Assembly: GCF_024166365.1 (NCBI RefSeq)
Contig: NC_064822.1
Location: forward strand, 142,916,823 to 142,980,822
Origin: Elephas maximus indicus
Taxonomy: Eukaryota > Chordata > Mammalia > Proboscidea > Elephantidae
DNA length: 64,000 bases
Direction: 5' to 3'
The stretch's first letter is position 1; each line of letters starts with the position of its first letter. Shown here in pieces: positions 1 to 64,000 of the stretch. The position numbers and the translations under genes were made by a program. A model generated the notes under the pieces. The model saw nothing but the letters and a program-made list of their open reading frames with translations, had not been told where the DNA came from and did not search any database.

Positions 1-2340
1 CTTTGGTAAGATTTATTCCTAAGTATTTTATCTTCTTGGGGGCTATAGTGAATGGTGTTGATTTGGTGACTTCCTCTTTGATGTTCTTTTTGTTGATGTA
101 GAGGAATCCAAGTGATTTTTGTATGTTTATCTTATAACCTGAGACTCTGCCAAACTCTTCTATTAGTTTCAGTAGTTTTCTTGAGGATTCCGTAGGGCTT
201 TCTGCGTATAAGATCATGTCATCTGCAAATAGAGATAATATTACTTCCTCCTTGCCAATCTGGATGCCCTTTATTTCTTTGTCTAGCCTAATTGCTCCGG
301 CTAGGACCTCTAGCACAATGTTGAATAAGAGCGGTGATAAAGGGCATCCTTGTCTGGTTCCAATTCTCAAGGGAAATGCTTTCAGGCTCTTTCCATTTAG
401 AGTGATATTGACTGTTGACTTTGTACAGATGCCCTTTATCATGTTGAGGAATTTTCCTTCAATTTCTGTTTTGCTGAGAGTTTTTTATCATGAATGGGTG
501 TTGGACTTTGTCAAATGCCTTTTCTGCATCAATTGATAAGATCATGTGGTTTTTGTCTTTTGTTTTATTTATATGGTGGATTGCATTAATGGTTTTTCTA
601 ATATTAAACCAGCCTTGCATACCTGGTATAAATCCCACTTGGTTGTGGTGGATTATTTTTTTGATATGTTGTTGAATTCTGTTGGCTAGAATTTTGTTGA
701 GGATTTTTGCGTCAATGTTCATGAGGGATATAGGTCTGTAATTTTCTTTTTTTGTGATGTCTTTACCTGGTTTTGGTATCAGGGATATGGTGGCTTCATA
801 GAATGAGTTAGGTAGTATTCCGTCATTTTCTATGCTTTGAAATAGCTTTAGTAGTAGTGGTGTTAACTCTTCTCTGAAAGTTTGGTAGAACTCTGCAGTG
901 AAGCCGTCTGGGCCAGGGCTTTTTTTGTTGGGAGTTTTTTGATTACCGTTTCAATCTCTTTTTTTGTTATGGGTCTATTTAGTTGTTCTACTTCTGATTG
1001 TGTTAATTTAGGTAGGTAGTGTTTTTCTAAGAGTTCATCCATTTCTTCAAGGTTTGCAAATTTGTTAGAGTACAATTTTTCGTAATAATCTGATATGATT
1101 CTTCTAATTTCAGTTGGGTCTGTTGTGATGTGGCCCATCTCATTTCTTATTCGGGTTACTTGTTTCCTTTCCTGTGTTTATTTCTTTAGTCAGGCTGGCC
1201 AATGGTTTATCAATTTTGTTAATTTTTTCAGAGAACCAGCTTTTGGCTTTGTTAATTCTTTCAATTGTTTTCCTGTTCTCTAATTCATTTAGTTCAGCTC
1301 TAATTTTTATTATTTGTTTTCTTCTGGTGCCTGATGGATTCTTTTGTTGCTCACTTTCTGTTTGTTCAAGTTGTAGGGACAGTTCTCTGGTTTTGGCTCT
1401 TTCTTCTTTTTGTATGTGTGCATTTATCGATATAAATTGACCTCTGAGCGCTGCTTTTGCTGTGTCCCAGAGGTTTTGATAGGAAGTGTTTTCATTCTGG
1501 TTGCATTCTATGAATTTCCTTATTCCCTCCTCAATGTCTTCTATAACTCAGTCTTTTTTCAGCAGGGTATTGTTCAGTTTTCAAGTATTTGATTTCTTTT
1601 CCCTGATTTTTCTGTTACTGATTTCCACTTTTATGGCCTTATGGTCTGAGAAGATGCTTTGTAATATTTCGATATTTTGGATTCTGCAAAGGTTTGTTTT
1701 ATGACATAATATGTGGTCTCTTCTGGATAATGTTCCATGTGCGCTAGAAAAAAAAGTATAGTTTGCAGCAGTTGGGTGGAGTGTTCTGTATAAGTCAATG
1801 AGGTGAAGTTGGTTGATTGTAGCAATTAAGTCTTCCGTGTCTCTATTGAGCTTCTTGCTGGATGTCCTCTCCTTCTCTGAAAGTGGTGTGTTGAAGTCTC
1901 CTACTATAATTGTGGAGGTGTCTATCTCACTTTTCAGTTCTGTTAAAGTTTGTTTTATGTATCTTGCAGCCCTGTCATTGGGTGCATAAATATTTAATAT
2001 GGTTGTATCTTCCTGGTCAATTGTCCCTTTAATCATTATGTAGTGTCCTTCTTTATCCTTTGTGCTGGATTTAACTTTAAAGTCTATTTTGTCAGAAATT
2101 AATATTGCTAGTCCTGCTCTTTTTTGCTTATTGTTTGCTTGACATATTTTTTTCCATCCTTTGAGTTTTAGTTTGTTTGTGTCTCTAAGTCTAAGGTGTG
2201 TCTCTTGTAGGCAGCATATAGATGGATCTGTTTCTTATCCAGTCTGAGACTCTCTGTCTCTTTATTGGTGCATTTAGTCCATTTACATTCAGCGTAATTA
2301 TAGATAAGTATGTGTTTAGTGCTGTCATTTTGATGCCTTT
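1..2340 (-). pseudogene. L1 ORF2 remnant (endonuclease and start of reverse transcriptase)
   Basis: On the minus strand the endonuclease part starts near 2340 (CCLQETH at about 2220). It includes NIYAPN, IIVGDFNTPLS and a C-terminal SDHKAI segment (2036-1581). RT-side pieces follow: LPTKKA at 1138-863 and [19 protein letters not shown] with the catalytic-region DAEKAFD at 722-459. Stops and frame changes separate the pieces. The C-terminal half is off the window. Confidence 0.87.
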
Positions 2341-2973
2341 TTATGTGTGTTGTTGACAATTTCATTTTTCCACTTACTTTTTTGTGCTGAGACATTTTTC
2401 TTTGTAAATTGTGTGTTCCTCATTTTCATAGTGTTTGACTTTATGTTTGCTGAGTCGTTATGTTTTTCTTGGTTTTTATTTTGAGTTATGGAGTTGTTAT
2501 ACCTCTTTGTGGTTACCTTAATATTTACTCCTATTTTTCTAAGTAAAAACATAACTTGTATTGTCCTATATCACCTTGTATCCCTCTCCATATGGTAGTT
2601 CTGTGTCACCTGTATTTAGTCCCTCTTTTTGATTATTGTGATCTTTTACGTATTGACTTCAATGATTCCCTGTTTTGAGCTTTTTTTTTCTTTTTAAAAT
2701 TAATCTTAATTTGTTTTTGTGATTTCCCTATTTGAGTTGGTATCAGGATGTTCTGTTCTGTGACCTTGTGTTGTGCTGGTATCTGATATTATTGGTTTTC
2801 TGACCAATTTCCTTTAGTATTTCTTGTAGCTTTGGTTTGGTTTTTGCAAATTCTCTAAGCTTGTGTTTATCTGTAAATGTTTTAATTTCGCCTTCATATT
2901 TGAGAGAGAGTTTTGCTGGATATATGATCCTTGGCTGGCAGTTTTTCTCCTTCAGTACTCTATGTATGTCATC

Positions 2974-3767
2974 TCATTGCCTTCTTGCCTGCATGGTTTC
3001 TGCTGAGTAATCTGAACTTTTTCTTATTGATTGTCCTTTGTAGGAGACCTTTCTTTTATCCCTGGCTGGTTTTAAAATTTTCTCTTTATCTTTGGTTTTG
3101 GCAAGTTTGATGATAATATGTCTTGGTGATTTTCTTTTTGGATCAATTTTAAATGGGGTTCGATAAGCATCTTGGATAGATATCCTTTCGTCTTTCATCA
3201 TGTCAGGGAAGTTTTCTGCCAACAGATCTGCAACTATTCTCTCTCTGTTTTCTGTTGTCCCTCCCTGTTCTGGGACTTCAATCACACGCAAGTTATTCTT
3301 CTTGATAGAGTCCCACATGATTCTTATGGTTTCTTCATTTTTTTAAATTCTTTTATCTGAATTTTTTTTTCAGCTATGTTGGTGTCAGTTCCCTGGTCCT
3401 CCAGATTTCCCACTCTGCATTCCAATTGCTCGAGTCTGCTCCTCTGACTTCCTATTTAGTTGTCTAATTCTGTAATTTTATTGTTAATCTTTTGGAATCC
3501 TGAATGCTGTCTCTCTATGGATTCTTGAAGCTTATTAATTTTTCCACTATATTCTTGAATAATCTTTTTGAGTTCTTCAACTGCCTTATCAGTGTGTTTC
3601 TTGGCTTTTTCTGTAGATTGCCTTATTTCATTTCTGAGGTCATTCCTGATGTCTTGAAGCATTCTGTAAATTAGTTTTTTATATTCTGCATCTGGCAATT
3701 CCAGGATTGTATCTTCATTTGGGAAAGATTTTGATTCTTTAGTTTGGGGAGTTGTAGAAGCAATCAT
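2974..3767 (-). pseudogene. L1 ORF1 remnant (RNA-binding chaperone)
   Basis: Two open pieces on the minus strand. The first (3767-3456) is a charged heptad-rich coiled coil. The second (3318-2974) carries the conserved C-terminal ORF1p region (GGTTENRERIVADLLAENFP, then the RRKSPRH-like basic stretch and MQARRQ). They lie in different frames with stops between, so the gene is broken. Confidence 0.85.
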
Positions 3768-5390
3768 GGTCTGCTTCTTTATGTGGTTTGATATCTACTG
3801 CTGTCTCCGAGCCATCACTAAGATATTGTAGTGATTTATTCTGTATTTGCTCACTGAGTCTTACATTGTTTTGTTTTCTTTCAATATAAGTAGATGGGCT
3901 ACTAGATTGCGCTGTCTTGATTGTTGTAGCCCCTGAGTCACTTATGTCCTATTACCAGCTGGTTTGGGCTATTACCAGATATGTAAGCCTAAGAGTCCAT
4001 TCACTATTCTTGAGTAGAATCTGATTTTGGGTCATCAAGTGTGTGATGCAGACTGTCACCTATCCACCTAGAGTAGTAGTGGTGATAGTTGTGTGCACCA
4101 GATTCTAGTAGCAGCAGGGGTTCACAGTCTGGGGGGGGGCAGGATGCTGACAGGCATCCCCCAAGTGTCAGTGAGGTAGGTGTGTCTCTATTCCTAAAGC
4201 ACTTTGGTGGGTGAGCTCTGCAGCTGTACCTTAGGCCCTCAATGCAAGTACCTCTACAGATTGGTAGGTGTCACCCTCCTTAGACCCCTAAGGCAGGAGG
4301 CTAGGAGGTCTGGGAGGAGCTTCAGCCCTCAGTTCCCTGTTGTGGTTCAGTGAGGGCTTTGTTGAATACCTAGAGATATCAGACCTGGGAAACTTGTCTT
4401 TCCAGTAATCCGCTAAAACAATTAGAGTCAGATTACTATCAGAAATGCCTTTGCATTATAATAGCCACTTTGTTCCCTGTAGGGATGAAAGCGCAAGACT
4501 GTGGATCACGTATGCTTGGCTGGAGCTGGTTCTGTGTTTTTAGTCCAATTAGGGAAGGATTTTTGGTCCCTGGGTTTTTGTGGTTGCTTCTCTCAGGCCA
4601 GGAGAATGGGTTAGGAAAAGACCAAAAAAAAAAAAAAAAAAAGATAGAAGAACCGCAGTGCAGTTGTTCACTCTCTGGCTCAGGAAATTCCAATGTTAAT
4701 GAAGCTGCCTGGGAAGGGGAGGGGAGGGTTCAGATAAATAGGAGAGAGTAGCATCCCGGAATATAGACAAAGTTACTTATCTTGGTTGGGAAGACTGTTT
4801 TATCTGAGATTCCCGAGGGGCGCGTGTGTGCGCTGGCTGGGTAGAGATTGCCCCCGAGGGTCAAGCCCGCGTCCCGTGCTTGCGCTGTCTCAGAAGCTGC
4901 GGTTAGTTCCTCCGCTCCCTATCCAAAGCCCAGCGCCAAGGTTCCCCGGCTGGGACGCTGCACTCCCGTCTCCAAAACCAGTCGCTGCCTCCTGGTGACT
5001 TCTCCTCCTGTTAGCTGTGTTGCTGCGCTGCCTGCGTGCACTGGCTGGGCTTCCCCCGAGGTCAGTTCAGGGGGCTAGGGCTGCGCCCCATGTTTGCCAC
5101 ATCTCAGGATGCAGTGCTCAGCTCCCCTGCGCCCAGTCCAAAGCCCGGCGCCAAGGTTTCCTGACTGGGACGCTGGCCCCAGGCTCTGAAAACAGTCACT
5201 GCTTCCCCGTGGTTGTTCGTTCTCAGTCTCTGTCACTCAGGTCAACTCTTTAGATCTGTGTTTGATGGTCAGGGTTTGTAGATTGTCATGTATGTGATCG
5301 ATTCACTTGTTTTTCCGAGTCTTTGTTGCAAGAGGGATCCGAGGTAGCCTCTACCTAGTCAGCCATCTCGGCCCCGCCCTCGGGTAATGA

Positions 5391-5868
5391 TTTTTATACA
5401 GTCCATTTCATTTTTGAAAACTTCCAGTATTCCTAGATTCATACATCATACATTCCATCCTCCAATTATTGATGATATTTGCTGCTGTTTCTTCTCATTT
5501 TGAGTCATGTCATCTCAGCAAATGAATGTCCTAAATGCTTGACTGCATCCACATCATTAATGTCAACTCTACTTTGAGAAGGCAGTTCTTCTCTAGTATA
5601 TTTTGAGCGCCTTCCAACCTGAGGGGCTCATCTTTTGGCACTATATCAGACAATGTTCTGCTATTATCCAGAATGTTTTCACTGGCCAATTTTTTCAGAA
5701 GTAGTTCACCAGGTCCTTTTCCCAGTCTTAGCCTGGAAGCTCTGCTGAAACCTGTCCACCATGGTGACCCTGCTTGTATTTGAAATACTGGTTGCATAGC
5801 TTCCAGCATCCCAGCAACATACAAGCCACCAGAGTAAGACAAACTGACAGAGAAGCTTCTAGTAGCTG
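5391..5868 (-). mobile_element. RTE (BovB-like) LINE fragment, 5' region
   Basis: Homologous to the 5' part of the near-full-length RTE at 39141-42249: shared phrases include ctgtttcttctcattttgag, gaggggctcatctt and actatatcagacaatgttct. It abuts the L1 5' end with no gap, suggesting the L1 landed inside it. The rest of the RTE would lie left of the window. Confidence 0.85.
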
Positions 5869-5879
5869 TCAGCAATCCT

Positions 5880-6112
5880 GGTAAATGCATCTGTCTCCAT
5901 TGCCTGTCTTCCTTTTCTTCCTGTGTGTCTCTATGTCTATTCTGCCTCTCTTGTTTATAACTCAGAAGTGATTAGATTTAAAACCCATCCTTTCAGCCAT
6001 GACCTAATTAACATAACAAAGAAAATACCCAAACAGGATCATATTTACAGGTATAGGGGCCAAGATTTCAATATGTATTTTTGGGAGACACAATTCAATC
6101 CATAGCAAGTAT
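5880..6112. repeat. Old mammalian interspersed repeat, unassigned family
   Basis: The stretch (tgtgtctctatgtctattctg ... ataactcagaagtgattag ... gacacaattcaatccatag) is clearly related to 43735-44262. I recognise the pattern as a common mammalian interspersed repeat but cannot name the family. It ends just upstream of PTPRQ exon 1. Confidence 0.6.
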
Positions 6113-6140
6113 AATTGAACTGATATCCTTTGCTTTCCAG

Positions 6141-6188
6141 ATGGAGAAATCAATTGTTCTACTGCTGTGGTTACAATATGTTGTAAAG
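6141..6188 (+). CDS. PTPRQ: PTPRQ long form, exon 1: start codon and signal-peptide-like segment
   Basis: Sixteen codons, [16 protein letters not shown], ending at a gtaaga donor in phase 0, which suits the phase-0 acceptor of the next exon. The basic start followed by a hydrophobic stretch ([11 protein letters not shown]) looks like a secretory signal. The ATG is directly preceded by a pyrimidine-rich tract ending in cag, so this may be the second exon of a transcript with an upstream untranslated exon. It is the least certain exon because it is short; a different upstream start is possible. Confidence 0.62.
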
Positions 6189-9100
6189 GTAAGATAATTT
6201 TGAGCATGCACCTTTTGGCATACCAAAAAATGTTCAAAGCTTTGTAAGCTGGGATTTGTTATAGAGACTGTCGTTATCTGTGATAGTAAATAATGTAAAA
6301 GGTATAAAACTAACTTTTATGATGTGTAATTCATTTTTTTAATTCATGCTTCGTGTATGTGATAAAACATGTCTATATCATTTTAAGCATGTCTGTCATT
6401 TAGTATTAGTAATCACATTGCATATTAATGTGATAAGCTTTTTGATACAATATAACATCTAATAGCTATACAATAGTAGTAAATGTTTTTAATTGATTCC
6501 ACAGTGAAGAAAGCTAAAAGCAAGTAATTCTTATTTTTTATTTATTTTATTTTAAAAAATATATACATATTTATACTTTGTATCTGTGTGTGTGTGTGAA
6601 ATTACAGTGATTCATGTCCTTTGTTAAAATTTGAAAATTTAGAAATTTTGAAGAAAATAAAGGTTATCAATTTCACTACCTAGAGAAAATGTTGTTAATC
6701 TTTTAGTGTATTCAAAATGTTTTATACTGAGTATATATTTTATAATGAATAATTCTATATTTTGAATATGTATTTACTGACTCATAGATTGATAGTGTTT
6801 CCTAGTCTTCTCTTCTTTGACCTAACATTATACAGTGAACATTATCCTTTGTCATTAAAACTTTTAAGTATTTCAGTGACTAATTATTATGTCATTTCTT
6901 CATCTATTCTTTCATCATTTGAATTATTTTATTATTTGATAAAGCAAATTACAATTGTTTTTAAAAACCATGTTAAATTTACTGAATTTGAACCATCACT
7001 TTCAAGGACTGTTCCTTATGGTTGATGATTTTTTTGACTGAGCTACATCACTGATATTCAAATACATGCTTGGTTAAAAAGGGTAATCCCCTCCACTTCC
7101 TCCTTTCATTTTTTGAACACTTGGACACAGTTGATTTGTTTGCTCACACCCCTCTCTGCATCAGTTGTTTTTAATTTTTGTTGTGCTTTAAGTGAAAGTT
7201 TACAAATCAAGTCAGTCTCTCACGCAAAAACTTATATACACTTTGCTACATAATCCCAGTTGCTCTCTCCCTAATGAGACAGCCCACTCCCTCCCTCTAC
7301 TCTCTCTTTTCATGTCCATTTCGCCAGCTTCTAACCCCCTCTACCCTCTCATCTCCCCTCCAGGGAGGAGATGCCAACATATTCTGAAGTGTCCACCTGA
7401 TCCAAGAAGCTCATTCCTCACCAGCATCCTTCTTCAACCCATTGTCGAGTCCAATCCATGTCTGAAAAGTTGGCTTTGGGAATGGTTCCTGTCCTGGGCC
7501 AACAGAAAGTCTGGGGGCCATGACCACTGGGGTCCTTCTAGTCTCAGTCAGGCCATTAAGTCTGGTCTGTGCATCAGTTTTTATTACTTCTTTTAAAACA
7601 TTTATTAAGCCTCAACTGTGTATCAGAAACAATACCATGAAATTGAGAATACAAAAGATCACATTGAGTTGATCTCAATGAGCACATCGTAGGTCTAAAG
7701 GAGAAGACACATTTATAGAGACAATTTCAATAAAGTAAGATAAGTATGATAAATATATATTCATTACTTTATATGTATTACTACACAGTAATATATATAA
7801 ATTATATTTATATATGAATAATATATGAAATATGTGTTATAGTAATATATGACTATTAGGATATTTATGTTACTATATATTCATTACTCTTCAAAAGAAA
7901 AGTAAATATTAGCCAGGTAAGTAGAGTCGTAGAGGAAGAAAAGGATGATTAGGCAGGGCCAGGGAAAATATTTCTGGCTGATATAAGCAAGAGAGTTTCA
8001 GAATTATAAAATAGGGAATAGAATGAGTAAAGGAATGAGGCAAGAAATATCATGGTAAGAAGAATAAATTTTAAGCAGTTCAATAAATTTCTCTGGTCCC
8101 CTAACCAATTATATTGGGTTTGTATCATCTTGAATGCTAAATTTGTATTGAATTTAGTGAATCTATTCTTAACTCCGGAAACCCTGGAGGCATAGTGGTT
8201 AAGTGCTACGACTGCTAACCATAAGGTTCGGCAGTTCGAATCTGCCAGGCACTCCTTGGAAGCTCAATGGGGCAGTTCTACTCTGTCCTATAGGGTCGCT
8301 ATGAGTCAGAATCAACTCGACGGCACTGGGTTTGGTTTTGCTTGGTTTTTCTTAACTTCAAAGTTGCTATGTTAAAAGGAAAAATTAAATCAAAAACAGA
8401 AAAATCAAGTAAAATACCTGACTAAATGAGAGGACAGAAAGGAGAAGAGTGATTTTGTTACTAGTGATTTAGCTGAGGCAGAGAGAGAACAGATTAAGAA
8501 ATAAAAGGATTGTAAGTTTTTCTGTACATTTTTTCCTTTCCAAAAATCATTCGGTGTTATCGTAATGTCTCTCCAACATTTCTTTTCAAGCATTAGGTGC
8601 CTAATGGGAACCTTGTACCTTTGGATATTTCCCATTCAGATTCGGCTTTGGGAGAAGTCAAACTCCTAATTAGGCTTACTTATTGAACAGGGATTATGGA
8701 TTTATTCTGTAGAATTGATGGGTTTATTGAAATATAGCTGGGACCCCACAATAGAGAATCTGCTTCAGTAAGGTGGAGATAAGAAGGAACCCTAGGGATC
8801 CATGTTCCTATTGGGAACACCCAGGTGATTCTGATGCAGGTGATCTGATTCATAGCCTTCTTTTTGGGAACTGCTTCTCTCTCTATAAGCTGACTTGATG
8901 TCCTATAGATTTAGAAACAGTGTTTCTTGAACTTCCCCTGTAAAGAAAGGGTCCACATAGAACTTAGGGGAGTTAAGCACATTTTTGGGAATTCTAGGGA
9001 TATAGTTTAAAGTGCTCACTAAAATTTTCATTACAAAATAATCCTTTAAATTACAAGTTGGAAATACAAATGAAAATGTTTCCACATCTAATGAAAGTAG

Positions 9101-12100
9101 TTGGTCTTGCAAAATTGTATCATGAGATCTTCGGTGTCATTTCTGACACCAAGGCCATATTTTTCAACTACTGATCCTTCTTTGTTTCCAACTTTCACAT
9201 TCCAGTCACCAGTAATTACTAATTCATCTTGATTGCATGTTTGATCAATTTCAGACTGAAGAAGTTGATAAAAATCTTTAATTTCTTCATCTTTGTCATT
9301 AGTGGTTGGTGCATAAATTTGAATAATAGTTGTATTAACTGGTCTTCTTTGTAGGTGTATGGATATTACTCTATCACCAACAGCATTGTACTTAAGGATA
9401 GATCTTGAAATGTGCTTTTTGATAATAAATGCAGTGCTGTTCCTTTTCAACTTGTCATTCCCTGCATAGGAGACCATATGATTGTCTGATTCAAAATGGC
9501 CAATACTAGTCCGTTTCAGGTCACTAATGCTTAGGATATTGATCTTTATGCAGTCCATTTCATTTTTGGTGACTTTCAACTTTCCTCGATTCATACTTTG
9601 TACATTCCACATCATGGTTACTAACGGGTGTTTGCAGCTGTTTCTTCTCATTTTAAATCATGCCATATCAGCAAACGAAGGTTCTGAAAGCTTGACTCCA
9701 TCCACATCATTAAGGTCGACTTGACGTTGAGGACTCTTCCCCAGTCGTATTTTGAGTGCCTTCCAACCTGAGGGGCTCATCTTCTGGCTCTATATCAGAC
9801 AGTATTCCACTCCTATTCATAAAGTTTTCACTGGCCAGTTTTTTCAGAGATAGATCGCCAGGTCCTTCTCAGTCTGTCTTAATCTGGAAGCTTGACTAAA
9901 ATCTGTCCACCATGGGTGACCCTGCTGGTATTTGAAATACTGGTGGCACAGCTTCCATCATCACAGCAACACACAAGCCACCAGAGTATGCCAAACTTCC
10001 AGATGAGTGGTGTCATTACTGCTTTACAGATTATGTTGGGAGTAATCACTGGGGAGAAAGATCACTTTTGGCTAAAGATGTGGTATAGTGGGGCATTTTA
10101 AGGCTGTTTTAAACAGAAATTTTGATAAATACATTGTTCTCCTAAGATTTGAAATCTTTTCTGTCACATACCCATTGCTGTTGAATTGATTCCAACTCAT
10201 AGTGACACTATAGGACAGAGTAGTACTGCTCCATAGGGTTTCCAAAGAGAGATTGGTGAATTTGAACTGCTGACCTTTCTGTTAGCAGCCAGACTCTTAA
10301 CCACTGTTCCTCCAGGGCTCCCTTCTTCTGTGGTCTATCTATTTTACCTAGATTACGTGAGTCAAGTGTTTTTCATTGCAGAGTCGAACATTTTGTATTC
10401 AAACTTATTTTCACTACAAGTTTTTTGTCAAAAATATGTGTAAAATAAGTAAATTTGTGAGTCATTATCATTAAGGTGAGCAATTGACACACCAGGTAGA
10501 GGTGTTTTTTCTTGTGACTTTGAGTCTCTTCCTCTTCTCTAACCCCCGGAACAGAGTGCTTCCTAGTTTGAGAAACATGGGTCTTAAACTTCCTTGCTCT
10601 TATTTTCTTTGCCTTTCTTAAGTCATTTTCAAAATCATATTTATAAATGATTAGAGTATAAGAGTATCCAATTGATAATGTTTAATTCACTTGTGGAAAC
10701 TGAAATGTTTTTCCTTTATAATTTGGCATATGGTTTCATTTTGATAAATTTGCTTATAAAATAATAATGAACCACTTTTATTTCTTACAGTTACTTTTCT
10801 TCCCCCATTTCAGATCTCAAAAAGTTTCCATTATATACCAATGAGTAAGCAGACAACCACTGTTTTTATTGAGTGGAATGAATTTCCTAAGGGAGGAAAT
10901 CCTGAATTTTATTTTTTAAAATATCAACTCGTAAATGATTTTGCTCAAAAAGTAAGGCATCTCTTTTGGTTCTGATAAAAAGTAAGCATAGCATTGTTTT
11001 AACCAAATGCCACATAATAAATAGAAATTTAATAGTTATTTAGATTCTTTTTGTTTCATTAATACATAAAACGTTAGCATTTTATGAAATATAATCTTCA
11101 ATAAACAATTGATCAAATGACTTTTTTTATATAAATGGCTATATATTTACCCTTTTAGAATTTGTATTATACAGAGAGTAATTATTTAAAAAAATCAAGC
11201 ATTTTATCTAAAAACAAAATATTTTATGCATATGCTTATGTTTCATATTGAAAAATTGCTTTTTATGGAGAGGATTGCAAAAATCAGGCTATTAATATAT
11301 CAGACACAGTTAATGCTCAGTAAACATTTCTTAAGTAGATGAATCTGATTACTTACAGAATGTCAAAAGCATTCCTGCAGAACAACAAAAGCTTCAGAAA
11401 TCAATAATAACACTAGAGGAAAATAAAGACTATCACATTACTATACAGTCCATAAAATATGGAAACATTTTAACTGAAAAGTCATTTCAAATCCGTAAGT
11501 AATATGTACATATTGTTCAAATATGACCTAATGATGAAAGGCAAAATGTTTAATTATCAGATAATTTGAATTTTACAGTGATTAACAACTGTTTAATGGT
11601 AGTCCAAATATACATCATTATAGTAATCTTTTGATGTTTAATATAAGGTAAATTCCACAGTTTACAAAGGAATTGTATACTAAAGTAAGAATAAAACTTT
11701 TAGTATTGCTATTTGATATATACTGATAACAATAGATGGTTATAGCAGAGGTGTTACATACAGTCTAGATTATTTAGAAAATATAATGTGGATTTCTAAT
11801 CTAATTCCTCAATTCTATGTAGAGTGCAAGAAACTCCCATATAGTATAGAAAATATGAGTATATAGTAGGTTTTCCCATTTGGTGACACTTTTCTTATTG
11901 ACTGTATGTATATTTTTATTCAGTTTTATTTGAATCATTACTAATTCCTCCTTCTGATTTTTTTTTAGGTGGAGTCTCAACTAGCAATATTAAAACAATA
12001 ATAACAAGTACAAGTGTTTCCTTTAACTGGAGTGTACTGTCTACCAGTGACTTTTCAGTGTCAATCTCTCTTAATAATTTTTCAAAAATTGTACAAAACA

Positions 12101-15100
12101 GTGTTACGGTTTACGAGTGGGGTGATTTGGAGCCTGCATCTTTATATGCTTTTGCATTTGAATTTAAGCAGTTGCAGTTGGATTTTATAAATACATTTCA
12201 GAGACTGGATATTCAAGTTGAAACAGGTCTATAAGTAATTGATTCATTCTAATTAAAGTACTTATTACATATTTTTGACTAATTTGGTGGTTTTATTGCT
12301 CTTTTCAAAAATGGCCTAGCCAAGTATTAACTATTATAAACAGCCTATGGTTAAATTAGCATAGCCTGCTTTTTCTAACTGTATCATTATGGTATTTGAC
12401 TGATTTATTGAAGTAGATTTAGCGGTAAAGGCAAGAGCCAACTTTATTTTCCCACCACCACTTCCTTTAAACCATACCAAATGGACTTTATCTTCCTAGC
12501 TGTAGCAATAATTCATATAGATTTCATATCTTTTTAGGCAACTTTAAGGTATCAATGAGCAGTTTCATTTTCAGGTATTAAAAAGTCCACTGCAGTCTAT
12601 ATAAAAATATCAACCTCTCATCCTATTTAAAGCTTCTCCTTTACTCATCCCTGCTCAGAGTTAACCAAAGCTTGGAATACTGTAGGAGGGAGGGAGACGT
12701 GTTTAATTTTTTGTGTCTTCCCAGTTTCATATCCTGTCCCCACAAGATGGGGACAGATATCAGAAAGAAGGTAAAGTTACAGATGGCTGATGAGAGTAAT
12801 GCACTCTCTGTGATAGACTGAGACCCTTTTTAACATTCTGCTCTGGGAATAATCAAATAGAACCAGAAATCACAATATATGTTGTAAAAGTGAAGTAGAC
12901 AAACATTTGAATAGGAAGAAAAAGATAGTAAAAACAATTAAAACACTCCTTCTCCCGTCCTTCCTCTTCCCCTGTGTAAAACAAAACAAGTTTCTTCTCA
13001 ACATCCTCCTTACATCTTCCAAACGTGTGGAATTGAGGCACTGTGAGGTAAATCAGCACTGTGACGTTGATGTGCAGTGTCTACTCTGAACAGGGTGGTA
13101 TTCTGCCCTGTCCCCCCACCCTTGCCATCTTTCTGTGACATGTGATCTGGAGAAGAAAACTAAGCAGCCAGTCCAGCTTTTTTTCTGGAAGGTGAACATA
13201 TTTGAATTCAAGTGACTGAGGGCAGATTTTTTTTTTTTAATTGTACTTTATGGTGGGTTTATATGAAAGTTTACAGAACAAACTAGTTTTTCATCAAACA
13301 GTTAGTATACACATTGTTCTATGACATTGATTAACATCCTCACGACATGTCAGCACTCTCCCTTCTCAACCCTGGGTTGCTGATTACCAGCTTTTCTGTT
13401 CCCTCCTTCCTTCCAGTTCCTGCCCCAGGGCTGGTGTGCCCCTTTAGTCTTGCTTTGTTCCATGGACCTGTTCAATCTTTGGATGAAGGCTGAACCTCAG
13501 GAGTGACCTCATTACTAAGCTGAAAGGGTGTCCAGGGGTCATTACTCTCAGGGTTTCTCCAGCCTCTGTCAGGTCAACAAGTCTGGTCTTTCGTTTTGAG
13601 TTAGAATATTGTTCTACATTTTTCTCCAGCTCTGTGCAGGACCCTCTATTGTGATACCTGTCAGAGCAGTCAATGGTGGTAGCTAGATAGGCACCATCTC
13701 GTTGTTCTGGACTCAGTCTAGTGGAGGCCATGGTAGATGTGGCCCATTAGTCCTTTGGACTAATTTTTCCCTTGTATCTTTAGCTTTCATCATTTTTCCT
13801 TGCTCCTGAAGGGGTGAGACCAGTGAAATATCCTAGATGGCTGCTCACAGGCTTTTAAGACCCCAGATGCTATTCACCAAAGTAGAATGTAGAACATATT
13901 CTTTATAAACTATGCCATGCCAATTAAGCTAGATATTCCCTGAGACCATGGCCCCCACAGCCCTCAGCCCAGCAATTCAGTCCCTCGGGGAGTTTGGATG
14001 TGTCTGAGGAGTTACCATGGCCTTGCCTTGTACAGCTTGTGCTGGGTTCCCCAGTATTGTGCACTGTCTTACCCTTCACCAAGGTTTCCACTTACCTATT
14101 GTTTATTAAATGTTTTTCTGTCCCTACCCCTCCCCTCCCTTGTAACCATCAAAGATTGTTTCTTTTTGTATGTAAACCTTTTCATGAGTTTTTACAGTAG
14201 TGGTCTCATGTAAATTTGCCCTTTTGTGATTGTCTTATTTCATTCAGCATAATTCCTCCAGATTCATCCATGTTATGAGATGCTTCATAGATTCATCGTT
14301 GTTCTTTATCACTGCGTAATACTCCATCGTGTGTGTGTACCACAGTTTTTTATCCATTCATCTGTTGATGGGCATCTAGGTTGTTTCCATCTTTTTGCTT
14401 TTGTGAACAATGCTGCAGTGAACATGGGTGTGCATATGTCTGTCCCTGTAATGACTCTTATTTCTTTAGGATATATTCCTAGGAGTGGGATTGCTGGATC
14501 ATATGGCATTTCTATTTCTAGCTTTCTAAGGAAGTGCCATATCATTTTCCTAAATTTTTCCCAGTCTATAGGTTCTCTTTTTACTCTTTTGGTAAAGTCT
14601 TTTGATGAGCATAAGTGTTTAGTTTTTAGAAGATTTCAGTTATCTAGCTTATCCTCTGAAGCTTGTGTGTTGTTGGTTGTGGTTTGTGTCCTATTAATGC
14701 CCTGTATTAGGGCCCCTGGTGTTGATCCTATTTTCTCTTCTATGAACTTCGTGGTTTTTGGCTTTATATTTAGATCTTTGTTCCATTTTGAGTTAGTTTT
14801 TGTATATGGTGTGAGATATGGGTCCTGTTTCATTTTTTTGCAGATGGACATGCAGCTTTGCCAGCACTATTTGTTAAAAAGACTGTCTTTTCCCCATTTG
14901 ATGGACTTTGGACCCTTGTTGAAGATGAAGTGACCATAGGTGGATGAATTTACATCTGGGTCCTCAGTTCTGTTCCATCGGTCAATGTATCTGTTACTGT
15001 ACCAGTACCGGCTGTTTTGGCTATCGTAGCTGTATAGTTGGTTCTGAGGTCAGGTATTGATAATCCTCCTACTTTATTCTTCTTCTTCAATAGTGCTTTA

Positions 15101-18100
15101 CTTATCCTGGGCTTCTCCCGTTTCCATATAAAGTTAGTGATAATTTTTTCCATCTCTTTAAAGAATGTTGTTAGTATTTGGATTGGTATTGCATTGTATT
15201 TGTAATTTGCTTTGGGTAGAATTGTCATTTTTACAATGTTGAGTCTACCTATCCATGAGCATGGTATGTTTTTCCATTTATGTAGATCTCTTTTGGTTTC
15301 TTGCAGTAGTGTTTTGTAGTTTTCTTTGTATATGTCTTTTACATCCCTGGTTAGATTTATTCCCAAGTATTTTATTTTTTTAGGGGCTATGTGTATGATA
15401 AATGGTATTATTTTCCTGCTTTCCTTCTCTTCATTCTTTTTATTGGTGTGTAGGAAACCAACTGATTTTTGTATGTTTATCTTGTATCGTGCAATTCTGC
15501 TGAATCTTTCTATTAGTTCCAGTAGTTTTCTCATGGAGTCTTTTGGGTTTTCTATGTGTAGTATCATATTACCCAAAAATAGGAACTGTTTAACTTCATT
15601 ACCAATTTGGTTGCCTTTTATTTCTGTTTCTTGCCTTATTGCTCTAGCTAAGACTTCCAAAACAGTGTTAAATAGGAGTTGTGATAAAGGACCTCCTTGT
15701 CTTTTCCTGTTTTCAAGGGGAATGTTTTCAGCCTCTCTCCATTAAGAATGATGTTGGCCGTTGGTTTTGCATATACGCTGAGTGCAGAATTCTTGGCATT
15801 ATGTCTCATTCTCTAAAATAAAAAGAAAAAAAAATATATTTTACAACATAAAATATATTTTCCCTGCACAAGAGTAAGACAAAGGAAAGGTAGCCTGAAG
15901 TAATTTAGAGAGAAGAACATCTGTAGGTTTTGTTTTACTGAAGTTATAATTGGGCAATGATTTTATATAGTTCTTATAACTACTTAAAAAACCATTTTAA
16001 TTAGTGTAATTCATTTACTACTTGACTAATAGCAGCTTTAACATTTTTATAGCCTTGACAGAAATGTAGAGAAAGTGCACATTGAATACTACCATGTTTT
16101 TATGATTAACTTCTGTGTGTGTTTAACAGATGTAATTATGAAATATTATATTACTGAATTCATCTTTAACAAAGCATATTTCTTTTGGTAGGCTCATGCT
16201 CACAAGGATGGGTAGCGCTAAAAAATAACTGTTACAGAATTAGTAAAGAGAGTAAGCCATGGAATATAGCCCAGCGACATTGTAATTTATCCTTAAGTTC
16301 TGCACATCTTGTGGATATAAAAAATGAAGAGGAAAAAATTTTTATATTTTCACATCTCAGGTCAAAGAATCAAATAATAGTATGGACTGGTCTTAGTGAT
16401 TTAAAGGTCAGTAAATGTAAAGAAATGCACATAATGTGATAAACAGAACTTTATTTTACCTGTATCCATTCATTTATTTATTCTTTTCATTCATTGTGCA
16501 TTTATTCATTCAATAAATGCTTATTGAATATGTCTTATGATTCCTTAATTTTGGTCTTCATCAGGTCTCTTTTAAATTCATTTGAGTAATTGCACCCATT
16601 TCTTCACTTGATTTACCACCTAAACCATTTATTCTCAAATTTGTACCTAGCCCACTTTCCTCTTCTGAACTCCAGACGTATATCGAATTTTTATCTGATT
16701 ATCCCTTTTGATATTTCCCTCAGGCACTTTAACATTGCCCAAAATGAACTTAACATCTCTCCCCCACCACCACCAAACCAGCTCCCCTTCTGACCTCTGT
16801 GAATGATATAAAGCCCTGGTGGCACAGTGGTTAAGAGCTATGGCTGTCAACCAAGAGGCTGGCAGTTCAAATCTACCACCTGCTCCTTAGAAACCCTGTG
16901 GGGCAGCTCTACTCTGTCCTATAGGGTCACTATGTGTTGGAATTCACTTGGTGGCAATGGGCGAACAATATTTCTCCATTTTATTGCTTTCATTCCACAC
17001 ATCCAGGCTGTGGAGCTTAGTGTTACTAAAAGAGATGGAGAAAGCTCTGAAGATTTTGTTTAATATAAGTGAATTAAGGAGTGTGTGGCATTTTTATTTA
17101 GCATTCCTAACACTGTGGAGTAGCTCATTAAATTTCATTTTGGTCAGCATTTGTAGAGAAACCCTAGACCTAACACAGTCATCTCTGCACAGCCTGTGCT
17201 TTCTCAAGGGTCCATTTACTTACACTTCCTGCTTCTCAAAGATAAATCTGTTCTCCAGGGGATGTGCTTATCTGTAGTGACCCAAGGCAAATCCTATCTG
17301 TTTGATACCAACTTTTCCGTGGAACTGTGCATCAGCTTGGAAAAAACTCTTCACAATTTTTAATTGCATTTTTCATCATTCTTTTACTGAGCTTTTTTTT
17401 TTTTTTTATCTTTTAATAAGCAGTGAATGAAGTTCTAGTAAAGGTTCCTCAAGCCACAGTTCATTTCATTTCAGGCATCTCAGTCTCCCCTCCTCCTCCT
17501 CTGCTAATAGCTGAGTCTAATGGCACCTTCTAAGTGCCAGGCACCATTCTGCGTGTTTTAGTGTATGATGTATGAAGACATTGTGGCCCAGAGAGGTTAA
17601 TTTCCCGTATGAACTCGCATCGGAGTCAGCTCTTAACCACTGTATCCTGCAACCTCTGCACTGAGCTGGTCTCTTGAGGCTAACATCCAAGTTGCCTGCT
17701 GGGCCATAATCTCCATGGTAGACTGAGAAAGTAATAACCCCTTTAAGTAAACTCATGCTGATTGAGTGTGAGTTTGTTGTTAGACTTTAAAGATAAAAAG
17801 TATGTCTTATTCAGCATGCATTTTTAGGTTCCAATTGGGGTCTGGCATTCAATGAAGGATTACCAGTCCCACTTTTTATTTTTTTCACTTTTGGAGGGCT
17901 ACATAGGTTACCCTCATTTAATCTGTGCAACATGCTTATGAGGTATATACTGTCACTATTCCCATTTTATAGATAAGGAAAATGGAGCTCAGAAAGATTC
18001 TGGGTCACATAGCTGATAAGAGGCAATACCAGCCCTTGAACCTGTTTCTGTCTGACCTTAAGCACTTGAACATACTGCCTCTGAGCCTCTGCCTGTTTTA

Positions 18101-21100
18101 AAAACTATAGCACCATATATGTAATAAAGCAGACTTTTTGATGGAACAATTGGTATTCCATTCTCCTAGATGGACTTGAAATGTGTTTTAAAATCTCTTT
18201 AGAATGTCTGGAGGTAGCAGTTCTTTTTAATCCTCTTTCATGCAACTACCTTGGCTGTGTGTTTGATGCTGGGGATGGCATGAAAATTGCAATATAGACA
18301 TAGTCTATTTTCATAGTTCTTATTGTCTGTATAAGAATCATGCTTATTTTTGAGGAGCTATTATGTGCCTTATGTTTTGTACGCATACGGTCTAAACCTG
18401 TTGACAACATGCAAAGTAATCATGATTATCCACTGTACAGGAGAGAAAGAAAACGTAGTTTTTAAGAGATTCCACAGTTGCCCAAGAATAGATGGTAAGT
18501 GGCAGAAATATGGTTAGAATCCAGGTGTATCTTTGTCAAAGCTTAAACTTTTCCCCTTTCAGGGAGGGTAGACATATAACTATTTAGAGTAATGTTCGTT
18601 ACTTTGTGAGGATTGAGTTTGATGACATTCACTGGTGACACCCCTTAGCAGAATGGTGGTTAAGAAGGTATCAACAACCTCTTTTGATATATTTGACAGA
18701 TTTGATGACTTTAAACAATAATAACTAACATTTAACAAATGACTCAGCATTATGCTGAGCCCTTCACATGCATTGCCTCTCTAATTCTTTCCACAGCCTT
18801 AAGAAGTGGGGTTCTATTATTATGCCCATTTTACAGATGAGAAAACAGGGACTTAGTGTGAGATTCAGCAGTTTGCCTGAAAACATATGACTTAACAGTG
18901 AACTCAAGTGAACTGTGTATCCAGCTCAACATTGTTATTTCTAAGGAAATCTCTGTAAAATTATTAAGTCCATTGCTATTTTAAAAGTCATAGAATGTTT
19001 TAAAATAGGGATGTGAATAATCAAAATTTTCAAATACACATTTTTGTAATGAAGTAATTGAAGATACGACTCTAACTTTTCCTTTTAATTGGCTTAATTT
19101 CTACCTCTTGTTACAGAAAGAAGGCCATCTCACTTGGACAGATGGATCGTCTTATAGCCTTAAGAAAAATGAAATATTTTCTTTTCCACTGTTAGCAAAG
19201 AATGAAACAGATTGCTACATTTTACAGCAAAATGCAACTGGATTGAACTATTTCTTTACAAGATTTTTCTGTTATGTTCCATTGCCATATATTTGTGAAT
19301 ATGAATGTAATTATTTTTATTACTGTCCTTATATTCAGTAATATTACTTTTTTATTATTTAAAATTATTTAAAATTCAACCTTATTTTTTTCAGCACTTT
19401 CTCTGCAGGAAAACTTTTCGTTCTATGTAAAGAATGTTGGGACAACTGAAGTTGTATTTAGTTGGAATAAATTGAGTGGTTGGAATTACTTGAATAAGTG
19501 GCTGCAACTGGGATATAAGATTATCATTAAATATTATTTATGTTATACAGAAGAACAATATTTTGAAAGCATGCCCCCAAATACAACAGAAAAAGCAATT
19601 ACCGGACTGTCTCCTGGTCGTATTTACAGATTTTTGCTCTTCGCAATAAATAAATGGGAGGCAAAAACTACTTTAAGTCCAGTATTCATAGTAGAAACAC
19701 GTAAGTTACAAGACATCTGAAAGTATTACTTTTCAAATATCTAGTGGTTAAGAGCTACGGCTGCTAACTAAAAGGTCGGCAGTTCAAATCCACCAGGCGC
19801 TCCTTGGAAACTGTATAGGGCAGTTCTACTCTGTCCTATAGGGTCACTATGAGTTGGCATCGACTCAATGGCAGTGGGTTTTTTTTTTTTTTTTTTAGTG
19901 AATAGTTCCCGAGGGTCTAGTATTTTCTCATAGCACTCTGGGCATACCTGTATCTTTTACCATTTTTAATTATGACAGATGTGTTTATGTGTGTAGCTTC
20001 CCTGTTAGATTATAAATCATGTGAAGTAAAAAACTATGACCGACTTGTCTTATAGCCCCAGCCAGAATAGTGCCCAGTCCATAGCAGATACTCAGTGTAT
20101 TTTGTGGAACTGAATTTTTGACATGTTCTAAGAGTAGGAGACAGACAGACATGCATCTGTATCTTCAAGAGACTTACAATTTAAAGTATCGTTGTTGTTA
20201 GGTGCTGTCGAATCAGGTCCTACTCATAACCACCCTTTGTACAATAGAAAGAAACAGTGGCTGGTCCTGTGCCATCCTCGTGATCATTGTTATGCTTGAG
20301 CCCATTGTTGCAGCCACTGTGTCAATCCATCTCATTGAGGGTCTTCCTCTTTTTTCACTGACCCTCTACTTTACCAAGCATGATGTCCTTCTCTAGCGAC
20401 TGATCCCTTTTAATAACATGTCCAAAGTATGTGAGACGAGGTCTCACCATCTTGCTTATTAAGGAGTATTCTGGCTGTACTTCCTCCGAGACAGTTAAAG
20501 AATTAAGAAGGAATAAAAGTTAAAGCTATCAGAACTACAGAGAAAATATAATGATCTAGATGTCAGTCAGTAAATGCTTACAGGAATTTAGAGAGTGAGG
20601 TGATTGGGGAAGACTCCTGACATGGAATATTACACTCAAGGCTTAGCCTTGGCCTTGAAGGAAGAAAAGCATGCTGTGAACTAAAGTGCGGAGACGTGAA
20701 TTGGTGGAAGATGAATAGTGCAGATTTACTGAAGATTTCCTCAGGCACAGGGGTAAGATCGGTTTGAGGGGTAGGTGGTGTCATATTTCGGAGTGTCAGA
20801 GGTATCTGTCTCAGATGATTGGACTTGACCTTGAAAGCTGTGGAAATCCATTCAGACCGTAGTTTCTAAGATTTGCTTTAGATTAACACTTTTATATATA
20901 TTATCTCACTCAATTCTTATCCCAACCCTGTAGAGATGAGAAAACTGAACTTCAGAAAGGTTATGCAAACCGACTGGAGAACACGCATTGTTCAGTAGCA
21001 GAGCCACAGGGGATCCCAGATGGTCTTAATTTACCTTACAGCTCCTAAAAATAGAATCGAGAAGAGCATGTGCGCATGAGGGTGTGAATTGGGGGCTGGG

Positions 21101-24100
21101 GGATGAACATAGATCTGAGGCCTATATGTGCAAGGTATTGTTTTAAGAAAATTAATCTTGCTGGTTTAATTAGGAAGATTAATGGCACTGAATGAAATAG
21201 TTTGGAGTAGGGCCTTATTTCTGTGACTGAGTGCCTGAGTTTGGGTGATGGTGGGAATGAGGAGTGAATAATAAGTCCTTGCCTTCTAGTCTGACAAAGC
21301 AGGACAGGTGGAAAGGCCATGCTACATGATTGTCGAATGCCTCAAGTGCCATTTTGGTGGTGTGGATAACAAACAATATATTGAACAATTAGTGTGTGTT
21401 AGACACTGTGCAAGGAGCCCTGGTGGCACAGTGGTTAAGCACTTGGCTGCTAACTGAAAGGTTGGAGGTTTGAACCTACCAGCTGCTTCATGGGAGAAAA
21501 GACCTGGAGATCTGCTCCCATAAAGATTTCGGCCTGGGAAACCCTACAGGGCAGTTTTACTCTGTCATAGGGTCACTGTGATTCAGAATGGACTCGACAG
21601 CACACAACAACAATAAGCATCGTGCCAAGTCCTTTACATTCGTTATCTCATTTTAACCTCATAATAATTTTAAGAGGCAGCTACTAGTATAATCCCCATT
21701 TTACGATCTAGACAACTGAGGCTCACAGAGTAGTAATTTACCCAGGGGACAGAGCTAGAAAGGCTAAGAGCCAGGAGTTAAGCCCAGTGTTTCTTTCTGG
21801 GCTAGTATGGAAGCTCTTAGCTCATATCACTAATACACATTTTTTTCTCACTTTTTTCCTATAGGCCCATTACCAGCCCAAAATTTCAGAGAAACTTATG
21901 TGACTCCAGCAGAAATATTTGTACACTGGGATCCTCCAGATCCTGTATCGTTTCATCATTATCTTGTGACTATTTTAGATGTTGAAAACAATAGATCAGA
22001 AGAGCTGTTTGTTGAAAAACTCAACACAACGACAATGATTGGAAATCTCAAATCTTTTCATCATTATCTGATATATCTATTTAGTGTAGCGGAAAGAGGA
22101 ACTTTAAGCAGCTTTGAGAAACCTATTTCAACTATTACAGGTAAGCAAGGGCACATTTTGCCTTTTAATTAATAAAAGATATAAACTGCATACAGTATAT
22201 CAAAATATTATTTTGATGAAATCTTATTTAGTTTACCCTTAGTAGGTACAAATACAGTTGAATGTTTGAACATTAAATCAAAATTCTAAACATGGGTTCT
22301 AAATTCTAAAGTCATTTACATGTACATGAACTTTTTAAACATTATTCTGATCTAATTTGTTTTTGGAAATCCTGATGGCATAGTGGTTAAGAGCTATGGC
22401 TACTAACCAAAAGGTAAGCAGTTTGAATCCACCAGGAGTTCCTTGGAAACTCTATGGGGCAGTTCTGCGCTGTCCAGTAGGGTCACTCTGAGTCAGAATC
22501 AACTCCATGGCAGTGGGTTGGGTTTTGGGAGTTTGTTTTTACTAGGTTCCTCGAAGACTTTTTCCTTGCCATAGCTTTGGCTGAGAAAATAAATTATCTT
22601 AAGATATAAAAATGAGTTTATCCAGTAATTTTTAGTAACACTAGATACAACAAGTAGGTCTGCACAGTTTGACCAGTTTTACTTTCCTCTTCATTTTCTT
22701 ATTACCACTGAGACTAGTGTGACAAGTTGACCTCTAGGGGGCAGTATCATTCTAGGAATTTTTGCAAATGTATGACTCATCTCCACTCACCTCCACATGG
22801 CAGTTTTTGAATCCTTGGTGGTTAAAAACAATCTACCTTTTCATTAATCCCTCTATTTCTACCCCTAAAAAAAAAAAAACCCTAAGTATGAGTAATTTTT
22901 TTGAAAAGGTAAAATACTATTTATTATATGAATCAATATCTGGCACGTAGTAGGCATCCAATATATATTTGATAAAAGAATGAATAACCTCAATAATGGG
23001 ATCATTACTCTTATGGAACCCTTACAAATTCGAAGAACTTGCCAAACACTTGAAGATTCTATTTCTATTTTTCCTGGAGTTGTAATGTTTAAGTTTATTA
23101 ATAAATATTGTGTGATAATAATGAGATACATTTTTCTTCAAAATTGAATGCTTTTCAAGACATGGCAACATACAGATTTGCTACATTTACTTTAAACATA
23201 AATTAATATTGAATTGAGATTTTTTACTCTGCATGAGTAATGTTAACCAAGGTATGGGTATCTATTTATCTGTTTCTCTAAGGTATTAATCCACCTCAGA
23301 AAATTTATGCTAAACCTGAAGATGTGGGAGAAGACAGCATAATTCTTCAGTGGGAACCCCCACAAGATGGCCATGAGTTCTACATTCAAACAAAATCCAT
23401 ATCAAATACAAGCAAAATAATGCAGCATTATATAAAAGATAAAAATAGATTCAAGATTGATAATTTAATCCCTGGAATGATTTATGATTTTGGAGTAGCA
23501 ACAGTGATTAATGGGAACTTGAGTGAGCTGGTAACTATTCAACAAACTCTAAGTGAGTTTTCATTCTTACCTGATATTTGCTGATTTGGGGATATTGTAA
23601 AATATTTCCTGCCTTACCCCTTCAGCCATAGGCTGTACTTTTCAAGTATATTTTTGGTGTGCTTTATTTATCCTAGGACCTGAAACAAGGCCTTTTTTTC
23701 CTGAAAATTCTCCATGCTTATTCAAAGGCAACATTTTCTTGTGATTAAGAGCGTGACCCTAGAGCCACACAGCCATGGCTTGAATCCGAGTTCCACTATT
23801 TGGGAAACCCCTGGCATCATTCAATAAGTAATCATTTGAACATTTATCAAGGATGGAGAAAGAAAATAAATAAATGCCAGCTCTCCGTTCTTGTTGAGAA
23901 GTAACAGTCTTAACAACAATAAACCCTCTCATAGTGCTTGAGGAGATACGGCCACTCATAGCAGGAAGAAAAGCCATTTCAGCTGTCTGTGTGGGTAACA
24001 TGTCTCTCTGTGCCCAGATTGTCCTGAGGGTAGGAGAGCTGTGGGAGATCTGTGCTTGGGGTCCCTTTTCTTCTTCTGTGTGTGTAGAAGAATAATTTTT

Positions 24101-27100
24101 TAGGATAGACTAGACATCCCTGAGGTGTCACTCTACCTTTGGAATTATAAAAGTCTTTGAATTTGGCCTAGTTTAATTCATCTTGTATTAAAAAAAACTT
24201 CCTACAGCCCTGGAGCCTCCACTTCTTTTGAAAATACTTTTGCAGGACAAGGGATAAGGCTAGAGGTCACAGTCACAGACCAAATACAGTTAATACCTTT
24301 TTTTGTAAATTGAAATCTGCTCTCATCCAAGTTTCCAGTGGTGAAGGATATAGACATATAGATATATAGGCAGACCCGTACCCCAGTCTACACCTTTCTG
24401 GCCTTGGTGGCACTCTGTTTTTAATATCATACGTTAAGATTATTGGCTCTCTTTCCTAGGAAAGTGAAATTAACGGGAAACCACGTTTACTGGCTGGAGT
24501 GAATGTCACCTACTCTTGGGCTGTCACTTTCACAACTTAAATTACATTATGCTTGTTTGAAGCCTTGACTCTCCTTAGAAAATATCTGGAGCACCTATGA
24601 CCATAGAAGTGAATTGTTTCCATGATTATACTGGTCATTCACTCGTCTTTTTTTTTTTTTTAACTTCTTTTTGGGCATTTACTTCTAACCCCCAAATCTT
24701 TAATTCCTGCTCAAGGCACCTCGGAAGCATTCACAGATCATTACCCACAGATTTAGATGGATCAGATGTTTGTGGGATGTCACCCTAGCCCTGGAAAAGC
24801 CATAGTTACTCTAAGAGCTTTGTAACTGAAGAAAGAGATGAGGAATTTAAAGAGGAAACTCATATCAAACATCAGTGATAACAAAAAAAAAAGTTAAAAA
24901 AAAATATAACTAGAGAAGGAAAAACATGAGAAGAGTACCTTGAAAGCTAGTAGTATTCTGTATGGGATTTGTCATAGCTAGGATATTGGTGGTGTAGTGG
25001 TTAAGTGCTATGGCTGCTAACCAAAGGGTTAGCAGTTCGAATCTGCCAGGCGCTCCTTGGAAACTCTATGGGGCAGTTCTATTCTGTCCTGTAGGGTCGC
25101 TATGAGTTGGAATCGACTCGACGGCATTAGGTTTGGTTTTTTTGCTTTAGGATACTGAACATTTTCTTATCACTGCCAAGGATAAAAAAGGCAAGCCAGA
25201 TACATTTTACAGGTGATGAGTTGAGATTCATGGAAACGTTACACTGATTTTATGTTCTGGAATGCTAATTATAGATATGTGTTTAAATCCTTTTGTCCTG
25301 GCTCTTGTGAAGCACCAGAATCATGTTATCAAATATTTAACAATGACTTAGAGCAAGTTTCGTTGCATCAAAACAGCTGTCACCAATAAAACTGAAAAAG
25401 AAAGGCTGTCCAATTATTCTCTGGAGGAATATATCTATTTAGAAGAAAGACTGACTTAAGGATTCACCGCATGGCATTCCAACAATACAGAAATGGAACT
25501 GATATTAAAATTGACCAGAGGAAAAATAATTGATTGGAAATTGTCTAAAATTCAAATCTGCTTAAATAGCACAGTGGAGTATTAAGGTACAACAAAGACA
25601 TTTAATAGAGGTTACCCAGACCCAGTTAGGGAGTATAAAATGAAAATAGATTCTTCCTTCAAGCTGTTGCCCGAATGGTATTTCTAAAAACAAGATGACA
25701 TGCCTGCTCAAAATCTCTATTGCCTACAGAATACAATCTGAGCTCCATAGCATGGCAGGCAAAGCCCCACACAGTGTGCAGCCTCAGAGGCAGCCATTTC
25801 AAGCCCAACCCCTGTTCCTCATACATACCGCATGCTTTAACCAGCCTGAGTGCTTGCCGCGTGCCCGGCACAGCGCTAAGCACTTTATGTATAAACGTTG
25901 GTGTTGTTGCTAGTTGCCCTCCAGTTGGCTCCAAAGTCTTGTGACCTTATGTATAACAAAAGAAAACATCGCCCCGTCCTGAGCCATCTTCATGATATTT
26001 GGTATATTTGAGTCCATTGTTGCAGCTGTTATGCCATTCCATCCTTTCACGGGTTTCCCTTGTTTTTGATGACCATCTACCAAAAGTGATGTCTATTTCT
26101 AGAGATTGATCTTTCCTGATGAAAGTATCCAGCTTATGGGAGGTGAAGTCTCGCCATTCCTAAGGAACACTCTGGTTGTATTTCTTTTAAGACTCTATAT
26201 ATACAACCATTTAATCATTACAATGATCCTACAAAGTGGTATCAGCCTCCTTCTCACTGTAGGGAGGAGGAGACCAAGGCACAGCGTGGCTAAATAACTT
26301 GCCAAAGACTACCCGACTGGCAGATGGCCTAAGAACTTTGTTATTCCCTGAACACATGGGGATGCCTTTTTTGGGTCCCATGCCTTACTCGTACTTTTCT
26401 CTTTGCCTGGAATTCTTTTGTCACTGCTTCTCCTTTCTCCCTACTCACACACATGTTCCTGGTAAACTGGTACTATTTTTCAAGACTCAGATAAAACATC
26501 AGTTCTGGAAAGCCTGCCCCAATTATCTCTGGGAGAATTGCTGATTTCCTTCTCTGTTTTTATCAGCTTTCTGTTCCTGTCAGTAGCTCAGCACTGACCA
26601 TTTGGGATTCTGGTTAGTGATCTTTGCATCTCTGTTCTGAGATTGAGGACTTTTGAAAACAGGAACCTGACCTTATTTATTCAAGCATTTTTCCTAGTAT
26701 AGGTTTTCAGTAAATATTTGCTTAATAAATAGATAAAAAGTGAAAAATTGGAAAGTCTCTCAGATTCTTCTGTTTCTCAAACTGTTATTGAAAATTTCGG
26801 AAGTTAATTTTTTTTATTATATGTGCATTTACTGTCAGAGTATCTACCTTATTTCTCTAAGTCTGACATAGTAAGCGTAAGTTGAATGCATAGACATTGA
26901 ATTTTTATCACAGATTCAGCAATACGCTGGACCAAATACAGAGAAATATGTTTGAAAATTTAAAAGTACTAATTATAAATCTTTTCTCTCTTTTCATCTT
27001 TCAGAGCCTAAACCAGTCCCCATTGTTATCCCCTATGAAAATCATGGTACCTCTGTAACCTTATTTGTTCAAATGCCTGATATTGGAGTGTTTGATGGCA

Positions 27101-30100
27101 TCCATATTGTAATTGAAGGAGGGCCAAATGTAACCATGCCTTTAAAGCGTGACAGCAAAATAACTGTTGACAATTTAACCCCAGGCACAGAATATAATTT
27201 CTTCGTTTCCACCATCAGTGGGTCTCGGTTAAGTAATACGTATTATGTCCCTGCAGTAAAAACATGTAAGTATTTCATGATTTGTGTGAGTTCTTTCTTG
27301 ATTTTGATTTTGTGAGTCATTTCAAACTAGCAGTCTACATTCACTTTAATAGGAATTGCAAAAGTCTCATGATTGAGCCTAATCTTTCATTGTTCAAGTA
27401 TACAGGTAAGCAAACCCTATGTGAATTCAAGAAGTGAAAAATTACTTTATCTGTCCGTTAAAAAAAATATATACTCGCATTTTAACCAGAATTCTCAACG
27501 ACTTAGGGCAGGAGTGAGGATAATGACTAATTTTAGGCAGATTGTAACAACTAGATTATAATTTTTTTAGTTAGGGCCCTCTGACAGTGTTATAAGCTTA
27601 GCATCTGCTTGCTCTCCCCGTGCTTCCATTGTCTGAGAAGAAATAGTACATACTTCCCTTAGCTCTTTAAATATTTAAAGTTAATATTTGTTATAATGTG
27701 TATATTATGTTTGATTATATCAGCATTTGCATTTAGATTCATATTGATTTATCTTCTCTTTAAGCCACTTAAAATTATACAAATATTAGATTTTGAACAT
27801 TTCAGATACAAGAAATTTATCTAAAATATTTATCCAGTAGATGTATAAGTTAATGACAGAGTCCTAAATGTCATACAAAGACCACGTGGACCTTAAAAAT
27901 GATAATTCCTGACTCTGACATGTCCAGTTTCTTCCTGATTTGTTCTTCCTGTGTATAAACCTTCTCATATGTCATTGTGCCCCATGTACCTTCTTCCCAC
28001 CAAGCTGTAACCCTTCCATTTCTGTTTAGATTCAACTTTTCCATAAAATGTACCCAGACTGATGTCATGAATCACATTATCCCAACATCATTTTAAGATA
28101 TTTATAATCAGCTCAGTATATGCTTATATTTTATTTTTGCCTGTGATTTATGTACTTTTTGTAACTGTATTCTTGGCCTCTCTTACTTAGAGATCTCTGC
28201 GGGCAGCATTCTTACTGTTTATTTACTACTGCCTTCTAAAAACTAATACTTGATCATCTAAATATATCAATATTGTGATATCAGTTAACAAAATATACTA
28301 ACATATAAGATGATAGTCTAAAGTGGCCATATTTTTAGTTTTTCTGAAATAAGTTTCTTGTTTACACTGGATACCCATTGCTGTCAAGTCGATTCTGATT
28401 CGTAGCGACCCTATAGAGCAAGGTACAACTGCCCCATAAGGTTTCCTTGGCTGAAATCCTTACAGAAGCAGCCTGTCACATCTTTCTCCCTCTGGGTGGC
28501 TGTGAGTTCTAACCACCGACCTTCCTGTTAGCAGCTGGCAATTTAACCATTGCACTAAAATGGCTCCTTATGCTGGATGGGATCTGTAAATAGGAAAAAT
28601 AAACATTAAAACTTAACATAAAATTTGTTTTTAGCGTCAGTGCGTATTTGATACAAGGGGATTCTTTTACTTCCTTTCTGGATTTCATGATTCTCTATGC
28701 ATTTTTAGCTTATGCTAAGAGTTTCAGAAAGCTTCACTCTCTTTTTGTCCCTTTGAATACTGTGAACTTGTTCCTTTAAATTTGCTTCTATGTAGTTTTT
28801 GCTTCCATATCAAAATTGGCTACATGTAATAGTATTCACATTGACTCTCAGTACTGCATCTGATTATATATTTATAAGATGTTATTCTATGTGTGAACAA
28901 CTATTTTTAATTAGGACAGAGAGATAAATTGATTAACTAAAAATTTTTTTTTCAAGTTATGCTTTTCACTCCCTTTAAAGGGATAAGTTTTAGAATAGCT
29001 CAGCAAGAGAATATCCAAGAAGGATTTAAGTGTGTTGTGTGTTTTGGGTAGGTCTAGAACCACCATCAAATATCCATGAAGGCAAAGTTACAGACTCTTC
29101 TATAGAAATTCTCTGGGATCGAGTTGATGGGAATTTCCAGCATTATGAAGTCACATGCATAAACTGTGTTGCTGCTTTCATGGTATGTTATAGGGGGCTC
29201 CTGGAGGAATTAAACTTGAGTATTTCATATTGAGACCAACATAACTTCATTCTGACATTAGATAGTAATGAAACTTATTAACCCCCAGGCTCTTTTGCTT
29301 GTGTTCAATTGTGAAGCTTTTGTCAAATGAACACTTGGCAATTTATTCTTTTGGATTGGTAGGTCCAGAAGGTATTTCAAGAAACAGCAACATTCTCCAA
29401 CCTGGATCCTGCCACAGTGTACACCTTTTCAATTCGGACTGAAAAAGAAGGTTTTAAAGACAGTACTCCTAACATAAAAGAAATACAGACAGGTACACTT
29501 TGTGTAAGCACATTAGGTATTTGTTTAATGTTTAAATATTAATTTTGTTCTTTTGGGGAAGATTTGGTAAGTAGTTCATTCTTCCTAGTTTTTCTTCATG
29601 GGCAGCGTCCCCTGTACCTTTTTCTGTTTCCCTTAAAATGGGCGAGCACAGCATCCTTTGTGTCTGTCTTGCCAGATGATAGAGCTGCTAACTGCCTGGG
29701 ATCTGGCCAGATTCTCAATTTGTGATTTAATTTCTCCTTTGTTCAGTTAAGCAGGCAATGAAGTGTCATTTCTCCAATGTTAGCAAATTACTCCCAATGG
29801 CAGATGGTATTTCTTTTTTTTGTCATAATGATATGAAATAGATGTTGACTGGGACGGATATATGCAAAATGCTTAAGTTTTTATATCTAGATGAAGTGGA
29901 ATTGCCAGCTATTCTACTAAAATTACTATTTTATTTATTCTTGACTCTGATGCTATGGGGATCTTGATATTATATCTGATATTGTTTACTGTACAAACAG
30001 AATGAGATGGAGAGAATATCTTGGCAGTTTTGTTCCTATACATAGAAGATTTTAAAGAAGAAACAAAATATATATTTTACACTATTTAAGATTTTTTTCC

Positions 30101-33100
30101 CTAAGGAAAGAAGGGAAGCAATTCAGAATTAGATTGTAGTAAACTTTCCTGCTGACTAACCTTGTCACTGTTTGTTCTTTAAATAGGATAAATGGTTAAG
30201 TATTTCTGAGGCTGTTGGTCACAAAAGGCCAAGTTGTAATCTCTTTCCTACATTTTAGATACAAGGGAAACATTGTGCACATTACTTCTGGGAACATGTT
30301 GTCTTTATTTCAAAGTTTAAAATGATTTTTGCTGTTTTTATCCTCTTTTGATTTTTAACTTCTCATATCTACCAGGTAGCATAAAGGAATGTCTTGACTC
30401 CCCTCAGAGTTTGCAAAGAGCCAAACAAATCCTGAGAGTGGTTTCAGGACTGTTTTCCAGCAGGTGCTTTATGCTGTAGAAAATGTTATTTTATTGTGTA
30501 TATTTTCAATGACACAGCCCCAAGTGCAGTTGAATTTATGAACCATAGCAGAGACTCAAATGCAGTAACGGTTAGTTGGCCTTCAGCTAGAAGTCTTTTG
30601 GATGGATACATTATTTCAATATCCAGTGAAAACTTAATGAGAGAAGAAATCCTGCCTTCCACCAAAAGGTATGAAAATACTGAAAAGAACTTATGTCAAG
30701 TTACATGGAACACAAGATTTACTATATATATATATATATTTAGAAAGCTATCTTAGTGGATTAAAAAAAGCAGAAATTTGAAAAGCTTGCAAGTCAGTGT
30801 TTTGGACTACAATATGATCAGAACAACAAAGTCTGATATGCAGTAACACATTATTTTTGCAAATAAGTAATGAGTTAATTCCAAATATTTCATGCTTGTA
30901 GATATAATACACACTATTTTTTGTTAATTAAAAACATTTATTGTGCTTTAAGTGAAAGTTTACAAGTCAGTCCCTCATACAAAAATATATATACACCTTG
31001 CTGTATACTCCTAATTGCTCTCCCCCTAATGAGACAGTCCGCTTCTTCCCCAGACTCTCTCTTTTCGTGTCCATTCCTCCAGCTTCTGACCCCCTCTGCC
31101 TTCTCATCTCCCTTCCAGATAGGAGCTGCCCACATAGTCTCAAGTGTCTACTTGATCCAAGAAGCTCACTCTTCCCCAGCATCTTTTTCTATCCCATTGT
31201 CCTGTCCAATCCCTGTCTGAAGAGTTGGCTTTGAGAATGGTTCCTGTCTTGGAAGACCTGGGAGCCATGACCACCAGGATCCTTCTCATCTCAGTCAGAC
31301 CGTTAAGTCTGGTCTTTTAATGAGAATTTGGTGTCTGTATCCCACAGCTCTCCTGCTCCCTTGGGGGTTCTCTGTTGTGTTACCTGTCAGGGCAGTCATC
31401 TATTGTAGCCAGGCACCATCTAGTTCTTCAGGTCTCAGGATGATGTAGTCTCTGGTTTATGTGGCCCTTTCTGTCTCTTGGGCTCGTAATTACCTTGTGT
31501 CCTTGGTGTTCTTCATTCTCCTTTGCTCCAGGTGGGTTGAGACCAATTGATGCATCTTAGATGGCCACTTGCTAGTGTTTAAGACCCTAGACGCCACTCT
31601 CCAAAATGGGATGCAGAATGTTTTCTCTTAATAGATTTTATTATGCCAGTTGACTTAAATGTCCCCTGAAACCATGGTTCCCAAACCCTTGTCCCTGCTA
31701 CACTGGCCTTCGAAGTATTCAGTTTATTCAGGAAACTTCTTTGCTTTTGGTTTAGTCCAGTTGTGCTGACCTCTCCTGTATTGTGTATTGTCTTTCCCTT
31801 CACCTAAAGTAGTTCTTATCTACTATCTAATTAGTGAATACCCCTCTCCCTCCCCCTCTCGTAACCATCAAAGAATATTTTCTTCTCTGTTTAAACTATT
31901 TCTCAAGTTCTTATAATAGCGGTCTTATACAATATTTGTCCTTTTGCAACTGACTAATTTCACTCAGTATAATGCCTTCCAGATTCCTCCATGCTATGGA
32001 ATGTTTGACAGATTCATCGCTGTTCTTTATCAATGTGAATATACCAAATTTATTTATGCATTCATCCACCGATGGGCACTTTGGTTGCTTCCATCTTTTT
32101 GCTATTGTAAACAGTGCTGCAATGAACATGGGTGTGCATATATCTGTTCGTGTAAAGGCTTTTATTTCTCTAGGGGGTATTCCATGGAGTGGGATTGCTG
32201 AGTCATTCAGTACGTTCTATTTCTAGCTTTTTAAGGAAGCGCCGAATCGATTTCCAAAGTGGCTGCACCATTTTACCTTCCCACCAGCATTGTATAAGTG
32301 TTCCAGCCTCTCCAACATTTATTATTTTGTGTTTTTTGGATTAATGCCAGCCTTGTTGGAGTGAGATGGAATCTCATTGTAGTTTTGATTTGCGTTTCTG
32401 TAATGGCTAATGATCGTGTGCATTTCCTCGTGTAATACACATTTTTTGACTTAAATGAAATTTCTTTATGTAAGAAGCTACAGTTTAGCATAGCAAATTG
32501 TTTTCAAGATAGACACATAAAAAAAACTTATATGAAATTCTTCTGTAGGTAGTATGAGAAGATGGAGTCTTCCAAATGTGTCTGACCTAAATGGTTTGAT
32601 ATGTGACTTTTCTTCAATGTGTAGGACATTCACATTTACTAACCTTTCTCCGGGGACTGACTTTTTAATTAACATTATGACAACCAAAGGAGTAAAGAGA
32701 AGCCATCCTACAGTCCTCATGGTTAGCACTTGTAAGTTCCTTTTATATTTAATTAACTTTTCGTGGATAAAAAGAAGGGAAATAGTTGCGTTCATAGCAA
32801 TCTCTAATTAAAAATGAATGCGTATGGTGGCGGTGTATGGTGGTGTTGAAGAGAAGGGGTACTGCATTTACGTGGAGAACATCTGAGTTATATTCCTGCC
32901 TCCATCACTTAGTTATGTCACCTTGGGCAATTAAGTTTTCCCTTAAAAAACAAGAATAACAATTCTTGCCTAGGTAGCAAAGGCTTGGTACCAACATAAA
33001 TATGAAACTCTTTGTGAAAGTGCAGAGTACTCTAAAACTCTAAGGTAGTATTGTCATGAAGTATTCAATAACTTTCTAATACTTTGACTATCTCTAGTAA

Positions 33101-36100
33101 CATTTTATGAAAAAATAACCTTGAAGTATGAAAAAATAGCACTGTCTTTTCAATTGTACTATTTGCTTGACAGTTTGTCTTTTCTGACCTTAATAGCATT
33201 ACTCACATGTACGCCTGTTCTGGACACATACAGTCATTCCAAAGAGCCCTTTCATTTGTAGGGCCCAGTCCCATGACTATCAAATTCTAATGCCATATCT
33301 GTTATGAGAGGAGGTTTAAATTCAAACGTTGCCATGTGGAGGAAGGGGAAGAACTGAAAAATGCAGCAACAGCCAAATCAACACCTGGGAAAGAAACTAA
33401 ATATTTTAGAGCACTTACTATACACTAGCATGGTAAGCCAAAAACAAACCCACTGCTGTGGAGTTGATTCTGACTCATAGTGGCCCTATAGGACAGAGTA
33501 GTACTGCCCCATAGGGTTTCCAAGGCTGTAATCTTTACAAGAGCAGACTGCCACATCTTTCTCTCTCGGAGTGGATGGTGGGTTCAAAATGCTGGTCTTT
33601 TGGTTAGCAGCCGAGTGCTTAACCACTGTGCCACCAGGGCTCCTCACTAGCATGGTAGTATATCCTTAAGTCACCTCATGGGATCTTAACAAGGTTACCT
33701 GAAATATAGATTAAGGCACTGTCACATTCATAATTCATTATTGAAGATGGAATTTCAACCCAGGTCAATCTGACTCTATAGCTGATATGACACTTTGCTC
33801 CCGCTTACAAAGACCACCCTGGGAAACATCAGAAATAAATAAGAAACTGTTTAATTTCTTCAGATGATAACTTATCAGTTTATACTAGTGAAAGCTTAGT
33901 TGCTGCTTAGAGGTAAGGCTTTGTCATTATCACCATCATCACTATCATTGCTGTCTTCTTCCTTGTCATCATCACAACATTGAGAGGTAGAACTGCCCTA
34001 TAAGATTTCCAAGGAGCGCCTGGTGGATTCGAACTGCTGACCTTTTGATTAGCAGCCGTAGCTCTTAACCACTACGCCACCAGGGTTTCCAGCTAAAAGA
34101 TCAGCAGTTAGAATTTACCAGCAGCTCCTTGGAAACCCTATGGGGAACTTCTGCTCTGTTCTATAGGGTTTCTAAGAGTTGAAATAGACTGAACAGCAAT
34201 TTTTTTTTCTTAAATGGGAAGAAACCGAGGGTTAAAAATTTTCAATAGTTTATGCAAGATGACATAGGGATTTGAACCCCCATTTCCCTGACATCAAGTT
34301 TTGTCCTTGTAATCACTATGCTGCGTTGACTCTACCCATTCCTGGTTCTGTGACTTTGAACAAATCGTTATTCTAGTGGACCTCAAGTTCTTTATTTCTA
34401 ACTTGGGGTTAATAATACTTGCCATATTTTATGATGTTAATGCTTTATAATCTGTGAAGTATATTGTTATCAAATCGAAACCCTCAACTATCTAGCATAG
34501 CCAAAACCCCAGAAGATGCTATTTTATACTTTACATTAGAGATACACATATAATAAATACATTATACATATACAAACCAAAACAAAATCAAACCCATTGC
34601 TGTTCAGTTGATTCTGACTTAAAATAGCCACCCTACAGGACATAGTAGAACTGCCCCATAGTGTTTCAAGGAGAAGCTGGTGAATTCAAATTGCCGATCT
34701 GATTAGTAGCCGAGCTGTTAACCACTGTGCTACCAGGGCTCCATATATATATATAAAAAATTAGTTATCATTTGCTCTTTAACAGACTGTTTTTGTTAGG
34801 TGCTGTCCAGTCGGTTCTGACTCATAGCGACCCTGTGTACACTAGAATGAAACACTGCCCAGTCCTAGGCCATTTTCACAATTGTTGCTTTGTTTGAGCC
34901 CATCATTACAGCAACTGTGTCAGTTCTTCTCCTGCGGGTCTTCCTCTTTTTTGCTGACCCTCTACATTACCAAACATGATGTTCTTCTCCAGGGACTGGT
35001 CCCTCCTGATAACATGTTCAAAGTACTTGAGATGAAGTCTTACCATCCTTGCTTCTAAGGAGCATTCTGGCTGTACTTCTTCCAGGACAAATTTGTTTGT
35101 TCTTCTGACAGTCCATGGTGTGTTCATTATTCTTAACCAACGCCACAGTTCAAAGGCGTCAATTCTTCTTCATCCTTCCTTATTCATAGTCCAGCTTTCG
35201 CATGCATATGAGGTGATTGAAAACACCATGGCTTGAGCCAGGTGCACCTTAGTCCTCAAAGTGACATCTTTGCTTTTTAACACTTTAAAGAGATCTTTTG
35301 CAGCAGTTTAACAAACTAAGCCTTATAATTCAGACAAATAAAATTAAACACAAATTTCCAAGGAATACCAAGGTGATTATAGACGTTTTAGTGGTATTGT
35401 TCCACTATTAAAATACTATAAAGGTTAGGTTAAGAGTATTATACAAATTATGAACTATTAGTTCAGCACATCTACCATAAACAACATAGATTCAGCATGT
35501 AGGTCTCAGTCAAAGCTTTCAATCTCATCATATCATGAAAGATGCAATCTTTATACATTCAACAAGTATTGGAGGCAGATTTTGATCCAGTATTAGGCTT
35601 TTTCTGGTGATGTGAAGACTGTTTAATCTATTGAGTAAAACTTTCCTCAAATTGTGATATAAGTTGTGCTATGGAGAGTGATAGTTCTTTACTCCATCAA
35701 CAAAGGCAACATAGAAGTGTAAGGGGAAGTCGGTGAGGTGCTGTTCTATTAGGCTAATGATGCACCTATTAATAGGTGATATCCTCAAGGTTTTTGAAAA
35801 CCAAAAGGATACTGACAACAATAATGAAGACCTTCTGGTTGGTGACAAAACCCCCGTAGAGTCAGCTATTATGACACATAAAATTAACCATCACACTTAA
35901 GGAAGGGGAATAGATATATCGCCTACTTTCTGCAGGGCATAAGTTGTATCCCAGTTAAAAGAACTTCATTCTGAATTCTGTTGTGAGAAAAATAAATGTG
36001 AAGATCCATATATTATACAATTTTGTTGTTGGAAGGAATTTTCTAGAAAGTTCTTTTTTTCCCTTCCACTGAGTAATGAGGAGGCTGAGACTCAGGATAA

Positions 36101-39100
36101 ATATCTTGCACAAAGTTACATAGTGCTCAAAATGACTAGAAAAACCTAGATATTCTGCCTCATAATCCAGTACTCTTCCATAACGTGAAAGTCAAGGTTA
36201 TCAGTCGATTATAGATAATATAATGGTAAGTTGTCTCTTTTAAAAAAGATTTTCATTCCGGTGTCTTATTGAATTGCTCTAGATCCAGACCCACCATCAG
36301 ATTTGCTGATTTTTGGTCAGGAAGAGGACACAATATATTTGTCTTGGAAACTACCACAAGGAGGCTTTGAAAAATTTCAGGTAAAGAATGGTGTTGCTTT
36401 TACACAGTCTTGACATTTGTTGAGGACCTTATTTCTCTCCTTTTTGTTCTTCATTTTACATTAATGGCTTTAGAAACTACTGAACCATCCCTTTAATGTA
36501 AGATATTTCCTCAGTTTTTACTGTTTATTTATTTTTACTTCATTATATAAAAGTACTGAGTTGTCACGAGAGGAGTTCAAATTTGAGGAAAAGGTGATAA
36601 CCTGAGTTTAAAGAATTTTGGGTTTTCAGAGGAGATTAACATGTGCATGCACAATGCAAAAAAGTGATCAAAGGAATGGTGGTGCTGGAAGATGATGCTT
36701 CAGGAAGTTCAGGAAGTTAAATCTGAATAATGTGCCAAAAACCCAACCCTATTGCCCACGAGTCGATTCTGACTCACAGTGACCCTGCAGGACAAAGAAG
36801 AGCTGCCCCATAGGGTTTTCAAGGAGCGACTGGTGGATTTGAACTGCTGACCTTTTGTTTAGCAGCTGTAGCTCTTAACCACTGTTCCGCTAGGGCTCTA
36901 GGCTGCCTTACATCCCACCCTGGAGATATAACTAATAGCGAAGCGCACACAGCAGGAGAGTAAAAAGTACAGAGGAGCCACTTTTCAGCTGTTACTGCTG
37001 TGATTCATGAGATAAATAGTACATTGGCATTATTTGAGGATACGTTATATCTGCTCTGCATCCTGTGGTATGCAGACATAATAGGCTTCAGGGCACAGCA
37101 GTGTTTGCTTTCTACTCAGTGGGGGACAACTTCACTTTTCTATGCGTTAACAGTGGTAGGAGATAGTAGCTTTAGTTACAAATAACAGAAAGCAACTTAG
37201 TTTAACCAAGAAAGAGAAATTTATTACATTAATACAAGAGTACCTCATTAAGATCAAAGGCAAAAATACAGCTGGGTGTTAGAAAGAACAGGAATTAGAC
37301 ATTTTAAGGCCATTGAAAATCCAGAAATTATTTTCTTTCTATATTTCTATTTCTCTCTACTCATTTGCTTTATTTTTTTATAATCTAATATAAATTCTCT
37401 CTAAATTCCCAAGGAAGGGACAGTGATTATATCAGCTTTTATTAGACCTGACCTAGGTCCAGTCAACTGTGGTTGTGGGTTCTAGGTCATGTACAAAATG
37501 ACGGCCATAGGTCTGTGGGTAATGAAGGTTATAAATGTAGTCATTAGTATTTGGGCATATACAACAAAAGGTGTTCTGTGTAAATAAAAAGTAATTTAAA
37601 TTTTAATAATTAATGATAGAATTGATATGGTCTAAAATAGGTAAAAACAAACAAACAAAAAACCCCCAAACCAAACCTATTGCCGTTGAGTTGATTCCGA
37701 CTCATAGTGACCTTATAGGACAGTGCCCTATAGGGTTTCCAAGGAGTAGCTGGTGGATTCGGACTGCTGACCTTTTGGTTAGCAGCCGAGCTCTTGACCA
37801 CTGTGCAACCAATTTGACTTTACCTCAAAAACAAAAACCAAAAAAACAGTTGCCATGGAGTTGATTCTGACTCATGGCAACCCCATGTGTTTGAGTAGAA
37901 CTCCCTGTTATGGTCTTTATGGCTATGACCTTTTGGAAGCACATAATCAGGCCTTTCTTCCAAAGTACTTCTGGGTGGGTTTGAATCTCCAACCCCTTGG
38001 TTAGTAACCTACCTCAGTGAGACCTATTTCTGGCTTCCGAACTCCACAACTTTAAGATAATAATCTTATGTTTTTTAAGCCTCTAAAACTGTGGTGATTT
38101 GCTACTGTAGCAATAGGAAACTGTTGTTTTCTTTGTTAGGTGCCATTGAGTTGGTTCCAGTTGTACTGACCCCATGCACAACAGAACAAAATGTTGCCTG
38201 CTCCTGTGCCACCAATCATTGCCATGTTTGAGCCCATTGTTGCAGCCATTTTGTCTATACTAATCTAAGGAAATTATGACATTAGTTCCAGAAATGTGGT
38301 GCTGGGCAGTGTACTGTTAATCACAGTTTTTAAAGGCTTCTAGGTTTTTAAAAACACCTGACTCAAGCCATGGTGTTTTCAGTTACCTCATATACATGCA
38401 AAAGCTGGAAAGTGAATAAGGAAGACAAAAGAACTGATGCCTTTGCTTATGGTGTTGGTGGAGAATAGAAAATATACCACGGACTGCCAGAAGAATGAAC
38501 AAATCTGTTTTGGAAGAAGTACAGCCAGAATGTTCCTTAGAAGCAAGGATGATGGGACTTTGTCTCACATACTTTGGACATGTTATCAGGAGGGACCATT
38601 CCCTGTAGAAGAAGATCATACTTGTTAAAGCAGACTGTCAGCAAAAAAAAAAAGAGGAAGACCTTTAATGAGATGGATTGACACAGTGGCTGCAACAAGG
38701 GGCTCAAGCAAAACAATGATTGTGATGATGAGGCAGGACCAGGCAGTGTTTTCTTGTGTTGTGCCTAGGGTTGCTATGAGTCAGAACTGACTTGACAGCA
38801 CCTAACAACAATAATAACAACAACAGATATTCAGTGATCCTTATACTGGTTCTATATAAAACGGGATGCCATGAAATGAAATTGTAATTCAATGAAGGTT
38901 TGTTTTGTGTGTGTGTGTTGGAGGAGGTGGTGTTGTCGATATGTTATTGTTAAAGTTTCTTCATTATCTAGTTTATTAAAAGGATAGACCTTAGGGAATC
39001 TAGATTAATGAAAAGGTAAGCACTTTTAACATCTCTCTGATAGTATCAGTATTTCAGGCCAGCTCTTGACTGCTATACCAAAAAAAAAAAAAAAAAAACC

Positions 39101-42100
39101 CCACTCCTGTCAAGTCAATTCTCACTCATAGCAACCCTATGTTGTTGTTGTTGTTAGGTGCTGTCGAGTTGGTTCCAACTTATAGTGACACCAGGTACAA
39201 CAGAACAAAATACTGCTCAGTCCTGCTCCATCTCCACAGTCATTGTTATTCTTGAGCCCATTGTTGCATCCACTGTATCAGTCCATCTTGTTGAGGATCT
39301 TTCTCTTTTTCACTGATCCTCTACTTTACCAGTCATGATGTCCTTCTCCAGTGACTGGTCTCTGCTGATAACATGTCCAAAATATATGAGACTAGTCTCA
39401 CCATCCTTGCTTCTAAGAAGCATTCTGGCTGTACTTCTTCAAAGACAGATTTGTTCATTCTTTTGACAGTCCATAGTATATTCAGCCTTGTTTGCCAACA
39501 CCACAACTCAAATGCATCTGTTCTTTTTCACTGTTCCTTATCCATTGTCCAGCTTTCACATGCATGTGAGGCGATTGAAATACCATGTCTTGGGTCAGGT
39601 ACTACTTAGTCCCTAAAGTGACATCTTTGCCTTTTAACACTTTAAGGCGACCTTTTGCAGCAGATTTGCCCAGTGCAATGCATCCTTTGATCTCTTGATT
39701 GTTGCTTCCATGGGTGTTGATTGTGGATCCAAGTAAAATGAAATCCTTGACAACTTCAATCTTTTCTCCATTTATCATGGTGTTGATTATTGGTCCAGTT
39801 GTGAGGATTTTTGTTTTATGTTAAAATGTAATCCATACTGAAGGCTGTAGTCTTTGATCTTTATCAGTACTTCAAGCCCTCTTCACTTCCAGGAGTCAAG
39901 ATTGTGTCATCTGCATATCACAGGTTGTTAATGAGTCTTCCTCCAATTCTGATGTTATGTTCTTCTTCATATAGTCCATCTTCTTGGATTATTTGCTCAG
40001 CATACAGAGTGAGTAAGTATGGTGAAATGATACAACCCTAACGCACACCTTTCTTGACTTTAAACCATGCAGTATCCCCTTGTTCTGTTTGAATGAATGC
40101 CTCTTGATCTAAGTACAGATTGCTCAAGAGCACAATTAAGCGTTCTAGAATTTCCATCCTTTGCAATTTATTATGATCCACACAATCAAATGCTTTGCAT
40201 AGTCAATAAAACCCAGGTAAACATCTTTCTGATATTCTCTGCTTTCACCTGTAATCCATCTGACATTAGCAGTGATATCCCTCCTTCCAAGTTCTCTTCT
40301 GACTCTGGCTTGAATTTCTGGCAGCTCCCTATCGATGTACTGCTGCAACTGCTTTTGAATGATCCTCAGCAAAATTTTACTTGCATGTGATATTAATGAT
40401 ATTGTTCTATAATTTCCGCATTCTGTTGGATCATTTTTCTTTGGAATCGGAACAAATATGGATCTCGGTTGGCCAGGTAGCTGTCCGCCCAATTTCTTGG
40501 CATAGATGAGTGACCTCTTCTAGCTCTGTATCAGTTTGTTGAAACATCTCAATTGGTCTTCCATCAATTCCTGGAGCCTTGTTTTTCACCAATGCCTTTA
40601 GTGCAGCTTGGACCTCTTCCTTCAGCACCACCTAGTCTTAATCATATGCTACCTCCTGAAATGGTTGGACACTGACCAATTCTTTTTGATATTGTGACTG
40701 TGTCTTCCTTCCATATTGCAATTCAAGGCTTGAGTTTTTTTCTTCAGTTCTTTCAGCTTGAGAAATGCCAATCATATTCTTCCCTTTTGGTTTCCTATCT
40801 CCAGGTCTTTGCACATTTCATTATAATATTTTAGTTTGTCTTCCCCAGCCGCACTTTGAAATCTTTGGTTCAGCTTTTTTACTTCATCATTTCTCCCTTT
40901 AGCTTATGCACTCTACATGCAGGAGCAAGTTTCAGAGTCTCTTCTGACGTCCATTTAGGTCTTTTCTTTCTTTCCTGCCTTTTTAATCACCACTTGCTTT
41001 CTCAAGTGTGATGTCCTTGACGTCATTCCCCAAATCGTCTGGTCTTCGGTCATTCGTGTTCGATGCGTCAAATCTGTTCTTGAGATAGTCTCTAAATTCA
41101 GGTGGGATATACTCAAGGTTGTACTTTAGATCTCATGGACTGGTTCTAATTTTCTTCAACTTTGACTTGCATAGGAACAATTGATGGTCTGTTCCACAGT
41201 CAGCCCCTGGCCTTGTTCTTACTGATGATATTGAGCTTTTCCATCATCTCTTTCTACAAATGTAGTCGATTTGATTCCTGTGTATTCCAGCTGGTGAGGT
41301 CCATGTGTATAATTGCTGTTCATGTTGTTGAAAACAGGTATTTGCAATGAAGAAGTTGTTGGTCTTGCAAAATTCTATCAGGTGATCTCCAGCATTATTT
41401 CTATCACCAAGGACAAGTTTTCCAACTACCAATCCTTTGTTTCCAACTTTCTCTTTCCAATCTCGAGTAATTATCAACACATCCTGATTACATGTTTGAT
41501 TAATTTCAGACTGCAAAGAAAAGTAAAAACTTTCAGTTTTCTCATCTTTTCATTAGAGGCTAGTGTGTAAATTTGAATAATAGTTGTATTAACTGGTCTT
41601 CCTTGTAGGCATATGGACATTATCCTATTACTGCCAGCATTGTACTTCTTGACGATGAATGTGACCCCATTCCTCAACAAGTTGTCATTCTTGGCATAGT
41701 AGAACATATGATTGTCCAATTCAAAATGGCCAGTACCAGTCCATTCCAGCTCACTAATACCTAGGATATCAATGTTTATGCATTCCATTTCATTTTTGTC
41801 GATTTCCAATATTCCTGGATTCATACTTCGAACATTCCATGTTACAGTTATTAATGGATGTTTACAGCTGTTTCTTCTCATTTTGAGTCATGGCACATCA
41901 GCACATGAAGGTCCCAAAAGCTTTACTCCATCCATGTCATTAAGGTTGACACTGATTTGAGGAGACAGCTCTTCCACAGTCATCTTTTATGTGCCTTGCA
42001 TCCTGAGGGTCTCATCTTCTGGCACTATATCAGACAGTGTTCCACTGCTCTTCGTAATTTTTCACTGGCTAATTTTTTCCGAAGTAGACTGCCAGGTACT

Positions 42101-45100
42101 TCTTTCTAGTCTGTCTTAGTCTGGAGGCTGTGCTGGAAACCGTCCACCAAGCATGACCCTACTGGTATTTGAAATACTGGTGGCAAAGCATTTAGTATTA
42201 TAGCAGCATGCAAGCCACCACAGTAGGAGAAACCGACAGACACATGGTGGTTTTAATGGATGGGGTATTATATATGCCTTTAGGGTGAGTCTAAAGATTC
42301 AGGAAGTAGAAACAATTTTATTCATTCAACAAATTCAACATTCAAAAAAAAATTCATTTCTTCAACAAAAAATGCTTGTCCTCATTGTGCTTACATTTTA
42401 GCAGAACTACAGAATTGGGAATGATAGATATTAGAGCAAAAGCTCAGGGAAGACTGGAGATGGTGAGGTGAGATCAAGTCTTCTAGTATCTTTAGCCTTG
42501 GAAGGAACAGGTCAACTCTCTTTTAAAACCAAAAGGAAAGCACTGTGTGTTAAAAGTCTGGTTAAGTAACCAAGACAAATTTCAAAAGGAACTGTGTCAA
42601 ATAAATAAAATCTTCAATCACCAAGTATGGTCAACATGTTGCCAATAGAACTTCCAGGAACGTCTGTTCAGGAACGTCAGACCACCCAACTATGTGAACC
42701 CGTTCCAACTCATGGTAGCCCTATGTGTGTCAGAGTAGAACTGTGCTTCATAGGGTTTTCAATGGCTGATTTTTCAGAAGTAGATCACCAGGACTTTTTT
42801 CCAAGATGCCTCTGCATGGACTTGAACCTCCAGCCCAGCTGAGTAGCTGAGAATGGTAAATGTTTGCACCATCAAGGGACTCCTCTCACTGAATTAGTGG
42901 ACATTAACTTCAATCAATTTTGCTATTCTTTTTCAGATGAAGGAATAAGTCCTTACTGATATACTTATGTATAACATTCTGGTAATAAATTTGATAATAG
43001 GGTTTACTTTATAAAACTGGCAACCTTATTTTAGTTTTGCTAGTATTCTGAGAATTTAAAAGATAAGGAACATTTATTACTTTGTACTGTGAAATTCATT
43101 TACGCACCAAATATTTGTTCTAGTTAGTAATCCTCTGAAGCTATTAGATTGCTGACTTTCTTTTCATGAGCACTAGGAATGCCAAAAGATTTATATTTTA
43201 AAAGAATCTCGGAATTGGAATGGAATTGAAGGTATAATCTATTCCAAGCATGAGAATAAACATTGGCGTACATATTTAGGATGAAAAAGAGTTCAGCGTG
43301 GATTTAAAAGAAATCAAGTAGTTAACACCAAATATTTATGTAAGTTTGCCATTCCTTTCTTACACTTTCCAACTGGTTTTTATGGTCTCTGATTGTATTT
43401 ATGTTATAGACCAGTGCTGTCCAATAGAAATATAATATGAGCCACAAATGAGAGCCATGCCTTTAATTTAAAATTTTTAATATAAACAATAAAAAAGTAA
43501 AAATAAGCTAAGTTTAGTAATATGTTTATTTAACCCTATGTATTACCATTTCAAAATATAACCTATATAAAAGCTATTAATGAGATATTTTACTTTTCTT
43601 TAAGTCTTATGTGTGTTTATACTTAAAACATATCTCAATTTAGAGTAAACACACTTAAAGTGCTCAATAGCTACATGTGGCAAGTGGCTATCATGTTGGA
43701 CAGCATAGTTACAATGACTATTGTCATCTGATGTCTTAGTTACCTAGTGCTGCCATAACAGAAATAACACAAGTAGGTGGCTTTAAAGAACATCTGTTTA
43801 TTTTCTCATAATTCAGGAGACTAGAAGCCCGAATTGAGGATATGGCTCTAGGAGGAGGTCCTTCCTTATCTGTAGCTCCGTAAGTTCCTTAGTGTCTCTC
43901 TTTCTCCAGTGTGTGTCTTTGTGTTTATTTTGTTCTTTTCATAACTCAGAAGTAATTAGGTTTAGGACCCACTTTACTCTTGTATGACCTCATTACCATA
44001 GCAAAAGAAAGCCCTTATTTCCAAACAGGGTCATATTCATAGGTACAGGGATTAGAACTTCAACACTTATTTTTTGAGGACACTGTTCAATCCATGAAGC
44101 CCTGGTGGTGTAGTGGTTAAGTGCTACATCTGCTAACCAAAAGTTCAGCAGTTTGAATCTACCAGCTGCTCCTTTGAAGCCCTATGGGATAGTTCTACTC
44201 TATCCTACAGGGTCACTATGAGTTGAAATCGACTCAACAGTAATGGGTTATTCAATCCATAACATCTGGATTTAATGATAGGGTGAAAGGATGGGAAACA
44301 TTGGCTTATCAGTGCCCAGCTCAAATTCCACTTCTTCCTTGCAGTCCTCTCTGATCACAGCAGCAGAGAATGACATTTTCTTGCACAGAGCTTTTATGGG
44401 ATTCCCCTCTAGCCTTTTCAGTGGTTCTCTTAACATGGTATCACTTATTGTTATTACTGATGTACATGTGCTAACACCACTTCTAAAATGCCATTTCCTT
44501 GAGGAACCTCTTAGCTCTCCTTAAGGGTATAGTTCCAAAGTTAGTATGTAATGAATGAAGTAGTACTTCCTTTTATTTGTCCACAGTTTATTCCTTCCAA
44601 ACTTCATGCACTAGCCTTCTAATATCATGTGATTTTGATATATATGTCTAGTTTCAGTTTATCCATAGTTTACAAGGTACAGTAGGTGTTATGGTGTAGT
44701 GAAAGGACCATGGCCCTGGAATTTCTTGCTTTGAATTCCAACTCCACCCCTACCATGAGCTCTTGATCAAGTTTTTATCCTCTTTGATCCTATTTCCTTA
44801 TCTGTGAGATGAAGATTTTTGTAATTATAGAATTGTGAGAATTCAGGGAGATAATGTGCTTAGCCCCTGCTCTAAAATGTCAAGTCTGTGAGGGCGTATG
44901 TTTTGTCTGCATTGATCACCATTTTATACTATTACTGAGACCAACGTCTGACACATAGTAGGGAATCCATAAGCATCTTGGTGAGTGAATAACTGAATTA
45001 TTAGTTTGTACATTGTTTATTGTTGCTAGGTGGTGTCGATTCCAACTCATAGCAATCCCATGTACAACAGAATGAAACACTGCCCAGTTCCTGCACCACT

Positions 45101-48100
45101 CTCACAACTGTTGTTATGTTTGAGCCAATTGTTGCATCCACTGTGTCAGTCCGTCTCCTTGAGGGTCTTCCTTTTTTTCACTGACTGTCTACTTTACCAA
45201 GCATGATGGTCCCCCCCTGATAACATGTCCAAAGTATGTGAGACTAGTCTCTCCATCCTTGCTTCTAAGGAGCATTCTGGCTGTACTTCTTCCAAGACAG
45301 ATTTGTTTGTTCTTTTGGCAGTCCATGGTATATCCAATATTCTTTGTCAACACCATAATTCAAAGGCATTAACTCTTCTTCAGTCTTCCTTATTCATTGT
45401 CCAGCTTTCACATGCATATGAGGTGATTGAAAACACCATGTCTTGGATCAGACGCACCTTAGTCCTCAAAGTGACATCTTTGCTTTTTAACACTTTAAAG
45501 AGATCCTTTGCACAGATTTGCCCAATGTAATATGTCGTTTGATTTCTTGACTGCTATTTCCGTGGGCATTAATTGTGGATCCAAGTAAAATGAAATTCTT
45601 GACAACTTCAATATTTTCTCCATTTATCATGATGTTGCTTATTGGTCCAGGTGTGAGAATTTTGTTTTCTTTATGTTGAGGTGTAATCCGTACATCAGTA
45701 AGTACTTCAAGATCTCTTCACTTCCAGGAGTCAAGATTGTGTCATCTGCATATTGCAGGTTGTTAATGAGTATTCCTCCAATCCTGATGCCATGTTCTCC
45801 TTCATATGGTCCATCTTCTCGGATTATTTGCTTAGCATACAGATTGAATAAGTATGATGTAAGGATACAACCCTGACACACACCTTTCCTGATTTTAAAC
45901 CACACAATATCCCCTTATTTTCTTCAAATGACTACTGCTTGGCCTATGTACAGGTTTTTCATGAATACACATATCCTGAAATTCCCATTCTTCACAATGT
46001 TATCCATAACTTGTTACGATTCACAGAGTCGAATGCCTTTGCATAGTCAATAATACACAGGTAAACATCTTTGTGATATTTGCTGCTTTCAGCCAAGATC
46101 TATCACCTGACATCAACGTTGATATCTCTCCTTCCACATTCTTTTCTGAATCCAGCTTGAATTTCTGGCAGTTCTGTCAACATACTGCTGCAACCATTTT
46201 TGAATTATCTTCAGCAAAATTTTACTTGCATGTGATTATTAATGATATTGTTTGATAATTTCCATATCTATTGGATTGCCTTTCTTTGGAATGAGTACAA
46301 ATATGGATCTCTTCCAGCTGGTTGGCTAGGTAGCTGTCTTCCAAATTTCTTGGCATAAACAAATGAGCGCTTCCAGCATTACATCTGTTTGTTGAAACAT
46401 CTCAATTCGTATTCTGTCAATTCCTGGATCCTTGTTTTTTGCCAATGCCTTCAGTGCAGCTTCGACTTCTTCCTTCAGTACCATCAGTTCATGATCATAT
46501 GCTACCTCCTGAAATGGTTGAATGTCATCCAGTTCTTTTTGGTACGGTGACTCTGTGTATTCCTTCCATCTTCTTCTGATGCTTCCTGTGTCATGCAGTA
46601 TTTTACCTACCACTGGTCTGCCAGTTTGTTGTATTGTGGTTGCTTGCATGTTGCTGTGATGGTGAAAGCTATGCCACCGGTGTTTCACATACTAGCAGGG
46701 TCACCAATTGTGGACCTTTTTCAGGAAATCTTCCAGACTAAGACAGACTGGGAAGAAGGACCTGTGTATCTACTTCTAAAAAAATTGGCTGGTGAAAACC
46801 TCATGTATAGCAGCAGAACATTGTTTTCACATTAAGGACACTTAATTTTAATATGAATCCCTGCTTACTCTCCCCATTGGCACACAGCAATCAGAGTGCT
46901 TTTCTCTTTTTTTTATTTTTAATTTTATTGTATTTTAGGTGAAATTTTACAGGGGAAATTAGTTTTTTATTCAAAAATTTTGTACTCAAATTGTTTTGTG
47001 ACATTTGTTGCAATCCCTGCAATGTGTCAGCACTCTCTCCCTTTCCATTTCCACCCTGGGTTCTTCGTATCCCCTTTTCCAGTTTTGCTCTCCCTTCCTG
47101 CCTTCTCGCCTTTGCTTTGGGGCAGATGTTGTCCATTTGGTCTCATATACTTGATTGAACTACGAAGCATGTTCTTTACATGTGTTAATGTCTGTTTCAT
47201 AAGTTTGTCTTATCTCTGACTGAAAGATGGACTTTGGAAGTGGCTTCAGTTCTGAGTTAGCAGGGTGTCCAGGGGCCATAGTCTTGGGGGTGCCTCCAGT
47301 CACTGTCAGACCAGTAAGTCTGGTCCTTTTTTTTTTTTTTGTGAGTTTAAATTTTGTTCTACATTTTTCTCCCACTCTGCCCAGGACCCTCTATTGTGAT
47401 CCCTGTCACCCTGGTAGGTGGTGGTAGCTGGGCACCATCTAGTTCTTCTAGGCTTAGGTTGGCAAAGGCTGTGGTTCATGTTGTTCATTAGTCCTTTGGA
47501 CTAATATTTTCTCTGTGTCATTAGTTTTCTTCATTCTCCTTTGCTTCAAATGTGCTGCAGAGAGCCCTTTCTTAAAAGGGCGATGAAATATGTCATTCCT
47601 GTGCTTAAAATACTCCTTACCACAGATTACTAGGGCCTGCCTGTCCCATGTCTCTCCTTTCCTCCCTGTCTCTCCCATCTCAAGAAAGGACACTGTCCTA
47701 TTATAACTTGCCCAGTTACCTTTGATCCCTTTTCCTTCATCCGTCAGCATACTTGCGAATTCTGCCACTTGTACTTCTAAAATAGACCCTGAATGTGTCT
47801 GCTTTTTCCATCATCACTGCACCACTCTCAACCTAGTCACTATCCTTTATTACTGAGATCAGCAGCCTAGGTGAGAGATGATAGCTGCTTACCTCCTAAC
47901 TGGTCTCTTTGCTTCCATTCTTGATTTCCTTACAACTCACTTTTCACTCAGCAGCCAGAGAGAGCTATTAAAAACACAAGCTCTCTCTTTGGCTTAACAC
48001 TCATCAGTGGTTTCCCATCGCTTTTCTAATAAAATCTAATCACCTTGCCATGGCCTCTAAGACCTCTTCTGATTGGACCTTTATCTAACTATCTAGCCCA

Positions 48101-51100
48101 CTTGCTACTCTACAACCACATTTGGCTGTTACTGTTCTTCAGCATGCCCAGTAGATACCTCTTACAGGGTCTTAACGTTTGACCTTCCATGTGCATGGAC
48201 CTCTTGCCACCAGTTCTGGTAGACTTTTTCTTATTGTTGAGTTTCCAGCTCAAATATCATCTCTGATTGCTGTTGTTGTTAGGTGCTGTCAAGTCCATTT
48301 TGACTCATAGCGACCCCATGTGACAGAGTAGAACTGTTCCATAGGGTTTCCCAAGCTGTAATCTTTATGGGAGAAGATTGCCAGGCCTTTCTTCTGTGGA
48401 CCTGCTGGGTGAGTTCGAACTGCCAACCATTCGGTTAGCAGCTGAATACTTAGCCATTGTGCCATTAGGGCTCCTTCATCTCTAATTACCTAATCTAAAT
48501 AAAATCCTTCTTTCCAGTCTCTGTAGGATTTAGCTTAATTATCTTATTCATTTGTTTGTTTAGTTCTTGTTACCGGGTCCAACATTAGATTGTAACTTCC
48601 TTACAGTCAGGAGAGTTTCTATTTTGTTTATTGCAGTTTCCCTGGTACCTAGAATAATGCTTGGCTTGTAATAGATGCTCAATAAATATTTGATGAGTAA
48701 ATTAACCCTTGCATACCCAGTGTTTGGGGTGATTAGGAAGTGAAGATATCAATACTGAATACAGTTATCAGGAAAGAGTGGAACTTGAGATAGAGTTTTA
48801 ATAACAGATAGAATTTGGGCTCATGGAGAAGAGGAGAGGATATTTTTCACTACTAAGGTCACAAAGTCAAGAGTGAGCATCCTGTTTGTCATTTATGAAC
48901 GCTGTTCAATTATAAGGGTATCCTACATAATAAATCATTCATGAAAATCCCATCCTTTCTAGAATGATTCAATTCATTCCTATATTCAGTGTAGGTATTC
49001 TGTAGTGAAAAGTCTAAGTGCTTTTAATGTTAATTATGAAAAAGTCGCATTTCTTATCCTTGTCTGTCTGTCATAAATCTTGTATTTCACGGCAAATGCC
49101 AAATGGGATGATCTTTCCATGGTGTTAACTGAGGCCTTAAAATTATTTTTTGCAAGAAAGTATACATAGGCATAAAATGACTTTTTATTAAATTTATATG
49201 AACACATTTTCAAGACTATAAATTATGCATCTGTTATTAATGAAACTGATTTTAAGATAGAATATTAATCTTTAGAATTTAGATTATTATTATTATTAAC
49301 TGTAATATATCACTGATGGTTATCCTAGTCCTTCTCAACCAATTAGATTATTGGTTAAATTTTAATGAATTAAGCAACAGTATCCTGGTTGCTTAACAAA
49401 GTGTACCTGCATAATTGGCATCATTTTTCTAATCATTTAAAACTAATCATCTTAAGCATCCAAACTATGCTTTAAAAGTAGAAATAAAGCACAAATTACA
49501 TTTTCATCAGTTAGTTTCTCTTAGGTATGTCTAGTCTACATTCTTTCAGAAAAAAAATGAACTTCAATTGTCTAAATTGCATTTTAAAAAATCGAGTCAT
49601 ATAATTTTTATCATTACAGACAATTTCTTTTCTTTCTGCCCTTTCATTAACGCCTTTGAGATGTCTCTTTGTATGTCTGAATTTATCACTCCATTCTGGT
49701 TATATTCTTCCATTATTGCATATTACTTTCTCCTCCCATACTTTTTCATACCGGGAGTTCTCAGCATTCTACTTACTCCTCATATCTTTCTATATGCCAA
49801 GCAAGCAAGGTAATTGTCAGTGACACCTTATAAATCAATAAGCAATGATATGCTTCTAGACCTCACGATTATCTTCCTTCAGCAATAAAACACTCTTCTC
49901 ACAAGACAGTGATAGACATGTCTGCCTAGGAAATGTCTTTGACCCCTATCACATAAAAATTATTTTTTTAAACATAAAATAATTTATAAAATTAACATGT
50001 TTACTTTAGATAATGAAATATGGAGTGAAAAAGAGTAAAGATTGTTATAAGTAGACTATAATGGATAAAAAATCTCCAGGGTATTGAAACTATCATATTA
50101 CTCCACTCAAAATTTCTAAAGGCAATGTCAGTTCTCAAAGCTTTAATGAATAATTGCTTTTCCTGGCCCAGGTTATGATGAAAGCTAGGCTGGCATGGAG
50201 CATGACATTTATCATTCATTCATCCATTTATTTAACAAAAAATTTGAATGGCTTCTCTATTCCAGGTGTCTATTTTTGTAGTTGTCTCTTGCTATTTTCT
50301 GATGCTCTGCTGACCGACACTGGCCTGGCTTTTAAAGAAAGCTCTTTAGCAGTCTTCCATATCCTGGTTCTCTCCTGAGGCATATGTGTGAGTTTTCTGG
50401 AGGGCTCTGTGGGTTATCCTCCTTACCCACTTCCTTGCCATGACAGACCCAGCACTGCCTTAACCTTTTCCAATTCCTCTCAGCTCTTTCCTCTGGCACT
50501 GTATATATCCCATTGCCTTTTGCTGCTGGGGTCTCCCGGCATAGAGGTCAGCCCTCTTGGATGAGGTACTGATAAGATGACTCAAACCTCACTACTCTGT
50601 GTGGTGGTACTTGACCCATGGGAGCTTCTGGCATCTTTGCCAGGGCAAAAGTGGGTGTGCAACATTTCTTTGCACTTCTCCCTTTCCAGTTTTCTTTTTT
50701 CTGCTCATTGAGGCACAGGGGAGAGCAGGAAGTCAAGTGCCTAAGTACGTGTCTAAGTGGGACGTGGCAGTCTCTCTAGAAGGAATGCTAAGTTTGTGAT
50801 AGTGATTTACTTGGGGCCCTCATCATTTAACTTGGGTGAGGGCTGAAGCACCCTATTTTTCATCAGGTGGACTATCAGGCCAGCAACTTTGGATTCTAGT
50901 GATCCCATTTCCCCTCCCCAGTCTTCTGCTTACATAGAAATGGGGGAGTGGGTATTAGTAACTGGTTCTAATGGTTAGCTATCTCTAAAGTGCAATTTTA
51001 CAGAATTTTTTGTTTGTTTTCATGTGAGGAACAGCAAAAGTACCACCCACGTGATGTAGTATATATGTTGTTGTTTTTAGCTGCAGCCAAGTTGGTCCTT

Positions 51101-54100
51101 TACTCATGGTGACCCTATGCACAATGAAACCAAACACTACCCGGTCGTACACCATCCCCATGATCAGTTGCATATGGGACTGTTGTGATCCATAGGATTT
51201 TCACTGGGCTGATTTTTGGAAGTAGATTACCAGGCCTTTCTTCCTAGTTTGTCTTAGTCTAGAAACTCTGATGAAACCTGTTCTGCATCATAGCAACGCA
51301 CAAACCTCCATCAACAGACAAGTGGTGGCTGCACATTAAGTGCCATAATTTTTAATATAAATTACATATAATATATTATTATATTATATTTATATAATAT
51401 AATATATAAATTATATATAATATAAACTATTTATAAATCATAGCCCTGGTGGTGCAGAGGTTAAGCGCTTGGCTGTTAACCAAAAAGTTAACCAAAAAGT
51501 CAACAGTTTGAACTCATCAGTAGCTTCATGGGAGAAAGATATGGCAGTCTACTTCTGTGAAGATTTGTGCCTTGGACCCCTATGGGCAGTTGTACATATA
51601 ATATAAATGAAATTTTAAAACAGTTTGAGGCTATTGTTCTTTTGTTCTTTTAGTGCCTAAGCTTCTGAGTCAGTCTACCCTCCTTATCATTATGTGAACT
51701 TCCCTTAGTCATTCAGCCTCTCTCAGCCCTAAACTCCTCTTTGGTGAAGATAAGAATGATCACAACCCCTGTCTTGCAGTGTTAATTTATGTGAACGTGA
51801 CTAATACGAAGTCCATGCTAAGTAAATCCTTTTCAAACTGTGAAAAACATAAATTTATTTTTCTCTTTCTCCAGATATCCTATCATATGACATCTCAAAA
51901 GGAAAAGCTATTTCAAATAATCATTTATGGCAACAAAGCCAAAGTAAAGAATTTGACACCGGGTGTGGACTATGTATTTCACGTGAAGACAGTTAGAGGC
52001 AAAGATTACAGTGTTGTATCGGTAGTGAAAAAAGTGACTACAAGTAAGGAAACCTCATAAATATAGTCTTTCCTTTCTAATCATGTAATTCTTGAAAGTA
52101 TTTTCGTTCTGCATAATTAAAGCTATTTTAAACATAAAGCCTGAACATTAAGGAAAAATAATGATCACAAGAATACAATTAAAAGAACTCTCCAAAACAT
52201 GGAGTTTTTATATATCTAAGTTGGTTGGAAGTACATCAAGTCTTTTTTAAATAATCTGAAGACTTTTGTTGGTTCCCAGAAGAGTTGTTTATGTTATAAT
52301 GAAGAATTTACTTTTATAAAATTTAGACACATGCTCCTGCTACAGATTCTTAAAAGTCCCTCAACCTGCTGAAAAATCTCTGCCCCAGAATGGGAAAATT
52401 GATCTCCCCTGGTCATCCAGGTGGGCAAATTGGCAAGCTGCGGCCACAGTGTAGCAAAGGGAAGATAAGAGAGGAAGCCCTATCCGGACCAATGGCATAC
52501 AGAAGAGCAGTCACAAGCAACAAAAGTGAGCCAGGGACTGTCCCCTTCCCTGCTCAAGTTTTGCTGAGTGTCTTAGTCATCCAGTGCTGCTATAACAGAA
52601 GAAAAAAAAAACTGAAGCCAACATATATACATGTATCTCTGTATGTACATATCATGTATATTGGATAGAACATGTATGATATCTAAATATATATCATAAT
52701 GATAAAGATACAACTCATTTTCTACTGAGCTAGAGTTTTGACAAGCAGAGCACTTCTATCTTCTCTTCCATGATGTTTGTAAATTTACTGTAAATCATTT
52801 TTGCAATGTCTTGGGGTAGCGTGGAGTGATAGTATTTGTTACCAACTATTGTGAAAGCTTGTGAGGTTTATAGGGTCCACTCTCATTTAGAGGAGAGTAA
52901 ATGACAAATGAAGGAAAAATATCAGGGATACAGGAATATTAAGTACTTTGACATAACCAAGAAACCCCTATTTAAAAATGCCCTTATTGCTGGACCTTAC
53001 TCCTCCCTCTCTAACTCATTTGTTTTGTTTCCCTTTCATTCAACATCTAGCTCTCTGCAAGTTGGTAGCTAACAAATCTGAGATTATGTTGTAGATATGT
53101 CTGGTCACAAGCATTCAGGAGGCCCAAGTATAAAAAAATGACTTTTTTGGTAGTGATTTATAATTAAGAGTAAGATATTTGGGAATTAGGGAGGATGTTA
53201 TGGTGCCACTTAAATTGAAACCCACCTGTAATGTCCTATTTATTTTCAGAGTGGACCATGCAGGACATCATACATGAAAAAATTCATTGATTATTACATT
53301 CAGATTTGATTAATATTATTCATGTTTTGCTTAATTTTTATATAATATGCATGCAATTTTTATTTACATATAATTTATCTTTTTGATAGAACCATCTAGG
53401 ATATGTGGCTTAACTTTAAAAGCTGTGAATACTACTTCTGCAAATTTAACGTGGAATCCAACAGAGACCAACTTCACTCATTACAAGATTGGTGTATCAA
53501 ATAGAACATTTACAAAAGAGTATCTTATTTGGGGAGCTATGACTGAGCACACAGTTACAGATCTAACTCCTGGTGGAATATATAACATCACAGTTCAGAG
53601 AGTGAGAGGCAATGTTGAAGGCTCTGGCACAGTTATCAGGGTTGTTGCAGGTATGCAAATATTTTTTGATGTTTAAAAAGTTCACATTTATATTGCATAT
53701 TGTACCATTCAAGGTAGAATTTCAATGAATTACAGAATTACAGTTTATGGAATATTTCAGGAATAAAAATATTAATCTTACTGGGATATTATGAGGATTA
53801 ATGAGATGACACATAAAACGTAAATTGGGTGGAAGTATCTGGCATATGCTCAGTGCGCAATAAATGTAGCTAATGTTATGCTCACTTCCAATCAAATTAA
53901 AGGTCTAAAAAAGTGGAAAATTAGGTGGAAGATTTGAGAACCATCTATTCTCCTAAAAACATACTCTTTTTCTTTAAGGCCTTACTCTGTGATGTACACT
54001 GGGGATATACACGTGAGAAAACATAGTCATAAGATGTTCAGAGAGTAAATAGGGAATGTAAGTTTGGAGATACGTGTCGCACAAAACGGAGCAATAGATG

Positions 54101-57100
54101 AAGCAATGGGAGTATGCTCAAACTTACTCTGGTTTTACAGAGGAGGGAACGATAACTCCATGGCATAGATGGAGAAGGTTCTCTGATGCTCGTAATGTCT
54201 GAAAAAATATCAGGAGTTTGCGTATCAAACTGCGAGGGAGTGTGGAGTGTAGAGAAATGAGTACTCAGAGAGAAGGAACGGCTTATGCAAAATAATGGAG
54301 GTAAAAATGAACGTGACATATTTGTGGAACCTGGTTATTCATATTGCCACATTTTGTTGTCTTTTTATACATGAAGAGAATAGAATCCTGTTCTGAAAAA
54401 TTTAAAGCATTGTTTCCTAATCCCAGTGAAGCTGTGAAGCCTATCAACACTTTAAATTCTTCAAAAGAGAGCACAATTTCAGCAATAACTCATGAGAATT
54501 ACTCTTCAAGTAATCTCTAAGGTTGTGAATTTTACAAATGACAGATTCTAAAGACATTCATCATGTGGTGTTCCACATTGTACTGGTTTCCTACTGCTGC
54601 TGTAACAAATTACCACAAACTTAGTGACTTAAACAACACAAATTTGTTATCTCACAGTTGTATAGGTCGTTAGTCCAACTTGGGTCTCATCAGGCTAAAG
54701 TCAACGTGTTGGCAGGGCTGTGTTCCTTCCTTTCTGGAAGCCCTAGGGGAGACTTCCTTTCCTTGGCTGATCCGATTGTTGGCACAATTCAGTTCCTTTT
54801 GGTTGTATGGTTGAAGTCCACATTTCTTTGCTGGCTGTTGACTGAAGACCATTCCCAGTTTCTAGAAATTGCCATATCCCTTGCTTGTGGTCCTCTTCCT
54901 CCATCTTGAAAGCCAGAAAAATAAACCTTGTCCCACTCATGTTTCAAAATGCCCTCTTTTCTCTTTTTCTATTATATTTTTCTGACTCCTTCCAATTATT
55001 TTTATTTTTTTGATTAGCAAACTTTACCTCTGCTACTTTTAAGGGCATATTATATTTGATTAGGCCCATCTGGATTATGCAGGCTCATTTCCCTATTTTA
55101 AGACTCATAACCTTAATTTCATCTGCAAATTCACTTTTGCCATGTAATATAGCATATTCACAGAGTCCAGGGTTTAGGGTGTAGACAGCTTTGAAGGGCA
55201 GTTATTTTACCTGCTACCCACACTATTTTTATTCTAAGTGTGATGTGTATGTGGTAATGTCAAAAACAAACAAACAAAAAAAACCCAGTGAATTTAGAGT
55301 TCATAGAACAGCATTAATCCTGGATATAGCACTTATTAGCTGAGTACTACTGGGCAAGTGAGCTAATGTCTTTGGATATAAAGTTTCTGAGAAATTTGGA
55401 TTAAATGGTCTCTGAGATTCTTTTTAGGTCCTAAACACTCTATTACATTTTGTACATTTTTATGCTATTTATGTAAGGTCCCTGGGTGTCACAGTTTGCA
55501 ATTGACTACTAATTGAAAGGTTGGCAGTTCAAACCTACTCAGCAGTGGCATGGAAGAAGGGCCTGGTTATCTGCTTCCATAAAGATTGCGGCCAAGAAAA
55601 TCCCATGGGGCTCAGTCATACTCTGTAATACACGAGGTTGCCATGAGTCAGAATTGACTTGATGGCAATAGGTTTGTTTTATGTTTTTTTTTCTTTTGTG
55701 TATTATTTATATAGCAATACTGTAGATCTTTGCCATTTCTAAAAAAGCACATGTTAAGTAATGTATTAAATGTATTAAATGTCTTTCTTCAGGTGGTCAA
55801 GTAAGGTACACAATAAAACACATTAAAATTGGGCTCAGTATAGAAGTCTTAGTCTGAGGCAGGGTTTATGAACCACAGCACTATTGACCTTTTGGGCTGG
55901 GTGATACCGTGCTGACCTGTGCATTGTAGGATGTTTAGCAGCACCCCTGGCCTCTCTCCACTAGACGCCAGTAGCATCCTCCTGGTGACACTTTTGATTG
56001 TGACAATTAAAATTTTTTCCAGAAATTGCCAAATGTCCTCTAGCTGGCAAAATCACCACTGCTGTACGGTATGTGCATAGGTACAAAGCGTTGGTCTCTG
56101 TGGATGGGTACCTGCCATACTTTTCCTGGATAGACAGATGCCAGCGGAATACACTGGGAGATGCTCTGGAGCTGCCCTGTCCCATATGCAGCAACTAGCA
56201 GCAGGCTGCTGTTGGGCCTTAAAATGTGACTAGTGCAAACTGAGATAGGCTATAAGTAAAATACACGCTGGATTTCAAAGAATTAGCATGAAAAAGAATG
56301 TTAACTATATCATTAATAATTTTTATATTGATTACATGTTGAAATGATCATTTTTCATATATTGAGTTAAATAAAATATTATATTAAGATAAATCTTCTC
56401 TATTTTAATTTGGCTACTAGAAAATTTAAAATAACATCTGTAGCTCACAGTTTTATTGGACAGGGATGCTTTAGAGGCTCCTTTAAGACACATTAGCAAA
56501 TTTAAGGCTCAGAAATCTTGGAATAAACTTGCTTAACTTAAAAAAAAAAAACTTATTTGGCAAATTGGTTTGATCACAAACTTCTATGAAACTCTCAACC
56601 TATGGGGTTCTGAGGATTAACTTTTGGAAAATTCAGGTCTATAGCAAGTGTCAAGTTAAAACTAGGCTTCTTTTGCTTGTGCTATTTAAGGTAAATATGA
56701 TGTGACAGTTTTTTTCTTAAAACTACAAACATATCCCCTTCACAATCTGATTTTTATTGGTGAGTAAAAATTAGGTGGAGAGCACTCTTTTTGTTTTATA
56801 TTTGCCTACTTTATGAGATTAAATTCGATGGAGTACAAATTACGTATTAGTTACGGACTCTGCTTACAAGCCGTTGAATCTTACAGGAAACTGTGTTGCT
56901 CAATAATGACTTAAGCATTGCTCCATCTTTACCACTTTCTTCTGAGAGCAGGCCTCCCTCTCCTCTGCCCTGACTACCACGATATGGTACTAACTGCCAT
57001 GCCTGCTGCCATTATTGCCTCCCACCAATATATTTACCGTGATTCAGAATGATCTTTTAAAATAAAAAATAAAACAAACCTGTTGCTATCAAGCTGATTT

Positions 57101-60100
57101 TGACTCCCAGTGACCCTATAGGACAGAGTAGAACTGCAGTGCTTGGTGGATTCGAGCAGCCAACCTTTTGGTTAGCAGCCGTAGCTCTTAACCACTACAC
57201 CACCAGGGTTCCATTTAAAAAATACAAGTTAGATTATTTTTTTGCCTAATATTCTTCAGTGGCTTCCTATTGCATTTAGGATAGTAACATCTAAAATCTT
57301 TTTATGGCCCTTCTCTCTCTTTCTCATTCTATCCTAGAACCTCAGTCTGGTTTTCCTCAGTTCCTCCAAATTCTTTCCATTTCCAGGCTTCCATCCACTC
57401 TGCTTTAAAGGTCTTTGCCAAACTCTCCGTGAGCTTCTTTCTGCTCATCCCTTCATGCCTTGTTTTAAGTGTCATTTTCTCAGAAAGGTCTTCCCACTTG
57501 ATCAGATTGGCAACTTTCCAGACAAATATATTCTTCCTCCCCTTGGTAAGACACACTTCTTCCCTAGCCAGGAGTCCTGCAGTGTGTAATTTTAAACCCC
57601 AGTCTAGGAAAACACATCCCATATTCACCACCATCCTGATAACCAGCCCTTCACCTCTTACATCTTCGTTCATTTTTCAGTCTCAATCCAGGTCTTTTTT
57701 AGTTTCTTGCCTAAGACTTCATACGCAACCCCACCCAGTGCCGTTGAGTCGATTCCGACTCATAGCGACCCTATAGGACAATCATAGATAATAGTTAATT
57801 CCCTAGACCCCTCAAAAATAATATTAGCTCTCACATAAGCCAGTAAGTATGAGTACTAATTGACTGAACTCGTCAATCATAGTAGGCTTTTGTCTATTTT
57901 AATGTGGGCTGGTGCGGAGATTCAAGCTATTTTCTCTGAAGCTTGAGAATACAGAGGACACAGATCTATGTACAGAATAATTTAAGAGAAGCACCCAAAG
58001 CCTATGTGCCGCAAAATAATTTTACCCATCACTGAGTGTGTATTTCTCTGATCTTTCACCTTGGATTTATAATACTTGTAAAGAGTTATTAGAAAACTTC
58101 AGTACTTACTACATGGACAATTGGGCAATGATGCCAAGAGAATATTTCTATCTTTGAGGATACTGGGGTAGAAACAAATCAGTTGAAATCAGTTTAGGGT
58201 GCTGGGTAGAAGATTATATTATAAACATTACAGGAACCCTCAAAGGAGATAAAACACACACACACACGCACACACACACACACTTTAAAATTACTCTCCC
58301 CGACGAATACCAAGAATTTGACCTGTTATTTAAGATTTATTTTTTATGCAATATACCCTATCAGTTTTGTTAGGAAATGTATTTTTTTTTAATATGTCCA
58401 TTTTCAGATGATCCCTGTTAATGGGGTTTTAAAATGATAAATGGGGTTTAATGATTAATTCCAGACTCCTTTCTTTTGGAAATAGGCCTGTGTCAGGTAT
58501 GTTTTTCACATGCTTTTGGTTCCACAATATCTCTTCCTCCCCCTATACTGTTTGTCTGGAATCTGAGCTAAAGATAAGGCAGAGTGAAAACCTGAGTCAT
58601 TCACAACTGATCATAAGAACTTTATGTGGAAGACTCCCTTCAAGGAGGTACAGACCGCATTAAAAAAACCAAAACAAAACATTGAAAACAGTGGAAGCAA
58701 AGGTTGAAAAATTTGGTCGAAATGGCTAGGACAATTGGTAATTAGCGTTTAAAAACTGTCACATTTCATTTTTAATATGAAAACTTATCTTTTCTAGTAA
58801 ATGAATGCCTAACTGAATATTCATCAGGAATGCTCACTGTTTAAAAAATTTAACAGATTTTGGCTATTCTGTACTTTTTTCTAATTACCTTCTTTTGTTT
58901 GGTAAATATCTAGGTAATCAGGTAAATAATTTGTATTTAAAGATGATTCAGTTCTTCAACTAGAGCATAGGCTTTCAAAAGCAATTTGGTCAACCAACAG
59001 ATTTTAGCAGATGAGGAATATCCTAGAAACAGGTACATAAAATGTATGTTATTTCTGGTAATCATACTAAGTACAAAGCTAAGTATTGGTAAAGATGTGC
59101 ATACCTAACACCTAGGTATGGTTACAGATAATTTATAAGACTGAATGCTTTCTAACAATGCAGTTCTTTTGAAACTTGATCCTTAGAGTATGGATTTTCA
59201 TTTTTTCTTTGAAATGTTAGATGAATAATTCTATTTAAAAACTCTATTTTCATGTATTAGAACCGGAAAAACCTGGGAGGCTGAAAGCCTTCAATATTTC
59301 TGCACATTCCTTTTCTCTGCACTGGAGCCTGCACTCTGGCCATGTGGAAAGGTATCATGTGGATCTTGTTCCTGACAGTGGCTTTGTTACTGTCAGAGAT
59401 CTTGGAGGTGGAGAGTATCAGGTATAGCTTTCATTATAGAACTTGCCAAGCCAACTTGTATTTGTACTGGGTCCTAATAGGAAAGTTCTCTATGAAACCC
59501 ATCCACCCTGAAAAGCTATTCCTTTATTGGTGTTTTAAAGCATAAGATGAAGACAAAAACATTGATGACGAATTGATGAGTGTAAGTTTCAGCATCAGTG
59601 GACTGTTACCTTAGCAACGGCTATGCCTTTTTTTTTTTCACATCTACTCTGAACCTAGAGCCAGTCATCCAAGTGTTCATGAATAGTTTAACAAAGAAAG
59701 GGCAGAGCTATTGAGTAATCCGGACTCATTAATTGTGTACTTGCCAGGAGGATCTGTCTTTAAATCATTAATGCAGGCAACATTTCTCTCTAGAGCCATC
59801 AATGTGATTCTACTGCCTGAAAAATGTAATAATGATGGATTTTCTTATTATTTTTCTTTTACTTTTTATTGGAACTTCAGAGACACAGGTATTTCATTTA
59901 CACTCTTGAAAGTAAGGGCTAAGCAATGGGCTATACATTTCTTAAGACTGTTAAATAGTTGTTTCTTATGGAAATGAGCTAGATTAGATAGAAATACTGA
60001 TTTAATCTTCAGTAAACCGTGTTTTATAATTATATTGCATATTATTTGTTAAATCAACTCAGTGGCAACAGGTTTGGTTTTTTTTTGTTAAATAGTTATG

Positions 60101-61264
60101 TGATATAACAAATTTATATTTTACAATACCGTGGAAGTTTACTGTGATATTTTAAACAGTACAGAGTTATATAGTGGAGTGTTACTTTATTATTTTTGAG
60201 AGTGGTAGATTTGTTCTTTATCTTTTTTGCTTTCCAGAAAGAAGTTTAACACAATTATTACTTTTTGGTGTTCTAGGTTGATGTTTCCAATGCTATTCCT
60301 GGTACAAGGTACGATATAACCATCTCTTCAGTTTCTGCTACAACATACGGTGCACCTGTTAGCAGAACAGTGGTAACAAATGTAACGAGTGAGTATATGT
60401 TTTAAATTACTTTTTAAATGAAATATTTGTAGTTATTGTAATTTAATGGGTGGAAATACTTATGGGAAATATGGGTATTATATGTATGAAACACAGTTTA
60501 GAGTAATTAAGGCCAAATGGAAACTTCAGAAAGTGATCTGTTTAGAATCTCCTTTCTTCTGGTTCTTTAACTTCCTTTATTTTGAAAGAGCAAATAGAAT
60601 TACACGATTCTTGTTGTGAAATGTATCAGAGAGACTATTCATGTTAACATTTAAATAATACAGGACCCTGAAAATATTAAACTCACTACACTTGCTCGGA
60701 GAGAATTTGTTTGTAATGCTGTTTCTTGCTTTCTTAGTTTTGCGTATTTCTCTTAAAAATGATTTGGCATCAAAGTATATTTGGTATGTAGTATTTAATT
60801 TTTTTTTTTTATTTAATAGCATTCCATTTTTTACATTCTTATAAAAGAATGTTTCTGGTATTCCCCAAAGCACATTTAATCTCTTTTTTTAAGTAGAGCT
60901 GTAGGGAGGAAAACCTCACATTAAGAGACCATTAGTCTTTGGAACTTCAAAAGTCTACATCTGAAGATAGTTTTCTTACATATTACTGTGGAAATACAAG
61001 TTTTTGAACTTTTAACAAAAAAAGTTTGTTTTTATAGTACCAGGGCCTCCAGTCTTCCTAGCAGGGGAAAGAGTTGGATCTGCTGGCATTCTTCTCTCTT
61101 GGAATACACCACCTAACCCAAATGGAAGGATTGTATCTTACGTTGTTAAATATAAGGAAGTTTGTCCATGGATGCAAACAGTGTATACACAAGCTAGAAC
61201 AAAGCCAGACAGTCTGGAAGTTCTTCTTACCAACCTTAATCCTGGAACAACATATGAAATCAAG
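6141..61264 (+). CDS. PTPRQ: PTPRQ, long N-terminal form (20 exons, 3'-incomplete)
   Basis: Twenty exons join at 6141-6188, 10814-10951, 11359-11494, 11969-12226, 16192-16406, 19117-19306, 19395-19700, 21865-22140, 23283-23552, 27005-27265, 29052-29182, 29363-29492, 30518-30668, 32625-32731, 36283-36380, 51875-52043, 53390-53650, 59261-59421, 60277-60388 and 61038-61264. Each has ag/gt borders and matching phases, and the joined frame stays open for 1215 codons. Order: signal-like segment 1-16, FN3-1 ~20-107, FN3-2 108-193, CTLD 194-328, FN3-3 to FN3-11 329-1139, FN3-12 from 1140. The final exons match remembered PTPRQ, a receptor-type phosphatase acting mainly on phosphoinositides, needed for hair-cell stereocilia shaft connectors and mutated in DFNB84A deafness. 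Everything here is ectodomain; the membrane segment and phosphatase domain lie to the right. The join is inferred from splice signals and phase, not from a transcript. Confidence 0.85.
6189..7157. other. Intron 1 sequence, AT-rich, nothing recognised
   Basis: AT-rich intron with a short tg run near 6582-6597. No repeat family, exon or RNA gene recognised. Confidence 0.6.
7167..7570 (-). mobile_element. L1 3'-end fragment with target-site duplication
   Basis: The elephant-type L1 3' UTR (complement of ctttaagtgaaagtttacaa) in antisense. It is flanked by gcatcagtt at 7158-7166 and 7571-7579, a 9-base target-site duplication, so this is a complete, heavily 5'-truncated insertion. Confidence 0.85.
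7580..8176. other. Intron 1 sequence with AT-rich low-complexity tract
   Basis: Nothing coding. 7745-7880 is a tata-rich low-complexity tract with several short palindromes. The remainder is unremarkable intron. Confidence 0.6.
8177..8350 (+). mobile_element. AfroSINE
   Basis: Carries the tRNA-related head (accctggaggcatagtggtt) and the RTE-related tail (gggtcgctatgagtcagaat) ending in a tttggtttt run. It is a full-length copy in sense orientation. Confidence 0.92.
8351..9091. other. Intron 1 sequence, possible old DNA-transposon remnant
   Basis: 8730-8840 (cagtaaggtggagataag ... caggtgattctgatgcag) resembles a hAT/MER-type remnant, weakly. Otherwise no feature seen. Confidence 0.35.
9092..9998 (-). 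mobile_element. RTE LINE, 5' part with endonuclease
   Basis: Antisense RTE covering the 5' region and endonuclease. It contains an open stretch 9651-9088 (187 codons) with [18 protein letters not shown] and [11 protein letters not shown], matching the apurinic-type endonuclease of RTE/BovB elements. No reverse-transcriptase part is attached. Confidence 0.9.
10171..10321 (-). mobile_element. AfroSINE
   Basis: Reverse copy: begins cccattgctgttgaattgatt and ends ccactgttcctccagggctc, the complement of the SINE head. Some divergence (gagagattggtg). Confidence 0.9.
10322..10813. other. Intron 1 distal part, nothing recognised
   Basis: Unique-looking AT-rich sequence up to the acceptor of exon 2, including a tttcttcccccatttcag tract at its end. 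Confidence 0.5.
10814..10951 (+). CDS. PTPRQ: PTPRQ exon 2: first half of FN3 domain 1
   Basis: Forty-six codons between a cag acceptor and a gtaagg donor, phase 0 at both ends. It carries the start of a fibronectin type III fold with the B-strand tryptophan in VFIEWNEF. It follows the signal-like exon directly, so the mature protein would begin with this domain. Domain type is clear only together with exon 3. Confidence 0.75.
11359..11494 (+). CDS. PTPRQ: PTPRQ exon 3: second half of FN3 domain 1
   Basis: Forty-five codons plus one base between a ttacag acceptor and a consensus gtaagt donor (phase 0 in, phase 1 out). The peptide has the FN3 F-strand signature in weak form ([14 protein letters not shown]), with the usual tyrosine. 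It completes the domain begun in exon 2. Phase-1 exit is standard for FN3 module borders. Confidence 0.75.
11969..12226 (+). CDS. PTPRQ: PTPRQ exon 4: FN3 domain 2 (single exon)
   Basis: A symmetric 1-1 exon of 258 nt with a polypyrimidine tract and ag acceptor. It encodes one FN3-like module with the core tryptophan in SFNWSVL and an F-strand [11 protein letters not shown]. Sequons NWS and NFS are present. The donor is weak (gtctat after cag); reading through would hit a stop (taa) after two more codons. The weak donor makes this border worth testing in RNA. Confidence 0.72.
12227..13215. other. Intron 4, proximal unique sequence
   Basis: No exon, repeat family or RNA gene recognised; short open frames on both strands near 12853-13089 have no recognisable content. 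Confidence 0.5.
13227..15777 (-). mobile_element. 5'-truncated L1 with target-site duplication
   Basis: Antisense L1: poly(T) at 13227 marks its poly(A) tail, then the 3' UTR, then the ORF2 C-terminal half. Flanks ctgagggcaga (13216-13226) and ctgagtgcaga (15778-15788) form an 11-base duplication with one mismatch. Confidence 0.92.
14309..15660 (-). pseudogene. L1 ORF2 remnant (RT C-terminal half)
   Basis: The longest open part, 15660-14950, holds the RT thumb and following segment ([44 protein letters not shown]). 14545-14309 holds the C-terminal [19 protein letters not shown] stretch. The catalytic FADD site reads FLGN here, and stops separate the pieces. Non-functional. Confidence 0.88.
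15789..16191. other. Intron 4, distal end
   Basis: A-rich stretch at 15818-15860, then AT-rich intron to the CTLD acceptor. No feature recognised. Confidence 0.45.
16192..16406 (+). CDS. PTPRQ: PTPRQ exon 5: first half of a C-type-lectin-like domain
   Basis: Seventy-one codons plus two bases, phase 1 in and phase 0 out, gtcagt donor. The peptide begins [15 protein letters not shown], the usual long-form CTLD opening (Cys, then Trp, then Cys-Tyr). It continues with the alpha-1 helix (WNIAQRHC), LVDIKNEEE and the WIGL-like core motif WTGLSDLK. Remembered rodent/human PTPRQ has FN3 domains only, so a CTLD in this ectodomain is unexpected. The 1-1 phase of the two-exon unit would permit its insertion between FN3 modules. 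Confidence 0.85.
16811..16962 (+). mobile_element. AfroSINE
   Basis: Head aagccctggtggcacagtgg and tail gggtcactatgtgttggaat. The poly-A/T-rich end is missing. Confidence 0.9.
16963..17890. other. Intron 5, no clear feature
   Basis: A poly(T) run at 17392-17407 is the only low-complexity sequence. Nothing else recognised. Confidence 0.45.
17895..18085. repeat. MIR SINE
   Basis: Core phrases cccattttatagataaggaa and agattctgggtcacatagct are typical of mammalian-wide interspersed repeats. Confidence 0.7.
18350..18560. repeat. Probable MIR SINE
   Basis: Diverged MIR-like pattern: ttatgtgccttatgttttgtacg, then tgattatccactgtacagga and gcagaaatatggttagaatcc. Confidence 0.5.
18715..18950. repeat. 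MIR SINE
   Basis: A good MIR match by eye: aataactaacatttaacaa, gctgagcccttcacatgcatt, ttatgcccattttacagatg and gagaaaacagggacttag. Confidence 0.75.
19117..19306 (+). CDS. PTPRQ: PTPRQ exon 6: second half of the C-type-lectin-like domain
   Basis: Sixty-three codons plus one base, acceptor ttacag, donor gtaatt. It contains LTWTDGSSY, then three cysteines (NETDCY, FFCYVP, YICEYE), the last being the typical CTLD terminal Cys-Glu. With exon 5 this gives six cysteines, enough for the three disulfides of a long-form CTLD. The EPN/QPD sugar-specificity motif and the WND calcium motif are both absent, so calcium-dependent sugar binding is unlikely. Two N-glycosylation sequons (NET, NAT) are present. 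Confidence 0.85.
19395..19700 (+). CDS. PTPRQ: PTPRQ exon 7: FN3 domain 3 (single exon)
   Basis: A 306-nt 1-1 symmetric exon with ttttttcag acceptor and consensus gtaagt donor. The core tryptophan lies in VVFSWNKL and the F-strand motif is [13 protein letters not shown]. At about 101 codons it is longer than usual, with an insertion after the B strand ([14 protein letters not shown]). Sequons NFS and NTT occur. An AfroSINE starts only about 40 bases past the donor. Confidence 0.85.
19741..19896 (+). mobile_element. AfroSINE adjacent to exon 7
   Basis: Starts at ctagtggttaagagctacgg (5' few bases missing) and ends in a poly(T) run at 19879-19896. It lies about 40 bases past the exon 7 donor. 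Confidence 0.92.
20191..20494 (-). mobile_element. RTE LINE 3'-end fragment
   Basis: Begins gttgttgttaggtgctgtcg (the RTE 3' end reversed) and continues through cccattgttgcagccactgt and tgatgtccttctctagcgac. 5'-truncated copy in antisense. Confidence 0.9.
20495..21344. other. Intron 7 sequence with a probable MIR
   Basis: 20870-20985 resembles MIR (tatattatctcactcaattc, gagatgagaaaactgaactt). The rest of the interval has no recognised feature. Confidence 0.45.
21345..21785. repeat. MIR interrupted by an AfroSINE
   Basis: The left part 21345-21413 ends in gttagacactgtgc, and the right part 21617-21785 resumes catcgtgccaagtcctttac and continues ccccattttacgatctagac. The AfroSINE at 21414-21616 sits between. 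Nested insertion. Confidence 0.75.
21414..21616 (+). mobile_element. AfroSINE, long variant with extra internal segment
   Basis: Head ggagccctggtggcacagtgg, then a middle segment (ttcatgggagaaaagacctg ... cccataaagatttcggcc) absent from the shorter copies, and an acaacaacaa tail rather than tttggttt. Represents a second subfamily. Confidence 0.92.
21865..22140 (+). CDS. PTPRQ: PTPRQ exon 8: FN3 domain 4 (single exon)
   Basis: A 276-nt 1-1 symmetric exon (acceptor cctatag, donor gtaagc). It opens RPLPAQNF, a typical FN3 linker plus A strand, and has the core tryptophan in [10 protein letters not shown]. The F strand is irregular ([15 protein letters not shown]) and lacks the usual PGxxY. Sequons NRS and NTT are present. 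Confidence 0.85.
22365..22540 (+). mobile_element. AfroSINE
   Basis: ggaaatcctgatggcatagtg head, gggtcactctgagtcagaat tail, short subfamily. Confidence 0.9.
22541..23282. other. Intron 8 sequence, nothing recognised
   Basis: Poly(A) run at 22867-22879; otherwise unique-looking intron before exon 9. Confidence 0.45.
23283..23552 (+). CDS. PTPRQ: PTPRQ exon 9: FN3 domain 5 (single exon)
   Basis: A 270-nt 1-1 symmetric exon with a tttctctaag acceptor and gtgagt donor. It is a textbook FN3 module: [10 protein letters not shown] at the A strand, [12 protein letters not shown] at the B strand, and [12 protein letters not shown] at the F strand. Sequons NTS and NLS are present. Confidence 0.9.
23553..24985. 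other. Intron 9 proximal part
   Basis: 23745-23815 looks like a partial MIR (gcgtgaccctagagccacac). Poly(T) at 24649-24661 and A-rich 24880-24905. No exon or RNA gene seen. Confidence 0.4.
24986..25143 (+). mobile_element. AfroSINE
   Basis: ggtggtgtagtggttaagtg head, tgggcg-type middle (ccaggcgctccttggaaact), tail gggtcgctatgagttggaat ending tttggttttttt. Confidence 0.92.
25640..25845. repeat. Probable L2 LINE 3' fragment
   Basis: Phrases such as tgcctgctcaaaatctctat, agctccatagcatggcaggc and cctgttcctcatacatacc fit an L2 3' end. Confidence 0.5.
25846..26330. repeat. MIR interrupted by an RTE fragment
   Basis: The left part to 25896 (gagtgcttgccgcgtgcccg, agcgctaagcactttatg) and the right part 26198-26330 (aaccatttaatcattacaat, aacttgccaaagactacccg) form one MIR split by the RTE piece. 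Confidence 0.65.
25897..26197 (-). mobile_element. RTE LINE 3'-end fragment, diverged
   Basis: Starts gttggtgttgttgctagttg; later cattgttgcagctgttatgc, tttgatgaccatctaccaa and aggtgaagtctcgccattcc follow the order of the RTE 3' end. More diverged than other copies here. Confidence 0.8.
26370..26760. repeat. L2 LINE 3' end
   Basis: Typical L2 phrases: ctttgcctggaattctttt, ttcaagactcagataaaaca and a closing gtaaatatttgcttaataaa. Confidence 0.65.
27005..27265 (+). CDS. PTPRQ: PTPRQ exon 10: FN3 domain 6 (single exon)
   Basis: A 261-nt 1-1 symmetric exon (acceptor cttttcatctttcag, donor gtaagt). The F strand [14 protein letters not shown] is classic FN3, but the B strand reads [11 protein letters not shown], so the otherwise near-invariant core tryptophan is replaced. 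One sequon, NVT. The frame is fully open, so this looks like divergence rather than decay. Confidence 0.88.
27266..28371. other. Intron 10 proximal part, nothing recognised
   Basis: AT-rich unique-looking intron with no recognisable repeat family. Confidence 0.45.
28372..28568 (-). mobile_element. AfroSINE, long variant
   Basis: Reverse copy with the longer middle (ggctgaaatccttacagaag ... cacatctttctccctctggg). Head complement at aaaatggctcctt is degraded. Confidence 0.88.
28569..29051. other. Intron 10 distal part
   Basis: No feature recognised; the exon 11 acceptor (gttttgggtag) ends it. Confidence 0.4.
29052..29182 (+). CDS. PTPRQ: PTPRQ exon 11: first half of FN3 domain 7
   Basis: Forty-three codons plus two bases, phase 1 in, phase 0 out; gtag acceptor and gtatgt donor. 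It opens [12 protein letters not shown] and has the B-strand [11 protein letters not shown]. It ends in a cysteine-containing stretch ([11 protein letters not shown]) before the C'-strand, where FN3 domains of this gene family are often split. Confidence 0.87.
29363..29492 (+). CDS. PTPRQ: PTPRQ exon 12: second half of FN3 domain 7
   Basis: Forty-three codons plus one base, phase 0 in, phase 1 out; acceptor ttggtag, donor gtacac (weak). The F-strand signature is [14 protein letters not shown]. It completes the module begun only 180 bases upstream in exon 11. Confidence 0.87.
29493..30517. other. Intron 12, nothing recognised
   Basis: Unique-looking intron sequence; no family assigned. Confidence 0.4.
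30518..30668 (+). CDS. PTPRQ: PTPRQ exon 13: first half of FN3 domain 8
   Basis: A 151-nt exon, phase 1 in and phase 2 out, acceptor gacacag, donor gtatga. It opens [11 protein letters not shown] with the B-strand [11 protein letters not shown]. This is the only FN3 of the series whose internal intron is in phase 2 rather than 0, and exon 14 matches it. An antisense L1 occupies most of the next intron. Confidence 0.85.
30924..32432 (-). mobile_element. 5'-truncated L1 with target-site duplication
   Basis: Antisense L1 3' UTR and ORF2 end (complement of ctttaagtgaaagtttacaa at 30946). The ORF2 C-terminal remnant lies near 31911-32260. Flanks taatacacactattttttg (30905-30923) and taatacacattttttg (32433-32448) are a target-site duplication differing by a 3-base indel. 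Confidence 0.9.
32625..32731 (+). CDS. PTPRQ: PTPRQ exon 14: second half of FN3 domain 8
   Basis: A short 107-nt exon, phase 2 in and phase 1 out, acceptor cttcaatgtgtag, donor gtaagt. The peptide has the F-strand motif [12 protein letters not shown] (phenylalanine in place of tyrosine). A longer open stretch upstream of the acceptor is not coding, because only this border restores frame and domain. Confidence 0.85.
32855..33060. repeat. Probable MIR SINE
   Basis: MIR-like: tctgagttatattcctgcct, cacttagttatgtcaccttggg and caattaagttttcccttaaa. Confidence 0.6.
33436..33644 (-). mobile_element. AfroSINE, long variant, with exact target-site duplication
   Basis: Reverse copy of the long subfamily. 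Exact 13-base duplication cactagcatggta flanks it at 33423-33435 and 33645-33657, so both ends are intact and the insertion is relatively young. Confidence 0.93.
33986..34090 (-). mobile_element. AfroSINE, partial, left arm of an inverted pair
   Basis: Reverse copy from gtagaactgccctataagat to the head complement ccaccagggtttcc. It is followed immediately by a plus-strand copy. Confidence 0.85.
34091..34210 (+). mobile_element. AfroSINE, partial, right arm of an inverted pair
   Basis: Plus copy lacking the head: agctaaaagatcagcagtta, then gctccttggaaaccctatgg, gggtttctaagagttgaaat and a poly(T) run. Confidence 0.85.
34574..34743 (-). mobile_element. AfroSINE
   Basis: Starts with aaaccaaaacaaaatcaaaccc, ends ccactgtgctaccagggctcca; short subfamily, diverged. 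Confidence 0.9.
34786..35310 (-). mobile_element. RTE LINE 3'-end fragment
   Basis: From tttttgttaggtgctgtcca through cttgcttctaaggagcattc and tcctcaaagtgacatctttg to ttttgcagcagtttaac. 5'-truncated. Confidence 0.9.
35311..36282. other. Intron 14 distal part
   Basis: 36055-36190 is MIR-like (gaggctgagactcaggataaa). The rest is unassigned. Confidence 0.45.
36283..36380 (+). CDS. PTPRQ: PTPRQ exon 15: first half of FN3 domain 9
   Basis: Thirty-two codons plus two bases (phase 1 in, phase 0 out), acceptor ttgctctag, donor gtaaag. It opens [13 protein letters not shown] and has [12 protein letters not shown]. Its partner half lies 15.5 kb away, past the largest intron of the window. Confidence 0.87.
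36735..36899 (-). mobile_element. AfroSINE
   Basis: Begins ccaaaaacccaaccctattg and ends ccactgttccgctagggctct; short subfamily. Confidence 0.9.
36900..37660. other. Intron 15 sequence, unassigned
   Basis: No exon, RNA gene or assigned repeat. Confidence 0.4.
37661..37811 (-). mobile_element. AfroSINE
   Basis: aacccccaaaccaaacctattg start and ctcttgaccactgtgcaacc end, short subfamily, slightly damaged near ttataggacagtgccctatag. Confidence 0.9.
37841..38018 (-). mobile_element. AfroSINE, divergent subfamily with extended middle
   Basis: The head of the reverse copy (ttgccatggagttgattctg, catggcaaccccatgtgt) is followed by ggctatgaccttttggaagc and ggcctttcttccaaagtact, a middle shared with 42696-42883. 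Old and diverged. Confidence 0.82.
38133..38262 (-). mobile_element. RTE LINE 3'-end fragment
   Basis: ttgttaggtgccattgagttgg to cattgttgcagccattttgtc; the left arm of a head-to-head RTE pair. Confidence 0.82.
38350..38826 (+). mobile_element. RTE LINE 3' end in sense orientation
   Basis: Plus-strand RTE 3' end: gactcaagccatggtgttttc, tggaagaagtacagccagaa, ggacatgttatcaggaggga, gagatggattgacacagtgg and the tail cagcacctaacaacaat. Contains an inserted poly(A) at 38643-38654. Confidence 0.88.
39097..39140 (-). mobile_element. AfroSINE-like fragment next to an RTE 3' end
   Basis: A 20-base poly(A) tract (39079-39098) followed by ccccactcctgtcaagtcaa and atagcaaccctat, the start of a reverse AfroSINE, broken off where the RTE begins. 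Confidence 0.6.
39141..42249 (-). mobile_element. Near-full-length RTE (BovB-like) LINE
   Basis: About 3.1 kb in antisense from the 3' tail (gttgttgttgttgttaggtg) to the 5' end (cagtaggagaaaccgacagac). It spans the 3' tail, reverse transcriptase, and endonuclease near 41881-41244, plus the 5' leader. Stops break the frame, so it is a dead copy. It provides the in-window reference for the other RTE fragments and, at its 3' end, for the AfroSINE tail. Confidence 0.93.
40145..41881 (-). pseudogene. RTE LINE polyprotein remnant (endonuclease and RT)
   Basis: Minus-strand pieces: endonuclease at 41881-41474 ([17 protein letters not shown], then IIQIYTLAS) and 41516-41244 ([13 protein letters not shown], ending with [12 protein letters not shown]). 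RT pieces are at 40631-40431 ([19 protein letters not shown]) and 40492-40145 ([31 protein letters not shown]). Several frame breaks lie between; no functional protein is possible as read. Confidence 0.85.
42250..42695. other. Intron 15 sequence, unassigned
   Basis: A 446-base stretch between the RTE 5' end and the next SINE. No feature recognised. Confidence 0.35.
42696..42883 (-). mobile_element. AfroSINE, divergent subfamily
   Basis: gaacccgttccaactcatgg, then cttcatagggttttcaatgg, ctgatttttcagaagtagat and a head complement caccatcaagggactcc. Same middle as 37841-38018. Confidence 0.82.
43412..43706. mobile_element. MER5A-type hAT DNA transposon remnant
   Basis: Terminal inverted repeat cagtgctgtccaatagaa at the left and its complement form ttggacagcatag at the right, with the AT-rich middle typical of MER5A. 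Confidence 0.8.
43735..44262. repeat. Old mammalian interspersed repeat interrupted by an AfroSINE
   Basis: gtcttagttacctagtgctgcc, ttattttctcataattcagg, gacctcattaccatagcaaa and ttcaatccat belong to a common mammalian repeat whose family I cannot name. The same element occurs at 5880-6112. Confidence 0.6.
44096..44250 (+). mobile_element. AfroSINE with exact target-site duplication
   Basis: Exact 10-base duplication ttcaatccat at 44086-44095 and 44251-44260. Removing the SINE restores the host repeat end. Head gaagccctggtggtgtagtgg. Confidence 0.94.
44290..44560. repeat. Probable L2 LINE 3' fragment
   Basis: gcccagctcaaattccactt and gcagtcctctctgatcacag fit an L2 3' end. Confidence 0.55.
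44690..44975. repeat. MIR SINE
   Basis: tgtagtgaaaggaccatggcc, cttgctttgaattccaactc, cttatctgtgagatgaagat and agaattcagggagataatgt fit MIR. Confidence 0.7.
45017..46832 (-). mobile_element. RTE LINE with 5' inversion and internal deletion
   Basis: 45017 to about 46610 is antisense RTE (3' tail through RT). From about 46616 to 46832 the same element's 5' leader reads in the opposite sense (ctgccagtttgttgtattgt, agctatgccaccggtgtt, agactaagacagactgggaa). The RTE part between is missing. This is the pattern of twin priming. Confidence 0.87.
45639..46688 (-). pseudogene. RTE reverse transcriptase remnant
   Basis: Open piece 45905-45639 contains the RT catalytic-site motif in [11 protein letters not shown], preceded by [17 protein letters not shown]. 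Piece 46688-46326 contains [18 protein letters not shown]. Frames are broken between them. Confidence 0.82.
46907..47556 (-). mobile_element. 5'-truncated L1, 3' end
   Basis: Antisense L1 3' UTR starting at a T-rich tail (46907-46935). Flanks cagagtgcttttct (46893) and cagagagccctttct (47559) look like a degraded target-site duplication. Confidence 0.8.
47790..48705. repeat. L2 LINE interrupted by an AfroSINE
   Basis: L2-type 3' sequence: tcatcagtggtttcccatcg, cttgccatggcctctaagac and, after the SINE, gtctctgtaggatttagctt and atgctcaataaatatttgatg. Confidence 0.7.
48269..48475 (-). mobile_element. AfroSINE, long variant, with target-site duplication
   Basis: Flanked by tcatctctgatt (48257-48268) and tcatctctaatt (48476-48487), a 12-base duplication with one mismatch, inside L2. 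Long middle (gggagaagattgcc) present. Confidence 0.92.
48706..51066. other. Intron 15, large stretch without assigned features
   Basis: About 2.4 kb of unique-looking intron: AT-rich to 50100, more GC-balanced after. No exon is expected (the flanking phases close). No RNA gene recognised. Confidence 0.4.
51067..51334 (-). mobile_element. RTE-derived internally deleted element
   Basis: The RTE 3' end (gttgttgtttttagctgcagc, atgcacaatgaaaccaaaca) is joined to the RTE 5' leader (ttggaagtagattaccaggc, cttagtctagaaactctgat, acagacaagtggtgg) with the coding part absent. Matches both ends of the element at 39141-42249. Confidence 0.75.
51345..51437. repeat. AT-rich low-complexity tract
   Basis: Nearly pure A/T with repeated tataatatta-type units and palindromic segments. 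Confidence 0.8.
51440..51594 (+). mobile_element. AfroSINE, long variant, diverged
   Basis: tagccctggtggtgcagagg head; contains a local duplication (ttaaccaaaaag twice) and the long middle (cttcatgggagaaagatatgg). Confidence 0.85.
51875..52043 (+). CDS. PTPRQ: PTPRQ exon 16: second half of FN3 domain 9
   Basis: Fifty-six codons plus one base, phase 0 in, phase 1 out; acceptor tttctccag, donor gtaagg. It begins ISYHM, continuing directly from FEKFQ of exon 15, and carries [14 protein letters not shown]. Phase and domain content both say no exon is missing from the 15.5-kb intron. Confidence 0.88.
52044..53389. other. Intron 16, unassigned
   Basis: 52570-52610 looks like the end of the common repeat seen at 43735. 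Otherwise no feature seen. Confidence 0.4.
53390..53650 (+). CDS. PTPRQ: PTPRQ exon 17: FN3 domain 10 (single exon)
   Basis: A 261-nt 1-1 symmetric exon (acceptor ttgatag, donor gtatgc). It has [11 protein letters not shown] at the B strand and [15 protein letters not shown] at the F strand. It is rich in N-glycosylation sequons: NTT, NLT, NFT, NRT and NIT, five in 86 residues. Confidence 0.9.
53770..53885. repeat. Probable MIR fragment
   Basis: gaggattaatgagatgacac and ggcatatgctcagtgcgcaa are MIR-like. Confidence 0.5.
53886..54579. other. Intron 17 part, unassigned
   Basis: No feature recognised in about 700 bases. Confidence 0.4.
54580..55215. repeat. Old mammalian interspersed repeat, unassigned family
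   Basis: tactgctgctgtaacaaatta, cttaaacaacacaaatttgtt, gtgttggcagggctgtgttc, ttaggcccatctggattatg and gccatgtaatatagcatattc follow the order of a common mammalian repeat. Confidence 0.65.
55477..55680 (+). mobile_element. AfroSINE, long variant
   Basis: gtccctgggtgtcacagttt head, long middle (tgcttccataaagattgcgg), tail gaggttgccatgagtcagaat. Confidence 0.88.
55858..56066. mobile_element. MER20-type hAT DNA transposon remnant
   Basis: ctattgaccttttgggctgg, gtgcattgtaggatgtttagc, gcctctctccactagacgcc and agaaattgccaaatgtcctc match MER20. Confidence 0.8.
56162..56472. mobile_element. MER5A-type hAT DNA transposon remnant
   Basis: tgccctgtcccatatgcag, aattagcatgaaaaagaatg, aaaataacatctgtagctca and the right end tattggacagggatgct. 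Confidence 0.75.
56900..57725. repeat. L2 LINE 3' part interrupted by an AfroSINE
   Basis: Left part ctcctctgccctgactacca; right part cttcagtggcttcctattgc, atctaaaatctttttatggcc and aggtcttcccacttgatcag. The AfroSINE at 57070-57212 lies between. Confidence 0.65.
57070..57212 (-). mobile_element. AfroSINE
   Basis: aaaacaaacctgttgctatc start, accactacaccaccagggttcc end; short subfamily with a small internal deletion. Confidence 0.92.
57727..57781 (-). mobile_element. AfroSINE tail fragment
   Basis: Only the 3' part remains (cagtgccgttgagtcgattc, atagcgaccctataggaca). Confidence 0.85.
57782..59260. other. Intron 17 distal part with a CA microsatellite
   Basis: Unassigned intron sequence apart from a (CA)n run at 58254-58283 with one interruption (cg). 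Confidence 0.5.
58254..58283. repeat. (CA)n microsatellite
   Basis: About 15 ca units with one ca-to-cg interruption. Confidence 0.9.
59261..59421 (+). CDS. PTPRQ: PTPRQ exon 18: first half of FN3 domain 11
   Basis: Fifty-three codons plus two bases (phase 1 in, phase 0 out), acceptor gtattag, donor gtatag. It opens [14 protein letters not shown] with [11 protein letters not shown] at the B strand and ends GGGEYQ. Remembered short PTPRQ lacks this half-domain and enters at the next exon; here the domain is complete. Confidence 0.87.
59835..59888 (+). CDS. PTPRQ: PTPRQ alternative first exon (short form)
   Basis: Eighteen codons, [18 protein letters not shown], then a gtattt donor in phase 0. 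This matches, from memory, the N-terminus annotated for rodent and human PTPRQ. The peptide is a clear signal sequence. A second in-frame ATG sits just before it (59832), and an in-frame stop lies at 59805-59807. The 59835 ATG has A at -3 and G at +4. A good acceptor (tttctctctag) ends at 59793. If used as a cassette from 59794 the exon would be 95 nt and shift the frame, so it works only as a first coding exon. It implies an internal promoter nearby, not recognised here. Confidence 0.85.
60051..60087 (+). mobile_element. AfroSINE 3'-terminal scrap
   Basis: aaatcaactcagtggcaaca followed by ggtttggttttttttt, the SINE tail only. Confidence 0.6.
60277..60388 (+). CDS. PTPRQ: PTPRQ exon 19: second half of FN3 domain 11, common to both forms
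   Basis: Thirty-seven codons plus one base (phase 0 in, phase 1 out), acceptor ttctag, donor gtgagt. The peptide [18 protein letters not shown] is the segment that follows the signal peptide in annotated PTPRQ. It carries the FN3 F strand ([10 protein letters not shown]). It can accept either exon 18 or the alternative first exon, since both donors are phase 0. Confidence 0.95.
60389..61037. other. Intron 19, unassigned
   Basis: AT-rich, no feature recognised; poly(T) run near 60798-60810. Confidence 0.4.
61038..61264 (+). CDS. PTPRQ: PTPRQ exon 20: most of FN3 domain 12
   Basis: Seventy-five codons plus two bases (phase 1 in, phase 0 out), acceptor tttttatag, donor gtaatt. It contains [29 protein letters not shown] and [11 protein letters not shown], matching known PTPRQ closely. 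The rest of the domain is not found between 61265 and 64000, so the next exon is beyond the right edge. Confidence 0.95.
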
Positions 61265-61889
61265 GTAATTACTTAGTGTTAAAATATTTCATCCATCTTA
61301 AAAGTAAAGAAGCCTTCTCACCTTGCCAAACCTTTACAGCTGAATGTGGCAGTGACGGAGGAATGATAATCTGAGTCATGGCCGCACTCCCACCAAGACT
61401 TTTAAAACTTGATCAAAAGTTCTAACCTATTTTCATTGCAATTTTTATGTATGTTTATATAATTTATTTTAAAAAGCATTAGCTTAATGACTTTTTAGAA
61501 AAGTAAATTAAGTTTAAATTAAAAAAGGTTTAAGCTTTGTAAGTGAAAACATTCTACTTTTTGATTAAACTGAAAATTAGCTCTTTTTCTTTTAACCCTG
61601 TTGTATTTGCATGCCTGTTACTGGAATTTTAGATAATACTTTGGAAGTATCTAAAAACCCAGTTTCTCTAAGAAAGATGAATTTATTTCTGTTCAACAAA
61701 TATTTCTTGAGCACGTACTAGGTCTTTAGTGTTATAAACATTTTAGTCCTTTACATTCTTACATAGGTAAAATTTTATAACATCTTGTTTGAATATTAAA
61801 TAAAGAGGCACTTAAAAAAACAATCCTAAACTAATAAGGCCATATAAATGTATATACAATTAAGGAATATCTGTGGCATCTCCTCATTC
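61265..61889. other. Intron 20 proximal part, unassigned
   Basis: No exon matching the remaining FN3-12 peptide and no repeat assigned. Confidence 0.4.
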
Positions 61890-62123
61890 GCTAGAAAAAG
61901 ACAGCGTGTTTGGTAAAGAAGAGGTTCAGTGAAAACGAAGGGAAACCCTCTATGAGATGGGTTGATACAATAGCTGCAACAATGAGCTCAGACAGACCAA
62001 CAATCGTGAGGATTATACAGGACTGATCAGAATTTTGTGCTGTTATACACATTTTTTTTTTTTTTTTATACACAAAGTCGCTATGAGTTGGAACCAACTC
62101 TATGGCCCCTAACAACAACAGGG
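61890..62123 (+). mobile_element. RTE LINE 3' end with an inserted poly(T) tract
   Basis: Sense RTE 3' end: aagacagcgtgtttggtaaag, gagatgggttgatacaatagc, gtcgctatgagttggaacca and tggcccctaacaacaaca. A poly(T) tract at 62052-62067 flanked by ttatacac repeats interrupts it. Confidence 0.85.
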
Positions 62124-64000
62124 GATAATAAAGAATACAGATGTTATCTTTTGCCACTACATATTTTCAACATCACATCAATATTTTCTTTGAACCTTGA
62201 AGAGAGCTGAATATAGAGAAAAAAACCTTTAAAAATCTGTGTACATAGGCGTTCATACAAAACTGAAATGGCCTTCTAGAAAGTAAGAAGAACTGGGAAA
62301 GACTTTGCTAGTGAGTTTTTCCTTCCTGCAGATATGGCTATTTGCTAAAACAAAGAACACAATCAAAACTGGAGAGCATATGCCAATAGTAGGTGTTCCC
62401 CAAAAGAAAAAAGAAACTTTAACTTTGCAGAGGTCAAGGGCAAAGATTTGTGATGGCCATTTCATTGCAGAAACACGGCTTAAAGAGTAGGCAACATTTT
62501 CCTAACTTGAACTTATCTGAAAATTACGTGGTTCAGATATTTTATACTAACATGCACATATTCAGTTTAACTTCCATGGTAAAATATGCCATTAGGGAAT
62601 AAAAAAAAAGTTTAAAATTTAATCTGATGTAAGAGCCATTGCTGATAGGAAGATGATTTAGCTAACCTAGTTCTGCTTAGATCTCTATGGAGTTTGAAAT
62701 TTTGTCCATTGAGTTCTCTTATTTCAGGCCTATAGGGAAGCCTCTACTCCCCTTTTTATCCCACACTTTATAAATCGTTGTTGTAATCTTTGCTTTGTTC
62801 AAATGCATGTTAGCCGCCACAGATTTTCAAGGGGTATTTGGCATGGTGCCTTTGATATCTTCAGTATAAGTAACACTTCGGGAAAATGCTGCTAATTACA
62901 TGTTATTTCATTTAGCACCTCAGTGCTATGGTTTAGATACATTATTATTCCTATTTTAAAGACAAGGAAAATGTGGCTTGGAACAGTTGTGCCCAAAGCC
63001 ACTCGTCTGGAAACTGGTAGAGCTGCAACTTAAACATAGTCTGACTCCATTCATGGCACTTGCAACAGCTTAAGATTCTTAACTGTGACTTATTACAGTG
63101 TTAAGGCCTAACCCTGCCTTAACCTTTCTACCAGTGGGGTATCACCACATTCTTTTATCATTCTTGGACTAGATGCCCTCTAAGCTTCTTCCAAAGCTAA
63201 AAGTCTAGATTTCATTAATACAGATTTATTGAACACCGTCATTCTACTGAGCTACCATTGGTTTAGCACCACTGGTAGGCGAGGTCAGAATAAGGAAAAT
63301 GTGGGAGGGTACATGGGTGGAGAGCATTATGAGAAGGTTTAGCAAATACAGAGGATGTCATCAGAAGCTTGGATGAGGGTAGGGTGGTAAAGATATTTTT
63401 CAGGAAAATGAGTCTTAGGTAGTAAGCCTGGCTATTGATTGGTAAGAAGTTAACTTATAGAATGAATTGACAAAGACAGTCTGTTTTTGATAATTCTGTA
63501 GTAATACCAAGACTAAGACAACCTCATATTTTTGTTCAGATACACTCCAGAGTCCTGAGAGCTCCATTTGTTTTTCTGAGAATATCTGCCATCCAAACAC
63601 CAGGCCCCTTCTGCAAGATGACTCTAATGTTTCATTTGTTTATATGGCTGTGTCTTTTGTTTTGTGATCCTTGAGCATAGGCTCATATTCCCAGATTTTT
63701 CACATAGCCTATTTTTATAAGTTTTTTATAAACCAAGAGATTTTGCAAATACATGTTTGCCAAATGAATTAACTAATTTATCTAGTTTTTACAGAAATTA
63801 CCCACTCTTTCAAGTGGCCGCAACACTTGTATGTTTCTCCTATTTCCATCTCTACATTCCACTTCCTCTTATTTTTTTTCATTTCCCCTTCTTTCTGTGT
63901 TCAAGAGCTAGAACCCAGCTCAAAGGGAGGGATCCCTCTGTATTTGTTTAGTGTGATTGGGGTTCTATATTGGCAATACTGCTCTCTGAGCAAGACATGC
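62124..64000. other. Intron 20 continuing past the window
   Basis: 62930-63060 is MIR-like (ttcctattttaaagacaagg). No further exon recognised; the gene continues to the right. Confidence 0.45.

Follow-up and report, generated by a model that had tools for sequence, protein, structure and literature searches.

PTPRQ is an R3 receptor phosphatase, and its reference form opens partway through a fibronectin type III (FN3) domain. The question raised by this locus is whether coding exons lying upstream of that start belong to the same gene. The window, i.e., the whole stretch of DNA that was analyzed, is 64,000 nucleotides of Elephas maximus indicus (NC_064822.1, positions 142,916,823 to 142,980,822, forward strand), in which an initial annotation had placed an N-terminal extension of PTPRQ. 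Coordinates of the features are listed in Table 1.

Table 1. Coding features of the PTPRQ locus in the window.
Feature	Coordinates	Strand	Remarks
Exon 1, coding	6141..6188	+	16 codons, putative signal peptide; ATG is first codon past acceptor-like AG
Exon 2	10814..10951	+	FN3-1, first half
Exon 3	11359..11494	+	FN3-1, second half
Exon 4	11969..12226	+	FN3-2-like domain within single exon; weakest domain
Exon 5	16192..16406	+	CTLD, first half; CSQGW, NNCY, RHC, WTGL
Exon 6	19117..19306	+	CTLD, second half; TDC, FFC, YIC
Exon 7	19395..19700	+	FN3-3, 24.0 bits
Exon 8	21865..22140	+	FN3-4, 25.6 bits
Exon 9	23283..23552	+	FN3-5, 32.4 bits
Exon 10	27005..27265	+	FN3-6, 22.6 bits
Exon 11	29052..29182	+	FN3-7, first half; intron phases 1:0:1
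Exon 12	29363..29492	+	FN3-7, second half
Exon 13	30518..30668	+	FN3-8, first half; intron phases 1:2:1
Exon 14	32625..32731	+	FN3-8, second half
Exon 15	36283..36380	+	FN3-9, first half (1:0:1); followed by 15.5-kb intron
Exon 16	51875..52043	+	FN3-9, second half
Exon 17	53390..53650	+	FN3-10
Exon 18	59261..59421	+	FN3-11, first half; stop after one codon if unspliced
Alternative (reference) first exon, coding part	59835..59888	+	54 bases, 18 codons, short-form signal peptide; GT after 59888
Shared exon (reference exon 2)	60277..60388	+	FN3-11, second half
Shared exon (reference exon 3)	61038..61264	+	FN3-12, in part

The Upstream Exons and Their Reading Frame

To rebuild the exons, we combined splice-site scores with phases, FN3 patterns and a direct reading of the sequence; the end points given in the initial annotation were known beforehand. 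A strict splice scan alone produced six candidate exons, with overlaps among them; the remainder came from relaxed thresholds, FN3 patterns and reading. The rebuilt set consists of 18 GT-AG exons upstream of the usual PTPRQ start (AG acceptors 18/18, GT donors 18/18), and its first base, last base, length (3306 nucleotides), number of codons (1102) and lack of stops are the same as those reported initially. The claim that the frame runs on into known PTPRQ also held: position 59421 joins the exon at 60277 in phase, and the frame then continues through the exon at 61038. Over this 20-exon join of 3645 nucleotides, the other two frames have 86 and 96 stops. The open frame alone is an unfair test of the 18 exons because they were selected as open; the phase-compatible continuation into PTPRQ coding exons would place them in the same gene.

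With a simple splice matrix, the donors of exons 4 and 6 are weak (-2.0 and -1.5 bits), as are the acceptors of exons 3 and 13 (both about -2). The acceptor of the shared exon at 61038 scores -7.3, which is below all of these sites. In a neutral, substitution-only simulation, 28 of 1000 copies of the extension were still free of stops at 3% divergence and 0 of 1000 at 10%; so few copies stay open that constraint on the extension cannot have ended long ago.

The ATG at 6141 sits directly after an AG, and if this AG is an acceptor, there would be at least one non-coding 5' exon further upstream. Neither such an exon nor a promoter of the long form was found upstream of 6141 within the window, and a crude scan of 5001-6140 gave no TATA-like match. 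A GC-rich region at 4501-5500 adjoins a LINE on the minus strand, and it is probably the 5' part of that element rather than the promoter of the long form. Scans of the whole window with Rfam (gathering threshold) and for tRNAs gave no matches.

FN3 Domains

The extension encodes a putative signal peptide (9-residue hydropathy peak of 2.1, starting at residue 4), ten FN3 domains, two of which are weak, half of an eleventh and one C-type lectin-like domain (CTLD). FN3 repeats in the ectodomain are what membership in the R3 receptor phosphatases calls for. Pfam fn3 recognizes 10 stretches in the assembled 1215-residue protein (E 5.1e-86), and FN3-7 to FN3-10 scanned jointly give four stretches with 150.8 bits. 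The core tryptophan, as read from the sequence, is kept in 10 of the 11 domains.

The two weak domains come first. FN3-1 reaches 16.2 bits in Pfam, where the cut-off is 25, and 13.6 bits against a profile built from FN3-3 to FN3-11 (best of 200 shuffles, 8.5). FN3-2 has no Pfam match; against the same profile it scores 7.8 bits, with the best shuffle at 7.2, and an AlphaFold model of exon 4 alone is poor (pLDDT 46.9). Exon 17, used as a control, gave an FN3 fold (pLDDT 67.5) that was good in only one of five models; it matches solved FN3 structures, with a best E of 9.5e-06. A scan of bacterial and archaeal contigs with exon 8 (91 of the 1102 residues) yielded 77 pattern matches, none of them a relative.

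The published intron phases of PTPRQ FN3 domains are a mix of 1:1, 1:0:1, 1:1:1 and 1:2:1, and all of these except 1:1:1 are present here, which is the PTPRQ type of mixture. FN3-1 has phases 0:0:1 because it comes after the signal-peptide exon.

The C-Type Lectin-Like Domain

The long-form CTLD pattern consists of six cysteines and a WIGL motif, and C-type lectins that bind sugars in a calcium-dependent manner have EPN or QPD, plus WND. The CTLD of the extension occupies residues 194-328, spread over two exons, and matches Pfam Lectin_C over profile positions 2-106 of 107 (1.3e-12, 48.9 bits). Its six long-form cysteines are intact (Cys 196, 207, 224, 298, 317 and 325), and it has WTGL. A motif search of the domain found no EPN, QPD or WND, so that it would not be expected to bind sugars in the classical, calcium-dependent way. 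Judged by these residues, the predicted domain follows the CTLD pattern, but we do not place it among the classical lectins. The long-form CTLDs of LY75, the phospholipase A2 receptor and the mannose receptor, which are among the best PDB sequence matches, likewise have six cysteines, with WIGL where PTPRQ has WTGL; unlike them, the PTPRQ domain lies among FN3 domains and lacks the calcium/sugar motif. The lectican CTLD that binds tenascin FN3 (PDB 1tdq) is a precedent for contact between the two kinds of domain.

In excerpts of the literature, the ectodomain of R3 receptors is said to consist exclusively or solely of FN3 domains. PTPRB, PTPRJ, PTPRH and PTPRO have the same FN3 chains with phase-1 boundaries, and their ectodomains are described as FN3-only without a CTLD, unlike the predicted long PTPRQ. 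This description fits the short form only; the predicted CTLD contradicts it, and we would treat the long form as a variant of the class. Titles and abstract openings of the 11 papers searched that name both PTPRQ and C-type lectin do not link the two.

Two Possible N-Termini

The view of the extension as an intact in-frame N-terminus of PTPRQ was borne out, and exon 18 supplies the part of the FN3 domain that is cut off at the annotated start. Joining 59421 to 60277 restores a single FN3-11 (42.1 bits, profile 2-81), whose halves separately score 21.8 bits (profile 2-42) and 19.0 bits (46-81). Thus, the annotated short protein begins mid-FN3, and the upstream exons supply the absent half.

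The reference first exon lies within the intron between exons 18 and 19, and because it splices to the half-domain exon at 60277, short PTPRQ starts mid-domain. The initial annotation had the annotated protein starting at the 60277 exon; it missed the separate signal-peptide exon ahead of it, which is absent from its model. The sequence would therefore give PTPRQ two possible N-termini, one at exon 1 and one at the reference first exon. Both candidate first coding exons, like the other exons, their phases, the domains and the complementary FN3 halves, are observed directly in the DNA. The short form presumably arises from an internal promoter; a crude scan near 59835 detected no TATA-like match and neither a CpG island nor raised CpG.

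Comparison with Human PTPRQ

Published excerpts give the human reference PTPRQ as 2,299 residues encoded by 45 exons. The human reference form shares its first three coding exons with this window, and it starts mid-FN3 without the 1102-residue extension or the CTLD. The published N-terminal positions can be matched here: L8 and Y30 are the same letters, the first exon ends after codon 18, and human P56 and Y93 correspond to P57 and Y94, a shift of one residue.

Longer human forms also appear in such excerpts. For example, one gives 58 exons, credited to Schraders 2010, which is about 13 exons beyond the reference and resembles the extension here in its longer numbering; another renumbers variants by 218 residues relative to the 2,299-residue reference; and a third, used with PDB 4IKC and credited to Yu 2013, runs about 639-680 above it, as in Cys2879 of the catalytic domain. 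By arithmetic, the longer numberings reach back only to residue ~867 of the window (exon 14) and to residues 405-446 (exons 7-8), so that these models have their coding starts near there, and the excerpts do not mention a CTLD. Among the matches listed for alternative first exons, upstream exons and isoforms of PTPRQ, the titles and abstract openings do not describe the extension. The initial annotation had allowed that a long PTPRQ might already be published. This is so in part: the upstream extension is already partly implied by human papers, but the literature searched yielded no mention of the lectin-like domain.

Possible Explanations

We consider it likely that the 18 exons belong to PTPRQ itself and form its 5' coding portion, the gene having two alternative N-termini. 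We infer that both forms would be transcribed in this species. The long transcript would start upstream of 6141, include exons 1-18, skip the reference first exon and splice to 60277. Its product would be a type I receptor of ~3,380 residues (1102 + 2281, assuming a remainder of human length), to which the upstream exons would add about ten and a half FN3 domains and a CTLD close to the N-terminal tip; the single phosphatase domain and the transmembrane segment fall beyond the window end. The short transcript would use an internal promoter ahead of 59835, and its product would be the known protein of 2,299 residues, in which the first FN3 is a C-terminal half only. The long form may reach some 40 nm farther out from the membrane, with a ligand-binding CTLD near its tip, and promoter choice would then determine both reach and ligand. 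Points against this explanation are the low-scoring splice sites, the poor model of FN3-2 and its lack of a Pfam match, the position of FN3-1 under the cut-off, the failure to find the 5' exon and promoter of the long form, the lack of a TATA-like match or CpG island near 59835 and the absence of EPN, QPD and WND from the CTLD. In addition, excerpts of one paper report hair-cell PTPRQ as a 275 kDa antigen, which is closer to the short form and counts against the long one (PMC9900141).

The weak splice sites, together with a human reference protein that begins downstream at its own exon, would also suit a relic, i.e., exons of an ancestral longer PTPRQ no longer transcribed in this lineage and not yet mutated. 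We regard this as unlikely: there is no stop or frame break in 1102 codons, 36 of 36 splice dinucleotides are intact, the CTLD cysteines and nearly all of the FN3 core tryptophans noted above are kept, and few copies stay open in the neutral simulation past about 3% divergence. Even less probable is that the exons form a gene of their own upstream of PTPRQ, which itself would begin at 59835; this gene would encode a secreted protein of CTLD and FN3 domains, terminating within exon 18 or shortly past it. A retained intron past exon 18 would indeed bring a stop one codon later, and PTPRQ possesses its own first exon; such a product, however, would stop inside an FN3 domain whose other half is the phase-matching exon at 60277. 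A quite different proposal, compatible with a gene having two N-termini, is that present-day vertebrate gene sets already carry the complete extension, with its CTLD, as an ordinary annotated isoform. Exons this clear would probably be found by automated gene predictors, and we give the proposal a substantial chance, if somewhat less than an even one; against it are the limited reach of the longer human numberings, the FN3-only descriptions of the R3 ectodomain and the lack of a link to C-type lectins in the titles and abstract openings cited above.

Significance

PTPRQ variants cause human deafness (DFNB84A and DFNA73) according to published excerpts, and in one paper, whether PTPRQ itself forms the shaft links of the hair bundle is given as unknown (PMC4281357). 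The extension would account for the mid-domain start of reference PTPRQ. Expression of the long form would make the receptor about half as long again, with a candidate ligand-binding tip, and there would be coding exons outside panels built on the 45-exon reference. A more speculative and, we think, doubtful proposal is that in many mammals the ~3,380-residue, CTLD-tipped receptor is the true full-length PTPRQ, and the 2,299-residue protein an internal-promoter product that begins mid-domain. The CTLD could then bind FN3 on a neighboring stereocilium of the hair bundle without calcium, making shaft connectors, and 45-exon deafness panels would miss up to 18 coding exons.

Structure and coding status of the extension

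The region upstream of the familiar PTPRQ exons is a real, intact part of the gene and very probably coding. The initial annotation had claimed 18 exons between positions 6141 and 59421, 3306 nt long, free of stops and in phase with PTPRQ, and the model rebuilt from splice-site scores, phases, fibronectin type III (FN3) sequence patterns and direct reading of the sequence reproduces these figures exactly. AG and GT are present at all 36 of its splice sites, the final joined model has 1102 codons and no stop, and the frame runs on into the two shared exons.

The intron phases are 1:1 in six FN3 domains, 1:0:1 in FN3-7, FN3-9, FN3-11 and the C-type lectin-like domain (CTLD), 1:2:1 in FN3-8 and 0:0:1 in FN3-1, which comes after the leader exon. 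Chicote 2017 (PMC5336234) describes PTPRQ intron phases as a mix of 1:1, 1:0:1, 1:1:1 and 1:2:1. The longest intron of the extension (36381-51874, 15.5 kb) interrupts FN3-9.

As a stand-in for a selection test, the 3306-nt frame was mutated without selection, by substitutions only, in 1000 copies per level of divergence. Stop-free copies numbered 302 at 1%, 28 at 3%, 5 at 5% and 0 at 10%, figures that limit how long ago constraint ended and are not proof of present use.

Encoded domains and surrounding repeats

Features of the window, with FN3 domains numbered from the N-terminus
Feature	Position	Strand	Description
Exon 1			short hydrophobic leader, hydropathy peak 2.1
Exons 2-3			FN3-1
Exon 4			FN3-2-like domain, at 11971-12225
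Exons 5-6			CTLD
Exons 7, 8, 9, 10			FN3-3, FN3-4, FN3-5, FN3-6, one exon each
Exons 11-12			FN3-7
Exons 13-14			FN3-8
Exons 15-16			FN3-9
Exon 17			FN3-10
Exon 18			FN3-11, first half
Short-form first coding exon	59835-59888		leader, hydropathy peak 3.8
Shared PTPRQ exons	60277-60388, 61038-61264
LINE-1-like element	459-5250	minus	reverse transcriptase piece (459-950, Pfam RVT_1), more ORF pieces as far as 3794, possibly a GC-rich stretch
GC-rich stretch	about 4501-5500		raised CpG
SINE tail, five copies	8295, 25096	plus	at most 3 mismatches, 0 expected by chance
	34831, 37711, 57769	minus
SINE tail, sixth copy	16926	plus	looser pattern
ORF fragments	9088-9657, 41474-41887	minus	no Pfam match at 0.001
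Reverse transcriptase fragments	14950-15741, 45639-45914	minus	RVT_1, the second just below the curated cut-off

Pfam fn3 matches 10 stretches of the assembled 1215-residue protein (5.1e-86). With a cut-off of 25 bits, single-domain scans placed FN3-4 (25.6), FN3-5 (32.4) and FN3-11 (42.1) above it and FN3-3 (24.0), FN3-6 (22.6) and FN3-1 (16.2) below it, and one joint scan of FN3-7 to FN3-10 gave four fn3 stretches at 150.8 bits. Read from the sequences, the core tryptophan is kept in 10 of the 11 domains (the exception is FN3-6), as is the strand F tyrosine (FN3-8 carries F). On a profile of FN3-3 to FN3-11, FN3-1 scored 13.6 bits and the top of 200 shuffles 8.5. FN3-2 scored 7.8 bits, against 7.2 for its best shuffle (196 of 200 scored), and is therefore weakly supported; its single-domain scan gave no Pfam match and its single-sequence structure model was poor. 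It may be a diverged FN3 domain or another beta-sandwich.

The CTLD is matched by Lectin_C (1.3e-12) and has six cysteines and WTGL; of the other named CTLD motifs, EPN, QPD and WND, none was found in its sequence.

Among the repeats, the GC-rich stretch may be the 5' part of the LINE-1-like element. We take the SINE tail to be AfroSINE, and the ORF fragments are presumably RTE/BovB-type. Together these repeats point to mammalian DNA, probably afrotherian.

The start of the short form

Annotated PTPRQ, as we take it, begins with 18 residues (not shown) followed by VDVSN. The initial annotation had it start at the exon after exon 18; exon 60277 does join in frame, but it is preceded by a separate leader exon lying within the intron that follows exon 18. 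The hydropathy peak of this leader exceeds that of the exon 1 leader. In human PTPRQ, exon 1 carries the L8 variant and c.55-2 belongs to the acceptor of intron 1 (PMC9310072); Y30 is assigned to exon 2 and Y93 to exon 3 (PMC11349657). The window short form has L at residue 8, Y at residue 30 and Y94 for human Y93, a one-residue shift, and this agreement supports 59835-59888 as the reference leader.

The first FN3 part of the short form alone scores 19.0 bits and covers only positions 46-81 of the fn3 profile, and therefore the short form begins with just the second half of a domain. Exon 18 alone scores 21.8 bits (2-42), and joined to exon 60277 the score is 42.1 bits (2-81 of 84). By these profile matches, exon 18 encodes the missing half. 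Read unspliced, exon 18 meets a stop after one codon.

A longer PTPRQ in the earlier literature

Human PTPRQ has been given 58 exons (PMC9310072 and PMC11349657, both citing Schraders 2010; PMC5932988, citing its reference 2) and the reference 45 (PMC11956499, PMC4412678). Arg457Gly "currently" goes by Arg239Gly, and Tyr497X by Tyr279X (PMC9310072, PMC7819242), a shift of 218 residues. A table in PMC11349657 places both in exon 19 and assigns c.745 to exon 6 and c.977 to exon 7, and therefore implies 12 or 13 extra exons, fitting 58 minus 45. The published tables conflict in places: both variants are in exon 10 in PMC9310072 and PMC5759675, and L8 is in exon 15 in PMC11349657 but exon 1 in PMC9310072. 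Catalytic-domain residues are numbered Arg2790, Cys2879 and Arg2885 in PMC11956499, where exon 41 ends at c.6453 and its skipping deletes 42 residues including Arg2790; this sets bounds of about 639-680 on the numbering shift. Eisenberger 2018 also sequenced alternatively spliced exons and predicted potential PTPRQ coding regions (PMC6815010).

By simple counting with shifts of 218, 176 and 679, these older models would begin at about residue 867, in exon 14, and about residues 405-446, in exons 7-8; this is cross-species arithmetic and may be a few residues off. Such starts would leave the CTLD and the first FN3 domains outside these models. The initial annotation had allowed that a published long form would make the extension known; the exon count and higher residue numbers point to such a form, but by this arithmetic it would stop short of the CTLD. 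The 58-exon human gene had anticipated part of the extension.

According to two papers, R3 ectodomains consist "solely" (PMC10815196) or "exclusively" (PMC5242461) of FN3 domains. The word "lectin" is absent from the main text of PMC5336234 and PMC5242461, the C-type lectin mention in PMC10815196 refers to CLEC2, and among 11 open-access papers containing both terms no title or abstract beginning linked PTPRQ with C-type lectins. The CTLD may well be present in current RefSeq or Ensembl models. As far as we searched this literature, two parts are new: the CTLD close to the tip, and the account of the reference start as falling within a half domain.

Two possible starts

The long form would be transcribed from a promoter upstream of 6141 and the short form from one before 59835. 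The variant c.16_17insT is also named 128insT (PMC9310072), and therefore the human short-form 5' leader would be about 111 nt. In the window, an in-frame stop at 59805 precedes the short leader, so that a long transcript coming from upstream of this stop and including the 59835 exon in that frame would end there. Given this stop, the two starts are probably alternatives. With an FN3 domain roughly 3.5-4 nm long, the long form would have an extra reach of about 40 nm.

PTPRQ belongs to the shaft-link complex, and whether it forms links itself is unsettled (PMC4281357). The FN3 structure matches included the tenascin-lectican CTLD interaction entry 1tdq, a precedent for CTLD-FN3 binding; by analogy, and as speculation, the PTPRQ CTLD might bind FN3 domains in the same way.
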